A stretch of DNA of 40,281 nt from Betaproteobacteria bacterium (GTDB taxonomy: Bacteria > Pseudomonadota > Gammaproteobacteria > Burkholderiales > CAIKXV01), in NCBI GenBank assembly GCA_947458835.1, contig CANHBC010000007.1, positions 1-40,281 on the forward strand, in the 5' to 3' direction. The position numbers were made by a program, and so were the translations under genes. Below the pieces are notes generated by a model, which saw nothing but the letters and a program-made list of their open reading frames with translations, did not search any database and was not told the DNA's origin. How positions within the stretch are numbered: position 1 is the stretch's first letter; each line of letters begins with the position of its first letter. Positions 1 through 40,281 of this stretch are shown here, piece after piece.

Positions 1-17
1 CCCGGCGGGCATCCGCC

Positions 18-488
18 TTGCGCTTCCTCGTGGTCGCGGTCGGCGAACGCGTGCCCGCGTGGATCGACGCCGGCATCGCCGAATACCGCAGCCGCCTCCC
101 GCGGCTGTACCGACTGGACGTGGCGACCGTGAAGGCAGCCCCGCGCACCCAGGGCAAGCCGGTGCCGGCGATGATGCAGGCCGAGGCCGCTCGCCTCGAG
201 GCTGCCGTGCCCGACGGCTACGTGCGCGTGGCGCTCGACGAACGCGGTCGCTCGCTCGATACCCGGGCCCTGGCCACCGCCGTCGAACGCTGGCGAGCCC
301 AGGCACCCGGCGTGGCGTTCTGGATCGGCGGCCCGGACGGACTGGACCCCGCCCTCGCCGCCCGCGCCACAATGACCCTGTCGCTGTCCGCTCTGACCCT
401 GCCGCACGCCCTCGCGCGACTGGTGCTTGTCGAGCAGGTCTATCGCTGCGTTTCGGTTATCGAGCATCATCCGTACCATCGCGAGTAA
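18..488 (+). CDS. rlmH: 23S rRNA (pseudouridine1915-N3)-methyltransferase RlmH
   Basis: Predicted SPOUT-class enzyme that methylates N3 of pseudouridine 1915 in helix 69 of 23S rRNA, using SAM, on the assembled ribosome. The 156-residue length is normal for RlmH. Visible hallmarks are FWIGGPDG at residues 101-108, the Leu-rich trefoil-knot segment at about 121-142, and the C-terminal HHPYHRE (150-156), which is nearly invariant in the family. The start chosen is TTG at 18, which gives the usual MRFLVVAVG N-terminus; the frame is open upstream to the window edge, so a slightly earlier start cannot be excluded. It is followed after 31 bp by maf and then rng, a common betaproteobacterial order. 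Confidence 0.95.
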   Translation: MRFLVVAVGERVPAWIDAGIAEYRSRLPRLYRLDVATVKAAPRTQGKPVPAMMQAEAARLEAAVPDGYVRVALDERGRSLDTRALATAVERWRAQAPGVAFWIGGPDGLDPALAARATMTLSLSALTLPHALARLVLVEQVYRCVSVIEHHPYHRE

Positions 489-519
489 CTGTCCGCCCAA
501 TGTCCGAGGTGAATGCCCC

Positions 520-1146
520 ATGACGAAAGGCCGCCCCCCGATCTACCTGGCATCGCAGAGCCCCCGGCGCCGCGAACTGCTGCGCCAGATCAACGTGCGC
601 TTCGAGACGCTGCTGGTGCGCTCGGACCGGATACGCGGCGGCGACGAAGTGGAGGAGATACAGCGCGAGGGCGAGGCCCCGGCCGACTACGTGGTCCGCG
701 TGACCCGCGAGAAGGCCCGGGTGGGCGCGGTGCGCGTGCGCGAGCGCGGGCTTGCGCCAGGGTTGGTGCTCGCCGCCGACACCGAGGTGGTGATCGACGC
801 AGAGGCGCTCGGCAAGCCGCGCGATGCGGCAGCCGCAGCCGGGATGCTGATGCGACTGTCGGGGCGCAGCCACGAAGTGCTGTCCGCGGTCGCCGTGGCT
901 ACCAGCGAAACGGCGATCGACCTCCGGCTCACGCGCAGCGTGGTCACGATGAAGACGATCGAGCTGGCCGAACTGCGGCAGTACGTGGCCAGCGGGGAGC
1001 CGCTCGACAAGGCCGGCGCCTATGCCATCCAGGGGCTGGGCGCGCTGTTCGTCACCCGGCTGGAGGGCAGCTACTCGGCGGTGATGGGATTGCCACTCTA
1101 CGAGACGGCCGAGCTGCTGCGCAGACACGGCTTCGAGCTGCCATGA
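520..1146 (+). CDS. maf: Maf family nucleoside triphosphate pyrophosphatase
   Basis: Predicted house-cleaning pyrophosphatase that hydrolyses non-canonical or excess dTTP/UTP-type nucleotides to monophosphates. The 208-residue product starts at ATG 520 and has the family signature ASQSPRRREL (11-20), AADTEVVID (85-93, with the catalytic Asp), DKAGAYAIQG (163-172) and GSYSAVMGLPL (183-193). An upstream in-frame ATG at 427 would overlap rlmH by about 60 bp and add residues that do not look like Maf, so 520 is preferred. The TGA stop overlaps the rng start codon (ATGA), which suggests translational coupling. Whether it prefers dTTP/UTP or m7GTP cannot be settled by eye. Confidence 0.93.
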   Translation: MTKGRPPIYLASQSPRRRELLRQINVRFETLLVRSDRIRGGDEVEEIQREGEAPADYVVRVTREKARVGAVRVRERGLAPGLVLAADTEVVIDAEALGKPRDAAAAAGMLMRLSGRSHEVLSAVAVATSETAIDLRLTRSVVTMKTIELAELRQYVASGEPLDKAGAYAIQGLGALFVTRLEGSYSAVMGLPLYETAELLRRHGFELP

Positions 1147-2606
1147 GCGAGGACATTCTGGTCAACGTCACCCCGCAGGAGACGCGGGTGGCGGTAGTCG
1201 AGCAGGGCAGCGTGCAGGAACTGCACATCGAGCGCACTCGCAGCCGCGGGCTGGTCGGCAACATCTATATGGGACGGGTGGCCCGGGTGCTGCCGGGCAT
1301 GCAGTCCGCGTTCATCGACATTGGCCTGGACCGCGCCGCCTTCCTGCACGTGGGCGACATCTTCGGCCACCGCCATGGAGCACAGCAGGGCGAGGGTGCA
1401 CGGCCGATCGAGAAGATCCTGCAGGAGGGACAGCCGCTGCTGGTCCAGGTGATCAAGGACCCGATCGGCACTAAGGGCGCGCGCCTGTCCACGCAGATCA
1501 GCCTGGCCGGCCGGCTCCTGGTCTACCTGCCGCAGGACCCGCACATCGGTATCTCGCAGCGCATCGAGAACGAGGCCGAACGCGACCACCTGCGCGAGAT
1601 GGTCGAGCGCGCCCGACCGGCCGACGAGCATGGCGGCTTCATCATCCGCACCGTGGCCGAGGCGGCGACCGAGCGCGAGCTGGCCGACGACGTCGCGTAC
1701 CTGCGGGCGCTGTGGGCGTCGATCCAGGAGACGGTATCGACCGCCGCCGCGCCGTCGCTGGTGCACGAGGACCTCAGCCTCGCGCTGCGCGTGCTGCGCG
1801 ACATGTTCAACGAGGACACGGCACGGGTCGTGATCGACTCGCGCGAGACCCACCAGCGGGCCTGCGCGTTCGCCGAACGGTTCATGCCGTCGATCCTGCC
1901 GCGGGTACATCACTACGCCGGCGAACTGCCGCTGTTCGACGTCCACTCGGTCGAGCTCGAGATCGAGCGGGCGCTGTCGCGACGGGTCGACCTGAAGTCG
2001 GGCGGCTACGTGATCTTCGACCAGACCGAGGCGATGACCACCGTCGACGTCAACACTGGCGGTTTCGTCGGGGCGCGCAACTTCGACGACACGATCTTCA
2101 AGACCAACCTGGAGGCGGCGCTGGTGATCGCGCGCCAGCTGCGGCTGCGCAACCTGGGCGGGATCATCATCCTCGACTTCATCGACATGGACAACCCGGA
2201 GCACCGCGAGGCAGTGCTCGCCGAGCTGAAGAAGGCACTGGCGCGCGACCGCACCCGCCTCACGGTGAACGGCTTCACCAGCCTGGGCCTGGTCGAGATG
2301 ACCCGCAAGCGCACCCGCGAGAGCCTCGCGCACATCCTGTGCGAGCCCTGTCCGACCTGCAGCGGTCGGGGCGAGGTGAAGACCGCGCAGACAATCTGCT
2401 ACACCATCCTTCGCGAGCTGCTGCGCGAGGCACGGCAGTTCAATGCACGCGAGTACCGGATCCTCGCCTCGCAGGCGGTGATCGACATGTTCCTCGACGA
2501 GGAGAGCCACAACCTCGCGATGCTCGGCGACTTCATCGGCAAGCCGATCTCGCTGCAGGTCGAGACCGCGTACGGCCAGGAGCAGTACGACGTGATCCTG
2601 AAGTAG
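1143..2606 (+). CDS. rng: Ribonuclease G
   Basis: Predicted 5'-end-dependent endoribonuclease that matures the 5' end of 16S rRNA and helps mRNA turnover. The product is 487 residues, essentially the length of E. coli RNase G, and lacks the long degradosome-scaffold tail of RNase E. An S1 RNA-binding domain lies at about 36-120. The catalytic Mg-binding aspartates sit in VDVNTGGF (D302) and ILDFIDM (D345), and the zinc-link cysteines are CPTC at 403-406. It starts inside the maf stop codon (ATGA overlap). The gene converges on the GTPase gene downstream with only 16 bp between stops, a gap filled by a short hairpin. Confidence 0.96.
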   Translation: MSEDILVNVTPQETRVAVVEQGSVQELHIERTRSRGLVGNIYMGRVARVLPGMQSAFIDIGLDRAAFLHVGDIFGHRHGAQQGEGARPIEKILQEGQPLLVQVIKDPIGTKGARLSTQISLAGRLLVYLPQDPHIGISQRIENEAERDHLREMVERARPADEHGGFIIRTVAEAATERELADDVAYLRALWASIQETVSTAAAPSLVHEDLSLALRVLRDMFNEDTARVVIDSRETHQRACAFAERFMPSILPRVHHYAGELPLFDVHSVELEIERALSRRVDLKSGGYVIFDQTEAMTTVDVNTGGFVGARNFDDTIFKTNLEAALVIARQLRLRNLGGIIILDFIDMDNPEHREAVLAELKKALARDRTRLTVNGFTSLGLVEMTRKRTRESLAHILCEPCPTCSGRGEVKTAQTICYTILRELLREARQFNAREYRILASQAVIDMFLDEESHNLAMLGDFIGKPISLQVETAYGQEQYDVILK

Positions 2607-2607
2607 C

Positions 2608-2622
2608 GCCGTCCCGGACGGC
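2608..2622. terminator. Short hairpin between convergent rng and GTPase genes
   Basis: GCCGTC (2608-2613) and GACGGC (2617-2622) can form a perfect 6-bp stem with a CCG loop that fills the whole gap between the two convergent stop codons. There is no T-tract on either strand, so it is at best a weak or factor-assisted bidirectional terminator. Confidence 0.3.
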
Positions 2623-4563
2623 TCAGGCGACCAGCGCCTGCGGCTCGGCGTCCGGTGCGGTTGCCCGCCCGGGCGGCCGCAACGCCTGTCGGATGCCTTC
2701 GAGTTCGTCCAGTTGCCGGCGCAGGGCTTCCTCGAGCCGCTCCAGTTCCCCGGTCCGGGCCTCCAGCGCACGCACGCTCTCGGTGATCCGGCGCAGGCTG
2801 TCGACGCGCCGCTCGAGCATGTCCTCGTGTTCCTTGAGCTGGATGTCCAGCGGCGAGAGGGCGCGGTCGATCCACGCGAAGGCCTCGGCCGAGACCTGCC
2901 GGAAGATCGACTTCGCCTCGGCCACCCGCATGTCGTGGAACTTCCGGATCACCACGCCCTTGGGCTGCATCACGGTAGCCGGGTTGGCGCAGAAGGCGAT
3001 GGTGGCCTGCCTGAGCTGCTGCATCTGCTCGCCGTAGCGCGCGAGCGACAGCTGCGGCGGGGACAGTCGGGAGAAACCGTGCTTCTCGTGGAAGCTCGCG
3101 TAGACGGTGTCGACCAGGCCCTCGATCTGGTTGGCGAAGCCCAGGATCCTGCCGGTCTCCTTCTCGAAGTGGTCGAACAGCTGCTGCATCATGCGTATCA
3201 GCGGCACGGTAAACAGCTGGCCGTGCAGCCTCCTGCGGTGATCCTGGCAGATCGACTCGATCCGGTCGGCGTCGAGGCTGGACTGCAGGATGATGCCCTG
3301 CTTCATCACGACCGCATGGGTATTGCGGAAGTTCTGCACGGTGTGCTGGCAGGCCGCCCGATCCTGCTCGAGCTTCACCCTCATCGTCCTGACCATGTCC
3401 TGGTTCTTGCCGTGCAGGCTGGCGAGTTCCGCCAGCTCGGCGTGCGTCGAGCGCAGCTGGGCCGCCACCGCCTCGCAGGAGGCGTCCACGAGCACGCCGA
3501 CTTCACGCGCGACGCGCTCGGCGACCCGCCGCCGCCGCTCGGGAATCATCCCCGCCAGCAGCGCCTCCAGGGCCGGCACGCCGCTGCGGTCGAGCAGTGC
3601 CGCATCGCCCCGGATGCGCGCGACCAGCGCCTGCTGCGCCGACAGCGGCAGCACGTCCTGCGGGGGCAGGTCCAGCATGCGTGCCACAGCCTCGAGCTGG
3701 CCGGCCATCACCCGTACGATCTGCGGGTCGCCCTTCAGGTCGCCCCAGGCCAGGTCGACCTTGTTCAGCACCGCGACCGTGCGCGCCGCGTTGTTCTGCA
3801 CGTGCCGCCGCCACAGGTCGAGGTCGCTGGGCGTGACGCCGGTGTCCGTCGCCAGCAGGTACAGCACTGCGTGGGCATTCGGGATCAGCGACAGCGTGAG
3901 CTCAGGCTCAGTGCCCAGCGCGTTCAGGCCGGGCGTGTCGAGGATCGCCAGGCCAGCCTTGAGCATCGGGTGCGGGAAGTTGACCAGCGCATGGCGCCAG
4001 GCCGGCACCATCACCTCGCCGGGCGCGGCGGACAGTCCATCGCTGGTGTCGTTCCAGAGGCCCAGGCGGCGCGCATGCTCCACGCTCACCTGCTTGCGCT
4101 CGGCCACCCTGGACAGCGTCGCCGCCAGAGCATCGGCGTCGTCCGGCCGCAGGGCGATCCGGATCCACTCGATCGGCTTGCGCTTGAGCGCCGCGACGCT
4201 CTCGTCGGTCTCGCGCGTCTCGATCGGCAGCAGTCGCAGGCAGGGTGCCTCGGCCGGGTCGTGGAAGATCTCGGTCGGGCACAGCGTGGCGCGGCAGAGG
4301 TCGGACGGCAGCAGCCGACGCCCGTAGTCCGCGAAGAACAGCGCGTTGATCAGCTCGGTCTTGCCGCGCGAGTGCTCCGCGACGAAGGCCAGGAGCATCC
4401 GTTCGCTGCGCAGGCTCTCGATCAGATCGTACATCCGCAGCGACTGCTCGACATCCATCACCTGGCTGGTATCCAGCCGCGCCCGGAAGGTCTCGATCGC
4501 GTCTGCCACCCGGTCGCGCCAGGCGCTGTAGTCGAGGACGTCCTTTTCGAGGGGGCTGTTCAA
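2623..4563 (-). CDS. Dynamin-like GTPase
   Basis: Large (646-residue) bacterial dynamin-family GTPase of unknown specific role; relatives are linked to membrane remodelling or stress. The G1 loop is AEHSRGKT (62-69), with Ala in place of the first Gly of the GxxxxGK[ST] consensus. Other motifs are PT at 96-97 (G2 candidate), DTPG (209-212, G3) and NKVD (267-270, G4). The second half is predicted helical and ends in a heptad-rich coiled coil at about 570-630 with many Leu, Glu and Arg, followed by a short Pro/Ala tail. No transmembrane segment is obvious, so membrane association would be peripheral. It is a single gene convergent with rng and 204 bp from yggT. The family assignment is firm; cellular role is not shown by the sequence. 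Confidence 0.88.
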   Translation of the reverse strand: MNSPLEKDVLDYSAWRDRVADAIETFRARLDTSQVMDVEQSLRMYDLIESLRSERMLLAFVAEHSRGKTELINALFFADYGRRLLPSDLCRATLCPTEIFHDPAEAPCLRLLPIETRETDESVAALKRKPIEWIRIALRPDDADALAATLSRVAERKQVSVEHARRLGLWNDTSDGLSAAPGEVMVPAWRHALVNFPHPMLKAGLAILDTPGLNALGTEPELTLSLIPNAHAVLYLLATDTGVTPSDLDLWRRHVQNNAARTVAVLNKVDLAWGDLKGDPQIVRVMAGQLEAVARMLDLPPQDVLPLSAQQALVARIRGDAALLDRSGVPALEALLAGMIPERRRRVAERVAREVGVLVDASCEAVAAQLRSTHAELAELASLHGKNQDMVRTMRVKLEQDRAACQHTVQNFRNTHAVVMKQGIILQSSLDADRIESICQDHRRRLHGQLFTVPLIRMMQQLFDHFEKETGRILGFANQIEGLVDTVYASFHEKHGFSRLSPPQLSLARYGEQMQQLRQATIAFCANPATVMQPKGVVIRKFHDMRVAEAKSIFRQVSAEAFAWIDRALSPLDIQLKEHEDMLERRVDSLRRITESVRALEARTGELERLEEALRRQLDELEGIRQALRPPGRATAPDAEPQALVA

Positions 4564-4767
4564 GGAAGCACGGGGCCGGTGGACGGAACGTCGGAGGGAC
4601 AGATGCTCGGGCCGGGCCCCGGCGATGCGGCCCGGGCGCGGACGACCTCCAGCTCACGGACAGGCCGTGGCCTGATCAATGACGGCCGATGGCGTCCGAT
4701 CTTGAATCCGGGACCGGATTTTCCGGCCCGTGCACGGGAGAACCCGCCGCAAGGGCCGCCGTCATCG
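4564..4767. other. Intergenic region between GTPase and yggT
   Basis: This 204-bp gap between two minus-strand genes has no convincing ORF. It holds a perfect 12-nt palindrome, CCCGTGCACGGG (4727-4738), and a 6-bp hairpin AATCCG/CGGATT (4705-4720). It should contain the end of the yggS-proC-yggT transcript and the promoter of the GTPase gene, but no confident -35/-10 pair is visible. Confidence 0.4.
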
Positions 4768-5373
4768 TCAGAAAAGCATCAGTACCAGCCGCGTCAGTCC
4801 GCCAACCACCAGGATCAGCGCGAGCTGGCAGACGATCAGCAGCACCAGCGGCGACAGGTCGAAGCCCGAGACCGGACGCATCCGGGACTGGATCGGACGC
4901 AGGAACGGACGCAGCAGCAGGTCCAGCAGCGGCCCCAGCGGCGAATGCGGGTTCACCCACGACAGCAGCATCTGCACGATCAGGGCGGCGATCATCATGT
5001 AGATGAACAGACGCACCAGCTGGACCAGAGCAGCGAACGCCGCGAGGCCGACGCTGGCGCCCAGGCTGGCGGCGCCGACCCCGACAGCGCCGGCCAGGTC
5101 GAGCACCAGCCGGGGATCGATCAGCGACAGCAGCACGTTGAGCACCCAGGCGACCAGCCAGGCCAGCACCAGCGTCGCCAGGTCGAGCCCGCGCAGCCCT
5201 GGCACCACCCGGCGCAGCGGCTTCACACCCCAGTCGGTGACGGTGGCCAGCAGGCCGGCCAGCGGATTGTTGAACGGCGCCCGGGCGGCCTGCAGCCAGA
5301 ATCGCAGGAGCAGCGCAACGATCAGCAGCGTACCCAGCGTGTCGACGAGGAATGCCAGGGCCTGCGCGATCAT
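4768..5373 (-). CDS. yggT: YggT family integral membrane protein
   Basis: Small inner-membrane protein (201 residues) built from two YggT repeats. Four hydrophobic segments are visible, at about 8-25, 63-85, 105-135 and 175-200, and each repeat is followed by the typical proline-containing loop (NPLAGLL in the first, NPHSPLGPLL in the second). The molecular function is unknown; homologues have been linked to osmotic or division-related phenotypes. The ATG overlaps the proC stop (ATGA), so it is translationally coupled as the last gene of yggS-proC-yggT, a widely conserved order. Confidence 0.9.
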   Translation of the reverse strand: MIAQALAFLVDTLGTLLIVALLLRFWLQAARAPFNNPLAGLLATVTDWGVKPLRRVVPGLRGLDLATLVLAWLVAWVLNVLLSLIDPRLVLDLAGAVGVGAASLGASVGLAAFAALVQLVRLFIYMMIAALIVQMLLSWVNPHSPLGPLLDLLLRPFLRPIQSRMRPVSGFDLSPLVLLIVCQLALILVVGGLTRLVLMLF

Positions 5374-6188
5374 CGTGGGTCGCTCCCGGCTTCATCGCCG
5401 AGCTCGACCGCACGCCGGTTCGCAGACTGCACCGCCTCCGCCACCAGCCGGTGCAGTCCGCCCGCCTCCAGCGCGGCAATGCCGCGCTCGGTGGTGCCCC
5501 CCTTCGACGTCACACGCGCACGCAGGACCGACGGCGGTTCGGCATCCCCGGCGGCCAGGTTGGCGGCCCCGGCGAAGGTGGCCAGTGCCAGCTGGCGCGC
5601 CTGCGCGGCATCGAAACCGACGCCGACGGCAGCCGCCTCTAGCGCCTCGATCATCAGGAACACGTAGGCCGGGCCGCTGGCGGAGACTGCAGTGACCGCA
5701 TCGACGAGCGATTCACGCTCGACCCAGAGCACGCTGCCCACCGCGCAGAGGATGCGCTCGACGCGCTGGCGATCGTCGCTGGACAGGGCTTCGTCCGCAT
5801 ACAACCCGGCAATGCCCTGCCCGATCAGCGCCGGGGTGTTCGGCATCGCACGCGCGATTCGCGTGTAGCCACCCAGCCAGCGCGCGAGGTCGCCGGTGCG
5901 GATCCCCGCGGCAATCGTGACCACCAACTGGCCTGCGAGCAGCGGCGCCAGGCCGGCCGCGACGTTCCTGACCTGCTGCGGCTTGACCGCGATCACCACG
6001 CAATCGCTGCCGGCTACCGCCGGGGCGGCGGAGTCGGAGGTACGCACGCCGAAGCGCTCGGCCAGCCGTGCGCGCTGGCCCGCGTCCAGTTCGACCACCG
6101 ATATCGATTCAGCGGCGAGGCCGCTCTTGACCAGGCCGCCGATCATGGCCGAGGCCATGTTGCCACCGCCGATGAAACAGACCTTCAT
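5370..6188 (-). CDS. proC: Pyrroline-5-carboxylate reductase
   Basis: Catalyses the NAD(P)H-dependent reduction of 1-pyrroline-5-carboxylate to L-proline, the last step of proline synthesis, in the cytoplasm. The chosen ATG at 6188 gives 272 residues, the usual length, starting MKVCFIGGGNMASAMIGGL with the Rossmann dinucleotide-binding glycines at once. A longer frame exists upstream (to 6257) but overlaps yggS and adds non-homologous residues. The C-terminal domain carries SGPAYVF, the family signature near the active site. It lies 58 bp after yggS and its stop overlaps the yggT start. Confidence 0.95.
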   Translation of the reverse strand: MKVCFIGGGNMASAMIGGLVKSGLAAESISVVELDAGQRARLAERFGVRTSDSAAPAVAGSDCVVIAVKPQQVRNVAAGLAPLLAGQLVVTIAAGIRTGDLARWLGGYTRIARAMPNTPALIGQGIAGLYADEALSSDDRQRVERILCAVGSVLWVERESLVDAVTAVSASGPAYVFLMIEALEAAAVGVGFDAAQARQLALATFAGAANLAAGDAEPPSVLRARVTSKGGTTERGIAALEAGGLHRLVAEAVQSANRRAVELGDEAGSDPR

Positions 6189-6246
6189 CGATGCAACTCC
6201 TGCTGGAAGGGGCCGGCCTGTGCCGGCGGGATGCCATCTGCCTGCG

Positions 6247-6960
6247 TCATGCGCCACCCGGACCGGGCGTGGCGGCTGCGCTGCGAGCGCCGAAGATGGC
6301 GGTGCCCACGCGCACCCATGTCGCGCCTTCGGCGACTGCCGCCTCGAGGTCGTCCGACATGCCCATCGACAGCGTGTCGAGCGCGAGCCCGTCCGCGCAC
6401 AGGGCGTCGCGCAATCGCGCCAGCCGGGCGAATGGTTCGCGCTGCGCCTCGAACCCCTCGGCCGGCGCCGGGATGCACATCAGTCCGCGCAGGCGCAGGC
6501 GGGGCATCGATGCCACCGCCCGGGCCAGGGCCGGCAGTGCGGCCTCCGAAACACCGGCCTTGGTCGCCTCGCCGCTGATGTTGACCTGCACGCATACCGA
6601 GAGCGCACCGAGCGCCTCCGGGCGCTGCTCGGAAAGCCGACGTGCGATCTTCTCGCTCGATACCGAGTGCACCCATTGGAAATGCTCGGCAACCGCGCGC
6701 GTCTTGTTGCTCTGGAGCGGGCCGATGAAGTGCCACTCGATGCCGGGATCGGCGATGCCCGTGATCTTGTCCACCGATTCCTGCACGTAGCTTTCGCCGA
6801 ACGCCTGCTGTCCGGCCGCACGCGCGGCGAGCACCGCATCGGCGCCGAAGGTCTTGCTGACCGCGAGCAGCCCGACCGCGGCAGGGTCGCGGCCCGATGC
6901 CCGTGCAGCGGCTGCGATGCGTGAACGAACAGCTTGCAAGTTGTCGGCGATGGCTCCCAT
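6247..6960 (-). CDS. yggS: PLP homeostasis protein YggS (PLPBP family)
   Basis: Non-catalytic pyridoxal-5'-phosphate-binding TIM-barrel protein that buffers PLP and affects amino-acid metabolism. The 237-residue product has the family signatures LAVSKT (the Lys forms the Schiff base with PLP), FGESYVQE, HFIGPLQSNKTRAV, LSMGMSDD and the phosphate-binding VRVGTAIFG near the C-terminus. The N-terminus MGAIADNLQAVRSRI matches the family well, supporting ATG 6960. It is the first gene of the minus-strand yggS-proC-yggT unit and is divergent from pilT, the classic neighbourhood in which yggS borders type IV pilus retraction genes. Confidence 0.95.
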   Translation of the reverse strand: MGAIADNLQAVRSRIAAAARASGRDPAAVGLLAVSKTFGADAVLAARAAGQQAFGESYVQESVDKITGIADPGIEWHFIGPLQSNKTRAVAEHFQWVHSVSSEKIARRLSEQRPEALGALSVCVQVNISGEATKAGVSEAALPALARAVASMPRLRLRGLMCIPAPAEGFEAQREPFARLARLRDALCADGLALDTLSMGMSDDLEAAVAEGATWVRVGTAIFGARSAAATPGPGGA

Positions 6961-7245
6961 AATTTAATGACGACGTGTCAAGTACTTGCAGGCGGGGTTG
7001 GGGGCTGTGCTGGAGCGGTGTCGGCCGACGGGGCCGTTCGTCTGGAGGGACAGGGCTGGGACTGGACTGGGCCTGGGGTCAGGCTCGGGTACGGGCAGCT
7101 CCGTACAGAACGCCCCCCCGGACCGCGACCCGGCGCTAAAGCGCGGGCCATTGCGGCCGATCTAGGTCTGTTCGGGGGCGCCGGGCACTGCGGCATCGGC
7201 CCACCGGATCAGTCTCGAATCGAATTCAACCGCCGGGAAAGTATA
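6961..7245. promoter_or_regulatory. Divergent yggS/pilT intergenic region
   Basis: This 285-bp region separates divergent yggS and pilT and must hold both promoters. A possible plus-strand promoter has TTGCAA at 6934-6939 and CATAAT at 6958-6963 with 18-bp spacing; it overlaps the yggS start and would leave a leader of about 270 nt before pilT. GGGGTCAGG at 7075-7083 resembles the core of the intergenic repeat family seen elsewhere in the window. No ORF here looks real. Confidence 0.35.
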
Positions 7246-8286
7246 GTGGACATATCCGAACTGCTCGCATTCGTCGTCAAGAACAAGGCGTCCGACCTGC
7301 ACCTGTCCGCCGGCCTGCCGCCGATGATCCGCGTCCATGGCGATGTGCGCCGGATCAACCTGCCGCCGCTCGAGCACAAGGACGTGCACGGCATGGTGTA
7401 CGACATCATGAACGACCACCAGCGGAAGACCTACGAGGAGAACCTCGAGCTCGACTTCTCGTTCGCGATCCCCAACCTCGCGCGCTTCCGGGTCAATGCG
7501 TTCGTCCAGCAGCGCGGGGCAGCGGCGGTGCTGCGAACCATCCCGTCAAAGGTGCTGTCTCTCGAGGAGATCAAGGCGCCGCCGATCTTTGCCGATATCT
7601 CCAACCAGCCGCGAGGCATCGTGCTGGTGACGGGCCCGACCGGCTCCGGCAAGTCGACCACGCTGGCGGCGATGATGGACCACATCAACAACCACCAGTA
7701 CGGGCACATCCTCACCATCGAGGACCCGATCGAGTTCGTGCACGAGAGCCGGAAGTGCCTGATCAACCAGCGCGAGGTCGGTCAGCACACGCTGTCCTTC
7801 TCCAACGCGCTGCGCTCGGCGCTACGCGAGGACCCCGACATCATCCTGGTGGGCGAGCTGCGCGACCTGGAAACCATCCGCCTCGCGCTGACCGGCGCCG
7901 AGACCGGCCATCTCGTGTTCGGCACCCTGCACACCAGCTCGGCCGCCAAGACAATCGACCGGATCATCGACGTGTTCCCCGCAGCCGAGAAGGAGATGGT
8001 GCGGGCGATGCTGTCGGAGTCGCTGCGCGCGGTGATCTCGCAGACACTGCTCAAGACCAAGGACGGCAGCGGCCGGGTCGCCGCGCACGAGATCATGATC
8101 GGCACCCCGGCCATCCGCAACCTGATCCGCGAGAACAAGATCGCGCAGATGTACTCCACCATCCAGACCGGCCAGTCCTTCGGCATGCAGACCCTCGACC
8201 AGAACCTGCAGGAACTGGTCCGGCGCAACATCGTGTCCTCTGCCGAGGCGAAGATGAAGGCCGCCAACAAGGACAACATCCAGTAG
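7246..8286 (+). CDS. pilT: Type IV pilus retraction ATPase PilT
   Basis: Hexameric secretion-type ATPase that powers retraction of type IV pili for twitching motility, at the inner-membrane base of the pilus. The 346-residue product starts at GTG 7246, giving the standard (M)DISELLAFVVKNKASDLHL; GGGAAAG about 5 bp upstream can serve as ribosome binding site. Motifs are Walker A GPTGSGKST (130-138), the Asp box TIEDPIEF (157-164), Walker B ILVGELRD (200-207), the His box around HLVFGTLHT (222-230), and AIRNLIRE (289-296), a PilT-specific element needed for retraction. pilU follows after 49 bp. Confidence 0.97.
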   Translation: MDISELLAFVVKNKASDLHLSAGLPPMIRVHGDVRRINLPPLEHKDVHGMVYDIMNDHQRKTYEENLELDFSFAIPNLARFRVNAFVQQRGAAAVLRTIPSKVLSLEEIKAPPIFADISNQPRGIVLVTGPTGSGKSTTLAAMMDHINNHQYGHILTIEDPIEFVHESRKCLINQREVGQHTLSFSNALRSALREDPDIILVGELRDLETIRLALTGAETGHLVFGTLHTSSAAKTIDRIIDVFPAAEKEMVRAMLSESLRAVISQTLLKTKDGSGRVAAHEIMIGTPAIRNLIRENKIAQMYSTIQTGQSFGMQTLDQNLQELVRRNIVSSAEAKMKAANKDNIQ

Positions 8287-8335
8287 CCCCCTGCCGCGCC
8301 AACGGGCGCGCCTGAACAGTCAAGGACATCCCCAA

Positions 8336-9472
8336 ATGGAACGCGACCAGGCAGTCAAGTTCGTCCACGAGCTTCTGCGCGTGATGGTGAGCAAGAAGGC
8401 ATCCGACCTGTTCATCACCGCCGGCTTTCCGCCGGCGTTCAAGCTCGATGGCAAGGTGGTTCCGGTGTCGAACCAGACGCTCACCCCGACGCATACCGCG
8501 GACCTCGCGCGCTCGATCATGAACGACCGCCAGGCCGCGGAGTTCGAGTCCACCCGCGAGTGCAACTTCGCGATCAGCCCTCCAGGCTTCGGACGCTTCC
8601 GCGTGAACGCCTTCATGCAGCAGGGCCGGGTCGGGCTGGTGCTGCGGGTGATCACCTCGAACATCCCGAAGGTCGAGGACCTCGGACTGCCGAAGGTGCT
8701 CAAGGACGTGTCGATGACCAAGCGCGGGCTGGTCATCTTCGTCGGCGCAACCGGCTCGGGCAAGTCGACCTCGCTCGCGGCGATGGTCGGCTACCGCAAC
8801 GAGAACAGCTACGGCCACATCATCACGGTCGAGGATCCCGTCGAGTTCGTGCACGAGCACAAGAACTGCATCGTCACCCACCGCGAGGTCGGGGTCGACA
8901 CCGACTCCTGGCACACCGCGCTGAAGAACACGCTGCGCCAGGCGCCCGACGTGATCCTGATCGGCGAGGTGCGCGACCGCGAGACGATGGACTACGCGAT
9001 CGCCTTCGCCGAGACCGGCCACCTGGCGATGTGCACGCTGCACGCGAACAACGCCAACCAGGCGCTCGACCGGATCATCAACTTCTTCCCCGAGGAGCGC
9101 CGGCCGCAGCTGCTGATGGATCTCTCACTCAACCTGAAGGCGATCATCTCCCAGCGGCTGGTACCGAAGCGCGAGGGCAAGGGGCGGGTGGCAGCGGTCG
9201 AGGTACTGCTCAACTCGCCGCTGGTGTCGGACCTGGTGTTCAAGGGCGACGTGCACGAGATCAAGGAAGTGATGAAGAAGTCGCGCGAGATGGGCATGCA
9301 GACCTTCGACCAGGCCCTGTTCGACCTCTACGAAGCCGGCGCCATCAGTTACGAGGACGCCCTGCGCAACGCCGACTCGGTGAACGACCTGCGGCTGCAG
9401 ATCAAGCTGCACAGCTCCGAGTCCAAGGACCGCGACGTCATGGGCGGCATAGACCACCTCAACATCGTCTGA
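8336..9472 (+). CDS. pilU: Type IV pilus accessory retraction ATPase PilU
   Basis: PilT paralogue that assists PilT-dependent retraction under load. The 378-residue product has Walker A GATGSGKST (137-145), Asp box TVEDPVEFVH, Walker B ILIGEVRD and His box HLAMCTLHANN. It has the longer C-terminal tail typical of PilU rather than PilT and lacks the AIRNLIRE motif. The pilT-pilU gap contains a 6-bp GC hairpin (8295-8300 with 8305-8310) without a T-tract, so co-transcription is likely. The TGA stop is embedded in GTCTGACCC, which is the core of the repeat cluster that follows at once. Confidence 0.95.
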   Translation: MERDQAVKFVHELLRVMVSKKASDLFITAGFPPAFKLDGKVVPVSNQTLTPTHTADLARSIMNDRQAAEFESTRECNFAISPPGFGRFRVNAFMQQGRVGLVLRVITSNIPKVEDLGLPKVLKDVSMTKRGLVIFVGATGSGKSTSLAAMVGYRNENSYGHIITVEDPVEFVHEHKNCIVTHREVGVDTDSWHTALKNTLRQAPDVILIGEVRDRETMDYAIAFAETGHLAMCTLHANNANQALDRIINFFPEERRPQLLMDLSLNLKAIISQRLVPKREGKGRVAAVEVLLNSPLVSDLVFKGDVHEIKEVMKKSREMGMQTFDQALFDLYEAGAISYEDALRNADSVNDLRLQIKLHSSESKDRDVMGGIDHLNIV

Positions 9473-9473
9473 C

Positions 9474-9591
9474 CCCAAACCCGGGTCAGACACGGGTTTC
9501 CGGCAGGCTGCTCCCGACGTCGCGGGAAGAACCGGAAAAACCGTGTCTGACCCTGGTTACGACCCAAACCCGTGTCTGACCCGGGTTTGGG
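9474..9591. repeat. REP-like intergenic repeat cluster A
   Basis: A perfect 26-nt inverted repeat (9474-9499 with 9566-9591) flanks a 66-bp spacer containing another, slightly diverged copy (9541-9558, CCGTGTCTGACCCTGGTT). The core of each unit is CGTGTCTGACCCGGGTTT. The cluster fills the gap between convergent pilU and rlmL; the pilU stop codon lies in the first CTGACCC core and the rlmL stop is 11 bp beyond the last arm. Related clusters are at 34463-34580 and 38548-38704. Confidence 0.85.
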
Positions 9592-9602
9592 CCTGGGCTT
9601 CG

Positions 9603-10748
9603 TCAGCGGTGCGAGCCGGCGACCATGCGGAACTCGAACAGCCGGCACTCGATCGCGCCGTTGTACAGCACCGTGCGCTTCGAGGCCTTCAGGCCGAGCA
9701 GCCCGGGCAGCTTCATTTCCGGCGAGATCAGGTAGGCCGTCCAGCCAGCGAATCCGGCCTTGAGCGCGGCGCCGAGCTGCGGGTAGAACAGCTCGAGCGA
9801 TTCGCGGCTCTCCATGCGCACGCCGTAGGGCGGATTGGACACCAGGATGCCGGCAGCGGCCGGGGCCTGCCGTCGGCGCACGTCGGCCACCTCGAACTGC
9901 ACCGCGCGATCGACGCCCGCGCGCACGGCGTTGGCGCGCGCGGCGACCACCGATGAGGCCTCGCGGTCGGAGCCGAACACCGACACCTGCCGGCGGCCAC
10001 GGTCGACCCGCTGGCCAGCCTCGTCGAGCAGCCGCCGCCACAGGGCAGCGTCGAAGCCGGTCAGCCGCTCGAATCCGAAGCTGCGGCCCAGCCCGGGGGC
10101 GATGCCCAGCACGACCTGCGCAGCCTCGATGGCGACGGTGCCGCTACCGCACATCGGGTCGAGGAAGGGCGTACCCGGCTGCCAGCCCGACAGCGCCACC
10201 ATGCCGGCGGCGAGGTTCTCGCGCAGCGGCGCTTCGCCGGTATCCGTACGCCAGCCGCGCTTGAACAGGGGCTCACCGGACAGGTCGAGGTACACGGTCA
10301 TCATGTCAGCGGTCAGGAACAACTGCACGCGGACATCGGGCGACACCGTATCCACGCTGGGCCGTACGCCCAGCTTCTCGCGGAACCGGTCGCACACCGC
10401 GTCCTTCACGCGCAGCGTCGCGAACTCGAGGCTGCGCAGCGGCGAGCGGATCGCCGACACATCCACGCGCAGGGTACGACCGACATCGAAGCGGGACGGC
10501 CAGTCGATCGACTTCACGAACGCATAGATGTCCTGCTCGTTCGCATAGCGCGTCTCGCCGAGGCTGAGCAGCACCCGGCTGGCGACACGGCTTTCCAGGT
10601 TGGCCCGGTAGCCGACAGCCAGGTCGCCGCTGAAGCCGACGCCACCGGGCACGGCGACCACACGCGTGCCCCCGAGGCGCGACAGTTCAACGACGAGCGT
10701 TTCCTCCAGTCCGCGTGGGCATGGCGCAAAATACCGGTTCGTGCTCAC
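9603..10748 (-). CDS. rlmL: THUMP-domain RNA methyltransferase, RlmL-like (23S rRNA m2G2445)
   Basis: Predicted SAM-dependent N2-guanine methyltransferase of 23S rRNA, homologous to the N-terminal half of the E. coli RlmKL fusion. The GTG start at 10748 gives 381 residues beginning VSTNRYFAPCPRGLEETL, typical of the family; a longer frame upstream adds Trp/Gly-rich sequence and is rejected. A THUMP RNA-binding domain spans about 45-155, the SAM-binding motif is FLDPMCGSGTVAIEAA (195-210), and the catalytic N6/N2-methylase motif is NPPYG (305-309). The RlmK-like half is a separate gene at 24021-25124. The gene is divergent from the acyl-CoA ligase (62 bp) and convergent with pilU across repeat cluster A. 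Confidence 0.88.
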   Translation of the reverse strand: MSTNRYFAPCPRGLEETLVVELSRLGGTRVVAVPGGVGFSGDLAVGYRANLESRVASRVLLSLGETRYANEQDIYAFVKSIDWPSRFDVGRTLRVDVSAIRSPLRSLEFATLRVKDAVCDRFREKLGVRPSVDTVSPDVRVQLFLTADMMTVYLDLSGEPLFKRGWRTDTGEAPLRENLAAGMVALSGWQPGTPFLDPMCGSGTVAIEAAQVVLGIAPGLGRSFGFERLTGFDAALWRRLLDEAGQRVDRGRRQVSVFGSDREASSVVAARANAVRAGVDRAVQFEVADVRRRQAPAAAGILVSNPPYGVRMESRESLELFYPQLGAALKAGFAGWTAYLISPEMKLPGLLGLKASKRTVLYNGAIECRLFEFRMVAGSHR

Positions 10749-10810
10749 CGGTCGCCACCATCCGGTCCGGGTCCCGGTACCTCCGCCATCGTTCGCATGC
10801 GCACTCCACC

Positions 10811-12532
10811 ATGAACGCCACGACCACCAACCTCGCACGGCTGCTGCAACGACACGCCACCACGCCAGACAAGGTGCTCTACCGGCAGTGGGAGGCGGGC
10901 ACGGCGGCCGAGGACGGGGACGGTGCGGGCTGGCGCGATTATACGGTCGCGCAGGTGATCGACCTCACTGCGCGCTGGCAGCAGGCGTTCCGGCTGCGCG
11001 GCTTCGAGAAGGGCGACCGCATCGCGATCTGCCTGAAGAACAGCGTGCAATGGGTGGCCATCGACCAGGCCGCGCTCGGTCTGGGCCTGGTCGTCGTGCC
11101 GCTGTACGTGATCGACAACGCCGAGAACATCGCCTGGTGCTTAGGCAACTCCGAAGCGCGGCTGCTGGTCCTGGACACACCGCGTGCGCTGCCCCGGCTG
11201 CGCGAACTGATCCCCGCGCTGCCGGCGGTGGTCTGCATCGAGGCATCGGCCGGCGCCCTGCCCCCGGGTGCGGCGGCACCGGCAGACACCGTCGAGACCT
11301 TCCTGCCGGCCGAAGCCCCTCCGTTCGAGGTGCAGCCGATGGAGCCCGACGCGCTGGCGACGATCGTCTACACCTCGGGTACCACCGGCAGGCCCAAGGG
11401 CGTCAAGCTCGGCCACGGCAACATCCTCGCCAACGTCGAGGCGAGCTCGAAGGTGATCCGCCTGCTCGACACCGATGTCGCGCTGTCGGTGCTGCCGATG
11501 TCGCACATGTTCGAGCGCACCTGCGGCTGCTACCTGATGCTGCACGCGGGCGTCTGCGTCGCCTACGCGCGCGGCATCCAGCAGCTCAGCGACGACCTCG
11601 CCGCGGTGCGCCCCACGCTGCTGGTCGCGGTGCCGCGGCTGTTCGAGCGCTTCCTCGCCCGCATCGAGCAGGCTGTCGCCGGCTCCGCGATCAGGCGGAC
11701 GCTGTTCAGGATGACGGTCCACTATGGCTGGAAGGTATTCCTCGGCGAGGCGAACGTGTTCGAGCGGATGGCCTACGCACGGCTGCGGCCGCTGGTCGCA
11801 GAACCGATCCTCGCAAAGCTGGGCGGGCGCCTGCGGCTCGCGGCGGCCGGCGGTGCGAAGCTCGAGCTGCGCATCGCGCAGACCTTCATCGGCCTGGGCC
11901 TCAAGATGATCCAGGGCTACGGCATGACCGAGGCCGCGCCGGTGATCGCCGGCAACCGCGAGGACGACAACGACCCGGGATCGGTCGGCCAACTGCTCGA
12001 AGGCTTCGAATCGCGCCTGTCCGAGGCTGGCGAACTGCTGGTGCGCGGGCCATCGGTGATGCAGGGCTACTGGCGCAACCCCGAGGCCACCGCCCGCGTG
12101 CTCTCGCCCGACGGCTGGCTGAACACCGGCGACATCGTCGAGATCCGGGACGGCCGGATCTACATCCGCGGCCGATCGAAGGACATCATCGTGCTGTCCA
12201 ACGGCGAGAAGTTCCCCCCGGAGGAGGCAGAGGCGGCGCTGCTCGACAACCCGGTGTTCGAGCAGGTCATGCTGGTGGGAGAAGGACGCCACTTCCTCAC
12301 GCTGGTCACCGTTACCCAGGAGACTGACGAAAAGAAGCTGGTGCGTCTGGCCAACCAGCAGCTGAAGGACTTCCCGCGCTACGTCCGGGTACGCCGCGTG
12401 GTCACTACGAAGGAACCGTGGACGATCGACAACGGCATGCTGACGCCGACGCTCAAGGTCAAGCGCCCGGTGGTCGCACAGCGCTTCGCGCATTCGCTCG
12501 AAGCCGTCTACGGCAACAATGGCGACGACTGA
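10811..12532 (+). CDS. Long-chain acyl-CoA synthetase (AMP-forming)
   Basis: Predicted fatty-acid:CoA ligase of the ANL superfamily that activates long-chain acids to acyl-CoA via an acyl-adenylate. The product from ATG 10811 is 573 residues. Visible motifs are IVYTSGTTGRPKG (185-197, phosphate-binding A3), LSVLPMSHMFERT (linker and gate region), YGMTEAAPV (A5), LNTGDIVEIRDGRIYIRGR (A7/A8 hinge) and SNGEKFPPEE (A10 region). The overall pattern, including an NGEK-type A10 segment, resembles the long-chain (FAA/FadD15-like) group more than medium-chain ligases. No signal peptide is present. It is monocistronic or followed by the methyltransferase gene 158 bp downstream. Exact substrate cannot be read from the sequence. 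Confidence 0.9.
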   Translation: MNATTTNLARLLQRHATTPDKVLYRQWEAGTAAEDGDGAGWRDYTVAQVIDLTARWQQAFRLRGFEKGDRIAICLKNSVQWVAIDQAALGLGLVVVPLYVIDNAENIAWCLGNSEARLLVLDTPRALPRLRELIPALPAVVCIEASAGALPPGAAAPADTVETFLPAEAPPFEVQPMEPDALATIVYTSGTTGRPKGVKLGHGNILANVEASSKVIRLLDTDVALSVLPMSHMFERTCGCYLMLHAGVCVAYARGIQQLSDDLAAVRPTLLVAVPRLFERFLARIEQAVAGSAIRRTLFRMTVHYGWKVFLGEANVFERMAYARLRPLVAEPILAKLGGRLRLAAAGGAKLELRIAQTFIGLGLKMIQGYGMTEAAPVIAGNREDDNDPGSVGQLLEGFESRLSEAGELLVRGPSVMQGYWRNPEATARVLSPDGWLNTGDIVEIRDGRIYIRGRSKDIIVLSNGEKFPPEEAEAALLDNPVFEQVMLVGEGRHFLTLVTVTQETDEKKLVRLANQQLKDFPRYVRVRRVVTTKEPWTIDNGMLTPTLKVKRPVVAQRFAHSLEAVYGNNGDD

Positions 12533-12690
12533 CCGGCTGTGCCGCGCTCAGGCGTACGTTTCACCTTCCTGCGCATCTTCGCCTTGATCGACGAGACCCG
12601 CGCGGTACCGCACCAGCCGCTGATCACGATCCCGGCCAACTGACTGCCCCACCGCAAGCCCTGATCGCCGATGCCACCGGAACCACGACC

Positions 12691-13449
12691 ATGACTGCCA
12701 CCCCACCCGTTGCCGCCCACCCTTCCGCCTTTCTGGATGGACCGCTGCCGCAACCGGCTCGACGTCGGCTGGCCAGGGCGATGGCAGCCGTGGTCGCCTG
12801 CGGCGCCCTGCCGGGATTGCCCGGGTGGCCCGGGGAGCCCGTGCAAGCGCATGCGCAGACGGTCCATGACCACAAGCACCGATTCACCGGCGCACAGGAC
12901 TGGGTCAAGGTGCTGGAAGACCCGAAGCGCGACGCCTGGCAGAAACCCCACCAAGTGATCCAGGCATTGGCACTGAAGCCCGATTCGGTCGTGGCGGACA
13001 TCGGCGCCGGCACGGGTTACTTCGCCACACGGCTGTCGAACATGCTGCCCTCCGGCCGGGTGTTCGCGGTCGACAGCGAACCGGACATGGTCAGATTCCT
13101 TGGCGAACGCGCGAAGAAGGAGGGCCTGAAGAACCTGGTGCCGGTGGCGGCCCTGCCGGACGACCCGAAGCTGCCCGCGCGGGTCGACCTGGTTCTGATG
13201 GTCAACGTGTTCCATCACGTCGAGAACCGGGACCGATGGCTCCGACGGATACGCGAATCGCTCGCGCCTGCAGGCCGTATCGCCATCATCGACTTCACGC
13301 TGGAGTCGCCGGAAGGACCACCGAAGGCTGCCCGGGTGACGGCGAAGCAGGTACGTACCGAACTCGAAAAGGCCGGTTACGTGCTCGCGAAGGAGCACCG
13401 TTTCCTGCCCAACCAGTTCTTCCTGGAGTTCATGCCGGCCCGTGGGTGA
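12691..13449 (+). CDS. Class I SAM-dependent methyltransferase with N-terminal export-like signal
   Basis: Rossmann-fold methyltransferase domain with motif I VADIGAGTGYF (101-111), the acidic SAM-ribose-binding residue in VFAVDSEPDM, and NVFHHVENR before an AIIDF strand. The family preamble DPKRDAWQKPHQVI (77-90) is typical of a widespread group of uncharacterised methyltransferases. The N-terminus carries an RRR cluster (24-26), a hydrophobic stretch AMAAVVACGALPG (30-42) and an AHAQ cleavage-like site (53-56). VVAC (34-37) also fits a relaxed lipobox. It could therefore be exported or be a lipoprotein, which is odd because SAM is cytoplasmic. An alternative start at ATG 12781 keeps the hydrophobic segment. 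The substrate is unknown. Its stop is 3 bp from that of the convergent HIRAN gene. Confidence 0.8.
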   Translation: MTATPPVAAHPSAFLDGPLPQPARRRLARAMAAVVACGALPGLPGWPGEPVQAHAQTVHDHKHRFTGAQDWVKVLEDPKRDAWQKPHQVIQALALKPDSVVADIGAGTGYFATRLSNMLPSGRVFAVDSEPDMVRFLGERAKKEGLKNLVPVAALPDDPKLPARVDLVLMVNVFHHVENRDRWLRRIRESLAPAGRIAIIDFTLESPEGPPKAARVTAKQVRTELEKAGYVLAKEHRFLPNQFFLEFMPARG

Positions 13450-13452
13450 ACC

Positions 13453-13875
13453 TCACCTCGGCAGCACCAGCACCACCTCGAACTCGATACGGTCCCAGGG
13501 ATTGCGTGCCTCGCGCAGTCGCGAGACGCGTGCCTCCAGTACGGCACCCAGGTCCATCTGCCGCGCGACCTGCGGGTTGTCCCGCCGCGGCACATAGCCG
13601 AGCTTGACCTGACGCCACTCGACCCGGACCGCGTTCGAGTCGTGGGGGTTGCCTGGCTCGCGCACCAGCGTGAGGCGGTCGCCCACCTGCATCTGGCCGA
13701 ACAGCGCCTCGCCGGCATGGAACTGGAACCCTGCCAGCGGCGAACTGCGCACCACGATCATAGCCTCGACCGGCGGGGCACGGCCGGCGACCTCGAGGGT
13801 CGCTGCCGGCCACGCAGCTGGCACGTCCAGCAAGCCGCCGAGCAGCAGCGCCGATGCCACCGCTGCCGCGCGCAC
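13453..13875 (-). CDS. Putative exported HIRAN domain protein
   Basis: Small protein (140 residues) with a HIRAN domain at about 45-110: SPLAGFQFHAGE, then GDRLTLVREPGNPHDSNAVR, then KLGYVPR. HIRAN domains bind DNA ends or damaged DNA in eukaryotic helicases, while stand-alone bacterial versions are uncharacterised. The start chosen is GTG 13875, five bp after the hemJ stop, which yields a signal-peptide-like N-terminus (MRAAAVASALLLGGLLDVPAAWPA); GTG 13858-13860 is an alternative that keeps the hydrophobic core. Export would be unexpected for a DNA-binding domain. It is the last gene of the six-gene minus-strand run that begins with the ferredoxin. Confidence 0.8.
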   Translation of the reverse strand: MRAAAVASALLLGGLLDVPAAWPAATLEVAGRAPPVEAMIVVRSSPLAGFQFHAGEALFGQMQVGDRLTLVREPGNPHDSNAVRVEWRQVKLGYVPRRDNPQVARQMDLGAVLEARVSRLREARNPWDRIEFEVVLVLPR

Positions 13876-13880
13876 GGCGG

Positions 13881-14297
13881 CTAGAACGGCTTGACCACCA
13901 CCAGCACCACCACCGCGAACAGCACGAGCACCGGCAGCTCGTTCATCCAGCGGAAATACACATGGCCACGGCGGTTGAGCCCTGCCTTGAAGCCTGCCAG
14001 CACCCGGCCGCACCACAGGTGGTAGGCCACCAGCAGCCCGGTCAGCGCAAGCTTCGCATGCAGCCAGCCGCCGCCGAACCCGTAGCCCATCCAGAGCGCG
14101 ATGCCGAACAGCAGCGCCAGCACCCCCAGCGGGGTCATGAAGCGGTACAGCTTGTGCGCCATCAGCAGCAGGCGGTCGCGCTCGGCTGTGCTGTCCTCGG
14201 GGACCATCGCCAGGTTCACGAAGATGCGCGGCAGGTAGAACAGGCCGGCGAACCAGCTGGTGATGAAGATGATGTGCAGGGACTTGATCCAGAGCAT
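13881..14297 (-). CDS. hemJ: Protoporphyrinogen IX oxidase HemJ
   Basis: Predicted membrane enzyme that oxidises protoporphyrinogen IX to protoporphyrin IX in haem synthesis, in place of HemG or HemY. The 138-residue product has four hydrophobic segments and the family start MLWIKSLHIIFITSWFAGLF with the conserved His8, plus RIFVNLA, AHKLYRFMTP, and the terminal FRWMNELPVLVL. The length matches HemJ (about 140-150). ATG 14297 is clear. It sits 26 bp after the ABC permease gene and 5 bp before the HIRAN gene on the same strand, so it is probably co-transcribed with both. CopD-like or DUF2214 membrane proteins are the only reasonable alternatives. Confidence 0.9.
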   Translation of the reverse strand: MLWIKSLHIIFITSWFAGLFYLPRIFVNLAMVPEDSTAERDRLLLMAHKLYRFMTPLGVLALLFGIALWMGYGFGGGWLHAKLALTGLLVAYHLWCGRVLAGFKAGLNRRGHVYFRWMNELPVLVLFAVVVLVVVKPF

Positions 14298-14323
14298 GGC
14301 GGCAGGGTCGACAGGAAAGAGGA

Positions 14324-15142
14324 TCAGCGTAGCAGCCGCCGGCGCGCGAGCACCAGGGCGATATGGAAGGCCACCAGGCCGTAACCCGCCAGCACCGCCA
14401 CGTGCAGCAGCACCTGGCCGGGTACCTCGCCGGCCAGCAGCGGCCGGGCGATCGCCACCGCATGGGTCAGCGGCAGCACGGACGAGACCGACTGCAGCCA
14501 GTCCGGCAACTGCGCGACCGGGAAGAACACCCCGCAGACCAGCATCATCGGCGTGACCACCAGCGTGAAGTAGTACATGAAGAAGTCGTAGCTCGGCGCG
14601 AGCGCGGTGACGATGAGCCCGAGGCTGGCAAAGCACAACCCGACCAGCAGCGCGAGCGGTACCAGCCAGAGCACCCGCCACGAATCTGCCAGCCCGAGCA
14701 GCCAGACCACGACCAGGATCGCCACGCCGGAGAACAGGCTCTTGGTCGCCGCCCAGAGCGCCTCTCCGGTGACGATGTCGTCGAGCGACAGCGGCGCGTT
14801 GAGGATCGCGTCCCAGGTCCGCTGCACGTGCATCCGCGAGAATGCCGAGTAGAGCGCCTCGAAGGTTGCGGTGTTCATCGTGCTGTAGCAGATCGTGCCC
14901 GCGGCCAGGAAGGCGATGTAGGGCAGCCCGTCGACTGCCGGCAGCAGCCCGCCCAGCCCGTAGCCCAGCGCGAGCATGTAGAAGGCGGGGTCGGCGAAGT
15001 TGCCGAGCATCGACGGGATGGCGAGCTTGCGCCAGACCAGGAAGTTGCGCCGCCACACGTGCAGCGCACGCAGGCTGAACGCGGGCAGCCGCCAGGGCGA
15101 TGCGCGCGCGACGGTGCGCCGAGACTGGGCGTCGGCAGCCAT
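14324..15142 (-). CDS. ABC-2 type transporter permease, NodJ-like
   Basis: Inner-membrane permease of a NodIJ-type ABC exporter, 272 residues from ATG 15142. Six hydrophobic stretches are visible after a cytoplasmic N-terminus, and the ABC-2 signature appears as YFTLVVTPMMLVCGVFFP followed by LPDWLQSVSSVLPLTHAV, which is very close to the NodJ pattern. A longer upstream frame overlaps the ATPase gene and is rejected. It lies 2 bp after the ATPase gene. NodIJ proteins export lipo-oligosaccharide in rhizobia, but NodIJ-like pairs are common in non-nodulating betaproteobacteria, where the substrate is unknown. No nod genes are nearby. Confidence 0.9.
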   Translation of the reverse strand: MAADAQSRRTVARASPWRLPAFSLRALHVWRRNFLVWRKLAIPSMLGNFADPAFYMLALGYGLGGLLPAVDGLPYIAFLAAGTICYSTMNTATFEALYSAFSRMHVQRTWDAILNAPLSLDDIVTGEALWAATKSLFSGVAILVVVWLLGLADSWRVLWLVPLALLVGLCFASLGLIVTALAPSYDFFMYYFTLVVTPMMLVCGVFFPVAQLPDWLQSVSSVLPLTHAVAIARPLLAGEVPGQVLLHVAVLAGYGLVAFHIALVLARRRLLR

Positions 15143-15144
15143 GG

Positions 15145-16089
15145 TCAGTCGCGCATCTCGCGGCCGGTGAGCTTCAGGAACAGGTCCTCCAGGTTCGCCG
15201 GTCGGTGCAGGTGGCGCAACCCGGGCCATGCGGCGAGGCTCGCCACGAGCGGTCCGGCGTCATGGGCGTAGCAGAATACCGTCTCGCCGGTGCGCTCGCA
15301 GCGCTCGCTCAGCGGCGCGGCATGCGCCGAGGCCCATTCGTCGACCCCGTCGCCGTACACCTCGACCACCTGCGGCTCGATGTGTTCGGCGATCAGCGCA
15401 CGCGGCTCGCCAGTGGCGATCACCCGTCCCTGGTCGAGCACCGACAAGCGGGTGCACAGCCGCTCGGCCTCCTCCATGAAATGAGTGGTCAGCAGCAGCG
15501 TCTTGCCCTGGGCGGTGAGCTGCTTGAGCCGGTCCCAGATCACGTGGCGCGCCTGCGGGTCGAGCCCGGTCGTCGGCTCGTCGAGGATGACCAGGTCTGG
15601 ATCGTTGACCAGCGCGCGCGCCAGCGTCAGCCGGCGCTTCATGCCACCCGACAGCGCCTGGATCTTCGCGTCGCCTCGCCCTGAGAGATTGGCGAACTCG
15701 AGCAGGTCCGGGATGCGGGCCTTGACCTGCGCATCGGACAGCCCGAAGTAGCGGCCGAACACCAGCAGGTTCTCGCTCACGGTGAAATCGGGGTCGAGGC
15801 TGTCGACCTGGGGTACGACGCCGACGCGCTGGCGTGCCTCGCGCGCCTGGCGCGGCAGGTCATAGCCAAACAGGTCGATCGAACCGCCATCAGGCTCGAC
15901 CAGCCCGAGGCAGAGCTTGAGCGTCGTGGTCTTGCCAGCACCGTTCGGGCCGAGCAGCCCGAAGCATTCGCCAGCGAAAAGTTCAAGGTCGACGCCGGCC
16001 ACCACTTCGCGGTCGCCATAGGACTTGCGCAGGCCGCGCACCCGCGCGACCGCTGTCCCGGCGTCAGCCCGCGCAGCGGCGGCGCTCAT
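15145..16089 (-). CDS. ABC transporter ATP-binding protein, NodI-like
   Basis: ATPase partner of the adjacent NodJ-like permease; 314 residues. It has Walker [10 protein letters not shown] (47-55), Q-loop VVPQ, signature LSGGMKRR (146-153), Walker B LVILDEP (166-172) and the switch His in TTHF (H203). A C-terminal extension of about 80 residues follows, as in NodI and DrrA-type exporters. Its ATG overlaps the hydrolase stop (ATGA) and its own stop is 2 bp before the permease start, so the two transporter genes and the hydrolase are translationally coupled. Confidence 0.92.
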
Positions 16090-16724
16090 TCGACGCCGGC
16101 ACTGGCCAGCGCACGCCGCACCAGCCGTGCCAGCACCGGCAGCCGCCCGTGGAAGAAGTGGCCGGTACCCGGCACCAGCGACACCGGCAGTTCCTGTGGA
16201 CGTGCCCAGTCGAGCACCTGCTGCAGCGGCACCACGTCGTCGTCCTCGCCGTGGATCACCACGGTCGACGGACGCACCGGCCCGACCTCGAACCGGCCCA
16301 CCGCCGGCGCGACCAGCACCACCAGCCGGAACGGATCGCCCGCCGCCTCGGCGCGGGCAGCCAGCCGGCTCGCCACGAAGCCGCCGAACGAGAAGCCGGC
16401 CAGGACCGCCGGCAGCGCACCGAACCGCACACGCAGCGCCGCCATCACGAGCAGCAGGTCATCCGTCTCGCCGTTGCCGTGGTCGTGCACGCCTTCGGAC
16501 TCGCCGACGCCGCGGAAGTTCGGCCGCGCCACGACATGCCCTGCTTCGAAGAACGTCCGCGCCAGCGTGGTCACCACCTTGTTCTCATTGGTGCCGCCGA
16601 ACAGCGGATGCGGATGCGCGACCAGCGCAATACCGCGGCGGCCCTCGCCGGGGTCGTTCAGCTTCACCTCGATGTTGCCTGCCGCGCCGCGGACGTCGAA
16701 GCGGCTCAGCGTCGAAGGCTTCAT
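16086..16724 (-). CDS. Alpha/beta hydrolase (dienelactone-hydrolase-like fold)
   Basis: Cytoplasmic serine hydrolase of 212 residues. The nucleophile elbow is GFSFGG (S112), an acidic residue follows in HGEDDDVVP (D161-163) and the catalytic His is in PGTGHFF (H189). The early HPHPLFGG and [11 protein letters not shown] segments are typical of the COG2945 group, for which no physiological substrate is established. It is 3 bp downstream of the ferredoxin gene and overlaps the NodI-like gene by 4 bp, so it belongs to the same transcript. There is no signal peptide. Confidence 0.88.
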
Positions 16725-16727
16725 CGG

Positions 16728-17036
16728 TCAGACCCGCAGCCGCTCCACCGGGCGGCCGTTCACCAGGTGTTCCTCGATGATCTCGTCGATGTCACTGCGG
16801 TCGACGTAGGTGTACCAGACCTCCTCCGGGTACACGACCATCACCGGTCCCAGTTCACAGCGGTCAAGGCAGCCTGCCATGTTGACCCGCACCTTGCCCT
16901 CGCCCGACAGGCCCAGGGCCTTCACGCGCTGCTTGGCGTAGTCGCGCACCTCGGAAGCTGCATGGTCGTTGCAGCAGGATGCACCGCTGTCGCGCTGGTT
17001 GCAGCAGAAGAAGACATGATGGCGATAATGGCTCAT
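16728..17036 (-). CDS. Thioredoxin-like [2Fe-2S] ferredoxin
   Basis: Small electron-transfer protein (102 residues) of the thioredoxin-fold [2Fe-2S] family, related to the NuoE C-terminal domain and to the Azotobacter FeSII-like ferredoxins. Candidate cluster ligands are Cys residues in FFCCNQRDSGASCC (9-22) and the pair in NMAGCLDRCELGP. The C-terminal VVYPEEVWYTYV is a strong family signature. It is the first gene of the tight minus-strand run ferredoxin - hydrolase - NodI - NodJ - hemJ - HIRAN. Its start is 28 bp from the stop of the VanZ-like gene upstream on the same strand. Confidence 0.88.
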   Translation of the reverse strand: MSHYRHHVFFCCNQRDSGASCCNDHAASEVRDYAKQRVKALGLSGEGKVRVNMAGCLDRCELGPVMVVYPEEVWYTYVDRSDIDEIIEEHLVNGRPVERLRV

Positions 17037-17064
17037 CGGCGGGTCCGGACGGAAGGAACGGCCA

Positions 17065-18228
17065 TTATAGCGACCGTGCGGCTGCCCTCGCTCCGGCCAG
17101 CGCCTCGCGGCGCAGCAGCCGGCGGACCCGCCACAGCCAGGCCGCCGCCGCCAGCGGCCACAGTTCTGCCATCGTGCGGGCGAGCCCGGTGTAGTTGAGC
17201 AACTGGCCGTAGTTCCAGCGGAACGGCCAGAGCGCCTCCAGCGGCTGCAGCGGGTTCTCGTACAGGTGGATCGCGACGAACGAGCAGCAGAGCACGAAGA
17301 TGCCGACGCCCGCCACCTTCACGCGTGGCAGCGCGACCATCACCCCGGCCAGCAGCGCGCCGGCACCGATGCCCGCCAGCACCTCGGCCGACAGCCAGAT
17401 GAAGGCTGCCTCGGACTTGAGCATGGCCAGCCCTGCGCCCAGCTTGATCAGCACCGCCATCGCCAGCAGCGCGAGCATCGCCACCAGCGCATGCCAGCGC
17501 TGGCGCATGAAGGCCATCACGAACAAACCGACGGCGAGCGTGTTCAGCGCAACGGCCAGTGCCGAGACGGTCGAGAACGCGCGCGGCGGTATGAACCCGG
17601 TACCCGGGATCGGCACCGCATCGGGCAGGGCTCGCACCGACAGCAGCGGCAGCGACGGGTCGAGCTGGGTGAGGAACCACACGGCCACCAGCGCCAGGCC
17701 GGGTTCGGCGACCCGCCCGGGCAGACACCAGCGCCTGCGCAGGTCGCGGAAGTGCGCCCACAGCGGCATCCGTCCGGTGCGCGCGGCCAGCAGTGCGCCG
17801 ACGAAGGCCCCGGCTGCGTTGACCATCAGGTCGACGCTGGAGGCGACCCGCCCGGGCAGGTACATCTGCGCGGTCTCCAGGCCGAAACTCAGGGCGGTCC
17901 CGGCCACGGTGGCGAGCAGCACGGCAAGCCAGGGCCGCATCCAGCGCATCGTGGCGAGGGTCAGCAGCAACCCGAACGGCAGGTACGCCGCCCAGTTGAT
18001 GAACAGGTCAAAGCGCTGCCAGCGGCGCGGCCAGGGTTCGTCGAGGAAGGCGAGCGGGGCGACGCCGGGCGTGGCCCAGCCACTGAACGGCGACAGGCTC
18101 GCGTAGACGATGACCAGCAGGTAAGCTGCGGCGAAATACCACGCGAGCCGGCTTTCCCGCGCCTGAGCCAGCCGGAAATCCGTGACGACATGCGTGACGA
18201 CTTCAGTACCTGGCACAGCAGGATTCAT
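17065..18228 (-). CDS. VanZ-like family membrane protein
   Basis: Polytopic inner-membrane protein, 387 residues, with about ten hydrophobic segments. The first third matches the VanZ-like fold: AYLLVIVYASLSPF, then FDLFINWAAYLPFGLLL, then LSFGLETAQMYLPGRVASSVDLMVNAAGAFVG in successive segments. The remainder is a further membrane domain typical of long proteobacterial VanZ-like proteins. Function is unknown; VanZ itself gives low-level teicoplanin resistance, which should not be assumed here. The annotated ATG is only 2 bp from the divergent start of the DHH gene and has no visible ribosome binding site, so a slightly later start is possible. Confidence 0.8.
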   Translation of the reverse strand: MNPAVPGTEVVTHVVTDFRLAQARESRLAWYFAAAYLLVIVYASLSPFSGWATPGVAPLAFLDEPWPRRWQRFDLFINWAAYLPFGLLLTLATMRWMRPWLAVLLATVAGTALSFGLETAQMYLPGRVASSVDLMVNAAGAFVGALLAARTGRMPLWAHFRDLRRRWCLPGRVAEPGLALVAVWFLTQLDPSLPLLSVRALPDAVPIPGTGFIPPRAFSTVSALAVALNTLAVGLFVMAFMRQRWHALVAMLALLAMAVLIKLGAGLAMLKSEAAFIWLSAEVLAGIGAGALLAGVMVALPRVKVAGVGIFVLCCSFVAIHLYENPLQPLEALWPFRWNYGQLLNYTGLARTMAELWPLAAAAWLWRVRRLLRREALAGARAAARSL

Positions 18229-18235
18229 CGATGAA
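18224..18235. promoter_or_regulatory. 12-bp palindrome spanning divergent start codons
   Basis: TTCATCGATGAA is a perfect palindrome that contains the ATG of the DHH gene (18231) on one strand and the ATG of the VanZ-like gene (18228) on the other. It could be an operator, or a by-product of two ATGAA-like starts in close head-to-head contact. No promoter elements can lie between the genes. Confidence 0.3.
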
Positions 18236-19193
18236 ATTCTATGACGTTTTCAACGGCGATGCGGATGGCCTCTGCGCGCTGCACCAGCTGAGGCTGGCCG
18301 AGCCCCGCGACGCCATCCTGGTGACCGGCACCAAGCGCGACATCGAGCTGCTCGAGCGGGTGGAGGCCGGACGCGGGGACGAGATCACCGTGTTCGACAT
18401 CTCGCTCGAGGTCAACCGCGATGCGCTGATGCGCACCCTTGACGCTGGTGCCCGCGTGCGCTGGTTCGACCACCACTTCGCCGGCACGATCCCGCAGCGG
18501 CCGGGCTTCCGCGCCCATATCGACGGCTCGGCAGACACCTGCACCAGCCTCATCGTGGACCGCTTCCTCAACGGCAAGTACCGCGCATGGGCGGTTGTCG
18601 CCGCCTTCGGCGACAACCTGCGCGAGGCCGCATGGAAGGCCGCCGAGCCGCTCGAGCTCAACGAGATGCAGATGCACACGCTGCGCGTGCTGGGCGAATG
18701 CCTGAACTACAACGCCTACGGCGAGTCGGTCGACGACCTTCACTACCAGCCCGACGAACTGTACGAAACCCTGCGCCGCTACGACAACCCGCTCGACTTC
18801 GTAGTGGCCGAGCCGGTCTACGACGTGCTGCGCACGGCACTGGCCGATGACCTGGTCCGCGCGGGCGACCTCGACCCGGCGATGGTGCGCGAGTCGGCGG
18901 CCGCGTTCATCCTGCCCGACGCTGCCTGGTCGCGCCGCATCTCCGGCTTCTTCAGCAACCAGCTCGCCAACGCTTTCCCGATGCGCGCACATGCGGTGCT
19001 CACCGTGCGCGCCGGCGGCTACCTGGTCAGCGTGCGCGCCCCGGCCAGCGTCCCGGCGGGGGCCGACGCCCTGTGCCGCCAGTTCGAGACCGGCGGTGGC
19101 CGTTCACGCGCGGCCGGCATCCAGTTGCTGCCCGAGGCGGACCTGCCGCGCTTCCTCGACGCCTTGGAGAAGGCATACCCCGGCCGCAGCTAG
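18231..19193 (+). CDS. DHH family phosphoesterase
   Basis: Predicted metal-dependent phosphoesterase of 320 residues. The metal-binding motifs are NGDADGLCAL (D10, D12), VFDIS (D56) and the eponymous WFDHHF (D80-H81-H82). The C-terminal third has a DHHA1-like substrate-binding end with GGGRSRAAGIQ near residue 290, although the usual GGGH/GGGG histidine is replaced by Arg. Relatives include nano-RNases, exopolyphosphatases and RecJ; this single-domain group is uncharacterised. AGGA about 8 bp upstream may serve as ribosome binding site. The TAG stop is the first three bases of repeat cluster D. Confidence 0.85.
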   Translation: MKFYDVFNGDADGLCALHQLRLAEPRDAILVTGTKRDIELLERVEAGRGDEITVFDISLEVNRDALMRTLDAGARVRWFDHHFAGTIPQRPGFRAHIDGSADTCTSLIVDRFLNGKYRAWAVVAAFGDNLREAAWKAAEPLELNEMQMHTLRVLGECLNYNAYGESVDDLHYQPDELYETLRRYDNPLDFVVAEPVYDVLRTALADDLVRAGDLDPAMVRESAAAFILPDAAWSRRISGFFSNQLANAFPMRAHAVLTVRAGGYLVSVRAPASVPAGADALCRQFETGGGRSRAAGIQLLPEADLPRFLDALEKAYPGRS

Positions 19194-19271
19194 CGGGGGG
19201 TCAGGTCTTTAGCGGGGGGTCAGGTCTTTAGCGGGGGGCAGGTCTTGCCTTTTGCCAGGGGTCAGGTCCTT
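19191..19271. repeat. Tandem repeat cluster D between DHH and cupin genes
   Basis: TAGCGGGGGGTCAGGTCTT is repeated exactly at 19191-19209 and 19210-19228, then with one T deleted at 19229-19246; a diverged fourth copy, AGGGGTCAGGTCCTT, is at 19257-19271. The array fills the gap between the convergent genes and provides the TAG stop of the DHH gene and the TGA stop of the cupin gene (19262-19264, minus strand). It shares the GGGTCAG core with clusters A to C. Confidence 0.9.
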
Positions 19272-19651
19272 CCCTCCTGCGCAAAGAACCGGTTCGGCGC
19301 CAGGAAGAACGCCAGCACCAGCGCCCCCTTCGGCGAGCGCGCCGCATGCCGGCTGCCGGCCGGGCGCCAGACGAAGCTGCCGGCGGCGCACTCCCCCTCG
19401 TCGTCCTCGATCGCGCCCTCGAGCACGTAGGACTGCTCGATACGCACGTGCTCGTGGTCGCCGAGCACCGCCCCCGGCTCCCAGCGGAACAGCGCAGTCA
19501 GCAGGCCGGTCGACGGATCCTCGAGCAGCACCTTCATCCGGATCAGCGGCGAAGGCGTGTCGCGCCACGGTAACGCGTCGACGTCGACAAAGCGTGAGGC
19601 CAGCGCGGACAGGGCGGCATGCTGCGGCAGGTCGGGGGTGGCGGCGCTCAT
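19262..19651 (-). CDS. ChrR-like cupin domain protein
   Basis: Small single-domain cupin (129 residues) resembling the C-terminal cupin of the anti-sigma factor ChrR and stand-alone dioxygenase-like cupins. Motif 1 is represented by PGAVLGDHEHVRIEQSYVLEG (metal-ligand His67, His69 and Glu72 candidates in the segment 59-79) and motif 2 by AGSFVWRPAGSRHAA (His102). There is no zinc-binding anti-sigma N-terminal domain, so an anti-sigma role is unlikely. The ATG at 19651 is clear. Its C-terminus ends inside repeat cluster D. It is divergent from the amidohydrolase gene with a 105-bp gap, suggesting shared control. Substrate unknown. Confidence 0.82.
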   Translation of the reverse strand: MSAATPDLPQHAALSALASRFVDVDALPWRDTPSPLIRMKVLLEDPSTGLLTALFRWEPGAVLGDHEHVRIEQSYVLEGAIEDDEGECAAGSFVWRPAGSRHAARSPKGALVLAFFLAPNRFFAQEGRT

Positions 19652-19756
19652 GCGGGAGGCTCCAGCGGTGGACGGGAAGGGCAAGGCCCGCCCGTGCAGG
19701 CCGGGCGGGCTCCGGTGTATTGTCGGGCATCTGTGACAGGACCCTACGCCCGAACG

Positions 19757-20638
19757 ATGACCGCCACGATCCCCACCTGTGTCCCGCATGATCCGCACCC
19801 CCGCGCGCCGAAAGTGCCATTCCCGGCGCACGCCTGCGACACCCATGCCCACGTCTGCGGTCCGGCCGAACGCTACCCGTACTGGTCTGAGCGGATCTAC
19901 ACACCGCCCGATGCCCTGCTCTCCGAGTACCGCCACATGCTCGACACCATCGGCTGCGAGCGGGCCGTGCTGGTGCAGCCGAGCATCTACGATGTCGACA
20001 ACCGGGCGATGCTCGACGCCCTTGCGGCCGATCCCCGGCGGCTGCGCGGCATCGCGGTGGTGCCGTTCGACGTGCCGGTTGCCGAGCTCGAGCGGCTGCA
20101 TGCGGCTGGCGTGCGCGGGGTCCGCTGCAACATCGTCGACCTCAAGACGGGCAAGGGCCAGCTGCCGCTCGACGCGCTCAAGACCCTCGCCAACAAGGTG
20201 AAGCCATTCGGCTGGCACGTCGAGTTCCTGATGCACGTGGACGAGTTCCCCGACCTGGACCGCCAGCTCGCCGGCTTCCCGGTGCCGATGGTGTTCGGCC
20301 ATCTCGGCTACGTACCCACCGGCAAGGGCACCTCCGACGCCGGCTTCCAGGCGCTGGTGAGGCTGATGAAGGACGGCGCGGCCTGGGCCAAGATGACCGG
20401 CCCGTACCGCCTGACCGGCTCCGAGATGCCCTACTCCGACACCGACGACTTCGCGTTCGCGCTGGTCGACGCCGCCCCGCAGCGGCTCATCTGGGGCACC
20501 GACTGGCCGCATGTGATCGTCAGGACCCGCATGCCGAACGATGGCGACCTCGCCGACCTGCTCAGCCACTGGGTGCCTGACGTCGCGGTGCGCAACCGCA
20601 TCCTGGTCGACAACCCGGCGGCGCTGTACGGATTCTGA
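19757..20638 (+). CDS. Amidohydrolase family protein, LigI / galactarolactone isomerase-like
   Basis: TIM-barrel metal-dependent or metal-independent hydrolase of the amidohydrolase_2 group, 293 residues from ATG 19757. Landmarks are CDTHAHVCGP (H30, H32), VLVQPSIYDVDNRAMLDAL, GWHVEF (H154), FGHLGY (H182) and IWGTDWPH (D249). This pattern and length match 2-pyrone-4,6-dicarboxylate hydrolase (LigI) and D-galactarolactone isomerase, which act on lactones rather than amides. A uronate-dehydrogenase-like enzyme 1.5 kb downstream makes the lactone isomerase or lactonase reading attractive, but this is inference. No signal peptide. Confidence 0.85.
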   Translation: MTATIPTCVPHDPHPRAPKVPFPAHACDTHAHVCGPAERYPYWSERIYTPPDALLSEYRHMLDTIGCERAVLVQPSIYDVDNRAMLDALAADPRRLRGIAVVPFDVPVAELERLHAAGVRGVRCNIVDLKTGKGQLPLDALKTLANKVKPFGWHVEFLMHVDEFPDLDRQLAGFPVPMVFGHLGYVPTGKGTSDAGFQALVRLMKDGAAWAKMTGPYRLTGSEMPYSDTDDFAFALVDAAPQRLIWGTDWPHVIVRTRMPNDGDLADLLSHWVPDVAVRNRILVDNPAALYGF

Positions 20639-20675
20639 AGCGCTGGAGGCGGGCACGTCCTCCAGGTACCGGAGC

Positions 20676-20969
20676 TCACGGCCCGCCTGCATCCCCTGCG
20701 CCGTTGCAGGCCGCTTGCGCGCAACGGCGGCAGACACAGGCCACTTGCTGGCCGACCGTCCCCACGGCGGCCAGCACGGACGGCCTCAAGGACGCGTCCA
20801 TGCACCAGCAGGCGACGTCGAACGACCCCGCAGCGGACACGACGCAGCTGTTGGGTTCGCCGCAGGCCGGGCAGAGGGGCGCGTGGACAGGCGAGGCAGG
20901 CGAGGAAAGGCTTTCCGCAGGCATGGTGGTGAGACCGGCGTCAATCAGGGCACAGGCGGAAACGGCCAT
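20676..20969 (-). CDS. Cysteine-rich CWC family protein
   Basis: Small protein of 97 residues with the CWC signature. Its cysteines are spaced CPACGEPNSC, then CWCMD, then CVCRRC near the C-terminus, which suggests a zinc- or other metal-binding module. Function of the family is unknown. The start may be ATG 20969 or ATG 20924; the second removes a non-conserved leader MAVSACALIDAGLTT. It lies between the amidohydrolase gene (convergent, 37 bp) and the first Bug receptor gene (divergent, 116 bp). Confidence 0.75.
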   Translation of the reverse strand: MAVSACALIDAGLTTMPAESLSSPASPVHAPLCPACGEPNSCVVSAAGSFDVACWCMDASLRPSVLAAVGTVGQQVACVCRRCAQAACNGAGDAGGP

Positions 20970-21085
20970 TGTTACGCTGCTCCGATGCGCCGCTCCGGTG
21001 TCGGGTTAAGCTACCGCAAAACAACGCAGGCTGCCGCCGTCCGGCGCGCCGCCCCCGCCCGGCCCGTACCACTGGAGAGAGACCG

Positions 21086-22066
21086 ATGAACCCGAGCACC
21101 CGCCTGCAGCCGGCGACCCTCGTCGCCGCCGCCCTGCTGATGGCCAGCCTTCCGCTGTCACAGGCCGATGCGCAATCGTGGCCTTCCAAACCGGTCCGCG
21201 TGGTCACCCCCTGGGCCGCCGGCGGTCTGACCGACATCGTCGGGCGCATCGTGTTCCAGAAGGTCTCCGAGAACCTCGGCCAGCAGTTCATGGTGGACAA
21301 CCGTGGCGGGGCTGCCGGCACGATCGGCGCCGACATCGTCGCCAAGTCACCGGCCGACGGCTACACGCTGATGGTGCATTCGATGGCGCATGTCGTGAAC
21401 CCGTTCGTCTACGCCAAGCTGCCCTACGACACGTTGAACGACTTCGTTGGCATCGGCACGCTGGTGCGCCAGACCGGCCTGCTGGTGGTACATCCGTCCC
21501 TGCCGGTGAAGTCGGTGAAGGACCTGATCGGCCTCGCGCGGGCACGCCCCGACCAGCTCTTCTATTCGACCGCCGGCAGCGGCAGCTTCTCCCACCTGGC
21601 CGTCGCGCTGCTCGGCTCGATGAGCGGTACCCGCATGACCGACGTGCCGTACAAGGGCGGCGGCCCGGCCACCGCGGCCCTGGTCTCCGGCGAGGCGCAG
21701 CTCTCCGCCGGCACGCCTGCGTCGGTGTCGACGCACCTGGGCACCAACCGGCTGAGGCTGATCGCCGTCACCTCCGACACCCGGCTCACCGCCTTCCCGA
21801 AGACCCCGACGATCGCCGAGTCCGGACAGCCTGGCTACGAGTACGCCGGCTGGGTGGGCGTGTTTGCACCGGCTGGCCTGCCCAAGCCGCTGGTCGACCG
21901 CATCAACGCGGAGATCGCGCGCGCGATGGAAAGCCCGGACACGAAGAAGCGGCTGGAGGAGTTCGAACCCTGGACGATGACGCCGGCGCAGATGGCCACC
22001 CGCATCCGGCAGGACTACGACAAGCACAGCAAGCTGATGAAGGTGGCCGGCATCAAGCCGATGTGA
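21086..22066 (+). CDS. Bug family tripartite tricarboxylate transporter substrate-binding protein (1)
   Basis: Periplasmic solute receptor of 326 residues with a clear signal peptide (hydrophobic core AATLVAAALLMASLPL, cleavage near ADA-QSW). The mature protein begins WPSKPVRVVTPWAAGG and contains FMVDNRGGAAGTIGADIVAKSPADGY, split here across residues about 70-95, the standard Bug ligand-pocket loops. Bug receptors bind carboxylates, aromatic acids or amides and often work with distant TctAB membrane subunits, none of which is in this window. GGAGAG about 7 bp upstream is a good ribosome binding site. It heads a probable operon with the Udh-like and second Bug genes. Confidence 0.92.
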   Translation: MNPSTRLQPATLVAAALLMASLPLSQADAQSWPSKPVRVVTPWAAGGLTDIVGRIVFQKVSENLGQQFMVDNRGGAAGTIGADIVAKSPADGYTLMVHSMAHVVNPFVYAKLPYDTLNDFVGIGTLVRQTGLLVVHPSLPVKSVKDLIGLARARPDQLFYSTAGSGSFSHLAVALLGSMSGTRMTDVPYKGGGPATAALVSGEAQLSAGTPASVSTHLGTNRLRLIAVTSDTRLTAFPKTPTIAESGQPGYEYAGWVGVFAPAGLPKPLVDRINAEIARAMESPDTKKRLEEFEPWTMTPAQMATRIRQDYDKHSKLMKVAGIKPM

Positions 22067-22115
22067 GGCGCGGGCAGCCCCGCGCAACGCACGCAAGCCC
22101 TCTGAGGAGCCATCG

Positions 22116-22940
22116 ATGGACGATCCCGTGAACGCCCCGCGCGTGCTGATCACCGGTGCGGCGGGCCGCATCGGCCGCTGCCTGCATCGCGCACTGACCG
22201 GGCGATATCCGCTGCTGCGGCTGGCCGACCGGATGCAGGTCGTCCCGCTGGCGGCCTCCGAGGAAACGGTCCAGGGCGACCTGTCAGACCCGGCGGTCGC
22301 CGACGCAGCGGTCCGCGGCATCGACTGCATCGTGCACCTGGCCGGGGTGCCGACTGAAGCCGCATGGTCATCCATCCTGCCCGACAACATCGTCGGCACG
22401 ATCACCCTGTTCGAGGCGGCGCGGGCAGCCGGCGTGCGGCGCATCGTGTTCGCCAGCTCGAACCATGCGATCGGCTATCGCGGCGCCGGCGAAACGGTGG
22501 GTATCGACGAGCCGGTGCGGCCGGATTCCCGCTACGGCGTGTCCAAGGTGTTCGGTGAGGCGCTGGGCCGCATGTACGTCGACAAGTACGCGATGACGGT
22601 CGTGTGCCTGCGCATCGGCTCGTTCCGCGAGCAGCCGGAGGACGCACGCCAGCTCGTTACCTGGATCGGACACCGCGACATGGCGGAACTCGCGCGCTGC
22701 GCGATCGAGGCGCCGGACCCCGGTTTCGCGATCGTCTACGGGATCTCGGCCAACACCCGGGCCCGGTGGCACGGCCCGGACGCTGCGCGCATCGGCTACG
22801 CGCCGACGCAGGATGCCGAACGCTGGGCACCGCAACTGGAGGCGCTCGCGCCGCCGGCCAGCGACCCGGCAGCGCGTTTCCATGGCGGCCCATACGCCGC
22901 CTTCGAACACGTTCCAACCGAAGGAGGACAGAAGCGATGA
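22116..22940 (+). CDS. NAD(P)-dependent sugar-acid dehydrogenase, uronate dehydrogenase-like
   Basis: Extended short-chain dehydrogenase/reductase of 274 residues. The dinucleotide motif is GAAGRIG (14-20). FASSNH (112-117), RPDSRYGVSK (135-144, catalytic Y140 and K144) and RIGSF downstream closely follow the pattern of bacterial uronate dehydrogenases, which oxidise glucuronate and galacturonate to aldarolactones with NAD. The length also fits that family. The gene is 49 bp after the first Bug gene, and its stop overlaps the start of the second (ATGA), so the enzyme and receptors are likely made together. Other sugar-nucleotide epimerase-type activities remain possible. Confidence 0.82.
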   Translation: MDDPVNAPRVLITGAAGRIGRCLHRALTGRYPLLRLADRMQVVPLAASEETVQGDLSDPAVADAAVRGIDCIVHLAGVPTEAAWSSILPDNIVGTITLFEAARAAGVRRIVFASSNHAIGYRGAGETVGIDEPVRPDSRYGVSKVFGEALGRMYVDKYAMTVVCLRIGSFREQPEDARQLVTWIGHRDMAELARCAIEAPDPGFAIVYGISANTRARWHGPDAARIGYAPTQDAERWAPQLEALAPPASDPAARFHGGPYAAFEHVPTEGGQKR

Positions 22941-23950
22941 ATCGCTCGCCATCGAATGCCCGCCGCACCCCTCTCCTGTCATCCGCCACGGCCGCCGTGC
23001 TGGCTACGCTCGGACAGCCGGCGCTGACCGGCACCGCGCAAGCCCAGGCCTTTCCGAGCCAGTCGATCCGCATGGTGGTGGCCTTCCCCGCCGGCGGCGG
23101 TACCGACCTCACCGCCCGCCTGCTCGCCGAGCACATGCGGCAGACGCTGGGCGTGCCGATCGTGGTCGAGAACCGCGCCGGCGCGAGCGGCATGATCGGC
23201 ACCCAGTTCGTCGCCAAGTCCAAGCCGGACGGCTACACCATCCTCGCCAACTCGGGCGAAGTGGCGGTGAACCCGCACCTCTACAAGCCGATGGCCTACG
23301 ACTGGGACACCGACCTCATCCCGCTCACGATGATGGTGCGCGTGCCCAACGTGCTGGCAGTCAACCCGGACGTCCCCGCGCGCACCGTGGCCGAGCTGAT
23401 CGCCTGGGCGAAGCAGCAGCCAGGCAAGCTCACGTTCTCGTCGAGCGGGATCGGCAACCCGCAGCAGCTGACCGGCGAGCTGTTCAACCGGATGGCCGGC
23501 GTGAAGATCATCCACGTCCCGTACAAGGGCGCCGCACCGCAGATCGCCGATGTCGTCGGCAAGCACATCACGATGACCTTCGTATCGATCGGCGCCGCGC
23601 TGCCGTTCATCGAGAACGGCCGGCTGCGCGCAATCGGCGTGACGTCGTCCACCCGTGTCTCGGCGCTGCCCAACGTGCCGCCGATCTCGGATACCCCGGG
23701 CCTCGCCGGCTTCGAACTGATCAACTTCTTCGGCCTGATGCTGCCAGCCGGTACGCCACCGGCGATCGTCAAGACGCTGAACGCCGCGGCCGTGGCGGCG
23801 CTGAAGGTGCCGGAGATCGCAGCGAAGCTGCGCGAGAACGGCTTCGAGCCCTCGCCGACCACGCCGGATCAGTTCCGCGAGTTCATCCGTGCCGAGTCGG
23901 CCAAGTTCGGGAGGATCGTCGTGGAGGCAGGGGTCAAGGCGGAGCAGTGA
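22937..23950 (+). CDS. Bug family tripartite tricarboxylate transporter substrate-binding protein (2)
   Basis: Second periplasmic Bug receptor in the cluster, 337 residues, with a long signal peptide (cleavage near AQA-QAF) and the mature start FPSQSIRMVVAFPAGGG. The pocket loops are VVENRAGASGMIG and VPYKGAAPQ. A textbook ribosome binding site, AAGGAGG at 22921-22927, lies about 9 bp before ATG 22937; the start codon overlaps the Udh-like stop. It is clearly diverged from the first receptor, so the two probably bind different, related ligands. Confidence 0.92.
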   Translation: MNRSPSNARRTPLLSSATAAVLATLGQPALTGTAQAQAFPSQSIRMVVAFPAGGGTDLTARLLAEHMRQTLGVPIVVENRAGASGMIGTQFVAKSKPDGYTILANSGEVAVNPHLYKPMAYDWDTDLIPLTMMVRVPNVLAVNPDVPARTVAELIAWAKQQPGKLTFSSSGIGNPQQLTGELFNRMAGVKIIHVPYKGAAPQIADVVGKHITMTFVSIGAALPFIENGRLRAIGVTSSTRVSALPNVPPISDTPGLAGFELINFFGLMLPAGTPPAIVKTLNAAAVAALKVPEIAAKLRENGFEPSPTTPDQFREFIRAESAKFGRIVVEAGVKAEQ

Positions 23951-23957
23951 CCGCGAT

Positions 23958-24000
23958 GGCGGCTGACCTTGTGGCCAATGGCGCTACGGGGTCAGCCGCC
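23958..24000. terminator. Hairpin between convergent Bug (2) and RlmK-like genes
   Basis: A perfect 11-bp stem, GGCGGCTGACC (23958-23968) with GGTCAGCCGCC (23990-24000), encloses a 21-nt loop that itself can pair GCCA with TGGC. There is no T-tract, but the position between convergent stops suits a bidirectional or Rho-assisted terminator. The right arm also contains GGGGTCAG, the repeat-family core. Confidence 0.45.
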
Positions 24001-24020
24001 TGCCAGGCTGCCTGCGACCA

Positions 24021-25124
24021 TCATCCCCGCCGCAGCGCCTTCCAGGCCCGATGCGGCCCGGCACCGCTCGGACGGCGGAAATCCTCCGGCACGCTCTGAT
24101 GGGTGATCTCGCGCAGCGAGCATTCATCCACGAGTGGCGCGTCGATCCTGAACGAACGCAGGTTGGTGGAGAAGAACAGTTCGCCACCGTCGGCCAGCAA
24201 TGAATGGCACTGGCCCACCATACGCACATGGTCGCGCTGCACGTCGAGCACGCCCTGCATCTTCTTCGAGTTCGAGAACGAGGGTGGGTCGAGCACGATC
24301 ACGTCGAAGCGCTCGCGCGCAGCCACCGCCGACTCCAGCCACGCCAGCGCGTCGGCGGCCACCAGCAGATGCCTGCCGGAGTCGATGCCGTTCAGCGCAA
24401 GGTTGCGCGCGGTCCATGCCTGGTAGGTGTTGGACAGGTCCACCGTGGTCGAACCCTCGGAACCCGCTCGCGCCGCATGTACGGTGAAGCTGCCGGTGTA
24501 GGCAAACAGGTTCAGGAAGCGCGTACCCGCGCCCTGCTTCGCCCGCGCGGCGAGGGTCTCGGCCACCATCGCGCGCATCGGACGGTGGTCGAGGAACAAC
24601 CCGGTATCGAGGTAGGCGTCGAAGTTGACCTCGAAGCGCAGCCCGGCCTCCTCCACGACGAAGACTTCGGCCTCCTCGCCATCGAGCTTCTCGTACTGCG
24701 ACGTACCACGCTGGCGCTCACGACGCTTCAGGTGCAACTGCTCCGCCCGCACCCCGCACACCTCGCAGATGGCGTCGCACACCGCGACCAGCCATGCCGT
24801 GTAGTCCGCGTCGCTGCGCCGCCACCCGGTATCGATCTCCTGGACGTGGAGGTGGATCTCGGCGCGGGGCGAAGCCGTCTCGAACCAGTCTATGGCGAAC
24901 GGAAACTGCGGCACGTCACGTCCGTAGATGCGAAAGCACGTGATGCCACGACGTCGCGCCCACTTGCGCCAGTGCGCGAGGTTCTTGCGAAGCCGGTTGG
25001 CGAATGCCGAGACGTCAGACGGCCCGTCGGGCGCCGCCTGCAACGATGCCGGGTCCGATCCGGGCGTCGGGTCATGCGCTGCGTCCCGGTCGGACATCGG
25101 GTCCGCTTTTTCGTGTGGCGTCAT
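24021..25124 (-). CDS. rlmK: 23S rRNA methyltransferase, RlmK-like
   Basis: SAM-dependent RNA methyltransferase homologous to the C-terminal half of E. coli RlmKL, which makes m7G2069 in 23S rRNA. The 367-residue product has NRLRKNLAHWRKWARRRGI (43-61), the characteristic entry to the RlmK/RlmI domain, FLDHRPMR (177-184), motif I NLFAYTGSF (205-213) and the catalytic loop LDPPSFSNSKK (278-288). The first 35 residues are Asp/Ala/Pro-rich and not conserved; ATG 25097 is an alternative start. Here RlmL- and RlmK-like functions are separate genes about 13 kb apart. Confidence 0.85.
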   Translation of the reverse strand: MTPHEKADPMSDRDAAHDPTPGSDPASLQAAPDGPSDVSAFANRLRKNLAHWRKWARRRGITCFRIYGRDVPQFPFAIDWFETASPRAEIHLHVQEIDTGWRRSDADYTAWLVAVCDAICEVCGVRAEQLHLKRRERQRGTSQYEKLDGEEAEVFVVEEAGLRFEVNFDAYLDTGLFLDHRPMRAMVAETLAARAKQGAGTRFLNLFAYTGSFTVHAARAGSEGSTTVDLSNTYQAWTARNLALNGIDSGRHLLVAADALAWLESAVAARERFDVIVLDPPSFSNSKKMQGVLDVQRDHVRMVGQCHSLLADGGELFFSTNLRSFRIDAPLVDECSLREITHQSVPEDFRRPSGAGPHRAWKALRRG

Positions 25125-25159
25125 CGGGCGATTATCGCGCGGGACGCCTGGCGGGGCAC

Positions 25160-25537
25160 CTATCGCAGCACGTAGCTGGCCAGTACCGACTGGACCTCGT
25201 AGATGCTGAGCTTCTTGTTGAACTGCTTCTGGAGCGGGGCAGCCGTGCCGGAGATCCAGATCTTCAGCTCTGCATCAAGGTCGAAGGTACCTGCCGTCTC
25301 GATGCAGAAATGCGTGATGCTCTTGTACGGGATCGAGTGGTAGTTGACCTTGCTTCCGGTGATGCCCTGCTTGTCGACGAGCACGAACCGCTTGTCGGTG
25401 AACACGAAGTAGTCCCGGATGAGCTGGTAGGCGTGCTCCACCGTCTCGCCCGGGGCGAGGATCTGGCTGAACTCTGCCTGGATCTTCGCCGCGTCGATCT
25501 TCGATGCGTTCCCGAGCATTCCGTCGAGTAGTCCCAT
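25160..25537 (-). CDS. PH domain-containing protein (bPH type, YvbH-like)
   Basis: Compact 125-residue protein consisting almost entirely of a bacterial pleckstrin-homology domain: FSQILAPGETVEHAYQLIRDYF, then FTDKRFVLVDKQGITGSKV, then HSIPYKSITHFCIETAG, in successive segments from residue 23 to about 85. It ends with a helix that is probably oligomerising (IYEVQSVLASYVLR). These proteins form ring-like oligomers; function is unknown. It is 35 bp upstream of the RlmK-like gene on the same strand. Confidence 0.87.
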   Translation of the reverse strand: MGLLDGMLGNASKIDAAKIQAEFSQILAPGETVEHAYQLIRDYFVFTDKRFVLVDKQGITGSKVNYHSIPYKSITHFCIETAGTFDLDAELKIWISGTAAPLQKQFNKKLSIYEVQSVLASYVLR

Positions 25538-25748
25538 GGGTGCCTTCTGGTGTGAGTGAGACGATGGTTCGAGACCGCTCCCGACGCATACCGGCGATCA
25601 GTAGCACGTCGATCTGGAGTCCCGCGATCGCTTGATCGATTGACGAATGGCAGGCACGGACAGTGCCCGACATCGAGGGTGATGGGGTGCGCAGCCCGGT
25701 GGATGTGCTGCCAGGTGCTCCGATCGCGCGGCCGGACTGATCGGCCGC

Positions 25749-26762
25749 TCAGTCCGGCTTGATCCCGCTCGCCTGCACCACCTTCGTCCAGCGCGCGAAG
25801 TCCTCGCGGATGAATGCGCCGAACGCCTCGGGCGTGCCGCCCTGTGCATCGACGCCCATCTGCCCGAAGCGCTCCTTCACCTGCGCCGTGCCGAGCGCCT
25901 TCACTGCTGCTGCGTGCAGCCGCTGGACGATCGGGCCAGGCAACCCGGCCGGGCCGAGCAGGCCAGTGGCGTTGGCGATGTCGAAGTCTTTCAGACCGGC
26001 CTCGGCGAAGCCGGGCACGTCGGGCAGCGAGGCCATCCGGTTGCGACCGGACACGACCAGCCCGCGCATCTTGCCGCCGCGCACGTTGCCGCTGGCGGTC
26101 GATCCCTGGTCGAACAACAGGTCGATCTGGCTGCCCATCACATCGGTGGCGGCCAGTGCCGCGCCCTTGTACGGGACGTGCAGGAACTTCACGCCGGTGA
26201 GCATCTGGAACAACTCGCCCACCAGCTGGTTCGACGAGCCGGTGCCGCCGGAGCCCATGGTCAGCGTGCCCGGTTTCTCGCGCGCGAGCCGCAGCAGGTC
26301 GGCGACGTTCTGTGCCGGCAGGCCGCTGCGCACCACCAGCACGAACGGCGAGGTCTGCAGGTTGATGATCGGCGTGAAGTCGCGCACCGGGTTGTACGGC
26401 GCATTCGGGTAGAGCGCCGGCACCACGCTGAACGTGCTGTTCGAGCCGGTGAGCAGCACGTAGCCGTCCGGGGCAGACTTTGCCACCAGCTCGGCGCCGA
26501 CCATGCCGCCGGCGCCGGTACGGTTCTCGACCACGATCGGCTGGCCAAGTGCGTCCGCCATCGGCGGGGCGACCAGCCTGGCGGTGAGGTCGACGTTGCC
26601 GCCGGCCGCGAACGGCACGACCAGCCGGATCGGCTTGGCAGGATAGGCCGCCGCAGGCTGGGCGGATACGGTGCCGGCAAGGGAACCGGCGACGGTGGCT
26701 GCGACGAGCGCGGCGACCGCGGTCGGACGGACCGGCGCGCGCGCCGGCGATGGCTGCTTCAT
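25749..26762 (-). CDS. Bug family tripartite tricarboxylate transporter substrate-binding protein (3)
   Basis: Third periplasmic Bug receptor, 337 residues. Signal peptide core is AVAALVAATVAGSLAG with cleavage near VSA-QPA; the mature protein begins YPAKPIRLVVPFAAGG. Pocket loops are VVENRTGAGGMVG and VPYKGAALA. It lies 36 bp downstream of the alpha/beta hydrolase gene on the same strand, so hydrolase and receptor probably form a two-gene operon for taking up and cleaving one compound. The 211 bp after it, to the PH-domain gene start, contain nothing I recognise. Confidence 0.92.
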   Translation of the reverse strand: MKQPSPARAPVRPTAVAALVAATVAGSLAGTVSAQPAAAYPAKPIRLVVPFAAGGNVDLTARLVAPPMADALGQPIVVENRTGAGGMVGAELVAKSAPDGYVLLTGSNSTFSVVPALYPNAPYNPVRDFTPIINLQTSPFVLVVRSGLPAQNVADLLRLAREKPGTLTMGSGGTGSSNQLVGELFQMLTGVKFLHVPYKGAALAATDVMGSQIDLLFDQGSTASGNVRGGKMRGLVVSGRNRMASLPDVPGFAEAGLKDFDIANATGLLGPAGLPGPIVQRLHAAAVKALGTAQVKERFGQMGVDAQGGTPEAFGAFIREDFARWTKVVQASGIKPD

Positions 26763-26798
26763 GTTGACTCCCCGTTGTGGATGCGCCGGGCCGGCGCT

Positions 26799-27947
26799 TC
26801 AGACGTTCTCGGCGATCCAGTCCGCGATGTAGTCGACCCCGAGCTGCCGGTTGTCGAGCTGTACATGGTACGTCCCACCCTCGGCTTCCGTGAACACCTT
26901 CAGGTGCTTGCGCGTGGATCCGATCGCCTCGAACAGCCGGTGGGCGGAGGCCACCGGCACCACCTTGTCCTTCTCTCCGTGCACGATCAGGAACGGCATC
27001 GTGATGTCCTTCGCCACCTCGGCGAGGCTGAAGCGGCGTGCCTTCTCGATCGCGGCATCCAGCGTGTCGGTGCCCATCACCCAGCGGAAGTGGAAGGTCG
27101 ACTGCGGCGTGGACTTCGGGTCGGCATCCTGCCGGCGCTTGATCTCGAGCTGCCAGGCGTGCAGGTCCCAATGCAGCGCGGCGAACGCGACGCCTGCGGC
27201 ATAGCGCTGGTCGAATGCCGCCACCCGGCCGGCGTAGTAGCCGCCGAAGCTGTAGCCCATCACCACCACCCGCTTCGGATCGACCTCCGGCCGAGCGGCG
27301 ACCCAGTCGTAGGCAGCACGCCCGGGCACTTCATAGTCGTGCCGCGCTGCAAGGTCGCGCAGCCGCAGCGATTCACCCTGCCCCGGGCCATCGATCGCCA
27401 GCGTGTGGTACCCCCGGGCCGCGAACTCCAGCCCGTTGAACAGCACGCTCATCTCCTTGCAGTTGTCCATGCCGTCGAACACGACCACCGTGGGCGCCGG
27501 CCCGGTCACGCCCGGCGCCTTCAGGAACCAGGCCGGCAGCGAACCGCCCTCGTACGGCACCTCGACCCGCTCGATATTCGGGTAGCGCCGCACCAGCCCC
27601 TTGCCCTGGCAGTCGAGCGACCGGCGGCCGAGCTCGCGCTTCTGCGGCCCGGGTTCAACGAAGCGTTCGGCGGTGAAGTAGTACATGCCGGCACGCAGGT
27701 AGAAGCTGCCCGCGGTCATCCGGTGCCCGGCCGCCTCGGCGGCGTCGGCGCGCTGCTCCAGGCGCAGTGCCATGCGCTCCCATTCCTCGCGGAAGGCGTC
27801 CGGTTCGGACTGCCGCTCGCGCAAGCGGTCACAGACCTCGTCGATCTCGCCCAGCGCAACACAACCGTAGGGCGCCATGCCCTTGCAGATCAGCGTCGCG
27901 TTCGACCAGGTCATGTTGCCCGGGAATTCTTCTATCCAGCGTCCCAT
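26799..27947 (-). CDS. Alpha/beta hydrolase, FrsA / C-C hydrolase-like
   Basis: Cytoplasmic serine hydrolase of 382 residues with a helical N-terminal cap (1-130) and a core from about 130. The nucleophile elbow is MGYSFGGYYAG (S233), the acid is in HGEKDKVVP (D327) and the His in EGGTYHVQ (H361); IDGPGQGES (185-193) is typical of the family. The arrangement resembles FrsA/DUF1100-like esterases and 2,6-dihydroxypseudooxynicotine hydrolase, which cleaves a C-C bond in aromatic catabolism. Pairing with a Bug receptor supports a catabolic role. No signal peptide. Confidence 0.86.
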   Translation of the reverse strand: MGRWIEEFPGNMTWSNATLICKGMAPYGCVALGEIDEVCDRLRERQSEPDAFREEWERMALRLEQRADAAEAAGHRMTAGSFYLRAGMYYFTAERFVEPGPQKRELGRRSLDCQGKGLVRRYPNIERVEVPYEGGSLPAWFLKAPGVTGPAPTVVVFDGMDNCKEMSVLFNGLEFAARGYHTLAIDGPGQGESLRLRDLAARHDYEVPGRAAYDWVAARPEVDPKRVVVMGYSFGGYYAGRVAAFDQRYAAGVAFAALHWDLHAWQLEIKRRQDADPKSTPQSTFHFRWVMGTDTLDAAIEKARRFSLAEVAKDITMPFLIVHGEKDKVVPVASAHRLFEAIGSTRKHLKVFTEAEGGTYHVQLDNRQLGVDYIADWIAENV

Positions 27948-28179
27948 CGGTCCGTCTCCTCCAGCCTGGGGCCGCTACCTTACCGCAGCCGGCTCCCGGA
28001 CCGGAAGCTCGGCCGCATCGTTGGGCAGGGGGGGCCAATCGCTTTCCTGATGTCGACCTTCGGCCCCGACGCGGCGTTCTGGCAGCTGGGCCCTCGCGGG
28101 CATTTGATCGGCATCAACCCCGGCACCATGCAGTCGGCCTACACTGGACGCCTCTTCACCGGATCTGACCGAACCGCCA
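27948..28179. other. Intergenic region upstream of small ORF and DUF4010 gene
   Basis: This stretch lies between divergent genes and should hold the promoters of the hydrolase (minus) and the small ORF/DUF4010 unit (plus). An open plus-strand frame runs from 28051 into the small ORF, with residues such as HLIGINPGT that match nothing I recognise. No convincing -35/-10 pair is seen. Confidence 0.3.
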
Positions 28180-28382
28180 TGAATGCTGCTCCAGGCAGCG
28201 CCCGGCAGCAGGCCAGCGTCTGGCTGCTCGAGCGCATGACGCACGGCAATGGACTGGCCATGCGCGTGCTCGAGCAGCCACCGGTGCCTGACGTGGTTTA
28301 CCCCTTCGACATCGGCGATGCCGTCGCCACCAGGCACCGCACGATCGCGGATGGTTCGCCGATGCCGGCCATCGACGCGTGA
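28180..28382 (+). CDS. Small hypothetical protein upstream of DUF4010 gene
   Basis: A possible 67-residue protein from ATG 28180, without a family I recognise. It has no hydrophobic stretch, and includes WLLERMTHGN, VYPFDIGDAV and a short TIADGSPMPAIDA tail. Its third codon positions are rich in G and C, as in neighbouring genes, and its TGA overlaps the GTG start of the DUF4010 gene (GTGA), the arrangement expected of a coupled pair. The frame is open further upstream to ATG 28051, so the start is uncertain. It could still be a chance frame in GC-rich DNA. Confidence 0.4.
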
Positions 28383-29626
28383 ACGACTGGCAAGCCATGC
28401 CGTGGCTGGGCATCGCCGTCGCCGGGGGCGCGGGCTTGCTGATCGGGCTCGAGCGCGAACGGCGCAAGCGGCAGCCGGGGCATGTCGCGTTCGCCGGCGT
28501 TCGCACCTTCACGCTGGCGGCGCTGGCAGGGGCGCTCGCGCAGGCGCTCGACCAGCCGTGGATCGTCGCCGCCGGCGCACTGTTCCTGGCCGCCCTGATC
28601 ACGCTGGCCTACCACCGTTCGTCCGCGGTCGACAGCGGCACCACGAGCGAGCTTGCCCTGTTCGTCACCTACCTGATCGGCGTGGCAGCGATCGCGCAGC
28701 CGATGCTGGCCGCCGGCGTGTCGGTAGCCGTCACCGCACTGCTCGCCTCGCGCCCCCGCCTGCACGCGTTCGCCAACGAAGTGCTCAGCCCGGAAGAACT
28801 TCGCGATGGGCTGGTCCTGGCCGCCTCGGCACTGATCGTGCTGCCGCTCGCACCCGCCGCCCCGGTGGACTGGCTGGGCGGACTCGACCTGCGCCAGGTC
28901 TGGGGCGTGGTGGTCCTGCTGCTCGCGATACAGGCCTTCGGGCACGTCGCGCTGCGCGTGCTCGGTCCCCGGCACGGTCTGGCGGTATCGGGATTCGCCT
29001 CCGGCTTCATCACGAGCACCGGGACGATCGCTGCGTACGGACTCAGGGCACGGCAGTCGCCCGCGCAACTCGACGGATACGCCGCCGGTGCCCTGCTGTC
29101 GTGCCTGCCCACGTTCATCCAGCTCGGGGTGCTGGTCGTCGCACTGCATCCGGCGGCCTTTGCCGCAAGCCTGCCGATGCTCGCGGCCGGCCTGGTCGCC
29201 ACCGTCATCGCGAGCCTGCCCGGGCTGGTCCGCCGAGGCAGCGTGCAGGCCGAACCGACAGCGCGGCGGCGTGCGTTCAGCCTGCCGGCGACGGTAGGTT
29301 TCGCGCTGCTGCTGGCCGGCGTGACGCTGGCCACGCGCTGGCTGGACAGCGCGCTAGGAGCGGAGGCATCGCTGGCCGCGGTCGCCATCGCCGGCTTCGC
29401 CGACGTGCATGCAGCGTCGGCATCGGCGCTGTCGCTGGCCGCGTCGGGCGAACGCGCCGAAGGACAGCTGCAGCTGATGATGCTGCTCGCGATCTCGACC
29501 AATACCGCGAGCAAGCTGGTGGCCAGCCTCGCAGGTGGGCGTGACTACGCCGTGCGCGTGTGTCCCGGGCTGCTGCTGGCGGCAGGCGCAGCCTGGGCCG
29601 CGGCCTTCGCCACCGGCAGCCTCTGA
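28379..29626 (+). CDS. MgtC/SapB-like DUF4010 integral membrane protein
   Basis: Polytopic membrane protein of 415 residues with roughly eleven hydrophobic segments. The N-terminal portion matches MgtC/SapB (GGAGLLIGLERERRKR at 17-32, then GVRTFTLAAL), and the C-terminal two-thirds match DUF4010 (GFASGFITSTGTIAAYGLRAR in the middle, LLAISTNTASKLVASLAGG near the end). MgtC proteins affect growth in low Mg2+ or intracellular survival; DUF4010 proteins are uncharacterised. GTG 28379 is chosen for its overlap with the preceding small ORF; ATG 28397 is an alternative. It converges on the symporter gene with a 52-bp gap. Confidence 0.87.
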   Translation: MNDWQAMPWLGIAVAGGAGLLIGLERERRKRQPGHVAFAGVRTFTLAALAGALAQALDQPWIVAAGALFLAALITLAYHRSSAVDSGTTSELALFVTYLIGVAAIAQPMLAAGVSVAVTALLASRPRLHAFANEVLSPEELRDGLVLAASALIVLPLAPAAPVDWLGGLDLRQVWGVVVLLLAIQAFGHVALRVLGPRHGLAVSGFASGFITSTGTIAAYGLRARQSPAQLDGYAAGALLSCLPTFIQLGVLVVALHPAAFAASLPMLAAGLVATVIASLPGLVRRGSVQAEPTARRRAFSLPATVGFALLLAGVTLATRWLDSALGAEASLAAVAIAGFADVHAASASALSLAASGERAEGQLQLMMLLAISTNTASKLVASLAGGRDYAVRVCPGLLLAAGAAWAAAFATGSL

Positions 29627-29678
29627 ATCGGCGGGTACCCGGGCGGACCGGACGGCGCAAACCGATCCAGGATCCGCC

Positions 29679-31124
29679 TCAGCGCTCCAGGTCCAGCCCC
29701 GGCGCGCCGTGGTGTTCGCGCGACTGCGTCATCAGCGACCCGACGACCATGCCCGCGATCGCGAAGCCCAGCCCAACGATCTGCGGCGGCCACAGGCCTT
29801 CAGGCGCCACCGATTCCATCGTGATCCACGATAGCAGGCCGAGCACGATCGACAGCACAGCCCCGGCGTTGGTCGCGCGCCGCCAGTACAGGCCGAACAC
29901 CAGCGGGGTGAACGCCGCGACCAGCGTGACCTTGTAGGCGTTCTGGACCATTTCGTACATCGTGCTGCGCGAGTTGAGCGCAAACAGCAGCGCACCCATC
30001 GCGAAGATGACCAGCACCAGCCGCACGGTCAGCAGGAGCTGGCGATCGCCCATGTTCTTCACGAACGGGCGGATCACGTTCTCGGTGAAGATGGATGCCG
30101 GCGCGAGCAGCGCGCCCGAGGCCGTGGACAGGATTGCCGACAGCAGCGCGCCGAAGAACATCGCCTGCGCCCACAGCGGCACCTTGGCGAGCACGGCGTC
30201 GGGCAGGATGCGCTGGATCTCGCGCGGATCGTCCGAAGCGAACAGCTGCTGCATCGACGGGTCGAGCGTGAGCGCCGAATAGGCGATGAACATCGGCAAG
30301 AAGGCCAGGCAGAAGTAGGCGCCGGCGCCGATCAGCGAGGCGCGCACTGCAGTGTCCTCGTCCTTCGCCGAGGTGACGCGCTGGAACACGTCCTGCTGGG
30401 GGATCGATCCCAGCGCCAGCGTGAGGAAGGCAGCGACGAACGGCAGCCATTCAGCGAGCCCGCCCTGCGGGAAGAACGCGAACTTGTCCGCGTCGATCGC
30501 CGCCTGAACCACCACGCCGGCGCCACCGGCCATGTCGGCCATCAGCCACGCCACCGCGACCAGTCCGACGATGATCACCACCGTCTGGAAGAGGTCGGTC
30601 ATCGCCACCGACCACATGCCACCCCAGAGGGTGTAGCCGGCGACCACCGCGGTGCCGATCATGATGCCGGTCGACAGCGAGATGGCACCATCGGAGAGCA
30701 CCATCAGCACCAACCCCAGCGCGGTGAGCTGCGCCGAGGTCCAGCCAAGGTATGAAAGACCGATCGCCAGGCTGGTCACCACCTCGACCGGCTTGTTGTA
30801 GCGCTTGCGGTAGAAGTCGCCGATGGTCAGCAGGTTCATCCGGTAGAAGGCCCGCGCGAAGAAGAACGCCACCACCAGCAGGCAGGCCGAGGCGCCGAAC
30901 GGATCGGCCGGGATGCCGTTCAGGCCATCGCGGGCGAAGGTCGCCGAGACCGAGAGCACGGTCTCCGCACCGAACCACGTGGCGAATACCGTGGCAACGC
31001 TGATGTACAGCGGCAGGCTGCGACCGGCGACCATGAAGTCCTTCGAGTCGTGCACGCGGCGCGCGGCGTACACGCCGATGCCGATGCTCACCAGCAGATA
31101 TACGATGACAATCGTGACAAGCAT
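29679..31124 (-). CDS. Sodium:solute symporter family protein
   Basis: SSF-family secondary transporter of 481 residues from ATG 31124, with about thirteen hydrophobic segments. The family patterns AGRSLPLYISVATVFATWFG (42-61), GDFYRKRYN, LGWTSAQLTALGLVLMVLSDG and GSIPQQDVFQRV are visible. A longer upstream frame overlaps the ubiB gene and is rejected. Typical substrates in this group are proline, pantothenate, acetate or other organic acids; the sequence does not decide between them. It is 62 bp downstream of ubiB on the same strand and convergent with the DUF4010 gene. Confidence 0.9.
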   Translation of the reverse strand: MLVTIVIVYLLVSIGIGVYAARRVHDSKDFMVAGRSLPLYISVATVFATWFGAETVLSVSATFARDGLNGIPADPFGASACLLVVAFFFARAFYRMNLLTIGDFYRKRYNKPVEVVTSLAIGLSYLGWTSAQLTALGLVLMVLSDGAISLSTGIMIGTAVVAGYTLWGGMWSVAMTDLFQTVVIIVGLVAVAWLMADMAGGAGVVVQAAIDADKFAFFPQGGLAEWLPFVAAFLTLALGSIPQQDVFQRVTSAKDEDTAVRASLIGAGAYFCLAFLPMFIAYSALTLDPSMQQLFASDDPREIQRILPDAVLAKVPLWAQAMFFGALLSAILSTASGALLAPASIFTENVIRPFVKNMGDRQLLLTVRLVLVIFAMGALLFALNSRSTMYEMVQNAYKVTLVAAFTPLVFGLYWRRATNAGAVLSIVLGLLSWITMESVAPEGLWPPQIVGLGFAIAGMVVGSLMTQSREHHGAPGLDLER

Positions 31125-31186
31125 GCTTTCAGTCCGGTTGGGTGTCGTCAGGGCCTGCACGTGCAAGGCGCGTGCCAGCAGGCCTC

Positions 31187-32707
31187 CTACCAGGCGGCCG
31201 CCATCTGCCACGCGAACAGCACCACCAGGCTGGTCGCGATCATACCGAGCAGAAGGGTCTGGCGACGCTGCTGGCGCACCAGCCGTCGCAGCTCGAACGC
31301 CAGCAGGTCGTTGCGCCCGGGCCTGAGCGCCTGCGCGACCTGGCGCGGGATCTGCGGCAGCAACGTCGCCCAGCCGGGCGCCTCTTCCTGCAGGCTGCGT
31401 ACGAACGCGCGCCAGCCCATCTGCTCACTCATCCATCGCTCGAGGTAGGGCTGGGCAGTCTTCCAGAGGTCGAGGTCAGGGTCGAGGTCACGGCCCAGCC
31501 CCTCGATGTTGAGCAGCGTCTTCTGCAGCAGCACCAGCTGGGGCTGGATCTCGACGTTGAACCGGCGCGAGGTCTGGAACAGGCGCAGCAGCACCTTGCC
31601 GAACGAGATCTCCTTCAGGGGCTTGTCGAAGATCGGCTCGCAGACCGCGCGGATCGCTCCCTCGAACTCGTCGACCCGGGTATCCGCGGGTACCCAGCCA
31701 GCTTCCAGGTGGGCGAGCGCCACCCGCTTGTAGTCACGCCTGAAGAACGCGAGGAAGTTCTGCGCGAGGTAGTTCTTGTCGACGTCAGTCAGGGTACCGA
31801 CGATGCCGAAGTCGAGCGCGATGTAGCGCCCGTCGGGACCGACGAAGATGTTTCCCGGATGCATGTCGCCGTGGAAGAAACCGTCGCGGAACACCTGCGC
31901 GAAGAAGATCTCGACGCCGGAGCGCGCCAGCATGGGGATGTCGATGCCCGCTTCGCGGATCTCGTCGATGTGCGAGATCGGGATCCCGTGCATGCGTTCC
32001 ATGACCATCACTTCGGTCGCGCACCAGTCCCAGTAGACCTCCGGCACCACCAGCAGTGGCGAGTCGGTGAAGTTGCGCCGCAGCTGGCTGGCGCTGGCGG
32101 CCTCGCGCATCAGGTCGAGTTCGTCAAGCAGGTGCTTCTGGAACTCGCGTACCACCTCGCGCGGGCGCAGCCGCTTGCCGTCCGCCCAGACCGACTCGAC
32201 GAGACCGGCCGCTGCATCGAGCAGACCGATATCGTTCTCGATGATCCGGCTGATGCCCGGGCGCAGCACCTTCACCGCGGCCTCCCGGCCGTCGGGCAGG
32301 ATCGCGAAATGCACCTGCGCGACCGAAGCGCTGGCCACCGGGACCGGGTCGAAGGATGCAAACACCTGGTCGACCGGCCGACCGTAGACCCGCTCGAGCG
32401 TCTCGTAGACCTGCGCGGTGGGGAACGGCGGCACCTGGTCCTGGAGCTTCGCCAGTTCGTCGGCGATGTCGGGCGGGATCAGGTCGCGCCGCGTGGACAG
32501 CATCTGGCCGAACTTCACGAAGATCGGGCCCAGGGCCTCCAGTGCCAGCCGCAGCCGCTCACCGCGCGGTGCATCGCCACGGGGACCGGTCGCCTTGCGC
32601 AGCAGCGGACGCAACGCGCGGAATCGCTCATGGCCCAGCACGAAGCTGTCCAGTCCGTAGCGGTAGGTGACCTGCAGAATCCGGAACAGCCGCAGCAGCC
32701 GCATCAT
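31187..32707 (-). CDS. ubiB: Ubiquinone biosynthesis ATPase/kinase-like protein UbiB
   Basis: Atypical ABC1/ADCK-family kinase-like ATPase needed for aerobic ubiquinone synthesis; membrane-anchored. The 506-residue product shows the KxGQ motif in [19 protein letters not shown], the ATP-binding Lys in AAVKVLRPG, the catalytic loop [14 protein letters not shown] and the metal-binding ALDFGIVG. The C-terminus ends in a transmembrane helix ([17 protein letters not shown]). The first ATG (32707) overlaps the ubiJ stop (ATGA), so the two are coupled; a second ATG follows directly at 32704. Confidence 0.96.
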
Positions 32708-33309
32708 CGCTCCGCCAGGCCGGCCCGGCGACGGGCCGCTTCCAGCCGCGCGAGACGGGCCTCGAGCCGCTCGGCGTCGTCGCGCAGGTGGTCGACCTCG
32801 TCGATGAACGCGGAGACCTCGTCCGGGCGGGCCAGCACCGGCTGCTCCTCGATGAGGAACTGCCGCGACGAGCGTGCGATCGAACGGGCGACCTCGCGGG
32901 GTACGTCCGCCGCGGCGCGCGCTGCACGGCCGATGCGGTGTGCAGCGATGTCACCCACGACCCGGCTGAGGTCCGCCTCGGCGTCCCAGCGCAGGTTCGC
33001 AAACAGGTATTCCAGGTCGGCGGCCAGGCCGACGTTACCGGTCACCGTGACCGCCCGGCGCGCCTGCATGTCGCGGGCGAGCAGCCGCGGCAGCGAGGAC
33101 GCAGGCACGGTGATGGTCACCGCCGGCTCGCGTCCGGAGGCCGGTTCGAACAGACCTTCCGCGGTGACCGCGAGTTCCACCAGGACCGGCGGCAGTTCGA
33201 GCCGGATCACGTCACCGGCGTGCGGCAGCAGACGTGCGGTTGCCCAGGACTGGGCGGCGAGCAGGTGGTTCAGCGCGCCGATGATCACCGCTTCGACTGG
33301 CAGGCGCAT
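32704..33309 (-). CDS. ubiJ: Ubiquinone biosynthesis accessory factor UbiJ
   Basis: SCP2-domain protein that binds lipid intermediates and scaffolds the cytosolic ubiquinone synthesis complex. From ATG 33309 the product is 201 residues: SCP2 fold at about 10-110 ([23 protein letters not shown] in the first part, then [23 protein letters not shown]), a linker, and a C-terminal coiled coil ([20 protein letters not shown]). A longer frame upstream runs through a terminator and is rejected. The gene overlaps ubiB by 4 bp. Confidence 0.92.
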
Positions 33310-33361
33310 GGGAATCGCAGGGGTATCGGGCACGGGAACGGGAGAGCCCGGAGGATGCCCG

Positions 33362-33397
33362 AAAACGACAACGGGCGGAGAGGTCCGCCCGTTGTCG
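33362..33397 (-). terminator. Rho-independent terminator after the Tim44-like gene
   Basis: CGACAACGGGCGGA (33366-33379) and TCCGCCCGTTGTCG (33384-33397) form a perfect 14-bp stem with a GAGG loop, followed on the minus strand by TTTT (33365-33362). This is the clearest intrinsic terminator in the window. It would end the DUF971-ubiE-Tim44 transcript and separate it from ubiJ-ubiB. Confidence 0.85.
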
Positions 33398-33449
33398 CCA
33401 CTGCTGTCGGAAGCCTCGCCAGGCTGGCGAGCGGTCCCGGGGATGCGCG

Positions 33450-34376
33450 TCAGGCCTGCGCCGGCGCGTCCTGTTCGACCTGCTGGATCCCGGCGATCAG
33501 CCAGCTCGAGTTCGGATTGGACAGATCCTTTTCGACGTGCCACACCTCGTCGACCGGCTCCGGGTTGAACGCATCGTCTTCACGCACAAGGCCGGTGAAC
33601 CGGACGCTGGCAATCATCTTGTCGTTCTCGGTCACCACCTGCATCACCTGGGCGTCGATCGACACCACCTCGGTACGCTGGGCGACGTCACCACGCTCCT
33701 GCATCTGCATCGCCACCGCGGCGTACACCTGAGGCGTGGTGTAGTCGCGGATGTCGTTCAGGTTCTTGGCGTCGTTCGCGGCCTGCAGCCGGATGAACGA
33801 CGTCTTGGCGTTGCGCACGAACCCCTGAACGTCGAAGTCGGCGGGAATGCGCCCTTCGGCCACGGCCGGCGCGACCGGGGTGCGTACCGCGCCCCCGACC
33901 GGCGGCGCCTCGACCGGAACCTGCTGGCCGTTGCTCATCCGGTACGAGGCCGGCGCCTGGGACTGGGCCCGGGCACGGAACATCCGGATCGCCAGGAACG
34001 CGACCAGCGCGAGCAGCGCGAACATCATGAAGTCGCCGCCGGACAGGCCGTCAAACGCACCGCCAAAGAACATCGCCGCGAGCAGGCCGCCTGCCATCAG
34101 GCCGGCCACCGGACCCAGCCAGCCGGGCATCGACTTGCCCGCGGCGCCGGCTGCCGCCCCCGCCGCGGCTGGAGCGGCAGCCGGGGTACCCGGGGTCTGC
34201 TGGCCCTGAGCCTGCTGCGCCGGCGCTGCCGGCTTCTGGGGCTGCACGGCGTCGCGCTTCATGCCGACGTTGTTGCCGCCGCCGAACCGGCGCTTCTGCG
34301 CCTCGGCGTCGAAACTGGCTGCGGTCAGGCTCAACCCGACTACGCCAGCCACCATCCAGGTCATCAGCTTGTTCAT
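33450..34376 (-). CDS. Tim44-like domain membrane protein
   Basis: Predicted membrane protein of 308 residues from ATG 34376. A signal/anchor (MVAGVVGLSLTAASFDAEA, 7-25) is followed by a Gln/Ala/Pro-rich linker, two hydrophobic segments around 85-130 (WLGPVAGLMAGGLLAAMFFGG and FMMFALLALVAFLAIRMF), and a Tim44-like domain at about 180-300. That domain resembles the inner-membrane-binding part of mitochondrial Tim44 and the C-terminal domain of ribosomal protein mL45; bacterial members are uncharacterised. It is flanked by ubiE (214 bp upstream) and ubiJ, the usual betaproteobacterial order, and ends at a strong terminator. Confidence 0.88.
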   Translation of the reverse strand: MNKLMTWMVAGVVGLSLTAASFDAEAQKRRFGGGNNVGMKRDAVQPQKPAAPAQQAQGQQTPGTPAAAPAAAGAAAGAAGKSMPGWLGPVAGLMAGGLLAAMFFGGAFDGLSGGDFMMFALLALVAFLAIRMFRARAQSQAPASYRMSNGQQVPVEAPPVGGAVRTPVAPAVAEGRIPADFDVQGFVRNAKTSFIRLQAANDAKNLNDIRDYTTPQVYAAVAMQMQERGDVAQRTEVVSIDAQVMQVVTENDKMIASVRFTGLVREDDAFNPEPVDEVWHVEKDLSNPNSSWLIAGIQQVEQDAPAQA

Positions 34377-34462
34377 TGATTCTCCGTGGGAAAAGGACCT
34401 GCACAACAGGCCCATGAAGCGTTTGACAGGTTACCGCAAGAAAGGTTCCCCCGTGTAGGTTC

Positions 34463-34580
34463 CCCCGTGTCAGACACGGATTTCTGACACGGATTTCTCT
34501 GGTGGAAAACCGTGTCAGACACGGGTTACCCGGGTTACCTGGACCGGGCCCTGGAAAACCGTGTCTGACCCGGGTTGTCG
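34463..34580. repeat. REP-like intergenic repeat cluster B
   Basis: Located between the Tim44-like gene start and the ubiE stop. It contains CCCGTGTCAGACACGG (near 34464), a partial CTGACACGGATTTC, GAAAACCGTGTCAGACACGG (34505-34524) and GAAAACCGTGTCTGACCCGG (34554-34573). Two copies are short self-palindromes (CCGTGTCAGACACGG), the others are the CGTGTCTGACCCGGGTT form of cluster A. The final 11 bp GGCCTGGGCTT before the ubiE stop is also found next to the rlmL stop. Confidence 0.8.
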
Positions 34581-34590
34581 GCCTGGGCTT

Positions 34591-35325
34591 TCAGAGGCGG
34601 TAGCCGCGGTGCAGGGCGACCACGCCCGCGCTCAGGTTGAAATACTCGACCCGCTCGAAGCCGACGTCGACCATCATCTGCCTGAGGGTTTCCTGGTCGG
34701 GGTGCCGGGCGATCGATTCGGCGAGGTAGCGGTAGCTGGCGCTGTCGCGAGCGACCGCCTTTCCCATCGCCGGCAGCAGGTGCATCGTGTACAGGCGGTA
34801 CAGCGGATCGAGCGGCGACCAGACCTTCGAGAATTCGAGCACCAGCAACCGGCCGCCCGGGCGCAGCACGCGGAACATCTCGCGCAGGGCGACGTCCTTG
34901 TGGGTCATGTTGCGCAGGCCGAACGCCACGCTCACGCAGTCGAAGGTGCGGTCGGGGAAGGGCAGGTGCTCGGCATCGCAGCGCACCGCCTCGATCAGGC
35001 GCCCGTGGTCGAGCACCCGGTCGCGGCCGCGCGCGAGCATCGATGCGTTGATGTCGGTGAGCAGCACGGTACCTGACGGACCGACGCGCTCCTGGAACGC
35101 CAGCGCCAGGTCGCCGGTTCCGCCGGCGATGTCGAGGACCCTCTGCCCCGGCCGCACGCCGCTCTGGTCGACGGTGAATCGCTTCCAGAGCCGGTGCATG
35201 CCGCCGGACATCAGGTCGTTCATCAGGTCGTAGCGGCCGGCGACCGAGTCGAAGACGCCAGCCACGCGCCGCGCCTTCTCTTCTTCCGCCACCGACTCGA
35301 AGCCGAAATCGACCTTGCGGGTCAT
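34591..35325 (-). CDS. ubiE: Ubiquinone/menaquinone C-methyltransferase UbiE
   Basis: SAM-dependent C-methylase of ubiquinone (and, where present, menaquinone) synthesis; cytoplasmic, membrane-associated. The 244-residue product has [19 protein letters not shown] (7-25), [19 protein letters not shown], motif [12 protein letters not shown] and the UbiE signatures FGLRNMTH and [15 protein letters not shown]. It is 22 bp after the DUF971 gene. ATG 35325 gives the standard N-terminus ([12 protein letters not shown]). Confidence 0.96.
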
Positions 35326-35347
35326 CGCATTCCTTTCGGGCCGACGT

Positions 35348-35797
35348 TCAGCCGACCGGGTCGCGGCTGGCCTTGGCCGCGTCGAGGCGCTGCAGGTAGC
35401 GCGCCCACATCGTGTCCTGATTGCACCCGTAATCGTAGAGCAAAGCCCACGAGAAGATACCGGTGTCGTGGCCGTCCGAGAACACCAGCTTGACCGCGTA
35501 GGTGCCGACCGGATCGATGTCGCTGATGGTGACGCCGCGCTTGCCTACCTGCAGCGTACCCTCGCCCGGGCCGTGTCCGCGCACCTCCGCCGACGGCGAG
35601 TGCACGCGCAGGAATTCGGTGGGCAGGGAGAACTGGCGTCCATCGGAGAAGGTGACCTCTAGCCGGCCCGACGACTGGTGCAGCACCAGTTCGGTAGGGA
35701 CCGGAGCCGCGGCGGACGGCGCGGGCGCGGCGGCAGTCGGGGCGGAAGGATCATGCATCGCGGGAGGGGCTGCTGCGGGTGTCGGGGAGCGCATCAT
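35348..35797 (-). CDS. DUF971 domain protein (gamma-butyrobetaine hydroxylase N-terminal-like)
   Basis: Small protein with a non-conserved Ala/Pro-rich leader (1-34) followed by the DUF971 domain: [39 protein letters not shown], and the C-terminal [19 protein letters not shown]. The single domain corresponds to the N-terminal region of gamma-butyrobetaine hydroxylase; stand-alone copies next to ubiE are common in betaproteobacteria and related to iron-sulfur or carnitine-like chemistry only by analogy. Start is uncertain: ATG 35797 (149 residues) or ATG 35758 (136). It is divergent from phoB and precedes ubiE by 22 bp. Confidence 0.85.
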
Positions 35798-35822
35798 ACG
35801 CGCACCGGCGCCAGGTGCCCGG

Positions 35823-35856
35823 CCGTCACCTGCCCGTCACACAAGGTTCATACAAT
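35823..35856 (+). promoter_or_regulatory. Pho box and -10 element of phoBR
   Basis: CCGTCACCTGCCCGTCAC (35823-35840) consists of two CCGTCAC half-sites at an 11-bp period, close to the PhoB consensus CTGTCAT-N4-CTGTCA. A TACAAT -10 hexamer (35851-35856) lies exactly 10 bp downstream of the 18-bp box, the canonical class II spacing in which PhoB replaces the -35 element. It points to phosphate-starvation autoregulation of phoBR. The phoB ATG is 40 bp further on. Confidence 0.75.
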
Positions 35857-35895
35857 CCGCCACGCCGCTCCGGCCCGCCTCCTGCAGGAAGATCG

Positions 35896-36585
35896 ATGCC
35901 CGCCACCATACTGGTCGTCGAAGACGAACCCGCCATCCAGGAACTGATCGCCTACAACCTGCGCCAGGCGGGCCACGAGGCGATGCGCGCCGAAACGGCG
36001 GAGCAGGCGCTGAACCTCGTGCGCGACGTGCTGCCCGACCTGGTGCTGCTCGACTGGATGCTGCCCGGACAGTCCGGTATCGAGTTCGCCCGGCGGATGA
36101 AGGCCGACCGGCGCACGCGCGAGGTGCCGATCATCATGCTGACCGCCCGCGCCGAGGAACCGGACAAGCTGCTCGGCCTCGAGACCGGGGCCGACGACTA
36201 CATCACCAAGCCGTTCTCTCCTCGGGAGCTCAACGCCCGCATCAAGGCCGTGCTGCGCCGCCGGGCCCCCGAAGCCACCGACGACCGCGTCGAGGTCGGT
36301 GGCCTGCAGATCGACCCGGCCAGCCACCGCGTGACGGCCGGGGATGTCGCACTGGTGCTCGGCCCGACCGAGTTCAGGCTGCTGCACTACCTGATGACCC
36401 ATGCCGAGCGCGTCCACTCGCGGGTCCAGTTGCTCGACCAGGTCTGGGGCGACCACGTGTTCGTCGAGGAGCGGACGGTGGACGTACACATCCGGCGGCT
36501 GCGCAAGGCGCTCGAACCCACCGGGCACGACCGGCTCGTGCAGACCGTGCGCGGCAGTGGCTACCGACTGTCGGACTCGCCCTGA
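35896..36585 (+). CDS. phoB: Phosphate regulon response regulator PhoB
   Basis: OmpR/PhoB-type two-component regulator of phosphate-starvation genes, 229 residues. The receiver domain has acidic-pocket D10/E11, phosphoacceptor D53 (LLDWMLPG), T83 and K105. The winged-helix DNA-binding domain begins near 130 ([14 protein letters not shown]) and contains [28 protein letters not shown] and the C-terminal [12 protein letters not shown] 35896 gives the usual start [14 protein letters not shown]. It is followed by phoR and preceded by a well-spaced Pho box. Confidence 0.95.
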
Positions 36586-36668
36586 ACACGGGCCAGTCGC
36601 ACGCGGCAGCGCGACGCAAGTAGAATCCCGCATCCCCAGCGCGGGATGTGATCGAGGAAGGAGTCCGG

Positions 36669-37994
36669 GTGCGCGGATACTGGCGAGGAGCGGCAGGATG
36701 GCTCGCCCTGTGGCTGGCGCTGGCCGGGACCGCGGCTGCAACCGCAGGCCCGGTGCCCGCGCTGGTCGGGCTGGCGGCCTGGCTTGCATTGCTGTACCTG
36801 CGCCAGGCCTGGTACATGGGGTCGCTGCTGCACTGGCTCGACCAGCCGCAGGGCACGCCGGTGCCGCCCGGCTCCGGGATCTGGTCCGAGGCGTTTGCCT
36901 ATCTGGCGCGGCTGCTGCGACGCCAGCGGCAGAACGAAGCCGACCTGCGCAGCGCGCTCGAACGCTTCCAGAGCGCAACGGCGGCGATGACCGAGGCGGT
37001 GATCATCCTCGACGAACTCGATCGCATCGAATGGTGTAACCCGAGTGCCGAGCACTACTTCGAGATCGACGCACGGCGCGACCTCGGCCGGCAGCTCACC
37101 TACATCGTTCGCCAGCCGCAGTTCGTCGAGTACCTGGATGAACAGAACTTCGCCGAGCCGTTCGTGCTGCGCGGCGCCCGCGGTGGCGAGACCACGCTCA
37201 CCGTGCAGCTCGTTCCCTACGGCAACCAGCAGAAGCTGGTGATCAGCCGCGACATCACGCGCTGGGAGCGGCTGGAGGCGATGCGCCGCGACCTGGTCGC
37301 CAACGTCTCGCATGAGCTGCGCACGCCGATCACCGTGCTCGCCGGCTACCTCGAGACGCTGAACGACCAGGCCGTGCCCGACCCGGCCTTCCAGAAGCGC
37401 GCGATGCAGCTGATGACGCAGCAGACCAGCCGCATGCAGAATCTGGTCGAGGACCTGCTCACACTGTCCCGGCTCGAGAACGCCCGCGGGCCGTCGGCCG
37501 AACAGCCGGTGGACGTGCCGAAGATGGTGCACGGCCTGCACCAGGAGGCGATGGCGCTGTCGGCCGGGCGCCACCAGTTCCTGCTGGATGTCGACGAAGA
37601 CCTGTGGCTCACCGGCGCGGAGGCCGAACTGCGCAGCGCCTGCCTGAACCTGGTGACCAACGCGATCCGCTACACCCCGGCGAAAGGGCGGATCACCATC
37701 CGCTGGCGACCGACCCAGGACGGTGGCGGCGTCTTCTCGGTCGTGGATACCGGCATCGGCATCGCCCCCGAACACATCCCGCGGCTCACTGAACGCTTCT
37801 ACCGCGTCGACCGTAGCCGTTCGCGAGAGACCGGCGGCACCGGCCTGGGCCTGGCCATCGTCAAGTACGCGCTGTCGCACCACCAGGCGCGGCTGGAGAT
37901 CGACAGCGAGCCCGAGCAGGGCAGCACCTTCAGCGCGATCTTCCCGGCGCGGCGCACCTGTACCGCCCCGGTGGCCAGGGCGGCGACCGTCTGA
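36669..37994 (+). CDS. phoR: Phosphate regulon sensor histidine kinase PhoR
   Basis: Membrane histidine kinase that controls PhoB. The start chosen is GTG 36669 because GAGGAAGGAG (36654-36663) lies 5 bp upstream; GTG 36648 would add seven residues and has no ribosome binding site. The product (441 residues) has two adjacent N-terminal hydrophobic segments (about 5-45) with almost no periplasmic loop, a PAS domain (about 95-195), the phosphoacceptor H215 in VSHELRTPI, and ATP-binding motifs N (LVTNAIRYT), G1 (DTGIGI), F (FYRVDRSRS) and G2 (GTGLGLAIV). The 62-bp gap to phoB has no terminator. Confidence 0.94.
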   Translation: MRGYWRGAAGWLALWLALAGTAAATAGPVPALVGLAAWLALLYLRQAWYMGSLLHWLDQPQGTPVPPGSGIWSEAFAYLARLLRRQRQNEADLRSALERFQSATAAMTEAVIILDELDRIEWCNPSAEHYFEIDARRDLGRQLTYIVRQPQFVEYLDEQNFAEPFVLRGARGGETTLTVQLVPYGNQQKLVISRDITRWERLEAMRRDLVANVSHELRTPITVLAGYLETLNDQAVPDPAFQKRAMQLMTQQTSRMQNLVEDLLTLSRLENARGPSAEQPVDVPKMVHGLHQEAMALSAGRHQFLLDVDEDLWLTGAEAELRSACLNLVTNAIRYTPAKGRITIRWRPTQDGGGVFSVVDTGIGIAPEHIPRLTERFYRVDRSRSRETGGTGLGLAIVKYALSHHQARLEIDSEPEQGSTFSAIFPARRTCTAPVARAATV

Positions 37995-38008
37995 GGCTGT
38001 CGCCTCAG
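37991..38008. terminator. Short hairpin spanning convergent phoR and HIT stops
   Basis: CTGAGGC (37991-37997) and GCCTCAG (38002-38008) form a perfect 7-bp stem with a TGTC loop, and each arm contains one of the convergent stop codons. Convergent TGA stops pair by definition, so only about four of the seven pairs are informative. No T-tract follows. Confidence 0.3.
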
Positions 38009-38448
38009 CCCCGCACGGACGGCAGGCTGGCGTCCAGCGCAGCGGCGACCGTGCGGTCGTATTCAGCCTCGGGCATCGGCAGCGGTACCGGCCTCCCCGT
38101 CCGGCGAGGCGCCCAGATCGGATCGGGGAAATGCGGATCGCCGAAAAAGCGCGGAATCACGTGCCAGTGCAGGTGCGGCGTCAGGTTGCCGAGGCTGGCG
38201 AGGTTGACCTTGTCCGGGCGCAGCAGGTCACGCAGCGTGCGCTCGGCGGCGAACACTACCCCGAGCAGGAACGATCGATGCGCAAGCTCGAGATCGGTCA
38301 TCTCGCGCACGTGCGCCCGCCAGATCACCCTCAGGAAGCCGGGGTAGTCCGGATCCGCCACGCGGACCACGCGCAGGCGCTCGTCCGACCAGAGCATGAC
38401 GCCGCCCGGCGTAGCACACAGTTCACACTCGTGAGTCCCGCCCGACAT
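38005..38448 (-). CDS. HIT family nucleotide-binding protein
   Basis: Histidine-triad protein of 147 residues; family members hydrolyse nucleoside phosphoramidates or dinucleotide polyphosphates. The triad is HLHWHVIPRF (92-101), with an N-terminal CELC (8-11) that may help bind metal, as in some HIT enzymes, and LASLGNLTPHLHWH matching the catalytic strand. It is convergent with phoR (10 bp) and has repeat cluster C upstream of its start. Substrate is not evident. Confidence 0.9.
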   Translation of the reverse strand: MSGGTHECELCATPGGVMLWSDERLRVVRVADPDYPGFLRVIWRAHVREMTDLELAHRSFLLGVVFAAERTLRDLLRPDKVNLASLGNLTPHLHWHVIPRFFGDPHFPDPIWAPRRTGRPVPLPMPEAEYDRTVAAALDASLPSVRG

Positions 38449-38547
38449 CGATGCTCCCGCCCCAAGTGCCAGATGAAGGCAGCGATCATCGCAGAACCTG
38501 ATCTTCCCGAGGCAGCCATGCCACCCATTGCCCGACCCGAATTGCAG

Positions 38548-38704
38548 AAACCCGGGTCAGACACGGATTCCCCCTCGATTCCGATACGGCCAGGGAGCGG
38601 ACCCGAGGGTGCGGAAATACGTGTCTGACCCGGGTGCGGAAATGCGTGTCTGACCCGGGTTTGGGCCCGGGTTGGGAAATCCGTGTCTGACCCGGGTTTG
38701 TCGG
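38548..38704. repeat. REP-like intergenic repeat cluster C
   Basis: Located between the HIT gene start and the lpdA stop. One inverted unit (38548-38569) is a perfect 22-nt partner of 38678-38699. Between them is a tandem pair of 25-nt units (38609-38633 and 38634-38658) that differ at one base, each holding CGTGTCTGACCCGG. The fourth unit, AATCCGTGTCTGACCCGG (38678 on), continues into TTTGTCGG and ends 34 bp before the lpdA stop. The remainder of the 289-bp gap has no gene. Confidence 0.85.
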
Positions 38705-38737
38705 TTGCGGTTTGCGGATGGGTGGTCCGGGCGCCGC

Positions 38738-40281
<1,544 letters not shown>

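Follow-up and report, generated by a model that had tools for sequence, protein, structure and literature searches.

In the TIRYT/TIRtron system, as described in passages of Di Nocera 2013 (PMC3733652), a Y1 gene lies within inverted repeats, some of which carry the motif GGGGWSAS; copies of these TIRs are dispersed as dimers or clusters, and one genome can hold several families. A second relevant group is TnpAY1 subclass 2.1, near which, according to parts of Quentin 2018 (PMC6006769), no REP-like sequences were found, and whose division 2.1.2 has an HTH-like C-terminus. The REPIN/RAYT system of Pseudomonas, in the sections of Bertels and Rainey 2011 (PMC3116915) that deal with it, comprises extragenic inverted doublets, a family-specific transposase and single-unit remnants.

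We compared with these systems the repeats of a window of 40,281 nucleotides, that is, the whole stretch of DNA analysed (positions 1-40,281 of contig CANHBC010000007.1, assembly GCA_947458835.1), from a Betaproteobacteria bacterium (CAIKXV01) whose own genome is hereafter named G000. A sequence-only reading had described there one family of short REP-like palindromes in four intergenic clusters, non-autonomous and perhaps mobilised by a tyrosine transposase encoded elsewhere. Results for the window are given in Table 1. The repeats are genome-wide, and the four clusters fall into two families having only GGGTCAG in common. Clusters 1, 2 and 3 do share one unit in both orientations, as had been noticed, two of the three cores of cluster 2 being GTGTCAGACAC variants; cluster 1 does contain a perfect inverted pair of 26 nt, and the 22-nt pair reported in cluster 3 is contained in an outer-arm match of 26 nt at 96%. 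The family A core GGGTCAGACACG occurs 8 times in the window, against a shuffle mean of 0.02, and GTGTCTGACCC has 10 matches with at most one mismatch, against 1.0 expected. GGGTCAG itself was found 5 times outside the four clusters (6 if the one at the pilU stop, 9469, is counted), and whole-window shuffles average 7.2. The isolated cores at 7075-7083 and 23988-23995, once taken for further copies, were rejected as family members, the GGGTCAG count being no higher than the shuffle average. Upon folding, clusters 1 and 2 gave z scores of -7.4 and -5.6; for cluster 3 the folding covered a single 26-nt arm only (z about 0), and the 19191-19271 array, as a stretch, folds no better than shuffles (z +0.9). 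In this array, TAGCGGG precedes cores one, two and three, and the called minus-strand gene at 19262-19651 has its stop codon inside the last core.

Table 1. Repeats of the window, with their cores and gene settings (positions in the window).
Feature	Position	Strand	Details
Family A cluster 1	9474-9591		Cores 9483-9494 (+), 9542-9553 (-), 9571-9582 (-)
Cluster 1 outer arms	9474-9499 / 9566-9591		Perfect 26-nt inverted repeat
Cluster 1 setting			Convergent 3' ends: PilT/PilU-family ATPase end 9472, RlmL-like gene end 9603
Family A cluster 2	34463-34580		Cores 34467-34478, 34512-34523 (both GTGTCAGACAC variants), 34560-34571 (-)
Cluster 2 setting			3' of ubiE gene 34591-35325(-)
Family A cluster 3	38548-38704		Four cores inside 38554-38693: one +, three -
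Cluster 3 setting			3' of dihydrolipoyl dehydrogenase gene 38738-40246(-)
Family B array	19191-19271	+	Cores 19197-19209, 19216-19228, 19234-19246 (1 mismatch), 19258-19270 (1 mismatch)
Isolated GGGTCAG	7076-7082	+	Chance level; outside both families
Isolated GGGTCAG	23989-23995	+	Chance level; outside both families

In the whole genome, the A core was found in 98 exact copies (reversed-pattern control, 0), and the A 17-mer, with up to 2 mismatches, had 99 matches versus 0 for its reversed control. The 19191-19271 array had been assigned to the same dispersed family. It does share GGGTCAG, but it represents a second family, B, whose core GGGGTCAGGTCTT has 77 exact copies in the genome (reversed-pattern control, 0) and 89 matches versus 0 reversed when one mismatch is allowed. 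Units and clusters were counted, with at most one mismatch, in 282,465 bases of the own genome around matches, giving 109 units in 44 clusters for A and 89 units in 42 clusters for B. GGGTCAG lies on the outer side of inverted pairs. Adjacent units are most often arranged + then - (A 34/65, B 28/47), followed by the same direction (A 26, B 19) and by - then +, found 5 times and in A only. The A arm consists of AAACCCGGGTCAGACACG, then variable bases, then about TTTCC; the B arm is GGGGTCAGGTCTTGCCTTTTGCC, and the commonest whole B element is a near-perfect hairpin of about 53 nt. Folded as single copies, one B element reached z -12.3 and one A element z -9.2, so that the inverted doublet forms a single hairpin as in REPINs; an A unit by itself folds weakly, with a mismatch. 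Loops of B elements are distinct in 27 of 28 cases in G000 and in 22 of 23 in the congener G005.

A Pfam Y1_Tnp search of the genome (E<=0.001) detected two Y1 (HUH) genes, both above the PF01797 cut-off. The first, on contig C140 (273-aa ORF), has A units on both sides, forming a 20-nt inverted repeat; the second, on contig C20 (296 aa), has B units on both sides, forming a 23-nt inverted repeat, and its stop codon lies inside the right arm. The suspicion of a tyrosine transposase elsewhere is thus supported, and the check proposed with it, a search for a Y1 gene flanked by the unit of the clusters, was positive. The A-type ORF (L063:1964-2785) continues across one flanking A unit (KPVSDPG) and ends within the following one, and its G003 orthologue (L131) does likewise. 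The A protein carries the motifs NHVH, WE and YIETNP, and the B protein NHYH, FQ and YVERNP; the HuH and W motifs of both fit the subclass 2.1 table, and the tabulated YIELNP and Y[IV]HLNP match only at Y---NP. In the B protein, a weak HTH_23 match (E=0.0025) is below the Pfam cut-off; the A protein has none. By sequence, 4er8 is matched weakly (E=0.032).

Two kinds of known element were considered and rejected. An autonomous IS200/IS605 insertion sequence does not fit two Y1 genes only, 29% identical and without near-identical copies. Classical REP/RAYT does not fit either, the 5' GT[AG]G tetranucleotide being absent from both consensus units; NCBIfam REP_Tyr_transpos scores of 71.1 and 73.6 bits are under the cut-off of 80, which also counts against the explanation that we prefer below. 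The label REP/BIME-like given by the sequence-only reading holds for the mobile-element part and fails for the GTAG-tagged kind, the motifs fitting the TIRYT branch. The likeness to TIRYTs (PMC3733652) includes Y1 genes bracketed by inverted repeats, which is the case for both genes here, dispersed copies as dimers and clusters in both A and B, the presence of two families, and a GGGGWSAS-type motif, matched exactly by the B sequence GGGGTCAG and at 7/8 positions by the A consensus CGGGTCAG. What differs is that passages of PMC3733652 contain neither a syntenic locus with differing repeats nor complementary non-conserved flanks. With subclass 2.1 (Bertels group 1) both proteins share, according to parts of PMC6006769, the HuH/W motifs, Y---NP and perhaps a long protein with a C-terminal extension, whereas each gene here has a dispersed repeat family and those parts report none. 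REPIN/RAYT systems, as presented in sections of PMC3116915, resemble ours in the long hairpin of the inverted doublet, the variable spacer, the extragenic location, the specific transposase of each family and the single-unit remnants; unlike them, the present families have no GTAG/GTGG tag, and their transposases belong to another group by motif. Judged by motif, both transposases appear to belong with the TIRYT / subclass 2.1 group of the literature and not with the GTAG-tagged REP/RAYT.

The mobile-element reading is well supported, and the kind is already known, namely TIR repeats with TIRYT transposases. The clusters very probably represent two non-autonomous hairpin elements (REPIN-like TIR families), present as copies and remnants, each element being dispersed by its own Y1/HUH transposase. 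A whole element would be an inverted arm pair with GGGTCAG outermost, family A being dispersed in trans by the TIRYT-type gene on C140 and family B by the gene on C20. By analogy with RAYT/IS200 enzymes, the enzyme would cut and move single-stranded hairpins. Direct observation covers the family found around each transposase gene, the copy numbers, the intergenic 3'-end placement, and presence or absence between species. Among 48 named loci of C140-protein relatives, several of which are cut short by contig ends and two of which (L309 and L311) lie on one record, flanking inverted repeats exceeded those of any of 20 mononucleotide shuffles in 32, and 17 had GGGTCAG upstream and CTGACCC downstream. 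The nearest named relative, 67% identical, comes from a Burkholderiales MAG and has flanks of a third type, C.

Placement was analysed with genes called by a simple codon-model caller. The intergenic versus coding count suggested by the earlier reading showed copies to be mostly extragenic: 100/109 A and 80/89 B units (about 90%) are intergenic, in own-genome regions that are 88.6% coding and that were chosen for repeat matches, not sampled at random from the genome. When clusters at contig ends or inside called genes (7 A, 6 B) are set aside, a 3' end is the closest gene terminus for 30 of 37 A and 32 of 36 B clusters. Convergent gaps hold 15 of these A and 20 of these B clusters; among neighbouring genes of these regions, 49 of 226 pairs are convergent. 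Such figures would also suit selected bidirectional terminators or stabilisers of mRNA 3' ends, whose likeness reflects function and where transposases merely land. The strong hairpins of the A and B copies folded above argue for this as well, together with a short T-tract at the end of the A arm (3-5 T in 71/109 units), one terminator-like match in cluster 2 (34465-34492), and the convergent gap L122, where species without B have other hairpins, seen by eye, in G001 (L321), G010 (L313) and G004 (L331). However, terminator-like matches in the window do not exceed those of shuffles (3 vs 6.9; 6 vs 7.0), only one being in a cluster; B arms have no T-tract (0-1 T in 78/89 units, never more than 3); the ubiE and lpd gaps are without element in 12 of 16 species states; and function alone leaves unexplained that each core flanks one Y1 gene. 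We regard it as quite improbable that function alone accounts for the repeats; a terminator role may exist on top of their mobile-element nature. A neighbour's TGA lies inside the core (distance -9) in 5/42 B clusters, of which one adjoins the transposase gene, and in 1/44 A clusters. The idea that the repeat supplies the stop of pilU (CTGACCC) was rejected, since all ten pilU genes end in GTCTGA, those next to repeat-less gaps included.

We then turned to eleven genomes of the genus (G000-G010), A being also counted in 49 genomes of other families. Exact A cores amount to 98 in G000, 89 in G003, 70 in G010, 13 in G002, 11 each in G005, G007 and G009, 6 in G006, and 0 in G001, G004 and G008; the 49 genomes outside the genus have 0-2 each, no more than the reversed control there. 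Within the genus, exact B cores number 77 in G000, 65 in G005, 43 in G007, 30 in G003, 16 in G009, 13 in G006, 6 in G010, 4 in G008, 3 in G002 and 0 in G001 and G004. The third family, C (GGGTCAGAGACG), counted in the genus, has 89 exact cores in G009, 55 in G006, 51 in G010, 6 in G003, 2 in G007, 1 each in G001, G002 and G008, and 0 in G000, G004 and G005. Y1 genes are present in 8 of the 11 genomes. Against the preferred explanation stand G002, whose 13 A cores are accompanied by no Y1 gene found at 84% completeness, and G010, which combines 70 A and 51 C cores with a single Y1 gene that has C-type flanks. G008 (L128, L134) has two further Y1 genes with other flanking repeats, GGGGTCAGGGTCGATTT and GGGGCCAGGCCCC.

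Orthologous gaps differ in content between these congeners. In the pilU gap, compared in ten species (G001, with a contig break, was left out), A is present in G000 and C in G006, G009 and G010, there is none in G002, G003, G004, G005 and G007, and G008 has GGGGCCAGGCCCC, a unit also standing twice upstream of its second Y1 gene. Eight species were compared at the ubiE gap, where only G000 and G010 have A, and at the lpd gap, filled only in the same two; G004, G008 and G009 are outside both comparisons (at ubiE the motif missed two, and G009 had no close match). The earlier reading was prepared to abandon mobility for a core no commoner in intergenic DNA than composition predicts, or for a conserved repeat in the gaps of all relatives; neither was found.

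The number of gaps common to two species with both flanks was 10 between 38 B clusters of G000 and 26 of G005, 7 between 41 A clusters of G000 and 12 of G003 (two being the transposase locus), and 3 between the same 41 and 12 A clusters of G010; in three comparisons across families, no gap was common with both flanks, and 3, 3 and 4 gaps agreed in one flank. That ten B gaps of G000 are also B-filled in G005 means that many copies are old or that sites were re-used, which counts against the mobile-element explanation. These common gaps, and the lineage-specific arms at common B gaps, are what one could see if positions were ancient and static and sequences were homogenised by conversion within each lineage, with no ongoing mobility. 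This is very unlikely in view of the empty gaps in several congeners, and conversion inside one family does not yield the L121 gap, which by species holds B (G000), A (G003), C (G006), C with variants (G010), E-type (G005) or a variant (G007). The L093 gap is similar, with B in G000, C in G006 and G010, and E-type in G005. In G002 (L222, L234), miniature relics with little beyond two arm ends occupy the places of whole B elements of G005 (L178, L171), which suggests that B elements may decay by internal deletion.

What is of interest is one syntenic transposase locus with differing flanking repeats among sister species. The A-type gene has mgtE and mtgA (NCBIfam names) as its neighbours in G000, G003, G005, G006, G009 and G010. 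DNA on the mgtE side is 90-91% identical to that of G000, DNA on the mtgA side 80-84% (for G006, over 58 bases only), and the A-type proteins are 59-90% identical to each other. The repeats that flank them are A in G000 and G003, C in G006, G009 and G010, and GGGGTCWGACCCC (E) in G005. The B gene of G000 occupies the dnaB-phoH gap, where G005 has B elements only, and in G003, G005 and G007 the B gene is at another, common locus. We tentatively propose, as a possibility that may well prove wrong, that a single vertically inherited Y1 transposase was re-targeted between sister species (ACACG, AGACG and GGGGTCWGACCCC types), and that the hairpin population followed. Elements at inherited gaps would in part have been re-used or rewritten, template switching copying an arm together with its flank onto the opposite one. 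If true, the sister species would form a natural series of specificity switches in a single-strand transposase whose subclass has been reported without REP-like repeats. Two families with their own genes coexist in one genome, and the congeners offer a series of repeats around one syntenic gene; small proteins and short oligonucleotides would thereby allow direct tests of recognition in this enzyme group and of the way in which element populations are replaced.

Finally, arms and flanks were examined for complementarity. Outer flanks of B elements are complementary between left and right, with a mean run of 2.63 vs 0.56 in shuffled flanks (n=52), 3.70 vs 0.79 in G005 (n=23) and 1.79 vs 0.60 in G000 (n=28), values reached in 0/5000 shuffles each time. 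Inner B arms also match within elements beyond shuffles (0/5000). For A, flank complementarity is small (0.81 vs 0.46, P=0.0036, n=54; G000 alone, P=0.0054) and does not reach significance when G003 (n=9) or G010 (n=11) is taken by itself, and inner-arm matching is weak (total P 0.07 in G000, 0.016 in G003, 0.19 in G010); both weaknesses count against the preferred explanation. Neighbouring B units of same direction have 5-9 nt of common flank in 8/18 pairs of G000 and 7/10 of G005, and the 19191 array of the window repeats TAGCGGG in the same way. Two sites have a flank palindrome that changes from one species to another, its left and right sides changing together. According to parts of PMC8604942, template switching homogenises inverted-repeat arms and inverts spacers (PMC8794818 is a further paper on the process). 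We infer that arm and flank matching reflects template-switch rewriting, with selection for the hairpin or landing in hairpins as alternatives. Replication template switching at hairpins would make arms match each other, could extend the palindrome into the flanks, and might multiply flank-plus-arm units into arrays. Titles and abstracts of the searched literature, subscription journals being outside its scope, describe neither flank complementarity nor cognate switching.

HUH enzymes act on hairpins. Elements could thus insert into loops of existing hairpins and acquire palindromic flanks without later rewriting, and G002 indeed has a hairpin with a 9-bp stem at the site of the G005 element L172-1945. 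Nevertheless, the flank palindromes at L171 are AAAGACGGG/CCCGTCTTT in G005 vs AAGGACGGG/CCCGTCCGC in G002, the L169 palindrome similarly differs between G005 and G007, and at the L183/L095 site, which is empty in G002, this species does not have the left half present in G000. On this evidence, which consists of few sites in alignments of diverged species, with G002 empty sites giving a mixed picture, we consider hairpin landing rather unlikely as the sole source of the palindromic flanks. One B element, with a long loop, lies in frame within the error-prone DNA polymerase gene (NCBIfam NF004225) of G000 (L079:1759-1845; C238:1958-2044). The same element is found in G005 (L173:960-1046), the frame being open in both species and the loop residues different.
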